Assembly (NCBI GenBank): GCA_012976225.1
Contig: JAAVVG010000006.1
Coordinates: 372,001 to 436,000 of the forward strand
DNA length: 64,000 nucleotides
Source of the DNA: Golubevia sp. BC0850
Taxonomy: Eukaryota; Basidiomycota; Exobasidiomycetes; Golubeviales; Golubeviaceae
Reading direction: 5' to 3'
Shown here: positions 1-64,000 of the stretch, piece after piece
Position numbering within the stretch: position 1 is the stretch's first letter
Layout of the letters: each line of letters opens with the position of its first letter
Made by a program: the position numbers and the translations under genes
The notes under the pieces: model-generated
Seen by the model: only the letters and a program-made list of their open reading frames with translations
Told to the model about the DNA's origin: nothing
Database searches by the model: none

Positions 1-2093
1 GCATCTTATCAAAGGCAAAGAGGTTGTTGCTAGCGAAAAGAGTGTGATGGAGGAAGTCGCTTGGAGATCTGAAAGAGAGATTGAGAGAGAGAACTAGCTC
101 GCTTGAAGTAAGAGCAAAGAAAGAATGAGCAGAGAAAAAAAGACAGTGAAGGCTGAGAGAAAGTTGATTCGTTAAATTTGAAGAGAGAGAGAAGAAAGGT
201 TGTGAAGACAAGAGGAAAGAAGGGGACAAGCAAACTCGACACAAAGGCATTTTCTAAATTGGGACTTTTCGACGCTAGTACAACGTCACAATCAAGTGGC
301 AAACAAGTAATAACAACCAAATTCAAGACTTTGAGTGAGACAATCCAAAGCTGGAATAGATCCAAACCCACCAAAATTAACAAGTCAGAGAGGACGAAGA
401 GGGAGAAAGCTTGTTGTTGTTCTGTCCAGCGAGTTGGACGAAGGGTAGAGCCAAGCAAGAATGACTGCAAACACGAACAGAGAACCGTTCATACACATTC
501 TAGAATTACATTCTTGAATGTTCTAGGTGACTTGGCGAAAAGGATCGGGTGGCGGTGGGAGCCCTTGCTACAAAGGACAAGAAGGTGAGGCGGTGAGCGG
601 ATGAGGAAAATGTGAGAAATGTAGTAGTGTCTCCTTCATCTGATTTCTACAGCCCTGGTGAGTCTACCATGTCGTGTCTACTTCAGCTGTCTGCGTGGGT
701 TTTTTGAAAGAAGGATCTTGGGCTGAAGATGGAGCAAGCTCAAGAACAAGCGTTACCGAAACGATAGCTCACCGCGCTCACAAAAATTGAAAGATCGGGT
801 CTGAACTTTCTAAGTAAGAGGATCGATTCCCAATCCAGTCCATTCGTCAAAATTCCAGTGATTGCCTTTCTTTCCCTTGCATCCTTTTCCTTCGCTGATC
901 GACAGTCCAAAAGCCTACCAGCCAGAAAATAGTCGGTTCTGAATAGAGCTACGATCGAATCGACAATGAGAAGTGAAAGTAGCAACCTTACTAGGCCAAC
1001 TTGGCTGCTAGAGGAGTGATGCAGTCCATTTGATTGTCAGAGTTGAGAGCTCTTCCGATGCTTTCTGGAGGGAAAAATTTCCCTGGTGTGGATTCAGGCT
1101 GCCTTCCCGTTGGCTCCTCCTTTTAGTCCTCGTAAAGTTAGCAGTTGGAAGGTGACGGCAACGATAGAGCAGGGCTGAGGTGTTCTGGACGGGAGATGGG
1201 AGATGAAATAAATCATTGACTCTTTTGCCCCAATAACTCACAGCTTCACCCCTTTCCCCGGAAGCCAGCACCTTTCAAGAATCTTAAAGCCTTGACTTGA
1301 TATGTGAATGGGAATTTTTGAAGAAATAGACGAAAATGAGATCTGGAGGCTGGGGGAGAAGGGAAGGCAAAAGGGGGAAAGAGGGGGGGGTACGTACAAT
1401 TTGCAGAGATAGGGAAAAATCTCGCCTTATCAACTTGATAGCAGAACGTTCTAACTAGTTATCAGAAATCGTATGCCAGACTTCGCACATAACATGATCA
1501 AGAGCCCTCTATCACGCTAGCTCTGTGAAAGAGAGCGCTCTCAAGAGAATGGCGACAGAGCAGAAAGTTCTTCACCGTTAATCACAAATGTCAGAGATCA
1601 AATGATACTTCTACATACATACTATACCCTTTCGGCTCTCTTGTCTACGAAGACGGACATGCTATCATCCTTCAAGGTTGCAGTTGAGTTTATGAATCTC
1701 AGGACTATCATTTGATTTCTTCCAGAGCCATTCTGTTTCACGATTTGTCCGTACTGTTGTCTTCTCGTCAATCGCCTCGCAGTACGTGCCATGTATTTCC
1801 TTCTCTTTTTGACCCTTTCTGTTGTGGAATAGTGTGAGCGCATGGACGAAGGAGGGATCAGAACCAGCCAATCAGGGATGTACATAAATTCGCATGTGCG
1901 AAATCACCGCGAATCGACCGTTATGATCGATGTCTCCCGGTCTCGATGTAGTTCGGGCTCGAGGGAGATAAGCGCGCTGGAACTCAATTTCAAGCTAAGA
2001 ATTTCTCTCTTCTCTTTCTTCTTTATAACGTCTTCTTCTACTTCTTCTCTTCTTGTTCAACTCGAAACTGAAAGAAGATCATTAGATTGAGTG
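1..2093. other. No recognised gene; upstream region of the Zn2Cys6 regulator
   Basis: The open frames here (longest about 146 codons) overlap on opposite strands, have no recognisable domain and show no consistent splice structure. The last 120 bases before the regulator start are pyrimidine-rich, as expected for a fungal leader. A run of eight G lies near 1383-1390. I see no tRNA, transposon or conserved protein fragment, but exons of a gene lying mostly outside the window cannot be excluded. Confidence 0.5.
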
Positions 2094-4863
2094 ATGGAGA
2101 GCTATCAAGATTTCATTCAGCCATTGGAGAGGGAAAGGATAGAAGAGCAATTGCAAGAAGATAGAGGCACAGTGGTACAGAATTCAGGTGTAGGTTCATC
2201 TAGTTTGCCACAAGCTAGTTGGAACAATTATCAGCAACATCAACAGCAACAGCCAGAACGCCTTCAATTCCAGTCACAGCTACCGGTTCCTCAGAGCTCT
2301 AGCATTCCGACTGGTAGCTACTTCGAGGTTGAGCCTCAAATAAATCGTAACTCGAATTCCTTTCATGAGACTTCCAACTTCATTCAACCAATCCAGTCAA
2401 ACCGTGTTCAGGAGTTTCACTCAAATCCTCACCCTCATGTTCCCCCTCCTCCTGTTGTCCCATTGAGCACAAGCCAGTCTCAATCTATCAGATTCCCATT
2501 CCCTCAAGATCAATTACAGGAACAATCTCAATTTAAGTATACTCAGGATCAACCGCATTTCACTCAACAGAATCATTATTATAAACAAACTCAACATCAC
2601 CACCAACCACAGCAACTCGAGCAAGATCCAGAGGCTTGGAATCCAGATCTCCCTTCTCATCAACCTCCTCAACCTCCTAGCTTCCAAAACTCAATCTCAA
2701 ATGCTATCCCTACTTCTGCATCCTCCTCTTCTTCCTCTAGTCCAATTCAATTCATGAATGCCGCTTCTAGCTTCATCCCAGCCAGCTCTCACTATTCCGA
2801 CCACCCTCGAGAAACTTCAGAAAATTCAACCCAAGCAGCTGCTTCCGATCTTCCTCAAACTTTCAGTCAAGAGGAGGACCATCCTCAGCCGCCTAATCTG
2901 GAATTGACTCCCGCCAGACTCAAGACTCAAGTGAAGCAGAAGCAAGTGTCAGAAGCAGCAGATGGTGGTGGAGGGGGAGCTGGGAACCAAGAGGAGGGGC
3001 CAGCCTCTAAGAAGAAGAAGAAGACTACAAGAAGACAAGGTGTTGTGAGTATAATGAAATTGGCGATGCACTGGGAGGTGCAAAAGGGAGAGCGAAAATG
3101 GGCATGGAGTCTGAAGGAGACAAGTTCTGAGTCTAACTCATCTTTCTACGATCTCCACCTTCATCAGACTTGCGACTCCTGCCGAACTCGACATTTCAAA
3201 TGCGATCTACTCGAGCGCAAGGAGGCTATCACTGGTGTAGCAGACGATCCAGAAGCTCCCAGAGGTGCAAAGACTCTGAAGCAGGAATTCGAAGGAATCA
3301 CTTGCTCTAGATGCTCGTCCAAGAACGTCCCCTGTACCAAGGACCTTCCTCCAGCTCAGAGGAACTATCTCAGACCTGGTAGAAGTGGGAAACGTATAGA
3401 AGAAGCTCGTGCAATGCATGGAACTGCCACTGGTGCTTCTTCGGTCGCCTCTCAAGTCGGTAATCATCAGTTCTTGGATCCGGCTGCTCAACTCGTCTTT
3501 CCTGGCAAGACTGCAGGAGAAGGGAAACTATCTTCAAGCGTCGATGGAGGGTGGTTAGCTGTTCATCTGTGTACTACCTTCTTCAGAAGGTGAGTGGAGA
3601 TTAGGCTCAGAAAATCTTGGACAGTCTAAAAGCTGATTCCAAAACTTTTCTTCTTCATTATCTCAGTGCTCATACACAGATGCCAATCATAGACGCCGAT
3701 AACTTCTCGAAGCGCTTCAATCATGCTAATGGAAATCTCAAGATCATGGTTGTGATGGCTAACGGCGGAGACGAAGAATTCGAGTCAGCTGTGCCTTCTG
3801 CTCCAGGTCTGAGGTTAGACTCTCAGATGAGCACTATCAGTACCATCCAGACATTGGAAACGTTGATAGCTGCTATGCAATGTGCAGCTGCGCACTACAC
3901 GGACTCTCCAAACGTCTTTGGTCCCGGATCTTCTCAATACTTAAAGAAACGAAGTGTTTCTCCTACTTCGAGTTCGACTAAGCCGGCGAGGAGGAAACAA
4001 GGTGGAACTTGTGATCCTTGTAGGATACGTAGAGTCAAATGTGACTACTGGTGAGTTGGAGAAATGAATCATCTTGAAAAGTCAAAGTGGCTTCTTGGTG
4101 CAGAGATAGGAGAACTCTCTACCTTCTCTCGTCACTCGACTTGCCCCAACTTACCTCAAATCTTGCTCAAATGCTCTCAATGGAATTCAGGGAAAGAGGC
4201 GGAAGAGGATGCTCTAGATGCGAGACTAAGAATGTGAGATGCTCTGACACCTTCATTCAGAAGAGACTCGCCAAGGAAAGAGGTGGATCTTCTGCTTCTT
4301 CTAGTTCTGCAGACACTTCAAAAGGTGAAGGTCCTACTGCTCATTTCATCGAAAGAGACTATGAGCCGGAGAACATGTTGATGTTGGGGAAGTTGAGGAA
4401 ACCTTTCTGTCATCAACTTTTAACAAGAGCTTTGGATCTCGTCGAGAAGCATGACATTCTGATCAAGCCATCTGTTGAAGCTGTTCAAGCCTTGATGATA
4501 TTGAGTCCTGTTCTTGCTGCTAGCGACGATCTACAACGATCAAGAGGTGAGTCTGAGCAGGTGTCGAGGAGATGGAACTTTTGCCCTTGTCTTTTCTTTT
4601 CTCATTCTCTGAACGTCTGTCTCACTCTTCTCTTTCCCTCACTTCCTGTCATAACAGAATTCGCAGCGGCAGCTTGCAGTCATCTCCAGGATCTTAACCT
4701 AAGGTCGAACTTTGTGGTAGACGAGAGAGATCCTCGTTCTGTCCAGAATCTACTTTCTCAGATCCATGCTCAAAGGCTGGCTAACGCGACTTGGTCAGTC
4801 AGAAAGCAAAGTAGATCGGATTTCATTTATGGCCACTGACATGTTCCCCCCCCCCTTCTTTTT

Positions 4864-4895
<32 letters not shown>

Positions 4896-6212
4896 GGTGT
4901 TTCGATAGCTTTTGGACATGTGTCTATAGAATCCTTCCTTTCTTGAAAGAGGATGAGCCGGTCAAGTTCGTCAATAGACCTCCAACTGTCGAAGGCGGTT
5001 GCGCTGCGTTTACGGCTCCTTTAAAACTCGATTCACCTGCCTTGTCTGTCTATGGTGATTCAGCTGCCGGCTTCGTAGCCTCTCGTGAGTTAATGGTGGA
5101 TCCTTGATCGCCACTTTCTGCAGTTTGCTGATCTCTCTCTCTTCACATCCCCAACTTTCCCTCTCGAATGTTTCCAGGTCTCGCTCCGATCCAATCGTGC
5201 TCTCTCTCTCGCTATATCGCTAAAAACATAGACGTAGTCTTCTCAACTTCAATTACGGATACTCCTCCGGATCTGAGATTCCCTGGAACCTTCAGTCTTG
5301 TGGAACTTCAACGACTCTCTGCTTCCTGCCATCATGTCTGGACTAGAGTCTCTGAATTGATAGACTTTTCCAACCTTTCGGTTAGCAGAGCGCTCAAAGG
5401 GGACCATAAGTTCTTCGAGTCCAACCCAGTTCTACCAATCTCTTGGGCTGCAACGACTCAGATTTCTTACGTCTCTCTACTTTTGGCGGTCTACAGAGTT
5501 CTAGGGGAACGTCTGAGAGTGCTGGGCACCAGTGTTGAAACAAGAGCAGGCAGAGCAAGACAGGGTCTAGGTCACCCTCCTAGTTTTGAAGAGATGGAGG
5601 CTTTGAAGCAGCTCAAAATTCTCTTTGAAGTAGGGAAGACGAGATGCCTGCTGGCTTGCAGAAGGACTGCTCATCTGACAGCTTGGTTACTGCCAAAGCA
5701 GGTTTTTAAGTGAGTCGCTGAGGAATGTTAGGAATCTTGTGCTTTTTCTGACCTTTCACCCTTCCTCGGTTTCCTCTTTGAGCACCGGATATGTTCGTCG
5801 CCAACTAGTACCTATATCTCAATTCTTAGCTAGCGCTCCAATTCAAGGTTTAATTCAAAAATCATCTCCTCCTGCAAACTCTTCCCTCGTCAGTAGTGGA
5901 ATGGTCGCTTCTTCTCTATCCTCCTCAAGGCCCAATTCTCCGTCTCAACAGGATCTTGGAAATGGATTTGTCAAACCAGATGATCAGAATTCAGCTCTGA
6001 AACATCTCAAGAAACCAAACGAAGAATTAGATTCCTGGACTCAGGAGACCAAGAAGATGGAAGTTGGATGGGTCATAGAGGGAGTCAAGGCCCTCGGATA
6101 TGCTTGGTCGGATTGTGAAGGTCATGTTCGTACAGCCGAGTATCTTCTCCAGAAATCGTTGGCTCAAGAATCCCAGCAACAAGTTGACAATCAAGCTCAA
6201 GGTTCGAGATGA
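2094..6212 (+). CDS. Zn2Cys6 transcription factor with two zinc clusters and a fungal MHR domain
   Basis: Eight exons fit in phase: 2094-3044, 3168-3589, 3667-4050, 4191-4546, 4658-4793, 4897-5084, 5178-5709, 5783-6212, giving about 1132 residues. Residues 1-300 are Gln/Pro/Ser-rich and probably disordered. A first zinc cluster (Cys319, 322, 329, 363, 366, 373) has an unusually long 33-residue loop between its halves. The middle homology region starts at about residue 445 (HLCTTFFRS, then MPIIDADNF). It is interrupted by a second canonical cluster (Cys573, 576, 583, 593, 596, 603), then resumes with helices such as VQALMILSPV. Both clusters contain CSRC and KNV-x-C, suggesting duplication. 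The family binds DNA in the nucleus and regulates transcription; its targets cannot be read from sequence. The start is the first ATG after a pyrimidine-rich leader. The donor of intron 5 is GTCAGT and its 3' end is a TC repeat. Confidence 0.85.
4866..4894 (+). repeat. TC dinucleotide repeat forming an intron polypyrimidine tract
   Basis: About fourteen TC units lie directly before the CAG acceptor of the fifth intron of the Zn2Cys6 regulator. The repeat doubles as the polypyrimidine tract, so its length could affect splicing. Confidence 0.8.
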
Positions 6213-6530
6213 CAATTTAAGCTGCCCTCAACGTTCTCCTCTCTTGCCGCCCCCCCCCACTTTTATCTCTTCTTTTTAGTACAGTAGTAGTTTCTTGTTC
6301 GCATTCTTTCTAATCATTCATTCCACAACCTTCGTTTCTCATGTAATGCACCCATACCAATCGAATCTTTGTCTTTCTTCTTAAATTTTTGTCTTTTTCT
6401 TAAATCTTTCTCTATTCAAAAGTACACCCTCAAGCACACTCCCGCTCTCCCGCTTCTAGTCTCTTCCCTTCCTCAGTGTTTCCTATCTTTCTTCCTGAAA
6501 AGAGAGTACTCCTCCACCTCTCGTCTCTCC
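6213..6530. other. Convergent intergenic spacer
   Basis: This 318-bp spacer separates the stop codons of the converging regulator and N-myristoyltransferase genes. It is pyrimidine-rich with a C run near 6249-6257. No gene is evident, and it probably holds both 3' UTRs and polyadenylation signals. Confidence 0.5.
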
Positions 6531-9500
6531 TTAGACCATGACCACACCATTCCCACTTCCCCATTCAGCTTTGGGATACCTCGACATTACTTCCTGCATC
6601 TGTTCCCGATTCAGCATCACCTCCTTAGACCCACTGGAGTTTGAGACTGTCGTCGACTTGGAAATTTCCTCACTTTTGAGATTCGAGAAGTAAGGATCCT
6701 GATCCGATTCACCAGGTTTGTTACCCATTCCACCTGCAATTGGCGACACCCTCCAGTTCTGTTTTCAGAGGTGAAAAGGAACAAAGAAAAGAAAGTGACA
6801 GCAAGGTTAAGTTCGAAGGTGTGGAGACTCTTTTTCTAGCACTTGAGGATGTTTACTCACAAAGAGGTAGAAACGAAGGAATCCATCTCCTTGACCGAAT
6901 TGTTGTTCTTGAATGAAAAGTTGATTGTCCATAACAGTCAAGCAATTAACGACATCGAAACCAGCCTGTTTGGAAGGGTCAAGAAAGGAGGAAGGCGAGA
7001 GACTGAATTCAGAGACAACTTTCTTGAACTGGCTGTTCAGGTCGAGCCCAACAAGAACTAAACCTCACCTTCTTACTCAAGATCAAAGCATCATTAATGA
7101 GTTCATTCAATCTAGCTTTCAACCTCAATTTCATCTCTCTAGTTTCAACAGCCCAATTCTGAACGTTTTTCTCATCTTCGAATTCCTTTGAACTTAAGCC
7201 TGAAATTTTGGATCTTTGCCATTCTTCAACTGTTGCAGATGAAGAAGTGGAAGCTGAGCTGGAAGGAGCGACTGGATCTGAATCTAGTTCCGTTGAAGAA
7301 GAAGGACTTGAAGAGAAGATTGAATCTGAAGCGTAATAGAAAAGATAAGCTGCATGGATGACGTTTTCAGTTGGGTGATTTAGGATTGATGATGGAAGAG
7401 AATAGAAAGCAAACATATCGGTAATGACCTTTGTTGCTGGGTTCTAACGAATCGGAAGAATTTCGAAGGAGGAGACAAGAGGGAAGGGATCAGAGATCGG
7501 ACGAAAGTGGAGGAAAGAAACAAACTACTTGCGAAGAAGCTTTGGAAATCAAATAACGACCAATTGCGTCTCCTCATGGAGTTACTCACTTCAACCACAA
7601 AAGTCCAAGTGACTTGTTTCTGTCTAGCACCAGTCTTAGCGTCAAGTTCACCTTCACCTCTACCACTTAAAAACAAATGTTTAATTTCTTCATCACTAAA
7701 TCTAGGAGCCATATCAAATCTTTTCATATACCTTCTCATAAGTTTCCCCACCATTCCAACGTCTTTCATTTCCATTTCTCTCAAGCCTTTCAGTTTAGTT
7801 TTCTCAGGTAGATCAAATCTCTTAAAATAAGCCTCTCTACTCATATGTTTAGGAACAGCTGCGAATTCGACTGCAACCAATTTTGCAGGATTAATCGTTC
7901 GATGATAATATCTAGCGCAACTGATTGGAGTTGGTAGTACTATACCACCAGTATAAATGGCTTGGAAAATTCCGGTTAGGTTACATTGTCTAGTAACTTC
8001 TTTGATCAAGACTGGAGCTAAACGTTTGGAACGTAATTTTTTGTGGACGCATAGGAAGTTAATCTCAGTCGAATGATAAGAAGTTTCTCTGACTCTTAAT
8101 TCATGAGGTATTCCTGAAATGAAGGCAACTAGCTTTCTTGAACTTGTTACTCTGACTCCTAGATGCCATTCTGGACGATAACCTGGATGTTTGAGGACCC
8201 TAGATTTGAGATTGAAGAATGAAAGAATGAAAAGCGGGAAGAGGATTGAAGAGAGAGGGTCAATGGAGGGAAGATGAAGAACGTAAAGACTAGGAACTTC
8301 GTCTCGAAAACAGATTTCAGACTTCTGAAAAAGAGCGAGTACTAACCAATGAAGAAATTCTGCTGAATACTTGAATCTCATACTAGCATCATCATCTTCA
8401 ACATAGTTTTGGAAAAGAAGTTCAAAGAGTTCTTGAAGCTGGGCAATGGGAAAGAGAAGTCGAAGTTTTAGGGTCAGAGGAGTGAAGCTTTGATCTTATC
8501 AAGACTCCTGAGATTGATCGATTTCTCTTCGATTCAAAAGAGGTACTCACCTGAGTTGGATCATCAATATCAACGTTGACCCATTCAAAGTCCTTTGGAA
8601 GTGGATATGGCTCAGATCGAACTTCTGAAGGTGGCTTGTTTGGTTCGATTGGACCTTCGTCTATGATGGGACCGTCGCCTGTAGACGATACGAAATTAAT
8701 CAGAATTGGAAGGGCTTCAGTGGATTGTGACTAGAGAAAGCAAGTCGATATCTAGGAAGACCGATTAGAGCCGGTCTATCTCTCGAGATGCTGCAAGCTG
8801 CGACTGCTCCTTTTCTTCCTTCTCTCCAACCTGGGTAGTTTTGAAAAGCAACCAAATATATCTCAATTTTTATTATTTCTTATTCAGAACTTCCAAAATC
8901 TGAGTCTCTGAGTTGCCGTCACTTCCCTTTCCTTCTCTCCTGACCTATGTTCCTATTCCTGTTCCTCACTTCTCCTCTCCTCACTCACCAGGTTTGATAA
9001 CAGGTTGAGTATTCCAAAACTTATGATCCTGTAAATCTTTCTGAGCTTTCTGTTTTCCCTGTTGACTTTTGTTAACAGCGTTCCTTTCATTATTCAAAGC
9101 TTCGAATAATTTCTTCAAAGTTTGATTGTCTAGTTTACTAGCCACAGAAGAATCACCAGTTTCTTGTTGAACCATTTTCCTCATAGCATCGAATTGATCA
9201 TTTGAAAATTGAGCAGTTGAACCAGATTTGGTTGAAGTTGTGAAATGAGCAGTTGTACCTTGAGCTTCATTACTGGGATCAGGATCAGTACCACTACTAG
9301 TACCGCCTGCACCTCCTAACTTCTTTCTTAGCCTTGCAGCTAATTTCTTCTTCTTGTTCTTCTTTGCATTGGCAGATGAAGTTTGAGGGTTTGAAGTTGA
9401 ATTCTCAAGAGATTCAGCTTCAGCTGGTTCTATCGATTCATCTTCTTCTTCTTCTTCACCTTCACCTGATTTATTGACGGCTGACTCTGAGAGTGAATCG

Positions 9501-9568
9501 ATTAGGGATTCAACCGGATCTGAACTTGGATCACTTTTTCCATTAACGGAATCATTTGAGGTTGACAT
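6531..9568 (-). CDS. NMT1: Glycylpeptide N-tetradecanoyltransferase (N-myristoyltransferase)
   Basis: The enzyme transfers myristate from myristoyl-CoA to N-terminal glycine of cytosolic proteins. Seven exons: 9568-8989, 8678-8551, 8438-8347, 8199-7590, 7443-7069, 6965-6861, 6758-6531, about 705 residues. Recognisable family blocks are KFWNTQPV at the end of exon 1, [48 protein letters not shown], and [14 protein letters not shown]. The last exons carry [15 protein letters not shown] and PIAGG. The protein is longer than the usual 450-500 residues because of an acidic, Ser-rich N-terminus with a lysine cluster (about 190 residues) and extra sequence near the C-terminus. The chain still ends GVVMV, close to the GVVML end of the yeast enzyme, whose terminal carboxylate is the catalytic base. 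The start at 9568 (MSTSND) is preferred; an in-frame ATG lies 54 bases upstream. Confidence 0.93.
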
Positions 9569-9688
9569 GACTGGGTCGGCTGGAAGGTGAAAGAGGAGAA
9601 GGGAGAGATGGGGAACACTCATCCCCAAGTCTCAACCCCAACCACCTTATCCTTTTGTAACAGCTGAGAGCTGACAGGAGTATAAAGC

Positions 9689-11697
9689 TGAGCATTAGTA
9701 CCAACAATCGTAGCTTAATTCTGTTTCCTTCACCAAATATCCAAGCAGATCAAGACCAAGAACAAGAACGAGCTCGAACCTTTACTGGTGGTATACATCT
9801 CCAAGTACCTAAACATTCCTCAACACGAACCATCACTGGTCTAAATGTCAGCTTGAACTCTTTTGAATCTTTAAATGTGAGTGCAAGCAAGTACACAGAT
9901 TCAGCTGGTGAAGCATGACTCATCTACTCCTAATCTCTCGACAGTTCCCAAGGGTGGGGTTGAAACGAACGAGCCCGTAATAATACGAGAGACATACAAG
10001 ACGCAGTTGGACTTCAAGTAAAGCCCGGAATGTCATATCAGTAAGTTGTAGAGCGGTATGAAAAGGAGATCTAAAACAAGTTCTCTTCATCCATGCCTTC
10101 CCCCCTTTTTTCTCTCTCTGAACCTCTCTCTCTCCTTCAAGCTGGCAAACATATTTCGGAAATCGATCACAATGAGACACCTTATGAAAAAAGTCGTTTC
10201 GGATCCGTCAAGACTGAATTAAAAGCCAAGTTAACTTTTTCTAGTTTGCTTTGGAAAACTTTGACGGAAACCAAAAATCTCTTCATCATAGCCAACCATT
10301 CAAAGCATGTCGATAAATCTTTGTTTCATTCTAGAATCAATCGTTCTTTCGCAGAAGGTTTAGATCTTGTTTATACTTCAGCATCATCCCAAAACTTCAG
10401 TGTTGGGTATTACGTTCGTCTAGCTTTATCTTTACCGAATCATGATCCTACGCTGAAGCTCCTCAACTTGGAATTGTCTCTTGTTCATTCAACAGACGAT
10501 AATCAGTTCTGGGTCTTCAGATAAACCAGAAGTTGCGAATCCAATCAAACTTTCGTTGTTGGTCGTGGATACAGAGTCGATGGAGAAGAGACAACCTGTT
10601 TCCAGAGAAGAAGAGGTCTTGGAGCTTCAGCGTCAAGCTTCGATTAAAAACAAACATGATTTTGAGAACGATTTGATAACTAGAATCCCTGATGACAATT
10701 CTGCGAGGTGATTTGGTCATCATGCAATGGTTCGAGAAGATGAAACGTTTGTTTGTCCCGCCATTTGATTCCCAAATCGATCTGCCTCTTTCTTTCTACT
10801 TCATCCAGGCCATCTCACGTCTCAGGATCCAGTAGTGCGATCATATTTACTCATTTGTTGGAGCACACAATCCTTTACTCTGTTTTGGACGATGGAGAAC
10901 GGGTGACTCTTCGACATAAAGCACTTTAGCCAATTGTCCTTCCCCCTTGCAGTCTTAGATTTCATTCATTGAAACTCCCTGAGTACTCTTCTGACGATTC
11001 AATTCTAGACTCTCCTATTCCTCGAGATGACTTCGAGGGAACGAAACAGCATGTATCGTACGTATTTGCTCAAGGTTTCACAGGTGTCTGCTAAGTGCTA
11101 ACAATGACTCTCTCTCTCATTTCTTCTTTCATCGAAACAGGCATACTTAATGTGCTTGCGGAGAAGACATTCTTACGTAAGTTCATGGTTCTTTCCTTCT
11201 CTTTTTCATAAGACTGACAACTTTCACTCTCCTTTGAAACCAGTCTTCTCTCTTACGAGGACGAAGTAGACAGATCTTCAGGAGGATCATTGACTTTACC
11301 ATCAATGATCTCAGAACTTCGAGCTATAAGTGGAAGTGGAGGTGAAACCAGTCCGATTGCTCTCAGCTCAACAGATTCGAGGGATGAAGCGAGGAATAGA
11401 GTTCTAGACTTCCTGGAAAGTTGTGTTGAGACTCTCTTGCAACATAATGTTTTCCTTTTCTCACTCTCATGTAGTTTTAGGGTCTAGCGCATCTCATTCA
11501 GCATTATCATCTCAGCAATAGACAGACACTTCACTTGGCAAAAACAAAAGCATGATGGTTTCTGGAAAGACCTACCTTACTCTTTCAGCGCAACAGCACG
11601 GTCTCAGTAGTGGATCTATTCATATCAACGCCTTGGATACAGCTGGATATCCGATCTTCTCTCATGGGGATCATACAGCTCCATTCATCGTCACCTA
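9689..11697 (+). pseudogene. Decayed arrestin-like gene
   Basis: Conceptual translation shows arrestin-like pieces in order. An N-terminal strand region has SLILFPSP and FTGGIHLQVPK. Around 10190-10250 is YEKSRFGSVKTELKAKLTF. A C-domain piece with ILYSVLDDGERVTLRHKAL is followed by LPPCSLRFHSLKLPEYS. The pieces do not form one open gene. There is no in-frame ATG at the 5' end, the frame changes near 10017-10022 and near 10505-10520, and an in-frame TAG lies at 10927-10929 inside the C-domain. Intron-like GTGAGT/AG signals persist (for example from 9878), so this is not a processed copy. Arrestin-domain proteins of fungi normally act as ubiquitin-ligase adaptors for membrane proteins. Assignment rests on motif resemblance and could be wrong; sequencing error could explain single breaks but hardly all of them. 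Confidence 0.5.
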
Positions 11698-11699
11698 AA

Positions 11700-12480
11700 C
11701 TGAGGGGTGCTGCTACCCCTGAATGATCTTCTTACATCGTAAACGAGACTCTGCCTGGTGCCGGCGTCGACATCAAAAAATTACACTAATAACGCAAGCT
11801 TCACAGCGGATAAATCTTTTTTACTTCTCTCAGCTTCTCGGCGCTTTCTCAGTTTGACAGAAAAGCTTCTCCTTCTTCTCAACCCTTTTTTTGGAATTTC
11901 ACAACACTGGTGGCTAGGCTTCGCCTCCCCCAGACTTTGACCATCTCTAAATCTGTCTTTTTTTCTCGTCTTCCTCAAAGAAGCCACTTCAATGTTGCCT
12001 CGTGACAAAGGAGGAGGAGTCGACAACCATTTCAAGGTCGAGAACGCCAATCGACCATGATCGATACCTTAAACGCAATTTTCTTGTATCGATCCGATAA
12101 CACAAATCCATTGAAAAGGTCAAGTATTTGCTGAAGTACATATCATTTGATCTATTATGAAGTACCTCAGGCCATCAGAATAGAAGTGAGGTGATGGTCG
12201 GGTGAATAGGGGGCAGGCATGAGGTAGGAACTCCCAATCCCCACCGGAGAAGACCCTAATAGAAGAGGACCGGTCTTTCCATTTGCAAAAATGCAGAACA
12301 TGTACACGGAAAGAAGGTCAGAGAAATCTCAACAGATTCCCAGATCCCAACTTGATCAAGACGATCTGGAAATTTCAAGAGGTCGAATGAGTTCATATCT
12401 GCTTTCAAGGACCCCTTATCTGATTCCTTCGCTCCTGGGAAGGAACTCTTCCTTCAAATTTTTCAGAATGAGGGATCTCT
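11700..12480. other. Intergenic region upstream of the repeat precursor gene
   Basis: No coding feature is supported here. Short open frames lack domains and overlap each other on both strands. The 3' part leads into the TATA box and leader of the secreted repeat precursor. Confidence 0.45.
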
Positions 12481-12491
12481 TCAAAAAAAGG

Positions 12492-12497
12492 TATAAG
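12492..12497 (+). promoter_or_regulatory. TATA box of secreted repeat precursor gene
   Basis: TATAAG lies 178 bases before the ATG. The related gene at 36.5 kb has TATAAAG at a matching distance (194 bases). Most other genes in the window show no such clear element. Confidence 0.55.
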
Positions 12498-12580
12498 AGG
12501 AATTCATCTTTTCTCCCCTTTCCCTTTCCCTCACCCAATTTCTCTTCTCTTCATCAACTCTTTTTTACTTCTTCTTTTCA

Positions 12581-12592
12581 GTAGCCGGCTAC
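12581..12592 (+). promoter_or_regulatory. 12-bp perfect palindrome in the leader, shared with the gene at 36.5 kb
   Basis: GTAGCCGGCTAC is identical to its reverse complement and sits 78 bases before the start codon, downstream of the TATA box. The same 12 bases occur at 36385-36396 in front of the related secreted precursor. I saw it nowhere else in the window. It may be a site for a dimeric transcription factor or an element acting in the 5' UTR. Confidence 0.6.
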
Positions 12593-12669
12593 CCTTTTTC
12601 TTATTCTTTTAAAACTTTTTCTATAACAAAAGCTTTTCTTTTCTTTTCTTTTTCAAATCTTCAATCAAA

Positions 12670-14433
12670 ATGTACTTCAACAAGATCGCCATCGTCGCAG
12701 CCGCAGTCGTTTCGGCCACCGCCACCGTCTCAGCTTTGCCTGTTAAGGAAGGTCAACCATCAGAAGCTGAGGTGAGCTGCTTTGATTATTGGGTACTCTC
12801 TGCGCTTTGAAAAGAGCCCGACCTCTGACTCGATCCTCTCTCTCTTATTCCTGAAACAGTTGTCAGCCAGAGCTCCTCTGATCTTACCTGCAGGAGGTGC
12901 AGGAGCTCTTGACCAATTTTTCAGTTCTAAAGAAGGTGAAGAGTTCCTATCCTCACTTCAAGATGGTGACGATACCCTTGAGAGGAGAAGATTACCTTCG
13001 GCTGCTTCTCTCTGGGCTATCAACCGTTCCGGATTCGCTGCCACTAAAGCTAGAATCGAAGCTCAACTCAAAGCAGCTTTCCCAAACAAGGAAGCTGAAG
13101 ACTACGACCTCTTCTCTCGTGACCTGGTGAGTCATTCTGCTTTGGAAAGATTGCGTTCCTTTCTGTCGTCTGCGTCCCCGCCCCCACGTACGAGAGGCCG
13201 CAGTCTCTGAGCTGATTCTACTTTCATTCACTTTTGATCTCCCACACGCAGCTCTCTAACCTCCAAGAGAATGATCAAGAAGGCCTTGAGAGGAGAAGTC
13301 CACTTCCTCCTGCTTACAGCGCTCCTGTCTGGGGAGCCAACCGTGCCAGAGTCGCTGCTGCTTTGACCAAAGTCAAAAACTTCTTCTCGGGAAAGGAAGC
13401 TGAAGACTTTGACCTCTTCTCTCGTGACCTGGTGAGTTAGTCTTGCGACGCCCATGCTCGCTCATGTCAACATTTTTCTCTTCACGTTCAAAAGACCGGG
13501 GCTCTCTTGACAAATTTCCCTTTCCCTTCCTTCCCATCTCCCATACAAAGCTCTCTCTTGTCCAAGAGGATGATCAAGAAGCTCTTGAGAGAAGAAGATT
13601 GCCTTCGCCTGCTTCTCTCTGGGCTATCAACCGTTCCGGATTCGCTGCCACTAAAGCTAGAATCGAAGCTCAACTCAAAGCAGCTTTCCCAAACAAGGAA
13701 GCTGAAGAATACGACCTCTTCTCTCGCGACTTGGTTAGTTCGGGAGTCTGTGGTTTGATATGAAGTCTGGTCTCTTCTTCTCACTGACGTCGATCCCTCT
13801 TTGTCTTCTGTGTACGCAGCAAGAGATCTACGAGAGAGCTGACCTTCCCGCTGGAGCTCCTTCAAAAGGTAATACTATGAAGAGCTTGTTGATGGCAGCT
13901 GCTGGAGGTATTGGAGGTTCAGCACTCTACCAGACTGTGATCAAGCCCTACTTGGATGGCATGAAACCTCGTGATCTAGAAGCTTCCCTCTCTCGTGAGT
14001 CCTCAAAGAAGAGTCATGGCTTTATCTCTTCTACCCCCTGAAGCAGCTTCAATTCTTAAACTTCCTTCTCTTTCTCTACTCAGCTGAGCTCATGGCTGTC
14101 CTCAGAGATCTCGATGAGAGCTCTCTCTCTGATTCACCCGAGAAGAGAATGAAAGCCTTCCCAATGACGACCGCAAACAAGGTCACTGCAGCTATTCTCG
14201 GAACTCTTGGAGTCGGAGGAACCGCTGCCTTGACTTGGTTGGCCGCAACCAAGGAAGCTCAGGACGCTATGGAGCAAGAAGCTCTTCGCCGTGACGACAG
14301 TTATTCATCTGTAAGTATCCCTCCATCTTCTCAAAATCCAATCTGGAGTCTCGACTCACTCTGCTGCATCTTCCACTCTTCCTCTCCTCAGGTTGCCACT
14401 CGCGATGTCGACGACTTCGATCTTTTGGGCTAA
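12670..14433 (+). CDS. Secreted kexin-type repeat precursor, novel family member 1
   Basis: Seven exons in phase: 12670-12771, 12860-13126, 13252-13431, 13551-13733, 13820-13994, 14084-14310, 14392-14433, 391 residues. Residues 1 to about 22 form a signal peptide ending SALPV. Exons 2-4 each carry a unit of about 60 residues: a dibasic site (LERR, residues 75-78, 136-138, 196-199), a tryptophan-containing helix-prone stretch, and the ending KEAE(D/E)(Y/F)DLFSRDL. Further dibasic sites are KR323-324 and RR371-372, which would release a 48-residue peptide with a hydrophobic glycine/alanine stretch (about 336-357) and a KEAQDA motif. The C-terminus is DVDDFDLLG. There are no cysteines. Architecture resembles Kex2-processed fungal precursors such as Ustilago Rep1, but I recognise no sequence homology. 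The likely route is secretion and cleavage in the late Golgi; function is unknown. Confidence 0.8.
12980..13733 (+). repeat. Three tandem exon-encoded repeat units of about 60 residues
   Basis: Units lie in exon 2 (12980-13126), exon 3 (13252-13431) and exon 4 (13551-13733). Units 1 and 3 share about 98 consecutive identical bases (13004-13101 and 13611-13708), including every synonymous site. The middle unit has clearly diverged. All three end in KEAE-x-x-DLFSRDL with a phase-0 intron directly after. Confidence 0.85.
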
Positions 14434-14922
14434 AGGTCTGAATTGTTTCCTTCGACTGCATGGCTCCATGTTCTTGATTCTGTAGAGTCTCTCTTAAGTA
14501 CCTAGTCTCTCGAATGAAGTGGTTGATTATTTGAAAACAGACACCGGTCGAGAATCGAGAACCTCTGAGCCCTTGAGGACTGGGGGAGCCGAAAGATCAA
14601 GGTCTCAGGAGCTAAATCAGAGGAGAAGCGATCTCACTTCTTTTCGATTTCACCAGTATTTATTGCGAAAAAAAGTGTCGAGAACAAATAAGGAAGAGAT
14701 GGGAAAGGGAAGGAAACGAAACAGTGGAAGAGCAACGCTGGAGGTAATCAGAAAGGTAGATTTGAGTTTGTTGCCTTCTAGATCGGTTGATGAAAAGAAA
14801 ACGGTTTCGAGGAAGACTGGACTTAGTTCGCTATTTCTGAGAAAGGAAAACTGAGGTCGAGGCGTTGCGTCTTTGAGAGTCGAGAGAATCCGTCTCTCGC
14901 CTTCTCTCCACCCAACCAGAGG
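14434..14922. other. Intergenic spacer
   Basis: This 489-bp stretch lies between the secreted precursor and the complex I subunit gene. An open frame at 14519-14854 has lysine/arginine-rich, domain-free translation and no splice context, so it is not called. The segment probably holds the 3' UTR and the promoter of the downstream gene. Confidence 0.4.
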
Positions 14923-16263
14923 ATGTCATTACTAAGAAGTTCAATCCCACGTTCCTTGACTCGTCAAGTTCAACTTTCAGCTTCAACCAGTCAAATCCGT
15001 CACAACATTTCAACCAGGGATGGTCCAGACGCAAAGCATTTAACTCCTTCAAGAGCTGCTGGTTCAAGAGATGTGGCTCAAGAACAGAAGGATAGAGAGA
15101 CTATTCCTCTACAGGCTAGCTTAATCAGCGATGCCCCTCGTGAGTACAATCCTGGTATACAGTCGAACCGTACCATAGAAGGAAGGGAGGGAGACAGGAT
15201 CATTCCCGAGACAGAAGAGGGCACCCAGAGGAAGGAAAGGAAGCAAGGTCTACCATCATGCCTCTTATCTGTCATGCAGCGCAGGCTGAGAGACGAAGGA
15301 AAATAAAGAACAATTGGAGCTAGAAAGAGACTGCGAGTTCTTGTTCAAAAGAGTGGGACACGATCATTCCTGAGAGACCATACCTGCCAATCAGGTTGAG
15401 CATGCTCTGTTCCCTGGACGATCTGAGACTCGATGTCTCTCAAACCTGAAGAAACCGGGAGAGTCTGCAACAAAGCGCTTCAAGGTTTTAATTGAGACTG
15501 CAGCCAGCTAAGTCTTCTCTGGTGAAAGCAATGCCTCTCTGTCCTCATTCAGGCTTCCTCCAACTCTCGATTATCCTCTCTCATCTCACTTTCCCTACTT
15601 TCACTTTCATCGCAGCTGAGCTAACTCATCGTGCCGTGCGAATCTTCAAGCCAGCAAAGACAGCTAACTCTTCTGGAAAAGTAGGTCAACCTTCCTCGAA
15701 TTAAGTAGTCCAACTCGGTTCTTGTCAGCTGATAACACATCCTTCTTGCCATCCTCCTTCTTCTACCCGAAGGCTGGAACTGCCAGCTGGCGTGTTGACT
15801 TCGATATCTTGCAAGGAAGTGCGAGATGGGAGAATCCTCTGATGGGTTGGGCTAGTAGGTGAGTAACAAAGGAGGGTGTCTCAGGAGGGAAATATCAAAG
15901 GGCTCGAGGGGAAGGGATCTGCTTTAGCTATGATGGATGTTGATGTTCAGGTGGAAGTCGATTCATAAGAGGAGCGTTGGTTTCATAGTCACATCTTTCT
16001 TGATTAACAACGAACCCTTCCCACCCTGTCCCACCCTCTTTCCTTTCATTCCCTGCAGTGGAGATTACATGCAAGGAACCTTCCTCAAGTTCCGTTCTCT
16101 AGATGATGCAATTCACTTCTGTTCAAAACAGGGTTGGGACTACTTCGTCCAGAAGCCTCAAGCTCCAAGAATTCCACCCAAGAGTTATGCTTCGAATTAC
16201 GATTACGTTCCTGCTAGTAAACTGAGTAGCAACGGTAAATTAAGAATTCACCATACCAAGTAG
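14923..16263 (+). CDS. NDUFS4: NADH:ubiquinone oxidoreductase 18-21 kDa subunit (NDUFS4 family)
   Basis: Accessory subunit of mitochondrial respiratory complex I, in the matrix arm. Four exons: 14923-15139, 15616-15680, 15773-15858, 16059-16263, 190 residues. Residues 1-40 are rich in Ser, Arg and Thr without acidic residues at the start, fitting a mitochondrial presequence. The family domain follows: RAVRIFKPAK, then TASWRVDFDIL, RWENPLMGWASS, DYMQGTFLKFRSLDDAIHFC and KQGWDYFVQ, ending with PKSYASNYDYV. The order and spacing match the NDUFS4/21-kDa family. Intron 1 is 476 nt, long for this window. Presence of this gene implies a rotenone-sensitive complex I. Confidence 0.93.
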
Positions 16264-16468
16264 AGGGAAGCTGGTGGACTTATCCAACTTTGTTTCTAGA
16301 CATTCTGTAGAAGTCAAAGCAGTCGAGTTTCTGTATCGCGTCCGATCCATCGAGTGAACTAGAGTTGAAATTGTAGAGAATCAGTTCCGACACTCAAGCA
16401 ATCGAAAGGCTTTCGTCAAGAAGTTTAAAATTTCTCAAGGGAAAACTACAAGTCATACACAAACAGTT

Positions 16469-18837
16469 CTAGCGTCTATTCTTCATCATCTGTTCCATCG
16501 CTACTTGACTCGCTGTCTTTGGTTGTTTCGAGCTTGCAGTCGTAGTTGAGCTGCTTCCCTGCGGCTGGCTAGGAGTGGAACTTTTTCCTCCCAAAGTGGA
16601 TCCAACCCCATAGATAGAAGCAGAATCAGACATGTCGCGACTTGAGGTGGAAGTAGAACCAGAGTTGAGAACTTTCTCAGCAGGTTTGACCCATCGAACC
16701 GTCGTTGGTTGTTGATTGTCTTTCATCTGCGGTTGAGGAGGCAGATGACATACGATTGATTAATTGAGAGACTGCGGTTACGAAAACCTTGAGCAAATCT
16801 TGAACTCACGGCACCTTCCTCCGCCAGCTTACGAGCTTGTTTGGTTTCCGATCGAGGGAGAAGCCAAAAGCGACAGTTACAGCTACCAGAAGAGGGAGGA
16901 AAGCAGTTCACATTAGAAACGAAAGGGTTTGCTTCTTCACAGTTCGCACATCAACTTACTCGATATTTTCGTATCCCCTTATGACGTGGTCCAACGTCTC
17001 CCAAAGATCTCTGTCAGGAACCTCCCCTCCGAAGTCACCAAGTGCCGAAGAACGAGTGAGACGCCAGGAATTGGTACGCCACAAGAAGATGCTGGAGGCG
17101 AGGAATTTCGATTTCAAGAGAAGAAAAAGGAAGAGGTCAGGACGGGCGAAGGAGGGTGAACATCTCCCTCTCTTCAAAGGAGGAGGATGTCTCGAGAACT
17201 CACTCTTCGGAGATTCCCTCTACAAGCCATCTCTCATCCGTACCGATCACGATTTGGTCCCTTCCTTCTTCTTCCCATTTGACGTATTCCAAGGCAGCGA
17301 GAGCGGCTCTGAGTGTAGCTCGAACTCCACTAGTCTTATGAAATCCGCTAGGTCTCTCTAACCTTCTACTCATGTTGAAGACTTTAGACTTTCCCTCGTC
17401 CTCTTTGAATCCAGCCTCTATTTCCAATAATCTTTGCTTCTCAGCTTCCACGTCTTCAACTCTCTCAGGTGAGAAATAGACTCCTAATCCAGCTCTCGAA
17501 TCCGAACCTGAATCATTGCTTCCAAATCTTGATAACCAGGATTTCTCAGTAGCCTTCTCTTCTCTCATTTCAACGATTTTAGCTTTCATTTCGCTTGGGC
17601 TCAACTGTAAACCTAGAAGTTGTTGAGCTTGCACTTGAGCTTCTGCTAGAGCCGCAGCCTTTTGTGATGTCAGGCAAATACCTGAAATCAGCAAGAGACA
17701 TTGTCTCGGAGATGTCCTTCTGATTAATCTTGAAGGGAAAGGGAAAGGAGTTGAAGTGAAAATATCTGAGACTAGAAGAGGAGCATTTGGATTTCTCTCT
17801 CTCTCCTCTCTTTCGTTGATAGTCTTGTTCGAAGGATTCATGAAAGTGCTGGTGGTAAAGATACTTTTCCCGTCATCCGCAATGGATAATCCACCTTCTT
17901 CCTCAATTCTCTTTGCTTCTAGATCTTTTAAACCAGGTACATCTCCTTCCGCGTTGATTCTATGCCAAGCTTGTTCATCTAACTCTGGTAGTAGAACTCC
18001 ATTATCTCCACCTTGCTCATTTATCCTTCTTCTTTCTTCGTTTGATCTTTCAAGACCCTTGTGAGTGGTCCTCTCTTTCGTCGACCAAGGTTGCTGTCCT
18101 TCTTCTCCTGACATGGAAGGTGGAGCTCTGAATGGTGTGACGTTGACTCTGTCTAGAACGGCTTTAGGGATTCGATTTGGATCTTCTGATCTACTTTTCC
18201 TTGAGGCAGAGTCCACTTTTCCGGAGAGATAGAGAGAAGAAGCAGTCATCGTGGACATGCGAGAAGATGTTGAACGATGAGTGTCAGAGATTGAAGGATC
18301 GTATCCTTGACGTGGGTCCCCTCCCCCATAAGATGTCATGTTGGTCGAAGAACTTGAATTCCGATCCGGAGTCATATCGATAGAGGCAGCATAAGAAGCC
18401 GCATCTGAAGGTCCAAACTTGTTTGTTGACTTCGCATTCAATTCCAGTTTTGATAATCTATCCCCCATCTCGTCCTGATTCTCTCCTCCTTCGTCTTCCT
18501 CTTGAAGAACAAATGGATTGCTTGACTCTTGTTTACTGTTCTTTGATGAGACAGTTGATGGTCCAGACACCTTGTCGTAGAATGGAATGAAAGGCAAAAA
18601 CAATCTCTTCTTCCTATTATGGGCTGCCATCTCATCTGGAGCATACGAGATTCCATCTGGAAGATCTGAATCTAGTCTGATTTGCATTGATGCGCCTTTG
18701 GGCTTTGGATAAGAAGTAGTTGAGGCAGGGTTGGACTTGCGAGAGCTAGAGGAAGGAGCGTAGAAAAGCGCTGGTGGTACGAAAGAGCAATTCCCAGCAT
18801 CTGAGCTCATGTTGCAGCTGCCTCCGTCGTCTCCCAT
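16469..18837 (-). CDS. RNase H-fold protein with degenerate active site
   Basis: Four exons: 18837-17204, 17091-16960, 16882-16810, 16726-16469, about 698 residues. Residues 1-370 are Ser/Asn-rich and disordered. From about 373 the order of a fungal RNase H-like domain is seen: PRQCLLLISGIC (strand 1), AGLGVYFSP, RLERPSGFHKTSGVRATLRAALAAL, IVIGTDERWLVEGI, RDLWETLDHVIRGYE, and FWLLPRSETKQARKLA. In active relatives these blocks read V-DG-AC, NRAELRA, ATDSEYVVEG and N-x-x-AD. Here the first Asp is Ser, the Glu is Thr and the last Asp is missing; only the Asp of GTDE remains. A catalytically dead, possibly nucleic-acid-binding protein is inferred. A variable linker of about 90 residues is inserted after strand 1. 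The start (ATGGGAGACGAC) is chosen over an in-frame ATG 183 bases upstream. Confidence 0.8.
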
Positions 18838-19109
18838 CTTGAGGTTTGATCTGATAGGGGCTTTGAGATGAAGGAAGAGAAGGAAAGAACAAGAGGAAAA
18901 AGAAGAAGAAGAAGGATGGCTTTGGAGAAAGGAGAACGAGAGAGGTTCGCCAAAGAAAACGAGACGTCTCGAGTTCCGTGAGCAGACCGCGCAACGCAAA
19001 AGTCGAAGGTTGGAGGTCACAGGAGACAGAAAAGCATATCAAAAAGGAAGCTATGTACAAAGTAGGAAATGGTTCAGAGGGGCAAGCAAAACGTGTGGAA
19101 ACCGTACAT

Positions 19110-19501
19110 CTAAGCAGGAGGTCCGAATGGGAGGCCACCTGAGGTTGATGAGAACGCAAAGGGCATGGTAGCCAAAAACTTTCTGATATCACATGGCACA
19201 GTTGAAGGAGAATGGAAAGCAGGAGTAGAGTGAGGTTCATGACGGAAGAGAGGATCTCAAAGGAAATCAGACAAAGCTCACCTTTGTTCTTCTGCCTCCT
19301 TCTTCGCCTTTTTCTCTGCCTCCTGATCCGCATAGAAATCTAGTTCATCGAAAGCTGACTTGAAAGCATAGCCTTTCCGGTCAAAGATGTCTGCTTCAAT
19401 TTGTTGCAATTTCCACATGAGTTTGCTGAGTTACTTCCACTCAATCCATTATACTGTCCCCACCTTCCAATTCGAGAGGGAAGGTTGAAAGAAACGCCCA
19501 T
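19110..19501 (-). CDS. Small lysine/glutamate-rich protein, unknown
   Basis: Two downstream exons are well supported by phase and composition. 19425-19282 encodes MWKLQQIEADIFDRKGYAFK followed by a coiled, charged KKAKKEAEEQR stretch. 19182-19110 encodes KFLATMPFAFSSTSGGLPFG and ends PPA, stop. A 38-base first exon (19501-19464, MGVSFNLPSRIG) fits in phase but needs a 38-nt intron with a GTGGGG donor, so the 5' end is uncertain. The product would be about 83 residues, with an amphipathic helical middle and a Pro/Gly-rich tail. I recognise no family. It sits head-to-tail 272 bp upstream of the RNase H-fold gene and could instead contain further upstream exons. Confidence 0.45.
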
Positions 19502-20169
19502 AAACCGAGAGAGATAAAGAATAGGCTGAGTTCTTTGCTTGTCTCTGAAAGGGAAATCGTTTGATTTGCCTTGTCAGCGGCAAGATCAGGACTTGCTTAT
19601 ATCATGTCTTTGAAGACTGAGCAAAGAGAAGCTCTCGCTTGACTGACGCTGAAAGTCTCTCCATTTGAAATTTGAAGGTGAGAAGCTGATCCCCTTTGTC
19701 TAATTCATGATGCATTGGAGTTATAGATTTGAAGCTGAAGGATGTCATTCTTTTTGAGAATGGATTGAGGTCGAGAATTGAGATTTGAGAATTGGAATCA
19801 GCGATTGCATCGCTCTCCCAATCGAAGGTATCTCCGTTCGTCGAGCAATTCGCACAGCAGTCGAGAAGTTCCAAGTTTCGAGCTGGAATCATCTCATTTT
19901 GTGCTTCTCCTCGATTCTCTTTCTCGAGAACCGAGATCTCAGCGTGGTTTTGGTTACGTAGTGCATACGAAGGAATAGCATACAAGAGAGAAGAAGAAAA
20001 TATGTGCGTTGTTGTGATAGTGTGAGTGAAATGTGAGAGGGAGAGAACAAAAAGAGAGAGAGAGAGAAAAAAAATGGGTGGAAAGAAGAGAAAAGCATTA
20101 AACCGATTGAATTTTGAGTTGGAAGGATTCTTGACGTGAAACAACAAAAAGGACGAGGGGTGAAATGGA
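19502..20169. other. Spacer between uL23 3' end and the small-protein gene
   Basis: A 201-codon open frame on the minus strand crosses this stretch but shows no domain and overlaps the uL23 stop, so it is not called. A purine-rich tract at about 20037-20100 is seen on the plus strand. Confidence 0.4.
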
Positions 20170-21685
20170 TTAAATGAAACCGATCTTGTTGGATACATCA
20201 AGAGCATCTTGGTCTGGAGTTAACTTGATGTAAGCCTTCTTCTTTCCGTCAGGTCTGTGGAGGAAAGAAAGCAGAGGTCGGATCAGCTTCCGAGTGGCGG
20301 TTCAAGGTCCTGGAAATGTGTGGGTTTGACTCTGAACTACAGCTCTGTTTCTGACTGAATTCCTCCTCCCCAATCCGAAGAGGTCATGACCAGTTCCATC
20401 TGCTTTGCACCTTCTCTCATGATTCTCTCAATCCTCAGAAACAGCATCTCCTTCTGGTGCTTGGTGCAACGATCTCCTGGGAGCATAGATCTCTTGATGA
20501 ATGTTATAGTTCAAGCCTTGAGAGCATTGCTTGCTGCTTAAATTTCCACCAAGAACCGAGATTCACTGCTGCATCACAGCCTTTGCCAACTCTCAACCAG
20601 GTCGAGCAGCACTTCTGCCTCAGATCGACCTGAAGTATTCACCTCGTACCTCTAATTTCTCGACCCCTGCTTCAATCTGGTCTCTCTCTCTCGTCCTATC
20701 TGAACTCCTCTCCGTCTCTTGTCCTCCCACCATGTCCACCTCCTTCCTCGACCCATCGCACCTGACCGTGATCCTCCTTCAGCCCACACCCTCGCATCTC
20801 ATCTCTTATTTCTTCATGAGGACTCACCTGATGAGAGTGTTGATGTGAGCAGCTTCAACATCGTACACCTTCTTGATGGCAGCCTTGATCTGACGCTTGT
20901 TGGCCCTACGGTCGACAATGAAGACGATGGTGTTCAAGTCTTCGACCTTCTTCATGGCTGATTCAGTGTTGAGAGGGTACATTAGAGTCTTGTGGGCGTC
21001 CATGCGAGGAGCATGTGGGATACTCTTACGTGGGTACTTTGGAGCACGAGGTAGACGTAGAGTGGTTGGGCGGTGGAAGGTGACTGAGGTACGGACCTTT
21101 CTGATCTTTTGACCAGAAGTTCCCTTGAGAGCAGCCTTCTTGGCAGCAGCAGCCTTGATGGTGTTTGGCTTACCCTTGGCTTTGCCTGCGGCTGTAGGTA
21201 GGGAAGGAGGAGGCAGAGGGTGGGTGGTGTGAGTTTGGATGTTGAATGGTCTTCAGGCAGACAGGCTCGAAGATGAAGAAGAGATCAAATGTGAAGACTG
21301 AATTGTTGAATTGTTGAATTGATTGCTTCATGGGTTGAAGAGATTCTTGAACTTGACGAATTTCGAGGTTCAATTTGGATGTTGGGTTCTTCCTGCTTGT
21401 TGCCTGCTATCAACTCCCCTACTCTATCCCCCTCTTTCCTCTGCGAACTTGAATTCTGCAACATTTGATCCAACTTTCCAAATCCTTTTGACGTCCCGTT
21501 TGATCTTGCTACGAGTGCCTTCCTGAGCACCCTCTCTGTCTTCCTCATTTTTTCTTCCTTCTTGCTCCTTCCTCCCCAACCGATTCTCCTGTTTCCACCC
21601 AGCGTTCTCTAACTCTCAGCGGTGTGAAATCCTGTCTAAAATACTTACCAGCACCGCCAGTTGGACCTTTGTTTCCGGACGACAT
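20170..21685 (-). CDS. RPL25: Large-subunit ribosomal protein uL23 (RPL25/RPL23A)
   Basis: Structural protein of the 60S subunit at the peptide exit tunnel, binding 25S rRNA and docking SRP. Three exons: 21685-21649, 21185-20828, 20254-20170, 159 residues. Visible blocks are the Lys/Ala-rich N-terminal tail, [75 protein letters not shown] and the C-terminal [20 protein letters not shown]. Length matches the family. The two introns (463 and 573 nt) are the longest pair in the window, typical of ribosomal-protein genes; I found no convincing box C/D snoRNA in them. Confidence 0.96.
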
Positions 21686-22428
21686 GTTTTGCTTGAAGTG
21701 AAATTTTGGTGGTGGTCAAAAAGAGGAAGAAGGCTCAAATCGGAGCCCATCAGCGGCGTGCACGTGGCACGACCCTGTCACAACGCCCAAATGAAGATTT
21801 CACTATGATGTCATCTTTTGGTCAATAGCAACGAATAATTCATTCATAAGGAAAGATTCAGTCAAAGCTCTAGAGAGAGGGCATTTGAAGACGGAAGAGC
21901 CCTGCACGCTCTCCACCCACACTCGAGTCTCTCTCTCGCGCTCTCTCTCTTGAAAGTCTCGCCCATGTACTTAGCTAACCTCTTACTTCAAGGGGCTCTC
22001 TGAGATCACTTGGAGAGCAAAGAACATCATGAACTTCTGATAGCTCCCTCGAGGAAGTCTAGGACGCCACCAGCCAGGTAAGTTGCCTGCTCGGTCAGCA
22101 TCTCACTCAGATACTCACTCACTCAGTCACTCAGATCTGAAACTCACACCATGCTGTTTTCTCGCATAACTATTTAAATCTTCAGCGCTTCAGCCCGCTT
22201 TTCAGCAGAGCAGGAAGGAGAAAGCAAATCCGACCTCGCTTCCTAACAACGCCACACTTACGCCAACGTCTCTCAAATCTTTCTTCATTTCTCTCTCTTC
22301 TTTCTTTCCTCTTCCTTCTTTCTTCTCTCCTTTAACTTCTAAATTTCTCTTTCTTCGAATTCTCGTAGGCTCTGGCAGTCTTACGGTCTCCTTTCTCAAG
22401 TGCTGGGCACTCCTTTCCTTTCTTCAAA
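21686..22428. other. Divergent promoter region
   Basis: This 743-bp region lies between the divergent starts of uL23 and the Ser/Thr-rich membrane protein. It includes short tandem ACTC repeats around 22105-22135 and CT-rich tracts at about 21930-21950 and 22270-22330. No gene is seen. It presumably holds promoters for both genes. Confidence 0.45.
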
Positions 22429-25400
22429 ATGTCTTCCGAAAGCAGTACCACTCAATCCGCCTTTTTGTCTGTCTCAGATGGAGAGAGGTTGAATCAATCC
22501 ATGAGTACTGAATCCACTCGAATCTCTGGATCGAAGACAACCTCAACCTCTTCGGATCAAGCGTCGGGAACGCCAACTGCAACTTCCAAGAAACATCACT
22601 CTTCTACCGATTCTGGGATCTCTTCCAGCTTCACTACTACTCTATATACTGGCTCCGGTGTCAGCAGTAACTCAACAGACTCTGAATCTCGGAGTAAAGG
22701 CACAGGATTGAAAGGATCTTCGCCCGCCACCGCCACCGGATGCCTTTCGAGCAAGTCATCTACTAAAGGCCATGCAGGAAAGCACAGGTGAGTTCGCGGA
22801 AAAATATATCTGCGCGACTCATTCTTTCTTTGTCTTGGACTTGAGGTTGACATCCAATCTTTTCTCTTCCCAGTTCTACTGCGTCTGCCTCTTCTTCCCA
22901 CAAAGGACATCATCGCCACGGATCCAAACACTCTTCGTCGATCTCGAGTACTTCAGGACGAGCCAAGACTGAGACCAAGACCAAGACCGCAGATTCAACC
23001 GCTCCGACTAGCGATGTAGCTGAGTCTTGTGAAATCCTGAACGAGACCGACGTCACTTCGATCCCTACACCGACCCCATCGTCGAAGACTGGTGGTAAGA
23101 GCAAACACCACCACTCTACCGAGGACTCTTCTATCGCAAGTAGCACGACTGTTCTTGACTCTGGTTCCGTCAAAGTCAACGATTCCCTGCCGATCCAAGG
23201 AGCTGCAACTGCCTTCTCAGCTCTACCGACTTCTACCAAGCATCATCACCACTCTTCCAACTCCAGCAGATCTATGGGTAGTTCTAAAAAGTCTACCCAA
23301 GGAGGGGCTTTTGTTGGAGGGAACATCGGAGACTTTAGTTTAGGTCTGCAAGGTCCAACTGAGACTGGATCTCCATCATCGAACCATCGCCACGGAGCCT
23401 CTTCGACGAAAGGGCAACCAATCCAAGCTACTTCAGCAGTCTCTGCTCAGCCACCTACTACCACTCATGGTAGTTCTGGCCTTGGGATCGGTCTCGGTCT
23501 CGGAAATGGAGACTCGGATACGGAAGGAGGATCTGTAGACACCTACAACTCTACTGAATCAGCTGAATCAGCCTCAGGACCTACTGTCTCTTCTGGACTA
23601 TCAGGATTTTCTGGAGACGATGGAGATATTCTGGGAGGCAGTTATCAGAGCGGAAGCGAATCTGGTGCTACCATGACTGGGTCTCCTGTCGTCAGCTCGA
23701 TCGTTAGCAGCACTCCAACCGATGGATTTGGAGCTTCTCTTTCGATTTCAGCAACCCTGGTCCCCTCATCTGGGATGGGAGGACTCAGTTCAGTGGAAAC
23801 TTACCCTCTAAATCCATCAGGAGGATTACTCAACTCGACTGGCGATGCTCAAGAGACTGGACTCGGACTCCTTTCCGCTACTTCAACTCCAACTCTCACC
23901 TCAACTCCTGTTCTCAAAGAATCTGCCACAGCCCTACCCACCTCGACACAAGAAGTAGTCAACTCGACCAATCATTCTCTATCGGACGTCGAAAGCTCTC
24001 TCTCAGACATTCTAGGATTCGGATCAGGGGTGTTGGACACTTCTATGTCGGATGCTTCTCCCACGACAGCTCTTCCAGCCCAGGATGGAGAGAACAAAGT
24101 TTCCAAGACTTCCTCAGCTACACAGTCCGTGAGAACCGGACCCAATGGAGAACTGATCTCCTCCAAAGACTCCTACTCTGAATCTCCACTCCATGACAAT
24201 GGCGGAGCCATAGCTGGAGTCGTAATTGGAGCCATCGTTGCTGTATTGGTTCTAGTTGGAGTACTTATATGGTACCTTAGACGAAGAGCTTCCTCCAAAA
24301 AGCAGGACAGAGGATGGGATTCCATGGAAGCCGGTCGAGACGCTCTTGCACGTCAACAGGCTCACTACAGCTATGGAGGAATCACTTCGGATCAGACAAG
24401 GCAAGGCGGAAATGGAAATGGAAACGGATTGGCAGGAGCTTTCGCATACGATAACAACTGGAATGGTACCGCTACTTCTCTGAATGTCAATGAATCACCA
24501 TTAAGGATCAGAAATTCGACTCCAACTCCAAGACAAGAATTAGCTCAAGCTTTCAACTCCAGATCTCGTTCTAACACTGAAAATAGTGAAATGATGGAGA
24601 ACGTTCGTTCCAAGACTCCATCTATGAATGACAAGGACGCTAGAGGTCAACCTTATTCTCATACAGTTCATCGTGATCCTTCAGAAGTAGACCCAACGAT
24701 GCAAGCATTTGCAAAGTACTTTACCGATGATGGAAGACAACCTCCTCCCGGATCTTACCGTACTTTCCAACCAGAATGTCAACCTTCAGCTCAAACCTTC
24801 GAAGCTTCGGATCGTAAACCAGTTCCAATCTCGAAAGACCTCATCAATCCCTTCGCCGATCCAAAAAGCAGACCTTCTATCGATTCTATTGGAAGAGGTA
24901 CTTCAACAGCTCATCGTCGTTCACCTTCAAGTGGTAGAGGTTCTGAATCTTCTGGAGATTCAATAGGAGACGTTCAAGTCAGAGGAGCTCAATATGTTCC
25001 AGCTCCAACCTTCAATCCTAAGAAGAATGGAGGAATCCTTCCACCTCACGCAGCCATGATGCAGAAACCTTCATCCTATCAAGCAGCAAGAATCAATCAA
25101 GGATTTGAACCAGGAGGATTCTCAATCTTAGCTGGTCCTTTAGCTTCTCGTCATCATCCTAGACAACCTTCTGTCGATGCCAGAGGTGCAGACGAATTCA
25201 ATGGAATCCAACCACCTGGAAGGAATTGGTCTCCTTGGAAATATCAAAATGGGAACTCTGGTAACTTGAGTAATCTTCAAACTAGAGTCTCCAATTATAA
25301 ACCAAAAGGCCAAGCTTCTTCAAACTACAATCAACACTATCCAGGTTTCGCGTCAATGACTTCACCTTCTCAAAGACCTACTTCAGGAGCTAGTGAATAT

Positions 25401-25457
25401 AGTCAAACTTCTGCTTTACCTACCTCTGTACCTCGTTTCTCTTCAGACCCTTTCTAG
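22429..25457 (+). CDS. Ser/Thr-rich single-pass membrane protein (mucin/Mid2-like architecture)
   Basis: Two exons, 22429-22787 and 22874-25457, 980 residues. Residues 1-560 are extremely rich in Ser, Thr, Gly and Pro with several His clusters (KHHHS, HHHHS), as in heavily O-glycosylated cell-wall or stress-sensor ectodomains. One transmembrane segment lies at about 563-588 (GGAIAGVVIGAIVAVLVLVG), followed by LRRR, so the N-terminus should be outside and the C-terminus cytosolic. The cytosolic part (about 390 residues) is Ser/Pro/Asn-rich with DPSEVDPTMQAFAKYFTDD and NPFADP motifs. The start Met has no hydrophobic signal peptide after it; either an upstream exon is missed or the internal segment is a reverse signal anchor. 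By architecture it could be a wall or osmotic sensor; this is inference only. Confidence 0.8.
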
Positions 25458-25827
25458 ATCTTGTCTCTTTCCCTTCAGCTATCTTATCCAGTTTCCCAAA
25501 TTGAATCGTCTCTCGAATTTCTGTATCCTTTCCTCCCCTACTCGATTCCTTCTTTGAAATCTTATCTTGAGTTTTGTCAGTTTTCTGAGGTTTTGAAGTT
25601 TTCGCTCTCGAGCTAACCACTCTAGCTGAGGCAGGGACTACTTAAGGTTTCTTCTACAAAAAGGGGTTTCATAAAAGGTCGTTGATTAAAAATACAGGTC
25701 AATTGCGAATAGGATTCAGAGTTGCATTGAGAATATGAAAAGCCAACCTTCTTGACGATCGATGCGGGTCTTGATAGTTCGAGTATATGATTGGATAGAC
25801 GTTTAGAGAGAGAGACCTTGCGAGATT
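25458..25827. other. Convergent spacer
   Basis: This 370-bp stretch lies between the stops of the Ser/Thr-rich membrane protein and the cytochrome b5-domain gene. No coding signal is seen. It is expected to contain two 3' UTRs. Confidence 0.4.
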
Positions 25828-27454
25828 CTAGCTTTCTGGAACTAACATTCCAACCATAGCTGTATCTATCATAGCATCAATGTTAACCCAGGAATGAGTT
25901 AGCACTTAAAATGGAATAAAGTTGGAATTGAAGAGGAAGAAGGTTATGCCAGAGGTTGATTTGGATCGAGAAGAGGAGTGAAATCAAAGGAGTCAGGACA
26001 AGGCAGAAAAAGACGAACCGAAAGACAGACATGCAAAGAAATTAGGAAAGAAGAGTCAGTTGAATGAATCTAAAGAAGAGGGAACCGGACCCAAAAAAAA
26101 GAAAAAAGAGCAGAAGAAAAGAAAAGAAAAAAAAAAACAAGAGAGGTTCTCCTCCCACCCATCTGGCTTGAAACCTAGAGTCTCTCACAAACTTCTCTTC
26201 TCTTCAAAACAAAAACAAAAACGAAAAGAAACTCCAAGGAATAAAGAGCCCATTCTTCCTAAGCTCAGACAAAGGGCCAAACTCACTGAACAGCCTAGTA
26301 CCATCTCTACCTGCACATCTCATGACCTCTTCTTCTCCACCTGGATGAAATTTCAAGTAAGGGGTAAGGTTATAAACCTTTCCATTGAAAGCTGACCATG
26401 CATCTGTTGGTTTGTTATGTTGTTTCAACATTGAGAGAGTGATTCTTTGGAGAGAGGTGATACCTCCCTAAAGAGAGGTAGAGAGAGATCGAGAGAGATC
26501 GAGAGAGGAAAAAGTCAGCGAAAGATGTCATGGGGTCATGGGATGCGCCAGAGGTCGATTAATAAGAATTGGAATTTCTAACTGAGGAGAGGGTTTCAGG
26601 ACAACCAAGCCAAGGAGACGCTGTGCGGTGGCAATTACGACCGAAGTTGGAAAGGAAGCTTATCTCAACGTCCTCTCTCTCTCTCTCTGTCATCAAGTTT
26701 CAAAGCCTCCCTTATCACTGATATCTCCTGAACTGACCCTTAAATCCTGTTCTCTCTTGACCTTTGCCCAATCTAAAGGACTACAACCCGGTGCCAAAGC
26801 GACCTTCTTTCTTTCCTTTGTCTTTGTCGGATTGGGAGGTGGACCCAAACCCCCACCACCCCCACCAGTTGAACCCAGCATCACAGGATTTCTGGCACCA
26901 GAAGCACCTCCTACACCTGGTGGGGCTGTGGAAGCAGAAGTTCTGGGAGGAACTCCTAGGAGAGAAGAGGAGGTGGAAGTGGAATTGGAAGTGGAATTGG
27001 AAGTGGATGGAGGAACTCCTAAGACTGATCGAAGTGAAGAAGGAGTTGACTTTGAAGTTGAAGTTGAATTTGTTGAAATGGTGGCTCTTGAAGAAGTTGA
27101 ACGTTGATGACTGTTCAAAGAAGGGAAAGCTGGTGGAAGGTCCAAATCCAAATCTGATTCAATCGTTGGCGGCTGCTGTCGTTGCCGTATCTGATTCTCC
27201 TTGGCACCTGAGTCCTGTTTAGATTTTAATGACAGGGAATTTGTAGACAGCTTGTTACTAGAGGGAATCGAGTGTTGTTCTTGAGCGTCTTGAAAATCAT
27301 CGTGATCTGATTCATCATCTAATTCTAATTCTAATTCTGAATGGTTGTTCAATCCTTCTAAGCTCAGATCTGATAAACTGGTGCAACGTGATTTCGGTTC
27401 AAATCGATTTGTTTGTGGATTAGAACTTGGAAATGAAATCGATGGGAAAGACAT
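25828..27454 (-). CDS. Cytochrome b5-domain protein (Irc21-like)
   Basis: Three exons: 27454-26738, 26467-26287, 25904-25828, about 324 residues. Residues 1-230 are low complexity (Ser/Thr/Asn, an acidic ELELELDD stretch, poly-Gly GGGGGG before LGPPPNP). The conserved part begins KKVALAPGCSPLDWAKVK and continues into a cytochrome b5 fold: HNKPTDAWSAFNGKVYNLTP, YLKFHPGGEEEVMRCAGRDG, then THSWVNIDAMIDTAMVG. The His of HPGG and the His of THSWVN are the expected axial haem ligands. The core resembles yeast Irc21 and the b5 part of NCB5OR, but no flavin reductase domain follows. The last intron is 382 nt and contains A-rich tracts. The Met at 27454 is preferred because in-frame ATGs further upstream (up to 27544) overlap the start codon of the divergent SLT11 gene. 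Confidence 0.82.
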
Positions 27455-27542
27455 GCTTGGGTTGTAGATTGTTAGAAGAGAGAGAGCGTCCGTATCTTCT
27501 CTCCCTTCCCGTCCCATCCCATCCAGAGACGACATTTGAGTC

Positions 27543-29130
27543 ATGGTAAGTTTGAGTATGAGGCAGTGAGAGAGTAGAAAGACATTCAAACAGTTGAGTT
27601 CAATTTATGTTCCCTCTCCCTCTCCGTCTCCCTTTCTTCAGTCTTATGGGTTCGCCAACAAGCAAGGCTCAGCCTTAGCAGGTTCATCAGAAGCAGAGAC
27701 TCCAATTCTCTGTGAAACCTGTTTGGGTCCAAATCCATACGTTAGGATGACAAAACAACCAGTTGGAAAGGAATGTAAAGTCAGTAAAATCAATTCTTTC
27801 CCCTCCCCTCCCCTCCCGCTTCCACTCCCATCCTCCATCCTGAACCTTTCTCCAATCTCCCCCTCTCTTTCAGATCTGCGATCGACCCTTCACAGTTTTC
27901 CGATGGAATCCAGGTGTAGGAATGAGAATGAAGAAAACTGAAGTTTGTACGACTTGTGCAAAGATTAAGAACGTTTGTCAAACTTGTGTTTTGGATCTTC
28001 AGTATGGTTTACCAGTTCAAGTTAGAGATACTGCTTTGGGTCTAAAGAATGAAGCTCCAAGTAGTGATATCAATAGGGAATATTATGTCAATCAAATGGA
28101 GGAAAAGGTGAGTTTTCCTTTTTGTTTTTTTTTGATGAGGAAAGGAAGGCAAGGAAGGAGGGTAGATGAAGATGGAACTTACGATAGAGAGACGAGTTCT
28201 AATTCTGTTGGCTTTTGGCAAATCAAAGGTTTCTATCCGAAATCGAAAGCCCTTGGGATATCTCTGAGTTATTTCCCATTCAAACCCAAGTACCAATCAA
28301 ACACTTAACCCCCATCTCCTTTATCTCTCAGCTCGAAGGATCTTCCTCTCTAATCCCATCTTCAACAGGTCCATCTTCCAGAGCAGGACAAGATCTTTTA
28401 AAAAAACTAGCACGTTCAGATCCAGGATATAAACGAAATCGACCACATTTATGTTCTTTCTATGCAAAAGGGAATTGTACAAGAGGTGATGAATGTCCAT
28501 TTAGACATGAACTTCCAATTGAGAATGAACTTTCAAAACAAAACATCAAAGATAGGTTTTATGGTAGAGATGATCCTGTTGCTAAGAAAATGATGAAAAG
28601 TCATGTTGAGGAAGTTGGATTGACTGCTCCTGAGGATAAGAGTGTGGTGAGTTTTTCTGATTTATGTTTGAAATGATGGTTTAAGATAGAGGGGTTTATC
28701 AGAATTTCTTCTCCTTCTCTTCTTTTCTGATACTTTCACAAAATGTTCGACTGACTTTCTCTGCCTTTCCCTCATTCTGTGGGCTCTCTCTCTCTCTCTC
28801 TTTCTCCCTAAGACATCACTCTTCCTCTCCTCCCTTCCACCAGACATAACCGAAGCTTCAATCCGAACCTTCTTCTTAACTCAAGTCCCAAACCTTTCTT
28901 CTCATCAACTTAAATCCATCACAATGGTTCCCACTTCCAAATGCGCCTTTGTGAATTTCAGTAATCGAGAGAATGCAGAGAATGCTGCTCAGAGATGTAG
29001 TGTCAAGGTGGTGATTTCTGGAAAGGAAGTTAGAGTTGGATGGGGAAGGAGTAGACCTGGAAGGCAGGAAAAGGGTAAGGGGAGGGATAATGATGCCCAG
29101 GGAATGATTGGTGGGAGTGGGGCTGAATAG
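27543..29130 (+). CDS. SLT11: Pre-mRNA splicing factor Slt11/Ecm2 (RBM22 family)
   Basis: Spliceosome component that contacts U6/U2 snRNA and the catalytic core. Five exons: 27543-27545 (only the ATG), 27642-27779, 27874-28107, 28332-28646, 28813-29130, 335 residues. Domains in order: N-terminal zinc-binding region with [35 protein letters not shown] and [28 protein letters not shown]; a CCCH finger [19 protein letters not shown]; and an RRM with RNP2 [12 protein letters not shown] and RNP1 KCAFVNFS. No in-frame ATG exists in exon 2, and the ATG followed directly by GTAAGT joins it in phase, giving [10 protein letters not shown]. The gene is divergent from the cytochrome b5-domain gene with about 88 bp between start codons. 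Confidence 0.92.
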
Positions 29131-29347
29131 TGAGGAGAGGGAGGAGGGATTGCTTCTGTTTAACTGTCATGAAATTATTGTAATACTAGTTCTTTTCTTC
29201 AAGTGTCTATGTGTCTAGGTTTTGAGCTTCGAATTTTGAGATCGATTCCGTCACGTTTTCGAAGAGGGCAACTTTCTTCCGAAGCGTTCTTCCTCTTGGA
29301 CCATTCTCATCCAAAATCGTCCACTCATCAGATTCGAGTTGTTCAAG

Positions 29348-30856
29348 ATGCTTAGATCAACAGTCAGTACTTTAAGGTTACGTTCAACCAGTTTGGCATC
29401 GATTCCATCATCAAATCTTTGTTCAGGAACTCAAAGTCGTACATTAGTTTCAGCAGTTCTTCTATCAAGATATGAAAAGGTTTCAGTCAATCAATTGAAA
29501 GCGACATTAAAAGATAGAGGATTACCTTCAACTGGAAAGAAAGATGATTTAATTAAAAGGTTATTGTCCGATGATACAAAGAGAGCTGGAAGTGAAGCTA
29601 CTAATCCAATCGTTTCTTCTAGGAATGGAAATGTTAAAGAAGTTCAAACCAATAGCAGTAGTAGCAGCACTTCTAGTAGAAAGATTTCCACCACGAGTTC
29701 GAATAAAGCTCAAGTTCAACCCGTAGGAACTACTGATACTGTTTCTTCAAGTTCTTCAACTAGATCTGCCGAAGGAGCTGTTGAAGCAAAACCTGTTTTG
29801 AAAGCAGAAGCTAATCCTCCTGGATTACCAACTAATAAAGCTCCTCATGTTGAAGAAGTCTTTAATATTCAAATTCCTTATTATCCACCCGAACCTTTAC
29901 AAGGTCCTCCTATCGTGAGTTGAATTCAATTCCCAGAGCCAAGCTCGATCCGATCCGGGGGTTTGGTTATGGAGGAAAGTGAGATGGGATTGGGATCCGT
30001 TACTTCCTCGGAAAATGGAATGTATGCCATCTCAATCAGCTTGAAAGCAGTCATTTTCATTCTTGATATCGTTCCCAAAAACTTACGAAGCCAAATTACG
30101 TCCCTTTTTTAACCCCTCCTCTTCCCTTTCACTCGTCAGCCTCTCTTAACTTCTTACATCAACTTCAAACCAACCAACGAATCTAAAGATAGTGGACTTT
30201 CAATCCCACTTCCAAAAGTCATGACAGTTTCAGATCCATCAACTTATCATGGAGGAGGAGTTTCCCATGCAAGCGGAGATGCACAAGCTTCAATGGAAGG
30301 CTCTTCTTCTTCTTCTTCCTCTACCTCTTCTAATTCTCCTTCAATCTTTTCTCAAATCTTAGCTGATGCAACTTCAAGTTTCGAAACTTCCTCTTCTAAA
30401 TCTTCTGAATCTTTGATCACTTCAGCAAAAGAATTGGCTTCAAATTCAACTGAATCTTTCAAAGGTGCTTTGAAGGAAGTCGGAGGGCAATCTTCTTCAT
30501 CTTCTTCTTTTTCTGAAAGAGATGATTCAAATTCAAATTCTAGTGGAAAAGAAGATGGAAAAAGACCATTAAATGAAGAAGAACGAAGAGGTCTTTATGT
30601 TTTAGGTCTGATTGTCGCTGGAGGTTGGATCGCTGGTGGATTAGCAAAACCTTCAAGTAAAGATCATGGTTCTCATAATGCAGTCAATGATGGTGGAATC
30701 ACCACTGCTCCTGGAAACACACTTAGTGGAGGTAAAGGTAGTTCTGGGAAAGCTGTAATTGAAGCAAAGGCAGTTGGATCTTTAGTTGGAGCTTCAAGTG
30801 AGAGCTTTGGTTCAAGTGGCGCTGGAATGGTTGGAGGAGCTCAGAGAAAGGTTTAG
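29348..30856 (+). CDS. SAP-domain mitochondrial membrane protein (Aim34-like)
   Basis: Two exons, 29348-29914 and 30140-30856, 427 residues. The N-terminus (MLRSTVSTLRLRSTSLAS) lacks acidic residues and is Arg/Ser-rich, fitting a mitochondrial presequence. A SAP domain follows at about residues 46-74 (VNQLKATLKDRGLPSTGKKD, DLIKRLL). The centre is Ser/Thr-rich; FNIQIPYYPPEP is a conserved-looking patch. One hydrophobic segment at about 340-358 (GLYVLGLIVAGGWIAGGLA) is followed by a Gly/Ser-rich tail. Yeast Aim34 has the same order of presequence, SAP domain and transmembrane segment. The molecular function of that family is not established. An in-frame TTG upstream was not used. Confidence 0.75.
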
Positions 30857-31135
30857 ATTAGTGAGGAGGGCTGTGTTGAATAGACAAGGTGTACGGGTGA
30901 TTGGAAAATGATTCCTTGGAGGGTGAAGTTTCGGTTGGAGGGAAACTCAACGATGTAAGATCCGGTTTCATTCTTGTCAAATGCTTTTGAAGAAATCTTC
31001 ATTAGTTTGTTCAACTGCATGTAGTCTCTTCTCTGACATTATTGAAGAGGAGGGCCATGAGAGTTCTTTTAGTAGTGCGAGAGCCTTTTTCCAGGCAGCC
31101 TCATCTAACCTTCTCTCTCTCCTGCCAACCAAGTG

Positions 31136-34100
31136 ATGTCTTCTTCTGGGGATGCAGATCCATTTGAGCATCTAGAAGGAGCTTCAAACTTTGGGGCTAA
31201 TGATTCAGAATACTCCTTCGCTTCCAATAACACTGGAACTCAAGCTGGTACAGGCAGTAGAAACGTAGGAGAATCTTCAATCGATTCCTCTTCAACTTCT
31301 TCACCTCCTTCAAATCGTAATCGAAATGCTGATTACAATTTACCTTCAGATTTGGATTTAGATTTGGAAGATTTAAGCTTAACTGACGCAGATATTGAAG
31401 CTGGCTTGAATTCAAATCAGCAGCATCAGAATCAAGCTCAATCTTCTAACCGTCAACCACCTCCTCATCTAAGTGGTCTTAATCATGGTCACGGTCACGG
31501 TCAGAAGGTTCAAGATCATCATCATCAAGATTCAGATCTATTCGATGAGGAATTAGAGAAAGGAGGAGCTCTACAAACTCAAGTCTTACCTCCTCATTCT
31601 TGCTCTTATTGTGGTATTCACAATCCTAGTTGCGTCGTCAAATGTTTGATCTGTAATAAGTGGTGAGTATACTAATCTTTCTTTGACTTTACTTTAGAGC
31701 AATCCTCTTTGGTCTGACCCTTTCCTACTCTCTCCTTGCCAGGTTCTGCAATTCGAGAGGTTCAACTTCTGGATCTCACATTGTCACTCATTTGGTCAGA
31801 GCTAAACATAAAGAAGTTTCACTTCATGCTGAATCCCCTCTTGGAGAAACTACTCCCGAATGTTACAATTGTGGGGCAAAAAACGTCTTTCTATTGGGAT
31901 TCATTCCTGCTAAGAGTGAGACTGTAGTCGTTTTGCTTTGTCGGTGAGTTGTAAAAATGGGGAGAGAAGAGGAAATGAAGGAAGATTGAGCAACAGGGAA
32001 GTGGAGTGAAGTATCGCTGGTTCAGATAAAGTGGAACAAAGGAGTGAAGACTTGGTCTCCATCGCCCAAGAGGAGTGACCTTCAAAGATCTACCTCTCTC
32101 GTACTCATCTTCCCCTTATTTCCTAACTCTCTCCTCCAGTCAACCTTGCGCAGCTATGCCAGCTTCAAAGGACATGATCTGGGATACCTCTCAATGGGCT
32201 CCTCTAATCGATGACAGATGTTTCTTAACCTGGCTAGTCAAATTACCTTCGGAATCTGAATCCTTACGATCTCGTCCTTTGACATTTTCTCAAATCAATA
32301 AATTAGAAGAGCTATGGAAAGATGATTCAAAAGCTACTTTGGAAGATGTAGATAGAGGAGCTGGAGGAGAAGACGAACCTGCTCCTATCCTTCTAAGATA
32401 TGAAGACGCTTATTCTTATCAAAACATCTTTGGACCTTTAGTCAAGATTGAGGCCGATTACGATAGAAGAGTTAAAGAAGGTCAAACTCAAAATGATTTG
32501 ACTGTCAGATGGGATATGGGATTGAACATGAAGAAGATTGCTTGGATTAACATTCCGGCTTTGGAAAGTGGAGAAGTTAGAATTGCTACGGGAGATGAGT
32601 TGAAGATTAGATATAAGGGAGAGTTGATGGGTCGATGGGAGGGAACTGGTCATGTCATCAAAATTCCTAACAGTGAGTAGTTCTATGTTGAGAACTGTGA
32701 ATAGGGAAAGAAAGGTTGGCTTTCTTCTCTCCTCCTCTCCTTGTCACGATTCTTACCCTACCTTCAACTCCTCTTTTTCATTCCTTCTGCAGACACTTCT
32801 GACGAGGTAGCAGTCGAGCTCAGACGTTCAGAAGGAGTACCAGATCATCTAACTCACAACTTCAGCGTCGACTTCGTTTGGAAATCAACCTCCTTCGACA
32901 GAATGCAACACGCCATGAAGACCTTTGCTGTGGATGAACAATCGGTTTCAGGTTACATCTATCACAGATTGTTAGGACATGAAGTTGAACCAGTAACTCT
33001 AAGAACTACGATGCCCAAGAGATTCTCGGCTCCAGGTTTACCAGAATTAAATCACTCTCAAGTCTTCGCAGTTAAGTCAGTCTTACAGAAGCCTCTTTCG
33101 TTAATTCAAGGTCCCCCTGGAACTGGAAAGACGGTCACTTCAGCTACCATCGTTTATCAATTAAGCAAAATGAATCCAGGTCCAGTCTTGGTTTGTGCTC
33201 CTTCAAACGTAGCCGTCGATCAGCTTACCGAAAAGATTCACGCAACTGGTTTGAAAGTCGTTAGATTGACTGCTAAGAGCAGAGAAGCTCTGGACTCTCC
33301 TATCGCCTATTTAACTTTACACGAACAAGTTGCCAACAACGATACCAACCTAGAACTTCAAAAATTAATTCAGTTGAAGACTGAACAAGGAGAGTTGTCA
33401 TCTTCGGATGAGAGGAAATACAAAGCTTTAACCAGAGCTTGCGAGAAGGAAATCTTAAACACTGCAGATGTAATCTGCTGTACCTGTGTTGGATGTGGAG
33501 ATCCAAGAGTCGCAAAGCTCAAGTTTAGAACAGTTTTAATCGATGAAGCAACTCAAGCAGCTGAACCTGAATGCATGATTCCTCTGATTATGGGTTGTAA
33601 GCAAGTGGTTTTCGTAGGTGATCATCTTCAATTAGGTCCAGTCATTATGAACAAGAAAGCTGCTAGAGCTGGTTTGACTCAAAGTCTTTTCGAGAGATTG
33701 GTTCTTCTGGGAAACAGACCTATCAGATTACAAGTTCAATATCGAATGCATCCTTGTTTATCTGAATTCCCAAGTAACATGTTTTACGAAGGAACTCTTC
33801 AAAATGGTGTCACAGCTCCTGAAAGATTAAGAAAGAACGTCGATTTCCCTTGGCCAAATCCAAATCTTCCCATGTTTTTCTTCCAAAATCTAGGACAAGA
33901 AGAAATCTCTTCTTCTGGTACTTCCTTCTTGAACAGAACTGAGGCTTCAAATGTGGAGAAGATCATTACTGAATTCTTCAAAGCTGGGATTAATCCTTCT
34001 CAAATTGGTGTCATTACTCCTTATGAGGGTCAAAGGTCTTACATTATTAATCATATGCAGTACCATGGCAAACTGAAGAAAGATTACTACAAGGAAGTTG

Positions 34101-35242
34101 AAGTTGCTAGTGTCGATGCTTTCCAAGGAAGAGAAAAGGATTATATCATCTTGAGTTGTGTAAGAAGTAATGAACATCAAGGGATTGGTTTCTTGAGTGA
34201 TCCTAGAAGATTGAACGTAGCTCTAACTCGAGCCAAGTATGGGTTGGTTTTATTGGGGAATCCGAAAGTTCTTAGCAAGGTGAGTCAGTCGAATCGAGAT
34301 TCTTGCTTTCTCGAAGATGATAACAGCCTACGTTTCTGACAATCTCTTCACTCGATTCACTTTCCCCTTCTTTAGCATCCTCTTTGGCATTATCTTCTGG
34401 TTCATTACAAAGAGAAAGGAACTCTAGTGGAAGGGGTCTTGTCAAATCTTCAACCTTCGATGATTCAATTCTCCAAACCACGTAGAGCGCTCGAGAAACC
34501 TGGAGACTTGGCTGCAAGGAGAAGAAGAGAACTCGGAATGGGAGGAGATGCTCTTTCTCTCAATCCTTCTTCTTATGGAAATGCTGGAACTCCAGGAACA
34601 GGAGCCGCCATGGGAGGGGCAGGATTGGCAGTCGGTGGTCCAAGTGGTCGAATGAATGGAAATGGAAGAATGGGATCCAATCCTAGCACCTCAATGGGAA
34701 TGGGAACCGATTCAAACTTCTTCAGAACTCACGATCCAATGAGTTACATTCATTCAGACATCGATTCTCAATCAGTAGTCTCTCTTGGAACTCAAGCCAA
34801 TTACTCGGATTCCATCTCAAATCGAATCATGCCATCTTTCTCTTCAAGTTCTTCCGTCATTTCTGGAACTTCTTCTAGATTACCTGGTGGTTCGAATCTT
34901 GGAAATGGAATGGGAATCAATGGAACTAATTCATCAAGTTATGCTGGTTCTATCATGACTCAAAACGATTTAGATGCTGAATCCGCAATTGGAGCCCCTT
35001 CTTCTATTGTCAGTTCCTCTTCAATCTCAGGTGGTGGTCCAGCTTCTTCTTCCGCAGCTCCTTCAATCACATATTCTCAATCTGATAGATTAAGGAGAAG
35101 ATTGAGTAACAGTAGTATGAGTACTAATGGAGATAACAGTATGCAAGGTTATAAATCTCAAGCTTCTGGAGATCATGATGATGATGATAATCGATCTAAC
35201 TATTCGGTAGCTGTCTCTCAAAGCTCTTTTACTACCTTCTAG
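31136..35242 (+). CDS. UPF1: ATP-dependent RNA helicase UPF1 (nonsense-mediated decay)
   Basis: Superfamily 1 helicase that drives nonsense-mediated mRNA decay in the cytoplasm with Upf2 and Upf3. Five exons: 31136-31662, 31743-31943, 32140-32672, 32793-34279, 34376-35242, 1204 residues. The N-terminal Cys/His domain starts at about residue 157 ([58 protein letters not shown]). The RNA-regulating 1B region follows. The helicase core has Walker A GPPGTGKT (about 526-533), [10 protein letters not shown] (about 670), [42 protein letters not shown] and [11 protein letters not shown]. The C-terminus from about residue 960 is a 240-residue Ser/Gly/Asn-rich tail with SQ sites, as in other Upf1 proteins. 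It is among the longest genes of the window and all phases close. Confidence 0.97.
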
Positions 35243-36300
35243 ACCCAAGACTTTACGAGAAAACCTACTTGTCAGTGGTGTTCTCTCTAGCTAGCAGCCT
35301 ACTCGTTCGAAAGAGGTTTCCAAATGAGAGGGGTCTTCCTTTTCCTTTAGGATTCTTCATCAAAGCCAGTAGAACGACGTTCTTGGATGGAAGTACAGCG
35401 ATGGGAACGCTCCGGGGCTCCTCTGCCCAAGGTAGATGAGAGTGGAAATGGGAGATTCTCGATGGATAGAAGAATCTTCGAGCCTCTTAGCTTGGTATCA
35501 AGAGCCTCGAAACTCTCTTGGAGCAAGATAGTGGCTGGACGGTCGGAAGGACTGTGACAAGATAGATGGTGGGGAAATGGACCTTAGTGGAGACGACACC
35601 TATCAAGCTGGTCCTCTTCACTGAGATCGCTTCAAGCAAGTCGAATCAAAGCGATGAATTAGGAGCCAATTTTCGACACTTTAAATCTTATCTATAGACT
35701 TTCGGAAAGTTTCAAACGTCAAACACCAGGTGGTTGTCAACATTCTAAACTCGTATCAGGTCTTTTCTTTCTTCCTTCTCTCTTTCCTTTGGTTCTATCC
35801 TATCCTACATCCTCACTTCTTTCTATAGTTTCTCGCATTCCTTTTTCTCGAACCCCTCAATCCAATAGCCCCCTTCAAGTCACCTTCAATGTGATTACCC
35901 CCATTCCCCTACTTCTTTTCTCATCCCCTTCCCCCTTGTTCTCGCTCAGCTGTATCTAGCCACAATGCGTGATGCATGATGGGCTCTGATCTTTCAATCA
36001 GAATCCTCAGTCCGAGAATTTGTGGTGATAGAAGGTTTTCTTGTGTGGATTTGTGCATTCAAAGAAGACAAACTTTGGCCGCACTTGATTGATCCCTCAA
36101 TCGACTGCATCAAAGTCTTTAAAATAGACTACGGAGATTTTTTTCAAAGAAGATGGGGTAATGCGGGATCCGACTCCGAGCATTTGTGCTTCAAGATCCT
36201 CAATCTCCTACCTGGCGACCTGTGAGCGAGTGAGCATTTAGAGTTAAGGTTCACCCTCTATCATCTTCTGGGGCCAGCTGATAAGCCTTTTCAAGGATTC
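35243..36300. other. Intergenic region
   Basis: Just over 1 kb between UPF1 and the second secreted precursor with no supported coding region. A 67-codon frame at 36022-36225 has no domain or splice context. The right end leads into the TATA box and palindrome of the next gene. Confidence 0.45.
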
Positions 36301-36313
36301 AAGAACAATTGAC

Positions 36314-36320
36314 TATAAAG
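36314..36320 (+). promoter_or_regulatory. TATA box of second secreted precursor
   Basis: TATAAAG lies 194 bases before the ATG and 71 bases before the shared palindrome. The layout matches that of the related gene at 12.7 kb. Confidence 0.55.
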
Positions 36321-36384
36321 CCTAGCCCGCTTGCGATCGTATTTGAGCCTCCCAAATTCTCTCTTTCCATCCAACTTCTTTTTT

Positions 36385-36396
36385 GTAGCCGGCTAC
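36385..36396 (+). promoter_or_regulatory. 12-bp perfect palindrome in the leader, second copy
   Basis: GTAGCCGGCTAC, identical to 12581-12592, lies 111 bases before the start codon inside a pyrimidine-rich leader. Identity over all 12 bases, with different flanking sequence, argues for a selected element. Confidence 0.6.
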
Positions 36397-36507
36397 TACA
36401 CTTCTTTTCTTCTTCTTCTACTACCACCTCTTTCAGAGTTTTTTTTCTAACCTTTTCTCTTTGTTCTTCAAAAAGTCTTCCTCTTTCATTTCTCTTGCTG
36501 TCAAAAA

Positions 36508-37098
36508 ATGGTTAAATTGCTCAACATCGTTCTTTCTGTCACCTTCGTCTCTTCTTTAGTCTCTGCTTTACCCGTTCAAGTGAGTAGATTCGTGGGTTGA
36601 AAGGTTCATCTCCTTTTCACTTCCTATCTCAGCTTCTGACCAGCACTCGGTCCTCCTCATCCATTGCAGAAGCGTCAAGAGACGGTCGATGAGTTCCTCG
36701 GAAGAGCTCTTCGAGGGGGTTCCGACTTGGAGCTAGACTCCGATTTCCTAGAGAAGAGGCTCAATGCTGCAGCCCTGGCAAAGCTCACTGAAAAGTTCCC
36801 TCAGTGGCAAACAATCGCTAAGACCGTGGGAATCGGTCTAGCCGCTCAAGGTGCTGCCTACGGAGGATGGAAAGCGACCAAATCGAAAGAGGCTCAAGAC
36901 GCTCTCGTTGAGAAAAGATCCTTCAACGACATAGAGACTCGCGGAAACAAGACCAATTATGCATACTTGGGGGGTGAGTAAAGAAAACACAAGGACACTC
37001 TGTTTCAGACCCACGTCAACAAGTTCCATTCCAGCCTTAGCTCCAGCAGGAGACGAATCTTCCATCATGATCTCTAGACCGTTGACTTGGTGTTCTCC

Positions 37099-37139
<41 letters not shown>

Positions 37140-37386
37140 GACTTAAAGGTATCCTTCTCCTTGCACTCAACGCCTTTCGAGCTCCAGCTCCAACGAAGAC
37201 CAGAGGGTTGGACGAAAGTATTAATCAAGTCAGTAACCAAAGATCCAGATGATCCCCCCTTGCCAGAGCTCAGAAACTCACCATTTATCTGTGTTCCCAC
37301 CCGTTCAGGACATCGACCTCAACTGGATCGGAAATGAGATCAGAGCCGAAGCTCGCCGTTTCGATGACTTCGATCTGCTCGCATAG
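36508..37386 (+). CDS. Secreted kexin-type precursor, novel family member 2
   Basis: Four exons: 36508-36579, 36670-36973, 37149-37228, 37309-37386, 177 residues. Signal peptide residues 1 to about 20, ending VSALPVQ, with an intron directly after it as in the gene at 12.7 kb. Dibasic sites at KR25-26, KR53-54, KR106-107 and RR168-169 would release peptides of 28 and 53 residues, a middle segment, and a C-terminal octapeptide FDDFDLLA. The 53-residue peptide has an Ala/Gly-rich hydrophobic stretch and SKEAQDALVEKR, matching TKEAQDAMEQEALRR of member 1. No cysteines are present. The protein lacks the 60-residue repeats of member 1. Function is unknown. An alternative reading as an ordinary wall protein is possible, but the regular KR/RR spacing favours proteolytic processing. 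Confidence 0.75.
37104..37135 (+). repeat. CT dinucleotide repeat in an intron
   Basis: About sixteen CT units near the 3' end of the second intron of the secreted precursor, acting as its polypyrimidine tract. It is similar in kind to the TC repeat at 4866-4894. Confidence 0.8.
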
Positions 37387-37740
37387 ACTCTGTCACGGAT
37401 TCCACTTCTCCAGTCGCTCTTGTGCTGTTTAAATGACTTTGTTTGACTCCTATTTCATATTTGGGCATTGAGCTGATGTTTTAGCTTAGACTTGACTTGA
37501 CTTGCCTTGCGAGAGAATTCTCGTCTTGGTGTTAGACATTGTGAGAAGTTGAAGTGAGATGGTCTGACCAAATTCAATTCCGTGGGTTTTCTCTAATTCG
37601 GCTTGGGAAGAAATGGAAGTGCATGAAGCATGAAGTATAAAGCGCTTTGAAGTGCATGACGATGACGCGCCTTGCCCTGCTTTCTCTGAAAAAGAAGAAT
37701 CCATCTCTTCTCAATTCTTTGTTCAAAACTTACCATCAAA
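37387..37740. other. Intergenic spacer
   Basis: This 354-bp stretch lies between the second secreted precursor and the cytochrome P450. Nothing coding is recognised. It probably contains the 3' UTR and the P450 promoter. Confidence 0.4.
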
Positions 37741-40315
37741 ATGTTCCAATCTTCATCCTTCGAACTCTCGATGGGGTCCTTCTTCTCTCCCAACTCTCCT
37801 CTTCTTCTCTTTTACCTTCCAGTCGTTCTAGCTTTGCTTCTCCATCTTGGATCTCAGTTCAGAGAACCGACCTCCTTGCAAGTCATCTTACCCTTAATCG
37901 CTTTGAACGCTCTTCAAATTTATTCATGGGATCAAGATCTAGTTTCTTCTATTTTCCTCTCTGCAAGATCAACTTTATTCTTCGCAATCACTGCCTTGTC
38001 GTCCATCACGGTTCACAGACTTGGCTTTCATCCTCTGAAGAAATTCCCAGATCCCGTTAAGTTTAGTCTCTCAGAATGGTTCATGGTTCTAGTAGATCTC
38101 AAAGGAAAGGTGAGCACCAAAGAGAAGAACACAATGAAAGAAAGGAAGAGGTGAAGTGAAGGAATACCCACTAACTTCTTCACCTCATGCCTTCTTGACA
38201 CATTCACAGAGACCGTATTTAATGCAAGAGCTTCATAAAGAGTATGGAGATGTTGTCAGGTTTGGTCCAAGAGAAATCTCTGTGAACAATCCAGACGACA
38301 TCGCCTCGATTTATGGAGCTATGGGTCTCATGGGCAAGAAAGGAACAAGAGGACCATCTTAGTGAGTGATAGTGTGACATGAATTATGAGTAGATCGATG
38401 CTATAAATAAGATCCACGAAAAGTCAGTTTCGGCTTGCTTTCTTTGTGCCAGAGGAAAAAAGTGGGGAAGACTTAGGACACACTCTTAAGACCTCTCTCA
38501 GTCTATAAAGGCTGACAATTTTGTTTCTTCACTATGTTTCTTTAGCTGTTCTTACCTTCATCTCACACAACAACCCCCATCTTTTCAGCTCCTTCCTGAT
38601 AGACTCGTCCCTACCCCGCACCAGCAGCGTCCACAGCGTTGTATCTATGATCGAGCACGCTAACAAAAGAAGAAACTGGGACTCTGCCTTCTCGGTTAGT
38701 GCTCTCAAAGGATACGAAGAGTGTCTCGCTAGGAACGTTGAGATGGCAATCTCTCAAGTCTCGAAACTTGGAAAGGATCAAAACCCTGTCGCAGTAAATG
38801 AAGTCATCTCTTGGTTCGGTTTCGATTTCATGGGAGAGATTGGATTCGGTAAGAGCTTCGGAAATTTGGAGAACGGCAAGACTGTCGAGGCTGTAAAGGT
38901 GAGTGGTGTCGACAGTTTCAGCAGAGGGAAGAGTGAAGCTACGAAGTTTTTGTGAACGTTTCTTCTTTCGTCTCACTCCACCATTTGACAGCTTATTCAA
39001 GAGGCTTTAAAGATGGCAATGGCTGTAAGTGCTGAGGATTTGAGCGGTTTGAGCTCGAACCAAACCCGGCTCTACCTGACGTTTCTTCGCTTTCTCCAAA
39101 TTCTTGTCCTCTGGAAAAGTTCGGCGATGTTCCCTACCTTTCAGACTCTTTTCGTCTCCTTCCAAATCCGATGCTAATATTTGACAAGTTCGTCTCGGAT
39201 GCTCTTCAAGAACGCTTAGAACCATCTCCCAAAGGAGAGACTCAAGTCGATATAGTTTCTCGCGAACAAGAAAGCTGAGAATGCCCAGCTAAGCTTCAAA
39301 GAACTTCGAGCTGATGCTGCATTGATGATAGTAGCAGGTTCTGACACCTCTAGTAACTCAATCTGTTTGGCTCTCTTCCACCTCATCGAGACCCCTGGAG
39401 CCTATCAAACAGCCCGAGGAGCAATTGATGCTACCTTTCCAAATCAAGTAGCTGACAGTTTCGGTAAACTGAAGGAGTGTTCCTACTTGAACGCCGTCAT
39501 TCAAGAGACTTTGAGAATGTGGCCTCCTGGTGAGCTTCTTCTTCTCCTCATCGACTCTAGACGACGAGACAAGAAGACATGAGCAGACTCGATCGAGTCT
39601 CTCGCTCTCGCCGGACATCCACTGACTTTCTCCTTTCTTCCTTCTTCATTCCTCATTCCATCACTCGATCTTCTCTCGTTCAGTTCCAAGTGGCCGTCAA
39701 CGTGTGACTTCCCCAGAAGGAATCGTCTTGAGCTCAGGAATCGTCGTCCCAGGAAACACCATCCTTTCAACTCCATGCTTTGTCCTGCACAGAGATTCTA
39801 GATACTTCTCTCATCCAGAAGAGTACAGACCTGAGAGATGGTTGGATACGTCCGTGGAAACCGTTCACAACGCAAAAGCCTTCAGCCCTTTTGGATTCGG
39901 ACCAACTGGTAAGTTCTCGATGAAGGAAAGGGAACAAGTTTGAGAATCTTTCTTCTTCAAGGTTTGTTCATTGCTTTCCAGACTTCCACTGACTTGCCAA
40001 TCAGATCCTCTCTCCTCTCTCTCTAGGTTGTGTCGGCAAGCAACTTGGCTTGATGGAGCTAAGTCTGTTCATCGCCAGATTCGCCCAGACCTTCGACGCC
40101 TCTTTCGCAGCGAGTACCAAGCTGTCCAGTGGGCAACAAGAAAACTCCGATCTCTGATCATTCTCGCCTCTCTCTTTGGTCCTCATTCTCCTTTTCAACA
40201 GCCCGAATTCGATCCTGCCGCTTTTACCAACTCCATCAAAGACTTCTTCCTGCTCGAGAAAAACCCCTGTCTTGTCAAAGTCAAGCAAAGATCTAAGAAC
40301 AGTGAAAATCCTTAG
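37741..40315 (+). CDS. Cytochrome P450 with disrupted reading frame
   Basis: Haem monooxygenase of the ER membrane by family. Exons: 37741-38109 (N-terminal membrane segments), 38210-38361 (YGDVVRFGPREISVNNPDDI), 38589-38898 (NKRRNWDSAFSVSALKGYEE), 38992-39024, 39120-39529, 39684-39908, 40027 to about 40157, 40202-40315. Signature motifs are present: I-helix AGSDTSSN, ETLRMWPP (ExxR), PERW and the haem loop FSPFGFGPTGCVGKQLG. The frame changes by one base near 39250-39262, between QVDI and LANKKAENAQLSFKEL, with no intron to explain it. The C-terminal piece (FDPAAFTNSIKDFF, LEKNPCLVKV) also cannot be joined in phase to the haem-loop exon with a GT donor. Either a recently disabled gene or sequence errors; the rest of the coding sequence is well preserved. 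The substrate is unknown. Confidence 0.75.
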
Positions 40316-41460
40316 AAAACCAGTTTGTTTCTGCTTTCGCTTCTCTTCCCTTTTCTCGCCCTTCTCTCAACCTGTTGTTACTCCTTTGAAACGACTAAAC
40401 GCTCGCTGTGTAGTGGCTCTTTGTTTTCCATAATTGCGGAATTAATTCCTGATTTCCCTGTGACTTGATGTCGTACTTGTCTGTCTCTTGATGGAACTCG
40501 AGTTCAATTTGGTGTTATAATAAACTTGAGGAAAACATCACCAAAATGTCGTGAGAGAGGAATAAACAGAAAGGGGAGAGCAAAGATTCAATATCCAGCT
40601 GGTCGGACCGACGACATCCGGGAATCCATCTCATCAAGAGCGTCTTCACTTCTTCTTGAAACTCTGGTGTACATGGAGAGACGGGTCCGGATTCGGGATC
40701 CTCTCACCAAAAATGGATCTCATGAGACAGAAACTAGAAAGTCAGAAACCTCGTTCTATGTAGTAACGGTTGATCAGAATCGGTAAATCTGTCTGGTGTG
40801 TCTGCGCTTTTGAAAGGTTTGGAGCACAAAGGAGGCATCTTTAGCCCAAGCAAGGGGTAGATGGTAGACGCGGCCCCGCCTCCGAATGCAGACTTGATTT
40901 CTACTTGCCTCGCTCGCCCTACTACTATGTACCTACTATACATACTGAAAGGTTCGGAATAGGGTACAGATTGTATGTACATGTAGATAGAACTCGAACG
41001 CTTGAACGACGTGATCAGTATATCGAGACCTCGCATTGGGATTGCTTGACCAGAGCAGGCCCTGTCAAAACGAATGCGTAAACAGAAGCCTGTCAATTGA
41101 AGCACTGAGAAATGCTGAAAGACCGAAAGGCAAAAAATGGAGGAGAAGGATGCGGAGAGTCAAATAACGTGAAACTTAAAGCTTAAAGTTGGCGCGTGCG
41201 AACTGCAGGCGAATTTTTCTCACCCCCTTCTCCCCCTTCTTCAAAGAATCTTTAAAGGGAGGTTCTACCTTCTTTTCTTTTCCTGCACCTCTTTCCCTTT
41301 CCCCATCTCCTCCTATACTTGACCATCAGCCTTCAACGTTCTTTCGGAATCTCTCCTCAATCTCCACCCTCTCTTCTCAATCTCTCGACCTGGAACCTTG
41401 GAACCTTGAAACCTCAAACCCCACCTCTCCCCTACTCTTCAAACCTCAAATATCAAAGCT
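40316..41460. other. Intergenic region
   Basis: About 1.1 kb without a supported gene between the P450 and the DUF6534 protein. Short frames on both strands have no domains. The final 250 bases are strongly pyrimidine-rich, fitting the promoter and leader of the DUF6534 gene. Confidence 0.45.
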
Positions 41461-43370
41461 ATGGGCGCATTAGATCTCACGTAGGTTTATCAAAGCGGTC
41501 CAAGAGTTGTTGTCCTTTCCTATTCGGCTAACGTCCCGACTACCTCCTCTTCCTGCTTTCAGTTTGGGATGCCTATTCATCGGAGTCATCTTGAACGTCT
41601 TCCTGTATGGAATGAGTTGCGTCCAGACCTTCTTCTATTACGCTCACTTCAAGAACGATAGCAAGTTCTTACGTGCTTTGGTTGGGTTCCTGTTTATAGC
41701 TGGTGAGTAAAGGCAAGAGCTAAATGAAGGACAACAGGACAACAGGAACCTCTTCCGCACTCCCAAAGGTGTAAAGTTGCTGATAACTTGATTCACTTTC
41801 GGTTTGATTGTTTACTAGACACTCTGAACAGCATATTGGATATCCATTTCATGTGAGTTCCTGTGATCGAGTGAGATGCCTGCTTTGGTGCCTGGTAGGT
41901 TCTGGTATCTTACCCTGGATTTCTCCATCTTCCCATGGATCTCTCCATTCTTTCCAGCTACCACTACCTCATTACCAGTGAGTTCAGAGAGACCGTCAGA
42001 GAAGATGAAGAAGCTGTAGGCAGAGTGTACCAGGAGACCAACTGACCGTACTTGCCCCATTCCGCCCTTCTCTCAGATTTCGGAAACCTAGAGGCCGCTG
42101 GTGTCTCAAATTCCACCTTTGCAGCTGACCCAGTAATGACTGGAATCATTGGTGAGTCTGCACGCCTACCCAGTGTCTTCCTGCCTATGAAGGCCCACCG
42201 TCTGACTAGACCACCCTCCTTTCCTTCAGCCTTCACCTGTCAGCTCTTCTTCGCTTGGAGAGTTTACCGTCTGATGCACTCCATCTGGGTTCCAATCGTT
42301 ATTGCCATCTTTTCGGCTGCTTCTCTTTGCGGTGCTCTCGGATCAACCATCGGAGTGGTGATTGTCAAGAACTTTGCTGAATTCCAGAAATTCCAAGTGA
42401 GTCTTGAGGCGATGAAAGGAAGAGTTGGTTAGGTAGTTTGGAATTGAGATCGAAAGAAAGATGGTCAAGGGGAAAGGAATCAATAGGGGAAAGTTCAACA
42501 GATTTCGAGAAGAGGATCTGCGTCACACGCCACAGCCCTTCCTTCCGTGCACCGACCTAAGAAGCTGCCCCTTTTAAACCCCGTTCTAATCCAACAGTCT
42601 GTCGTCAGTCTATGGCTCGCAGGTGCTGTCGCTGCTGACATGTGCATTACTGGTGAGTCGATCAGAAAGCCTCGAAGTTGAAGTTCACGGTCGCCGTCTC
42701 TGACCTCTCGATTCTTCAAATTTGTTTCCTGTCCTCAGCCGCCCTGGTCTACACCCTTCGTAAATCACGTACTGGATTTGCAGGTACTGATGACATCGTC
42801 AGTCGTCTAGTACGCTCTACCATCCAGACTGGTATGCTCACTTCGATGTTCGCCTTCATCGATTTGATTCTCTTCTTGGCCTCAACCTCTACGCTCCACT
42901 TGGTCTTCAATCTTCCATTAGCCAAACTCTACGTCAACACTCTTCTATCCACTTTGAATGCTCGTGCCTACATGTCGATGCATAACACCAACTCATACAC
43001 TATGGAAGGAGGTAACTCAGAAGCCAACACCGCCGCACGCGTGGGATCCTCTTTCCGTCCAGGTGCTTCCAAGTCTAGAGGTTCAGTCCAAGCTGGAACC
43101 AAGTTAAACGTCTTCAAACCTGGAATGTCTCAAACCTCTCAATTCTCTACTCAAGGTGACGTGGAAACTGGAATCCACATCATGACGGTCGAAGAAAGAT
43201 TTGAAGAAAGTGGAGAAGCAGGTCATCAAGTTCGTCATCTACCAGTTCACTCTTTAACTCGTGAACAATCCGAAAATGACTTCCACTCAAGTGCTTCAAT
43301 TAATGACGAGGAGAACGAAAAGAAGAGATCTTCTTCCGGTTCATCTCGTGGAGACACCACCGTCGCCTAG
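41461..43370 (+). CDS. DUF6534-type multi-pass membrane protein
   Basis: Eight exons in phase: 41461-41480, 41563-41702, 41819-41852, 41958-41977, 42077-42151, 42230-42396, 42598-42652, 42739-43370, 380 residues. Start MGALDLTLGCLFIGVILNV, then GMSCVQTFFYYAHFKNDSK, LDIHFIYHYLITNFGN, QLFFAWRVYRL, IVIAIFSAASLCGALGS, SVVSLWLAGAVAADMCITAA, and FIDLILFLASTS, giving about seven hydrophobic helices. The NARAYMS motif follows the last helix. This order matches a large basidiomycete membrane family (DUF6534) of unknown function. The C-terminal 120 residues are cytosolic, polar and Ser-rich. Two 20-base exons and one 34-base exon are unusually small but are required by both phase and family alignment. 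Confidence 0.85.
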
Positions 43371-44236
43371 ATTCTCTTCAATTTCTCTTCTCTCTTCCCT
43401 GGACAAAGAAATTTATGTCACTTCTTCAAAATAGTCAACTTTCAATTATCATTCGCAGGATTTCTAAAAACAAAGAACCCTTCCAAACAACATTTCTCTC
43501 TTGATTTCCGCATTCATTCTCTTTTAACGAACCTTCTACGACGGTCCATTCAAGTTTCGATACCTCAAGCGCTCTTCCATCCTACCAGTTCAATTTCTCT
43601 TCTTCTACACCCATTTCAACCTGACACCTCAATCCGCTTCAACTCCCATCTCATGAAATAGAGTCGAACGACAATCAATGGATTTTGAACCCCCCCCCCC
43701 AAATTGCCATCTCTCTTCTACAACTACAACTTTTTCCCCGGTCACATCAATCTCCTTTCGTTTCAAGTTTCCCTTTTCTTTGGACTCCCTCCCAAATATT
43801 CTGGCTGGCCATATGCTTTGTCGAACAATTCGCCCCTCCGTTCCCAATCGTCAGCCCTTTTTTCTTGTCTTCGCCGTTGTCACATCAACTCCATGTCGTG
43901 GTCGCCTCCTTTCAAGCTGTATTTTTAGATGAAAAGTAGCAGAGAAAATGGAAGATGAAGAGGTTAAGGAAAACGAGGTTCTCGAAAGATATCCTCAATT
44001 CCATTCCATTCTCTGACTCTTCTCTTCTCTCTCTGTTTTTCTGACCTTGTTTTTCGATCTTCTAACTTATTTGGGATCTGACTTTGAATCCAGTCTCGTT
44101 TTACCTTTCCTTTTCTTTCGATGGGTGATTTAGACTTCTCACGAGCTAAGCGCTCACTCGACTCGAAGATCCGAGAGATGATTTCACTTCGGAACCTCTT
44201 CTCCCAAGACCCATTACCCATCCTTCGATTTGAATT
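43371..44236. other. Intergenic region with poly-C tract
   Basis: 866 bp between the DUF6534 and Sip5-like genes. A run of eleven C lies at 43690-43700. Three overlapping plus-strand frames and minus-strand frames carry no recognised domain. I see no gene. Confidence 0.45.
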
Positions 44237-46806
44237 ATGGGACAATTACCTGCCAAAGAATCTTCAACTTCTTCAAGGAATCCAGATTCATCAAATTCAA
44301 CTGCATCCACTTCTCATGGAGTGACTCATTCTCATTCTCATTCACAATTCTCTTCCTTCATCAATAAGCAACCTCAATTACCACCTCTCAATCTACCTTC
44401 ATCTTTTGATGGTGGGAAATTTGAACCTCAAGGAATTTACCCAACTGCAGCTCAAGATTATAATCATAGAATCGTTCATGAGTCAATCCTGAAGAGGAGG
44501 TTGGCTCCTTTCTACAAAGGTAGCGATGATCAAGACACCTACGAGGAAAGCGAGGAGAACACAGAATGTCCAATTTGTTTCTTGGTTAGTATCTTTGATG
44601 ATTCAGAATTCAATCAATGTAAAAGCACAACGATGGAATCAGGGAGGATCCGTTTCTCTTTCAAAATGCACAGCAAGTCGCCTGGCTGATTAGATAGCGA
44701 AACACAAGTCGCTCTCCCTTGAGGATCCTCAGAGCCAATTGGATCTTGAACTTTCTTTCATTATTTCTCTGTTTTACGTCACCCCATCCATTCTCGTTTG
44801 CTCAAGTCATGCTGAACCCTATCCTCTCTTCCTCCACCCCATGCCGGCTTCCGAAACCCTTTTTCCAACTCATTTCTCCCAGTACTATCCCTCTCCTCTC
44901 AACCTCTCACGATGCTGTTCTCAACCAATCTGTACAGAATGTTTCGTTCAAATCAAGAGAGCAGATCCAGATCATACCACGCCTCCTTCAACAGAACCTT
45001 CAGCTTGCCCTTATTGTATGCAAGTGGAATTCGGAATCACTTACATTCCACCTCCTAGCGTTAGAGAAAGGTCGTTGAACGAAGGAAAACAGAGTGGTTC
45101 GAAGATTGGGAAGAAGGTCTCAACTCCTGCTTCTACTTCTAGACCTTCGACTTCAGCTATCGGCATTGACGCAGAAAGTGCTGTCGTCGATGACGAAACC
45201 TCTCCTTCTACTCCAAGCTCTCCGAATCAGGAGTCAGCAATGGAACAGAGGAGGGTAATCAAGGAGAAGATGAGGAGGAAGAGCTTTGGAGCTAATGATC
45301 CAGAGGTGGTCACCATTGGTGAGTTTGGAGGAATGCAGACTGAATGCAGTTATCGCTACTTTAAGGTGGTCCAAACGATGATCTGCTTTGACTCTGTCTT
45401 TGAATTTTGAAGCCTAGATCATTCAGGGTACTGTTCTGACCCATAAATCTGCCTCCTCCATCTCTCAGATCAAATTCGACCAGACTATCTCGATAAACTT
45501 CATCTAGCTCAAGCTGCCATCGCCCGAAGAGCCAATAGACGTCTAATCATGAGACAAGTAGGAGATAGGTTGATTCCAATCGGAGTGACTTCTGGGAGAG
45601 TGGGGGCGGAATTGAATGGAAGATCTGATGGTCCAGGTGGAGCCATCATTTTGAGAGAAGGAGAAAGATGGGGTAGAACTCCTGGAGCTAGTGGAGCTGG
45701 TGGAATACAATCTTTGAACGACGTTGCTGCAAGTTTGGCTGCTTTAGGTGGCAGGCGAACTACTGCAAGGAGTGGGAGCACGGAGGAAGATGGAACGAGA
45801 GGAGAAGGTGAAAGTAGGAGGGGTGGAAGTAGGAGAAGAGCTGAGATGGAAAGGTTTTTGCAGAATCAGGGAGCTGATGTCGAAGAGGTGAGTTAAAGAA
45901 GAGCTCTGTGGTATTCCCTGCGTGGACGAGAAAGAGCTGACTCCTCTTTCTCTCCTCTCCTCTCGTCTCAAGATGATGATGATGGAAGCTATGAGACTTT
46001 CTTTATTGGAGCATGAAGAACATCAGAAGAAGCAAGTAGAAGCTGAAAAGGCTGAAAGAGCAGCTCAAGCTGCCAGTGGAGCCAGCTCGTCAACAACTGC
46101 AGAAGCTGGTCCTTCAACTTCCACTCTCGAATCATCAGCCGATCCATCTTCTCCTCCACCTCGAACGACCTCTACATCTCCAGGATCCTCTTTAATCAAA
46201 TCAGCAGCACCTCAATCATCAGTCACTTCAGCTTCAGCTATTCCAACTCTCTCAGCATCTCAACAAAGCAACACTTCCACAAACCTTTCTTCTGTTCCAA
46301 GTTCTTCAACTCAACTTGCTCAAATTCCTCCTTCGACTTCTATCAATTTCCTTTCCAGTAACACGATGGCCGAATTAGCTGAACTGATCGACGAAGGATC
46401 TGATGCTAGAGCTACCTCTACTCCTCATCAAGCTCAAGAAGTTCAGGTTCCAACATCTATCCCTCAGAACCCTTCTGGATCTACTTCAGCCCCTGGATTC
46501 AACACTTCTGGGTTCTCATTCCCAAATTCTCATTCTAGAAATGCAAGTTCTGGGAATGTGAAGCCGGGCACTTCATCCGCAACCTCTCCTACTCCTAGTT
46601 CTCCCTATGGCTCAAGTCCTCCTCTACAACCTCCAACTCATCAACAAAGATCTTCAGCTCCAAGTTCGCCGACGCCTAGCTCCCCGACTATGAGAAGAAT
46701 CAATCCTAACAATCCATTCAGAAGGGGTCCTCAGTCTCAAGGCAATAGTCCAAATCATAGTCGGCAGAACAGCAACTTGAGTAATGGAGTGGATTTACTT
46801 GATTAA
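44237..46806 (+). CDS. SIP5: Sip5-like RING-type zinc finger protein
   Basis: Four exons: 44237-44584, 44883-45318, 45469-45887, 45973-46806, 678 residues. The chain begins [10 protein letters not shown], a good N-myristoylation signal (Gly2, Ser at the favoured later position), as in yeast Sip5. An atypical RING-like region at about residues 110-160 has [18 protein letters not shown], then [11 protein letters not shown] and CPYC. It is followed by [20 protein letters not shown] and, after a Gly/Arg-rich stretch, [18 protein letters not shown], a conserved Sip5 helix resembling a ubiquitin-interacting motif. The last 200 residues are Ser/Pro-rich and disordered. Yeast Sip5 interacts with Snf1 kinase and the Reg1-Glc7 phosphatase; whether this holds here is inference. 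An N-myristoyltransferase gene is present in the same window. Confidence 0.88.
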
Positions 46807-47388
46807 AGCTTCAGCTATGCATCAGTCAATCAATCCTCCAGATGGTATCTTATCAAGTCTCAAGTTCCCTCCCGGTCCAACCTCTCCTCTCTTGTAATTC
46901 TCCTTCCCGCTCTCCAAAAACAAACGCATTTCTTCTTGGCTCATTTCCTCGATTCTCTTCTCACCCCCATTCTCTTTATCCTCAATTCCTCTTTCATTTT
47001 CTCCCAATCCTTTTCTCAATCATTTCTTTCTTCTCTCTTGTAAAACTCTAAACACATTCTCAGCTTCCTCCTCTGTTTGAAGTCTAAAGTCTAATCGTCA
47101 ATTGTCACTCTTGTTGAATAGTTGCTTGGGTGAGCGCAATGAGGGTAGAGAAACCGGAGATCTAGTATTAAGCGGCCTTGTGACCCGGCCCTCAGAAGAT
47201 TCAAAGCATGTATGATGTAGTTTTTTTTTTCCTTTCACTTTCTGAAAGCTAACCTTTCTCAATCATCTTTTCAATTTCACCTGGAGTTATCGTGAGTATG
47301 AATTTCTTAAAGCCTATTCTCCGTGACGACGAGCTGATTTTGAGGACTCGATTTTGGGACTTCTGTTTATTCTTCCCCCAAAAGATCC
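46807..47388. other. Intergenic region
   Basis: 582 bp between the Sip5-like gene and acetyl-CoA acetyltransferase. A run of ten T lies at 47221-47230. No coding or RNA gene signal is seen. Confidence 0.45.
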
Positions 47389-49252
<1,864 letters not shown>

Positions 49253-49513
49253 TTGGAGAGTTGGGTGAAGAGGAGGAGAGCTGAGAGAGGCAATTGACTC
49301 CGCTCTTTATTTGTGTTTTCCTTTTCGTTGCTTTTTTAAATTACGTTTACTCATTCGAAACTATATCTGAAATTTTCCGTCTTTGCGAGAAGAAGGTGGC
49401 AAGGACGCACTCAATTAGCTTCATCTACCCCGCCAGACGCCATTTCGAACCACTACACCACCAACTCCTCTTCCTCTCTTCTTTGGACGTCTCCCATCGA
49501 TGGGAGTCTGAAG

Positions 49514-52500
49514 ATGAGTCCTAATCATTCAAATTCTCATGGAAGCCTTCATGAAGCAGAAACTAATGAACTCATACCAAGCCGAGCTCACTCATCTTAT
49601 TACAACTCGTACTCTATTCCCTCAAAGAACTTCTCTTCATCAATCTCTTCATCTTGTTCTTCTACTTCAAATCATTCCAATCTGCCAAAATCATTTGTGT
49701 CATCTTCTGCTTCACCATCGCTTCTAATGTCAATCTCAAATGGAAGGACAGCTGTTGAATCGCCCCCTCAATCCTCAAGCAGCAGCAGCAGCAATCTAAC
49801 CAAGGTCGGTTACTTTGATCGATACCCAGAACGAAAGAATCAAGGTCCTTATGTTTTGGATTCAAAGTTAACAACCACTCCTTCAAGTAGTAGTAGAAGG
49901 AGAGAAAAAGAAAGGGAGAGGGAGAAAGAGAAGGAGAAGGAGAAAGGCAAGCTCAAGGAGAGGGAGGGGGGAGAACGTCACAAGAGAGCCAGCAATCAAA
50001 CAACCAGCAACTCAACGACAAGCGCTTCAACTCGAGCTGTCTCTGATGAGAAGAAAGAGAGAGATAAAGAACGAGAAAGGGAAAGGGAGAGAGGAAAGGA
50101 GAAGGACAGATCAATAGGGAGGAAAGAAGGCATCCTTTCTGCTACTCCTGCTTCCTCCTCCTCTCTTGGTCATGGTCTAGGAATCACTTCAATGAATCTC
50201 TCCAGCTTTTCATCTCTCAAATCAAAAGACGATTCCTCGGAGAGCGGAGGAGGTGAAGAAAGACCAAGAACCTATTCGATAGCAAAGCATAGAGAGCAAG
50301 CCAACGCTGCAGCTTTCAAGTCTCCCTCTGGATACCCTTCAGCTCCTTCTTCCTTGACCAAAAGGCATTCTAAGAAAGATCTGAGGGCTGGTGGATCTCA
50401 CGAATCGAGTTCTGAAAGTGGAAATGGAGGAATGGACCGATTCTCTTCAAACGACACTCCTCCCACTATCTCTGAGGAAAGGTTCAACTCAAGCAGCAAG
50501 ACTCCTACTCTGAGCTCTCGAGCAGGAGCTGGGACCTCTGGCTCCTCTTCTTCTTCTCAAGCTGCCAACGATGCCAAGCTGTATGCCGCTCTCAGGAAGG
50601 ATCTGGGAATATCGGAACCAAGTCTCAAATCTCTCTCCTCCTCTTCCTCCTCTCGCAAGCTTCGATCTGCAGCTTCTACCAGCTCTGTCGTCTCTAGCAA
50701 AACCGTCGGATCTCATAGCACTTCTAGGCGAAACCAGAACTCCAGCTTCAATGAAGTAGAAGAGCAAGCTCAAATCAGGAAAGCCAGCTCCAGAGCAAAT
50801 GGGCTGAACAAATCTACATCTTCCTATTCAATCTCGAATCGAGAAACAACTGGAGCATTAGAGGAATCGGAACTGAGTACTTCTGGATCCAACTTTCTGT
50901 CTTCCCTCTCAAGATCTTATTCAAGCTCAAATTCGTTGACTCCGATGCCAGGCATCTCTCCAAATCTTCCCTTTCCAAGATCTCCGGGTGGACCAAGTCC
51001 AGATTCCAGTCCCTCAAAGCCAAAAAATCTAATTCAAACCTCTTCCACTCCTTCATCAAGTGCAAGATACCAGAGACAGGCAGAACCTGTCAGTCCGACC
51101 CGAAGTAGAACGGCCCAGAAGAGAAGCAACGACAGGGAACCGAATCTGGATTTGAATTCCAATAGGACATCAGCAACAACTCTGATGACAAGACTGGAAG
51201 CTCCCAAAAGCTCATCTACCTCTCAAGCATCTTCTTCTCCGCGTTCAGACGAGAAGCGACTGAGTACCTACAGCGGCTACTCTCTTTCTTCAAATGGAAC
51301 AGCTTCGTCTTATGGAGAGCCTCCAAGCCCGAGTCCTCTGTTCGTTCAAGTCGATACTTCGTGGTGGGATGGTGTCAATGACAAGGATGGGTTTGGTCGA
51401 AACGATAGCAAAGGCAGCATCAACAGCTCGCTTCCAAGTCCTCATCACCTCAATGCTACAAAGATCGTCCCAGCAACTTACGCTGCCTCTTCTGCTGCTC
51501 TGGGAAAGTCCAAGAATAGCTCCTCGAGCTCAGCTTCTTCCAGATTGAAGACCGAGTACGTTCCAAGCATCGACGACATCCTGAGATCCCATTCCAAACT
51601 TCCAGTCAAATCGCCAAGTCAAGCTCAGATGAGTGGATCGAACGAGTCAAGACTTGGAGCTGTCTCGCCCAACAGCTTGGATTTTACTTCCTCGTCCAGA
51701 GAATCTTCAATTTACGAAGGGTTGGGAGGCTCAGGTTCTTCAAGCTCCAACAATCCGAGTCGATCTCAGAGGTCCAATCCAGCAAGAAGCTATCAAATGG
51801 GAGGAAAGGAAGGTAGCTGGGGATCTAGATCCCTGCATACCGCCAAACATGGAGCCATACCTGAATACGGAGAGGTCAAGAATCAGATCCCAGCAACGCC
51901 GAATTCAGACCAGGATTTGGAACCTTCAGACTCTGACGATGGGTCCATATCTTCAGCTGGATCGGTGGAAAGAGAGATCAGAGAATCTTTGAAGAACGAG
52001 AGGAGGAAGAACAAGATGACTTTGAACGGAAAGAAGGTCAGTCGACCTGAACTGGAAGTTAGATCCCACTCTGCAGGTGTCGATGCCAATTCAACTTTGC
52101 TCTCCGGAGGACTAGATCTGGATAGGAGTACCGATAGTCCAGTCATGGGCAAAAGACCAAGTAAAGCTCTACATCATGCAACTTCGTTTCCGAATAGGAG
52201 AATTCTCAGCAAAGGTTCGAAATCTCCGCCTAGTCCCTTGAAGCTCAACGGCATTAGCTCTTTTACCGGATCTCCAGCTTCTTTCAAGTCAAAGGGATCT
52301 GCTGTCATTCTAGGGAAAGGACTCGCTGGGTCGGAGAGAGGAAGTGGAAGTCAGAGTCCTTCAGCTCCCCACCTTCGACGAAGAGCTGTCTCCACTGCCA
52401 GCACAGCTTCGGGAAGAAGCGCAGCTCTAGCTGCTTCTTCAACTACACCAATGCCATCCATGGAAGACGGATTTACTGTAGCTCACTATCTCAGATCCAC

Positions 52501-54465
52501 AAGATTGACGAGGTTGGTCAAGCTGGTCCAACATCCAAACGATGGAGTCACTGTCTCTCTAGCTGACGTAGGTGCTCCAGAAGGCCATCCCGTAGTCATC
52601 TTTCTAGGTCTAGGGGCTGTTAGGTATCTAGCCGCACTCTACGATGAGATGGCTGTGGCGCTGAACCTCAGATTGATCTGCATAGATCGGTGGGGTCTAG
52701 GAAGAACGACGGACGTTCCATCGGAGAGGAGAGGACTCCTGGACTGGGCTTCGGTGGTCAACGAAACAACCTCTCAAATGGGAATAGACAAGTTTTCGGT
52801 CCTGGCTCATTCTGCTGGAGCTCCCTATGCTATGGCGACAGTCCTACTCTATCCCAACAGAATAGCAGGTCCAGCCCATCTGTTAGCTCCTTGGGTCAAT
52901 TCTACTCACGAGAGTGGATACAAGTGGTTGAAATATGTGCCGGACACTGTAATCAAGACTGCTCAAGCTGCCGAATGGAAGATGCAAGGGTGGAAGCTGG
53001 GAAAGAACCCTAGCTTGAGCTACGAGGCTGTCGGAAGCGATGGTCTCAGGTCGAGCGAGGGCTTCGTCGGAACTCCAAACAGTGATAGCTTCAGCGTCTC
53101 CAGCATCGAGAACCCCAGCAATCTCGAGATTCTGAGCTCTCCTGCTTTGACTAGCTGCTCCTCAGGCGGACATTCTCCTACCTCTCCGAACCTCCCTCCC
53201 CTGTGCGAGACGCCGCTACCCAATCGCACCGCTAAAGGTCTGAAAGGAAAGCCATCTTTTCTTGGGGGATTTTTCAATGGGAAAAATTTGGTATCTGGTC
53301 ATGCACATAGCAGTAGCGGATCTTCAGCCAGGATGAACGTCAATCGTAGCGGCAGCCAAGCCTCTCTGGTCTGCTCTCCTCTAGCGAGTCAAGATTCGGA
53401 TCCTCTGAATCATTGGACAACAAGCAAGTATTCTCCTGCCGATCAGAACAACTCTGCCAGCAAAGACACAACTCCCGTAGCAACGAATGGTCGAGCTGCC
53501 AGTTCAGAGATCCCTAGAGTCAGCTTGGCCGATGATCTCAATTTGAGTGCGGCCTTGTTCAAGTTCAACGAGCATCAACAGGACAGAACAAGCTCAAGTA
53601 TAGATGGACACACGCTCAGCGGCTCTTTCTCTCTCGCAAGTGGACTGGTCTCCTCGAGGAAAGGAGTCGATTCAGATCCATCGCCCTTGAGGAGATCCAT
53701 CTCGACCTCAGATGGCTTGCCTAGACTGCCTTCCGAAACCTTCAGCTTCAGCGCAGGCATGCCAACCAGAGGAGCATCAGCAAGCTCTATCAGCACCTAC
53801 ACCAACGCAGACACAAGCGTCAGTAGCGCAGAGAACTCCTCTTCTATCTCTAGCCTTGGTAACAATGTCTTCATCACTCCTCAGATGAAGCAAGGTGGCT
53901 GGGCTGCCAATTCAGGTTCATCTCCTCTAGCCCCGTCGGTCAAGACGATCGCTTCTTCAACCAGATCTACAAGTACCGCTCCTGGCACGCCTTCAAGCTT
54001 TGGAACTCCAGTTTCACAATCCTCCAAGACCTTCAATTCCAACACCAGTACCCCAACTTCCTCAAATGCACCAGCCGATCTCACTACCGCACTGCTGAGA
54101 GCCTCTCACGCAGAGTCTTTGAAAGGAGGAACGGCCGATCTAATGGCCATCCTGGGTAGAGGATCAAGGCCTTGGGGATTCACCTTCTCAGATGTTCAGC
54201 ATCCGGTCAAAGTCTGGCATGGGGATAGAGACGAGAAAATTTCCTTGACTGGGGTCATGTGGATGGAAAGAGAAATGGAAAACTGTGAAGTCAAGATTGT
54301 CAAAGGAGCAGGTCATTCGTTGATGACGAACGTCGCTGTGTTTGTTGAGGCGCTGGAGAGGTAAGTAGAGTCCGAGCACGAATTGTGAGAGTTTGAACCT
54401 CAGCTGACGTCAGAATGTCTTTCCTTCTCTCTCTTTATAGTATTGTTGAAACTAAAGATAAATGA
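49514..54465 (+). CDS. Very long alpha/beta hydrolase-domain protein
   Basis: Two exons, 49514-54360 and 54441-54465, about 1623 residues. Residues 1 to about 990 are Ser-rich and disordered, with a Lys/Glu/Arg block (EREREKEKEKEKGKLKEREG) near residue 135. An alpha/beta hydrolase fold begins at about 1000 (TVAHYLRSTRLTRLVKLV, GHPVVIFLGLGAVRYLAAL, CIDRWGLGRTTDVP). The nucleophile is Ser1100 in LAHSAGAPYA. The other triad members are predicted as Asp1571 (WHGDRDEKI) and His1601 (GAGHSLMTN). Between them a Ser-rich insert of about 370 residues replaces the usual lid. All catalytic residues are present, so activity is plausible; the substrate is unknown. The last eight codons (SIVETKDK) come from a second exon, spliced in phase. 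Confidence 0.85.
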
Positions 54466-54720
54466 TGGGAAAGGAAAAGTTGGAAGATCAGGTCAAGATC
54501 CAAAACCTCTTCAAATCTTTTTCATCTCTTATAGTATCATCTTATATTTATGATCTCCTTTCACACTGATTCCCAGAAAGGTAAGTTAAGTTCGAGGAGA
54601 GAAGGTAGTGGCCATCCTCGGTGAGGGTCGAACCTTAATTGACGTTCAAATCACCCTCTTTCCGCCCAATCTCTTCATAGCGTTATGGAAATAACTAGAG
54701 TCTTCAAATACTCTACTCAA
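54356..54720 (+). repeat. Diverged duplication of the hydrolase gene's last intron
   Basis: The segment from the GGTAAGT donor through the ATAG acceptor at about 54359-54455 has a recognisable, imperfect second copy at about 54590-54710. Shared landmarks in the same order are GGTAAGT, GTGAG followed by GAACCT, TGACGT, TCTTTCC, an ATAG acceptor and a GAAA-containing exon start. The rest of 54466-55049 is AT-rich spacer without a gene. Confidence 0.4.
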
Positions 54721-55049
54721 ATCGTATTCTTCTGTTCCCTTTCCACCTCTTTTTCGATCTTCACCGTCCTCTCTCTCATCACCCCTTTTTTTTAATCATT
54801 GCATCTCTCACAAACCACCCTTTCCCTCTTTTTGTAATGTTCTCTCTAATACGTCTGGCCCATAGAATTCCTTATATATCCTCATACCTCTTCTTTTTCG
54901 TTTTGACTCTATTCTTCTCTTTCCTCTTAATCTGTAACAATTCTTTCAATTCATTCAATCCATTCATGTAACTGATCTAATTCTAAGCATGAAACGAGAC
55001 AGAATTACTATGGTACAGGCTAAACAAAGCAGATAAAACAGATAAAAAA

Positions 55050-58000
55050 TCAGGCGACTTCCTTCTTCGACTTCTTTACCTTCTTCTTGAGACTGTTAGC
55101 TTCCTTCACCTCTTCCTCTCCATTTTCTTCAGCCGGCCTCTTCTTTTCCTTCTTGTCCTTCTTTTCCAGCTTCTCCTTTTTCTCCTTCTTCCCTCCATCT
55201 TTCTTGGCATTGTTGCTTCCTTCGACGATGCTGACCATCTGCTTGAGTAGACCAGCCAAAGAGTTGTTCTTTCCAAACTTAGCACTCTCTCTGATCTCCT
55301 TCTCAACTTTGCGTAATCCCTCGAGTTTCCAGATTTTGGCAATCTCTGAATCAGAGGAGGAGACTCTTCGGGTGATTCTGACAGCTTGGAGACCGAACTT
55401 GAGAGCCTCTTTGAGACGGGGCGTACCGAGGGAGGAAGAGGAAGTGAGAGAAGCGTTGAGATGGGAGAGGATCAAGGAGCAGACGGAAGGAAGGAAAGAG
55501 AGCAGAGGGGCGGCCTGGGAGTTGAACTGGGGTTTGGAAAGATGGAGACGAATTTGGTCAGCATGTTTACCTCGTACCATCGAGATGGCTTTCTTCGGCA
55601 TGAACTCACGGATTGAACTGCACCAGTGAGAACGGTTTGAAGCATTCCCATCATCTGAACCTGTCGATAAGCATTCATACTAGATTTACCCTTCTTCTCC
55701 TTGCCAGCTTCATCGACTGAATCGTCTTCAGCAGATCCACAACCAGCCAGAATCTCCTCTCTCAAAGCCCAACCTAGAGCAGGGAAGCGCTTGAGAGCGT
55801 CCAACATGAAAGCAGGTTTAACACCAGAAGCTTTCCTGTTGATGTAATCCTTGAGAGTCTCACTGTAGAGAGCTAGAAGTGCCTTTGGAACCTTGGAGGC
55901 GGCTTCTGCTTCCATCCCGGTCGATTGAAGAACGACTCGAGTCAAGAAAGAGTTGACAGAGCTCGTCAAAGAGGCGATTTCGGCAGAGGAAGGGTTCCTC
56001 GCTACTGCGTGCATCTCGTCCAAGTCTTCCATGACGATCTCCAAGATTTGTTCGTCCTTCAAATCGATAGAAGGTGCTTTACCTTTACCAGCACAGACCT
56101 TTCCACGAAGGATTCCGCATGCTCGGTTAGCCACTTGCTTTTCGCTAGCCTCTCCTTTGCTCTTTGAGGTTTCGCTAGGAGGAGTTGCGGCTAGAGTGAA
56201 GAGAGGTCGAATGAGATGAAGAAGCAGAGGACTTGAAGAAGCGGAAGCTTTTCTGGCAAAGACTTCGACCAGATCCAGAACTTTGTTCTGAAAGGTAAGA
56301 GAGTTGAGCTTGGCGTCTGCAAACGGGAAGGAAAAGAGAAAGAGACACATCAATCAGAGTTGGTGCTGAAGCTGAAAGGTGGAAAGGAGGAAGATTGAAC
56401 TCACCATCACCACCCTTCTTGTTGCTCTGAAGCTTGAAGATCTGAGCTAGCTGATCGTCCAGCTTCAACATCTGATCATCATCCATATTCGAGACATCCG
56501 ATCCAGAGTCAGATCCGGCGTCTTCATCAGCACCTTCCTTGAGCGTCTTTGAAGTTCCTGGAGCAGCATCTTTCTCAGCCTCTTGCATGACTTCGTCCTC
56601 GTCTTCTGAGTCCGAGTCCGCCATTCCACTAGCTCTGAGAGCTTCAGCGACCTTCTTTCTGAGCTGAGAATCGATCGCGACGTCCGGCTGAAGGTCCTCT
56701 TCGTCTGAAGCATCGCTGGTAGCGGAGGTAGAGGAGGTCTCGTCACCATCGGAAGCGGCTTCATCTCCTTCGACCACCTGTTCTTCTTCATCGACATCCA
56801 TAGCATCTTCATCATTCTCTTGAGCTTCGGTGTTCTCGTCCGTTCCAAGTTGCTGCAAAGGGGAGGTTTGAAGTGTCAGCTGGAGATCTTCTACTACCAG
56901 CTCTTAAGTCGAGACTACTCACATCAATCAAATGACCAAGACTTTCTTCAGTCATCTCCGAGCAGAAAGAAGCGAAAGCTTGGTTGGCGACTCCTCTCAA
57001 GAATGCGGAAGGCACTTCTAAGAATCCCAAAAGACAATCAACCAAGAGTTCCATTCCGGTTGGCTCTGGAGCTTCCTCCTCGTCTCCGTCGACAGCAGCT
57101 GCCTTGGCTTTACGCTTGGAGGGCTTCTTCGAGGCTGGTTCGACTGGAGCGAAGAGCTTGGCAGCACAGTCGGCGAGCGGCTCTAAGACTTGATTAGCTC
57201 CCTCTTTCTCGTATGAGACAAGAAGAGCAGCCAATACAACAGTCTCGAAGGCCATGGCTTGTTCTGATTTGACTGAACCAGTAGTAGAAGCTTTGATCTG
57301 TTCCAAGTAGAAAGAAAACACAGAGGATTGCGTTAGTTGAGGACTCAAACCGAAGTGGCTGAAAGTGATGAACTTACCTCTTTGCGAGTGCTAGCCAATG
57401 TAGCAAGAGCTTTCTTCCTTGCTTCTGAAGATTCTGCATCGAACTCCACAGTTGCCGAGTAATGCTTGGTATCCTTCTCCAGAGTTGAGATGAGTTCGAA
57501 ACCCTTAGAAAGCCAAGATTCACCAGAAGAGGTGAGCCCTTGAGCCTTTCGAGTCTTTCCCTCAGAGTCAGTCAAAGTAGATGAGTGCTCATGTAGCTCA
57601 GAGAGACAAGAAAGGAAACGGGTCCTACAGGCAGCACGAATCTCATCAGAGAAAGGAGTCTGAGGTTGAGTTGTGATAGAAGCGCTTCCACCTGACTTGT
57701 TGAGCTTCTTGGTGCTAACGAATCCATTGACAGCGAAGAGTTCCAGAATCTCTAGGACACATTCGTCATTCTTTGGGATGGAGGTATTTCTGACCAAAGT
57801 CAAGAGCTGATCGAAAGCCCACTTCTTAGCTGAATCGGGCTGTTGAGCTTCACCTGTTTGATCTTGAGGTCCAGTCCCAGTTCCAGCTCCATAAGCCACA
57901 TCTCTGAGGTAAGAGATGTATTCCTTGACTCCAGACACATCTAAAGAAGCTAGAATGTTCTCTACGGTCTTGGTCTTGGTGATCTTATCAAAGTGTTGAG

Positions 58001-59720
58001 ATCCATATCTTCCTAGAAGTTGAGAGACCAGAGCGAACCCAACTTTTGGATTCGAAGCGACTGCTTCTTGAACAACCTTTGCTGTCTTGAGAGCTGCTGC
58101 GTGGAGAGCTCTGTCTTGACCAGCCAAGTGATTGATCCAAGATCTCATGAAGTTGGGAGTGAAAAGCAATGGCATCTCATCAGCTGGCATTCTTGAGATG
58201 GCTCTATCAAAGACCTGGAAACCCCAAGATTTCCTTTCGGATGATGAAAGAGGAGAGAAAAGAGCGTCTGGGGTAGGAGGAGGAAGCGAGACGGAGGTCA
58301 GCGAAAGCGACAGATGCAACTGTTTAGCGAAAGACGGATTTCAATACTGTAGACTCACCATCTACAACGACTCTGAAAAGTTCGTGGAAAGGAGCTCGAT
58401 CTTTGACAGATTCAGAGGCAGCTTCCACACCTTGACTTGGAAAGTAGAGATCCAAAATGATATTCCAAGCGAAATGCAACTGAGGTTTCCAACTTCCACT
58501 AGATCCTTTCGTCAGTCCAACTTCATCCTCAGAATTCGGTGAAGTAGCATCTTTAAGAATTTTGGCTAGAGTAACTAAATTTTGTCTTGTGAGAGGTTTG
58601 GTGCTCTTGAGAGGAGGAACAATGTATCTTTCTAAATCTATTTGTGGTGAGACTTGACTTAATTTGAGAACGATTGCTAACTTCTCCGGATTGAGTTCTC
58701 TTCCTAAGAGACATCGACCAGCTACCCAATTCAAAGCTTCATCTTTCCAACTTAGGTTCGACAGAGAGGTTCCTTCGCTTCCTAACTTCTGTAGAACTTC
58801 AACCATTACCCAAGCACAACTTTCTCCTAACCAAGTCTTTCGATTTCTAATGTGAATTAGACCTTCGATAGCTCTTTGGAGATCCATGAAAGTAGATCTG
58901 GTTGAGTGGAAGAGTAAGGAAGAGGCCACGAGAGATTGAATTCCAAATAGCCTTCCGAACATCAAATCTCTGTCTTCTTGACCTTTAATAGCTCCAGTGG
59001 GGGTAGTATGCTTGATGATGAGGACGAGAATGCATCGTGCTGAGATTGTAGGAAGATGTGAGAGGAGCTAAGAAGAGGCAGGGAGGGAGGACAGAGGTAA
59101 GAAGTCAGTTCTTCGATCTCGAGAGCTTTATGCGCTATGTTCCTACCTCGAAAGATCCCCCGATGAAGCTGATCAAACTGAGCAGCATGTTACAGAGTTG
59201 TAGAAGGTCAAGTGAAGGTCTTGCATATTTTTCTCCCCCAGTCCTTCCCTGGCAGCTTTGCTGCTCCATCCGACGCTTCTCTTCTCTTCTCTTTTTCCTT
59301 TTGCATGAGGAATTAACTCACCTCTGTCAAAGCTACAGCGAAACCCAACCTAGAATTTTCTCTTGGACTTGCTAGACCTTTGATCAACCTTCTTACAGAG
59401 TAAGCCACTTCTGAAGCCAATCCTTCATCCAAAACCTTCTCTGCCAATTCCAATTCCTCATCTGTCACGTAAGATAGATCCTTTGGGATTCTAGATTCTG
59501 ATAAATGTTCTGCTGAGCTTGTCTCAGTTGAATTGGCTGTCGTTGTGGTTGTTGTTGGTAGTAGTACTTGAGAAGTTGAGGGCTGAGAGGATTCTTCTTG
59601 TTGTTCTTGTTCTTGCTGCTGTGATAAAAGATTTCCAATCAAAAGCGAACTTGAATTGATTCGTTCATCTAAATCTGAAGAAGCTAAATTCCAGAATAAA
59701 GATAAAGAAGAGGAAGCCAT
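55050..59720 (-). CDS. POL5: DNA polymerase phi-like rRNA biogenesis factor Pol5 (MYBBP1A family)
   Basis: Nucleolar HEAT-like repeat protein needed for rRNA production; despite its name the family lacks a proven polymerase role. Seven exons: 59720-59322, 59067-58359, 58267-57378, 57297-56923, 56852-56405, 56316-55610, 55526-55050, about 1334 residues. Family blocks: SVRRLIKGLASPRENSRLGF, HTTPTGAIKGQEDRDLMFGR, SSSERKSWGFQVFDRAI and FLEVPSAFLRGVANQAFASF. The long acidic Asp/Glu-rich stretch of exon 5 (DEDAMDVDEEE and onward) ends DDDQMLKLDDQLAQIFK. FVEVFARK-type repeats and a Lys/Glu-rich tail (KKEKKEKLEKKDKKEKK) with nuclear localisation character follow. The start MASSSLSLFWNLAS matches the short N-terminus of relatives; an in-frame ATG 90 bases upstream is possible. 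Confidence 0.93.
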
Positions 59721-60259
59721 TCCAAGAGGAGAAGAGGAGCGGTTGTTGCGTTTGGCAAGAAGATTCTTCTTTTTTTCTCCAAGCAAAATCTCGATCGCCG
59801 ATACGCGCATTTCCTGCGATTCAGCGCTTCAACAGGGAGTGACAGCGTGACAGGAGGTAAAACTCGCAAAAGAATTTGGTAAGATATAGGGAATTACAAC
59901 AACAACGATGAAGAGGACGGGAGACGAACAGAAGGAGCAAACGTGTATAGTAAAAGGATCGGAACTGGGCAGGTTGACAGAGAAGAGAGTGAAAGAAATT
60001 GCATAAGCGATATACAGACAACATGACATGACTAGCAAAAGATTTAGGAGACAGCGAAAGAGAGAAGAAGGGGTTGAAAGAAGACGAAAAACGTAGGGAG
60101 GCAGGTGGCGTTCGAATTGTTACAGAGTGGTGGTTGACCGGATCCCTTTTCATCTTGACGTTTATGGAAGAGAAAGAATCGAGTAGCGTTTCAGGTCTTG
60201 ATAGCGCAAGAAAAGATGAAGGGCAAAGGGGGGGGGGGTAACTTGTAGAGGTCCTTCCA
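59721..60259. other. Spacer upstream of POL5
   Basis: 539 bp between POL5 and the next minus-strand gene. A run of eleven G lies at 60228-60238. A 160-codon minus-strand frame here is Cys/Leu/Phe-rich with no domain and overlaps the neighbouring stop, so it is not called. Confidence 0.4.
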
Positions 60260-62891
60260 TTACGAAGAAGACCCGGAAGATTGAATTCCCAACCTATTCC
60301 CAACTCTTAAATGTCTTTCTCTATTCTTTTGAGTTTTTCTAGAACTTGATACTTTAGAGCGAGAGGGAGTCTGTCTGAAATGTTCATTCTCCCCTTCCAC
60401 AGTGGTGGTAACTCTCTCATCTTCAATTCTGGCAGACTGATTTGACCAAATAGACCAACCGAACCCAATTCTCCTAGCTAATTGACCTAATAACCTAAGA
60501 GGCACATTAGAGAAAACGTCATTCAAAGCTTCAAATGCAGAAGGTTCGAAAGCAGTACTTGAAGAACTCGAAGAATTAAAAGTATTAGGATTAGACAATT
60601 GATGACTTTGCAATTGAAGTTGTTTAACAGTTGAAGAAAAAGCCAGAGAATCGGAATCTTGATTCAAATTGTCCAATTGATTCTCTTGCAAAGAGAAGTT
60701 GGTATCTTCCTGAAAATCAGAAAGGATGTTATCTGACTTTGAATTTCCGCTCTTGTTTGAAAATCTTGATCTTGGTTTTGAAAGTTGAAGGATAGGTGAA
60801 AGATGATTTTGATTTGAATGATCTTCCATTGCAGTTTCTTCTCCTGAACTTCCATCATCAATCTTACTACTTTCTTCTGCCTTCAATTCTTGAATTTTGT
60901 TCATCTCTCTGATTCTGAAATCCTGATAATCATATTCAAACTTTCCATTAGAATCCATCTCTCCCTGAGTACCAAAGGAAATCATTCTCTTACCCTTCAA
61001 AAACATTTCATCGGCTCCATTCTGATTTAAAAAGGAATCCAAAACTTCAGGTTCTAGATCAAAGATTTTCTTTAAGAGTGATCCTATTAATCGATTTCTT
61101 GTAGATAGAGAAGAAGGATTTGTAAGGGCAGGCGAAGCATCGGTAGACTTCATCTCTTCATCTTGAAGGGTAGTCTGATTTTCATCCATGACTTTCAATT
61201 TCTCTCGCTCAGCAACTTGACGATGAGATCTTTCAACCCTCTTTCCTTTTCCTTTGTCTTTTCTCATAACGTCAATCGACCTTCCATTAGACATTCCACT
61301 TTGACTAGTGTTGCTTCTTTTACTACTCCTCAAATCACCTTCTAGTCCAACTCTTCGATGCCTTCTCTTTGGAACCCTCAATCCTCCTCCACCAGATCCA
61401 AAATCTAAAGAAGAAGTATCATTGCACGATCTAGAGGAAGAATTGATGAACCTATTCCTAGATCTCGATCCTAATCCTAGACCAGCACTTTCAGCTTGAG
61501 GATTAGAATGCAAAGAACTTTCAAAAGCTAAATCTGAAGCCGAAGGATTTGGATTTGAATTCTCAACATCAGAACCAGAAGTATAAATGATAGAATCTTC
61601 TTGAGATTGAGTGTTTCCAAAGGAACCATTCCCATCTCTACTTTCAACTTTTAAATAGGAAGAATTTGTCGTCTGATTTCGATTTGAGAACCAACTCCAA
61701 GAACTAGACCCACTTCTTCTTTGTCTTTCCAGATTATTGGAGATATTGATTTCAGAATCTGAAAGGTCTTGAGATTCTTTATCAGTGGTAGAAATCGAAC
61801 CTCCTCTTACATTTCTTCTAGAATTACCTCCAATACTAGCTTTCGAATCGTTTCTAATCCTTCTTCTTCTGTTAAGTCTAGTCATTGTTTCTTCTTCATC
61901 GTCTAAATCTTGTTCTATATCTCCATCATGTGAAGTTGAAAGATAACCTGCATCTCCTTCGATTACCTCATCATCATCATCTTCATCCTCATCTTCCTCA
62001 GTTAAACCAACCATATCAGAGAGTTCAGCAGCAGAAACTGATCCTGAATGATCACTGAAAAGTTCCGAATTTTCTGGATGAGGGTTTTGATGAGATGAAG
62101 AAGTCGATCTTTCTTGATCTGATTGATTTGAAAATTGAGATTGAGATCCTGAACCTGAATTTCGTTGATTCAAATTGGGTCTTGTGATGCTTCGATTTTC
62201 TGAAAGTTGGCTATGATTTAAATGAGAAGATAAAGATTGATCTCTTGAGAATCTACCTGTTCCATCATGTAGAGGTAAAGTGTTGGTGGGTAGAATTGGA
62301 GAACTTGAAGAAGTTGGAGAATTGAATTCTTGGAATGGATCTGTGGGTGAATTGGACCTTGGAGTTGCTTTATGAGTGGAATTGGGAAGGTGTGGGTGGA
62401 AAGATAGGAGAGGTTAAAGGAGGGGGTCAGTGAGACTGAGCCACAAGAGAGAGAGGGATCAATCCTCGCAGCTTGCTGGATGAAAGTGTCTTTCAACTCG
62501 ATTGTTATCTAGATGAGAATGAGATCCAAGGATTCATGGCAGTTATTCGACCAAGAATCAAGTCAAGGTAGTTTGCGATTGACTCCCTTTCATGCCAATC
62601 TCCTTATCAAAGACCACTCTACCCTCCTGCCATCCTCTTTCTTCAGGCTTGTGACTCACCGTTATTCCTTCCCCTTTCTCTTTCCCCACTACTGCTCTGA
62701 TTGAATAACTGCTGTCTATCCCTCCCAGGGAAGACGAGACTCCAATCTGTGTCTGATTCAAGATGGCTGAGGCTATTCTTGTCTCTCCCTCTTTCCCTTT
62801 CCCTTTCCCTCTCCCTTTCTCTTTCTCTTTCTCGTTCTCCCTCTTTCTTCTTTGAATCTGAAAGTCTACTTCTTGGTTGCGCGAATGCCAT
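60260..62891 (-). CDS. Ser/Asn-rich disordered protein, unknown
   Basis: Two exons, 62891-62660 and 62367-60260, about 779 residues. The second exon is a clear long frame that has no ATG near its 5' end. The first exon (MAFAQPRSRLSDSKKKEGER, then an Arg/Glu dipeptide repeat) ends at a GTGAGT donor whose phase fits, but the acceptor (AAAG at 62368) is weak and more introns may exist. The protein has an acidic cluster (EEDEDEDDDDEVIEGD), a basic cluster (RRHRRVG, KDKGKGKRVERSHRQ), a short leucine-rich motif LIGSLLKKIFDLEPEVLDSF and a conserved-looking patch FSNVPLRLLGQLARRIGFGW. No known domain is recognised. Basic clusters could be nuclear localisation signals. Confidence 0.6.
62779..62850 (-). 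repeat. Polypurine microsatellite coding for Arg/Glu repeats
   Basis: On the minus strand GAAAGG/GAGAAA-type hexamers run across this stretch inside the predicted first exon, giving alternating Glu and Arg. On the plus strand it reads as repeated CTTTCC units. Length variation would change the protein's charge block. Confidence 0.65.
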
Positions 62892-63345
62892 CGAATCTGA
62901 TTGAGTGACTTGAAAGGATGATGCGGTGAAGTCAAAGAGAATTGGCCTGATGATTATCGATTAGCATGAGCGGCTTTTCAAATTTGGACGCCTTCTTCAG
63001 TCCTATCTGTTGATCCCATTGAGACACGGATTTGAGTCTCTCTATGTATCTGCTTCCCCTTCAATCAGTTGAACCATCGGATGACTCATCTCTCAACTGA
63101 ATACTGAAGACAGCCGTTCTCTTGGGAGCTTTCTCTCTCAAACTCACCGAGTCGAACCTCTTCTTGGACTTCGAATCATGCCAATTGTTGTTCTCCCAAA
63201 GCCCCTCGCCAAGAAAATCGTCAAAAACAGTGTTATTCAGAAGAAAAGTAGAATCACATGTTGTTCGTAAGTTTAGCAACGGCTAGGGAATAATCATAAA
63301 AGCCAACATCAATCTTTTGCCACCCTTTCCTCGTATCCCTCCTCC
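62892..63345. other. Intergenic spacer
   Basis: 454 bp between the disordered protein and the partial gene at the right edge. A 72-codon minus-strand frame at 63061-63279 has no domain or splice partner. Nothing is called. Confidence 0.4.
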
Positions 63346-64000
63346 TCATGCCAACGGCATTTGACTTTGAACTTCAAATTCAACGGCATTCTCCTCAACG
63401 TATTCCGAGCTGTAGTCTCCAACAGGGAAAACGCGTAAGATTTCCTCCTCCTTGACCTGTCTGTAACTCTCGACTTCCGATTGACTGGGCCCACATTCGA
63501 AAGGTTCGTAGAATTCGGTTGAAGCATACCAAGAAACCGTAGTCAGCCCAACCGGTAGATCCAAAGAAGCAGTTTGACCTCTGAAGAAAATGTTGGCAGT
63601 GGTGTTTAGGAAGACTCCGGTCTCGTAACTGCGTGAATGGGAGATTACGAAGAGGGTTTGTCAACAACCCAAGAGGGGAAAGCTCGCCTTCCATCACTTA
63701 CCGATCGTTTTGGTTCAAGATAGTCAAGCTGAATCTGCTACAGCCTTGATCACCTTTGGCTTGGAAAGCTTGAGTAACAAGATTTGGATCCAAGGCAAAG
63801 ATTCCAATCTTTCGAGCAGCCCCTTCGAATTCATCGCCTTTATTTTTATGTCCTTCACTTTTAACAGGAGTTTCGAATCTTCTTGAAGCCAGACTTCCAT
63901 GAGCTAACATAACATAATCTGAAGTTCTCTGCATTTCTAAACTTCCATCTTCTTTAGTTAAGACTTGAAGTGGAGCCAAACAATTGACGCAAGCTCCGTC
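63346..64000 (-). CDS. Unknown protein, 3' part only (5' end beyond window)
   Basis: Two exons are visible: 64000-63702 (open at the window edge) and 63628-63346, joined in phase. The visible part is about 194 residues. It starts inside the gene with DGACVNCLAPLQV (a CxxC pair), then SDYVMLAHGSLASRRFETPV, a polar loop and GIFALDPNLVTQAFQAKGDQ. The second exon gives YETGVFLNTTANIFFRGQTA, SLDLPVGLTTVSWYASTEFY and a Glu-rich C-terminus ending VQSQMPLA. The alternating hydrophobic pattern suggests a beta-rich fold. I recognise no family; the missing N-terminal part may be decisive. Confidence 0.65.

Follow-up and report, generated by a model that had tools for sequence, protein, structure and literature searches.

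Two cysteine-free, Kex2-type secreted precursors of Golubevia sp. BC0850 belong to a larger gene family with a widely shared upstream element

The 64,000-nt stretch of Golubevia sp. BC0850 DNA analysed here (the window) carries two genes for predicted secreted precursors, each behind a TATA box and a 12-nt element, GTAGCCGGCTAC. The element in front of both genes was overlooked in the initial annotation, as were the three repeat units of gene 1, which are about 60 aa long and by eye lie each on its own exon. The features are as follows.

12492..12497, + strand: TATA box of gene 1, 89 bp upstream of the element
12581..12592, + strand: element GTAGCCGGCTAC of gene 1, 89 bp upstream of the ATG
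12670..14433, + strand: gene 1, 391 aa precursor, seven exons (from exon models and dN/dS)
12670..12771, + strand: gene 1 exon 1, signal peptide module MYFNKIAIVAAAVVSATATVSALPV, then nine residues
12860..13126, + strand: gene 1 exon 2, pro-part, RR site and first repeat unit (RLPSAASLWAINRSGF...KEAEDYDLFSRDL)
13252..13431, + strand: gene 1 exon 3, acidic spacer, RR, second repeat unit
13551..13733, + strand: gene 1 exon 4, acidic spacer, RR, third repeat unit
13820..13994, + strand: gene 1 exon 5, ADLPAGAPSKGNTMKSLLMAAAGGIGGSALYQTVIKPYLDGMKP unit, also found in the C61:814 kb member, with a variant in C44:659 kb
14084..14310, + strand: gene 1 exon 6, KR-MKAFPMTTANKVTAAILGTLGVGGTAALTWLAATKEAQDAMEQEAL-RR, hydrophobic peptide
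14392..14433, + strand: gene 1 exon 7, acidic C-terminus VATRDVDDFDLLG
36314..36319, + strand: TATA box of gene 2, 71 bp upstream of the element
36385..36396, + strand: element GTAGCCGGCTAC of gene 2, 123 bp upstream of the ATG
36508..37386, + strand: gene 2, 177 aa precursor, four exons (from exon models and dN/dS)
36508..36579, + strand: gene 2 exon 1, signal peptide MVKLLNIVLSVTFVSSLVSALPVQ
36670..36973, + strand: gene 2 exon 2, peptide LNAAALAKLTEKF...KATKSKEAQDALVE flanked by KR sites; structure model of low confidence
37149..37228, + strand: gene 2 exon 3, the greater portion of the hydrophobic part of the GNKTNYAYLGGILLLALNAFRAP peptide, by eye related to GKVDYGYLVAGIISAFNAIRA of paralogues
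37309..37386, + strand: gene 2 exon 4, acidic C-terminal end that includes RR and FDDFDLLA

Both genes, with their exon models, signal peptides, dibasic sites and C-terminal ends, were confirmed in the sequence. All introns are GT-AG (81-125 bp in gene 1, 80-175 bp in gene 2), and an exon-chaining script, with splice-site tables trained on these same introns, returned identical models for both genes. The exon models are further supported by dN/dS, which was 0.15-0.49 over the aligned parts in 6 of 6 paralogue-pair comparisons. The signal peptide ends in SALPV in both genes, as had been described. An intron was said to follow it immediately; this holds for gene 2 (one codon later) and not for gene 1 (nine codons later). 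KEAQDA(M/L) precedes a dibasic site in each (KEAQDAMEQEALRR in gene 1, KEAQDALVEKR in gene 2), the C-termini are DDFDLLG and DDFDLLA, respectively, and neither protein contains cysteine or histidine. There are five dibasic sites in gene 1 and four in gene 2. By eye, and without a count, the chain of gene 1 resumes after RR sites with LPSA or SPLP. Structure prediction gives the exon 6 peptide of gene 1, MKAFPMTTANKVTAAILGTLGVGGTAALTWLAATKEAQDAMEQEAL, as a long helix with modest confidence; confidence in the monomer models is low (mean pLDDT 63 and 49). Neither gene matches Pfam over the cut-off, and a search of the window with Rfam found nothing over its cut-offs.

The initial annotation was partly supported and too small in scope: its secreted, cysteine-free, kexin-type precursors were taken for a family of two, and about 40 such genes are present in the genome. 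Twenty-three were found through protein similarity or the C-terminal pattern, some weakly, and 17 more through the upstream element. Searched as an exact DNA pattern, DDFDLL[GA]-stop has 10 matches in the genome and its reversed control has 1; an initial DNA guess, GATGATTTCGATCT, had no match. Searched against their own genome, with own exons and weak hits included in the counts, gene 1 gave 19 and gene 2 gave 10 matches at E<=10, and the C61:720 kb member gave 63 at E<=1. A gene 2 copy at C61:443-444 kb links the gene 2 type with the C61:720 type. A signal peptide was read, by eye or by a mechanical rule, in both genes and in 40 listed family sequences. Internal repeats are seen by eye in gene 1, C61:720, C61:1009 and others, and none in gene 2 or in the 117-aa C61:328 member. 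A peptide of about 21 aa, GKVDYGYLVAGIISAFNAIRA, recurs by eye in eight genes, the form in gene 2 being diverged. Only one cysteine occurs in 3696 mature residues of 15 members, and it is located in a doubtful exon. It should be noted that the genes found by the element only may include other secreted proteins: L090 and L093 have cysteines, and L094 resembles a transporter exon.

No relatives outside Golubevia sp. BC0850 were found in three protein searches, two of which were limited to the 7997 candidates with the most shared words, in a collection whose coverage of fungal proteomes is uncertain. The searches did return six metagenome hits, by eye near-identical to exons of the same genes. 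On this sequence evidence the family has so far been seen only in this fungus.

Cleavage motifs were counted in 15 members (3696 mature residues) and compared with 2000 composition-preserving shuffles. KR/RR occurs 55 times, against 22.7 +/- 4.2 in the shuffles (maximum 37 of 2000). At distinct monobasic Arg contexts P4 is aliphatic in 42 of 92, against 19% +/- 3% (maximum 30%), and [LIV]xxR is followed by D/G/N/S/A in 37%, against 8.7% (maximum 17.8%). The motif [LIV]xxR is common in itself: one unrelated control exon, from UPF1, has an aliphatic P4 in 6 of its 22 contexts, with 0 of 6 then followed by D/G/N/S/A. Paralogues show ASVESRD or ASVEKRD at the same place, so one kind of site can stand in for the other. 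Segments following dibasic sites have a median length of 42 aa, and 55% have a hydrophobic core; those following [LIV]xxR have a median of 15 aa and a mean charge of -3.3, and such a core is found in 20%. The two motifs divide the chains and set mostly hydrophobic, Gly/Ala-rich segments apart from short acidic spacers. In 21 genes modelled from element sites the dibasic enrichment is weak (32 KR/RR, 19.7 expected; 6 of 21 have none), in part because about 830 bp of most of them were read. The genome has one kexin-type gene, with a P_proprotein match over the cut-off at C5:266 kb and, by eye, S8 motifs and a membrane segment. Kex2 is reported to favour an aliphatic P4, and an LxxR motif is described (PMC8528282). 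[LIV]xxR, which the initial annotation did not note, is a candidate second Kex2-type motif beside KR/RR, at which we infer cleavage.

Conservation in aligned parts of whole paralogous proteins, at dN/dS 0.15-0.49, would also suit proteins that are secreted uncut as mostly helical cell-wall or matrix components, their dibasic sites being an effect of composition. This is improbable, as the KR/RR count exceeds that of all 2000 composition-preserving shuffles, the sites tend to sit at borders of hydrophobic and acidic segments, and SR and KR replace each other at one place in paralogues.

The peptides had been described as possibly amphipathic. In the sense of a helical face this was not borne out for most of 15 hand-picked peptides, since only 1 of the 15 has its most hydrophobic window at the 95th percentile of shuffled helical moments. 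The picked peptides resemble Gly/Ala-rich membrane helices, frequently with a charged tail. The C12:549 kb member has one peptide with a strongly amphipathic window (muH 0.62).

Such hydrophobic, Gly/Ala-rich peptides in a Kex2-type layout could also belong to surface-coat precursors, the peptides assembling on the hyphal or spore wall and making it water-repellent like those of Ustilago Rep1, which form amyloid-like fibrils on hyphae (PMC8528282). A coat would need few kinds of peptide, we infer, and those of this family are very diverse. Moreover the genome has several hydrophobin matches over the cut-off, so there is no coat gap to fill. This weakens the idea of a replacement for hydrophobins, and a surface coat is rather unlikely. 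None of the listed element sites lies within 10 kb of the hydrophobin matches, and genes 1 and 2, having no cysteine, lack the eight-cysteine pattern of hydrophobins.

The recurrence of GKVDYGYLVAGIISAFNAIRA in eight genes, seen by eye, raises the question of signalling, in which short conserved peptides of this kind would be cell-cell ligands and the remainder spacer. Alpha-pheromones are among the known KEPs (PMC6339444), and by eye the LPSA or SPLP after RR in gene 1 resembles their Ste13-trimmed XA/XP dipeptides. Yet an XA/XP start is not general across the family, which has about 40 genes, many kinds of peptide and hydrophobic cores typical of membrane helices, and a signalling role seems quite unlikely.

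The upstream element, in the form GTAGCYGG(Y)CTAC, has 49 sites in the 25.8 Mb genome; the reversed DNA pattern gave 8 matches as a control, vs 57. By a mechanical rule the first downstream ATG opens a signal peptide at 36 of the 49 sites, compared with 1.9% of 6000 random positions, leaving 13 sites without a signal-peptide gene. In the opposite direction none of 25 tested sites leads to such an ATG. The exact 12-mer has 8 genome copies, 7 of them upstream of family genes, and an exact form of the element lies upstream of 15 of the 23 members that were identified independently of it. The element lies 54-175 bp upstream of the ATG and 71-107 bp downstream of a TATA box, the latter at sites where enough upstream sequence was read. 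It is common to the majority of family genes and probably switches them on jointly. At every site that has a signal-peptide gene the CYGGY side points towards that gene, so the element could work within the 5' end of the transcript, and not as a plain palindromic transcription-factor site. An RNA hairpin was considered, in which the GTAG and CTAC arms pair round CYGG(Y), but the pairs that flank them fare no better than in shuffles (9, 3 and 8 complementary out of 34, against means of 6.4, 4.4 and 8.2). At C61:449 kb the copy of gene 1 has ATAG...CTAC, which breaks the stem, and by eye the C8:490 kb variant (TTAG...CTAA) keeps it through two changes.

Conotoxin-type gene families have a conserved signal-peptide exon, a variable peptide part and many paralogues. 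The present family is like them in all three respects, but is fungal, has almost no cysteines and carries several peptides per chain. A broader reading is offered tentatively, and may well prove wrong: a single oriented leader element would define a regulon of about 40 precursor genes, in which the evolving unit is the element plus signal-peptide exon, with varied peptide exons joined on as in venom families, and two cleavage codes would be in use, KR mostly before an active helix and [LIV]xxR mostly before an acidic spacer.

Candidalysin, from Ece1 of Candida, is a hydrophobic, helix-prone piece without cysteine. Ece1, likened here by description only, is one Kex2-cut precursor, unlike the present family with its many genes and two types of site, and yields eight Kex2 pieces (PMC7329392). 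The precursors are similar to KEPs (Le Marquer 2019, PMC6339444; Umemura 2020, PMC7329392) in having a signal peptide and several KR/RR-separated peptides per chain, and gene 1 and the C61:720 kb member also have internal repeats, clear by eye. Unlike KEPs, gene 2 has no internal repeat by eye, and the acidic spacers of this family tend to be bordered by the additional motif [LIV]xxR. One genome here has about 40 related genes, compared with a reported mean of 5.30 KEPs per basidiomycete strain, with one type at most 18.5 per strain (PMC7329392), and 22 KEPs in all in Coprinopsis (PMC9769878). Rep1 of Ustilago maydis releases peptides of 37 aa through Kex2 (PMC6339444), similar to the predicted lengths here, but it is one precursor with similar repeats, whereas many kinds of peptide, and coexisting hydrophobin matches, are found here. 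Dikaritin RiPP precursors likewise have a signal peptide and Kex2-separated repeats (PMC7329392), their short cores being cyclised by UstYa oxidases. That origin is disfavoured as very improbable: many segments are 20-50 aa and not short cores, and UstYa (PF11807, DUF3328) had no genome match above the cut-off (best E 0.34). The kind of precursor is already known, and the family, the double cleavage code and the 12-mer element were not found in the literature searched; the words "promoter" and "cis" are absent from the main text of PMC7329392.

Given the observed sequence structure, family, motif statistics, element and kexin gene, it is fairly probable that the genes form an expanded family under joint control, whose precursors hold several peptides each, are processed by Kex2 and are probably active on membranes or surfaces; expression, cleavage, co-regulation and membrane action are predictions from sequence. 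The precursors would work as secreted polyproteins. The signal peptide, usually on its own short first exon, would lead the chain into the ER, and in the Golgi the Kex2 protease would cut after KR/RR and after [LIV]xxR. This would release cysteine-free peptides of 20-50 residues, each with a hydrophobic helix rich in Gly and Ala and, in many cases, a charged KE[AG]-tail behind it, while the short acidic spacers may hold the peptides soluble or inactive before cleavage. The oriented element probably turns on the family genes together. Outside the cell the freed peptides would most likely act on competitors or hosts, at their membranes or surfaces. Any membrane action is conjecture, since the synthetic KEP-derived peptides of Coprinopsis had no antibacterial activity in the tests described in PMC9769878.

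Fungal Kex2-processed peptides are widespread and their function is mostly unknown; the kep knock-outs of Coprinopsis described in PMC9769878 had no detectable phenotype. The double cleavage code gives exact peptide ends to seek in secretome data. The shared oriented element offers a handle, as the factor that reads it could switch the whole set of peptides on or off and so expose their function, and the whole peptide arsenal of this fungus may be turned on together.

Gene 1 and gene 2, the two genes for kexin-type secreted precursors in the window, are genuine by the tests at hand. The exon models, signal peptides, dibasic sites, shared motifs and absence of cysteine claimed in the initial annotation are all borne out in both genes. 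The intron said to come right after the SALPV end of the signal peptide is so placed in gene 2 (one codon after), but in gene 1 it lies nine codons after. Both models are reproduced by an exon-chaining script, the splice tables of which were trained on the introns of these same two genes. In all six paralogue comparisons dN/dS is 0.15-0.49, which matches the expectation for constrained coding exons. Neither gene has a Pfam match above cut-off. A CT dinucleotide run is found at 37093-37139, within gene 2 intron 2. The genes and their surroundings are as follows.

12670-14433: gene 1, seven exons, 391 aa
31133-34339: UPF1 helicase exons (Pfam), between gene 1 and gene 2
36508-37386: gene 2, four exons, 177 aa
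42678-43370: open frame with a DUF6534 match
49514-54364: serine-rich open frame of 1616 aa, alpha/beta-hydrolase domain at its end
C61:443.1-444.2 kb: gene 2 copy, right of the window
C61:447.7-449.0 kb: gene 1 copy, right of the window

The genome searched for relatives comprises 25.8 Mb in 64 contigs and includes the window. With own exons and weak matches included, gene 1 gives 19 matches and gene 2 gives 10 at E<=10, and the C61:720 kb member (members are named by contig and position) gives 63 at E<=1; matches are on C61, C55, C44, C8, C12, C17, C7 and other contigs. The DDFDLL[GA]-stop end, as a DNA pattern, is found 10 times, versus 1 for the control. The family, initially taken to have two members, numbers 23 genes by similarity or this pattern alone, counted without use of the upstream element described below; C61:328 kb was found solely through the DNA pattern and C7:122 kb is based on a signal-peptide match with an E of 0.05. 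Paralogue models are uncertain in part. The largest is that of C61:720 kb, which spans 13 exons, encodes 573 aa and contains repeats of several kinds of unit.

Near copies of gene 1 and gene 2 are situated 7-13 kb past the window's end, in inverted order. The gene 2 copy also has the unit EKRLNTAASMKWAAGILATAFAGGSVAKNIATR, which is of the C61:720 kb type, and thus the gene 2 and C61:720 kb branches are linked. In the model of the gene 1 copy the exon 6 peptide is mostly missing. Simple repeats aside, similarity between C61:443100-449000 and the window is limited to the genes and the sequence shortly upstream of them.

Predicted cleavage sites were counted in 15 members, which together have 3696 mature residues; the N-terminus is incomplete in C61:1009 and C8:490 kb, and C12:549 kb was trimmed by hand at an uncertain last exon. 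Members whose models were doubtful or still lacking (C44:659, C61:808, C17:10, C12:371, C61:878, C8:571, C7:122 and C17:203 kb) were excluded before the count. There is a single cysteine in the 3696 residues. KR/RR occurs 55 times; shuffles that preserve composition give 22.7 +/- 4.2, with 37 as the highest count among 2000. Of 92 distinct single-Arg contexts, 42 (46%) have an aliphatic P4, versus 19% +/- 3% in shuffles (maximum 30%), and single Arg with aliphatic P4 followed by D/G/N/S/A amounts to 37% versus 8.7% (maximum 17.8%). The aliphatic P4 persists in eight less redundant members (24/56, 43%, versus 20%; maximum 34% among 1000 shuffles). One unrelated control exon, from UPF1, shows it at 6 of 22 sites, none then followed by D/G/N/S/A. 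The same motif, [LIV]xxR, is given as an expanded Kex2 motif in the available part of PMC8528282, and ASVESRD and ASVEKRD are found at one equivalent place in paralogues.

Between sites the chains alternate hydrophobic and acidic peptides, as a tendency and not a rule. The 51 distinct segments after dibasic sites have a median of 42 aa, a mean charge of -1.9 and a hydrophobic window (18 residues above 1.0, Kyte-Doolittle scale) in 55%. For the 51 after [LIV]xxR the median length is 15 aa, the mean charge -3.3 and the share with such a window 20%. Exceptions occur both ways, with long hydrophobic peptides after some [LIV]xxR sites and short acidic ones after some dibasic sites.

The suggestion that the peptides are amphipathic is not supported in the classical helical sense, as only one of 15 hand-picked peptides has a helical moment at or above the 95th percentile for shuffled windows. 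Gly and Ala are abundant in their hydrophobic windows, many of which show small-xxx-small spacing, and judged by sequence the peptides resemble membrane helices that carry a charged tail rather than classical amphipathic helices. Single-sequence modeling folds residues 27-73 of the 75 of gene 1 exon 6 into one helix with modest confidence (mean pLDDT 63); the gene 2 exon 2 model is poor (mean pLDDT 49).

The 12-mer GTAGCCGGCTAC is found 89 bp upstream of the ATG in gene 1 and 123 bp upstream in gene 2. It has 8 copies in the genome (control 0), seven of which precede signal-peptide genes that bear marks of the family; the remaining copy falls within an exon identified by eye as PI3K-like kinase. 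C6:105 kb, among those seven, is absent from all three protein-similarity lists and has the same kinds of unit, EDFLASDEGKAFISKMA and VEKRDL. The wider pattern GTAGCYGGN{0,2}CTAC has 57 genome matches, representing 49 sites, versus 8 matches for the reversed pattern, and 32 of the 33 sites of 13 bases have T or C as the additional base. Among the 23 members reached without it, 15 have the exact element upstream; the other eight are as follows.

gene 1 copy: element with one change
C61:169 kb, C8:490 kb: element variants, by eye
C8:571 kb, C8:586 kb: weak element
C55:1080 kb, C17:10 kb: none seen
C61:878 kb: only 67 bp upstream read

The 49 sites consist of 17 at loci from the preceding searches and 32 read as new 831-bp stretches. 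By a mechanical rule, drafted after a first look at these stretches, the first ATG 40-250 bp downstream must start a signal peptide, itself called by a simple rule. This is so at 36 of 49 sites (15/17 at the earlier loci and 21/32 in the new stretches), with a random baseline of 1.9% of 6000 positions within the window. C61:808 kb fails the rule, although its model includes a signal peptide; L094 (L numbers denote genes at element sites) passes and is probably a transporter exon, and L090 and L093 are secreted by the rule, with cysteines. In the opposite direction a signal-peptide gene is found at none of 25 sites, 12 without a sense-side family gene (L094's included) and 13 at the earlier loci, which gives the element an orientation. 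Of 16 sites at loci read in larger pieces, 14 have a TATA box 71-107 bp before the element (raw count), and one of the two misses had only about 30 bp read there.

The remaining element-site genes are a heterogeneous set. In 21 models, counted with L090 and L093 excluded beforehand and C7:122 and C17:203 kb included, there are 32 dibasic sites versus 19.7 expected, KE[AG] is present in 14, cysteine makes up 7 of 2309 residues and the first exon has 18-36 codons in 16. Most of these models were read across about 830 bp only. The case for every one of these genes being a multi-peptide precursor is thus weaker than for the other family genes. L095 (C51:10345, on a 23-kb contig) is a precursor of a different style with the same element, having repeated leucine/aspartate-rich units such as DLDVNLAKLLNLNIDVSKR; L080 (C8:51419) has LGALIPAAKWLGILKEAEE in tandem copies that follow KR sites; and L072, L073 and L074 (C6:236, 246 and 258 kb) are three close paralogues, each with the element, within 22 kb. 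Among 40 signal peptides, in which gene 1 and its copy are identical and L073 and L074 (the same one as L072) are not listed, Gln is at position 2 in 20 and AAP is present in 28 (raw counts). This recurrence speaks for a common origin of the first exon.

In genome searches, P_proprotein matches are confined to one gene, C5:266 kb, which by eye has subtilisin motifs and a membrane segment; several hydrophobin matches and no UstYa match are above cut-off. In the parts of the literature on Kex2-processed repeat proteins (KEPs) available, no description was found of a related family of such size in one genome, of a second motif beside acidic spacers or of a common oriented element. The literature search found the 12-mer in no paper, and none on KEP promoters by title among the matches listed. 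The kind of precursor is already known, namely KEPs. According to the portions available, these are widespread, with a mean of 5.30 per basidiomycete strain and, in a table, a maximum of 18.5 of one type per strain (PMC7329392), and 22 are predicted in Coprinopsis (PMC9769878). Six predicted metagenome proteins (P0001-P0006) are near-identical to exons of the family genes described here, and thus this fungus or a very near relative has been sampled in the environment.
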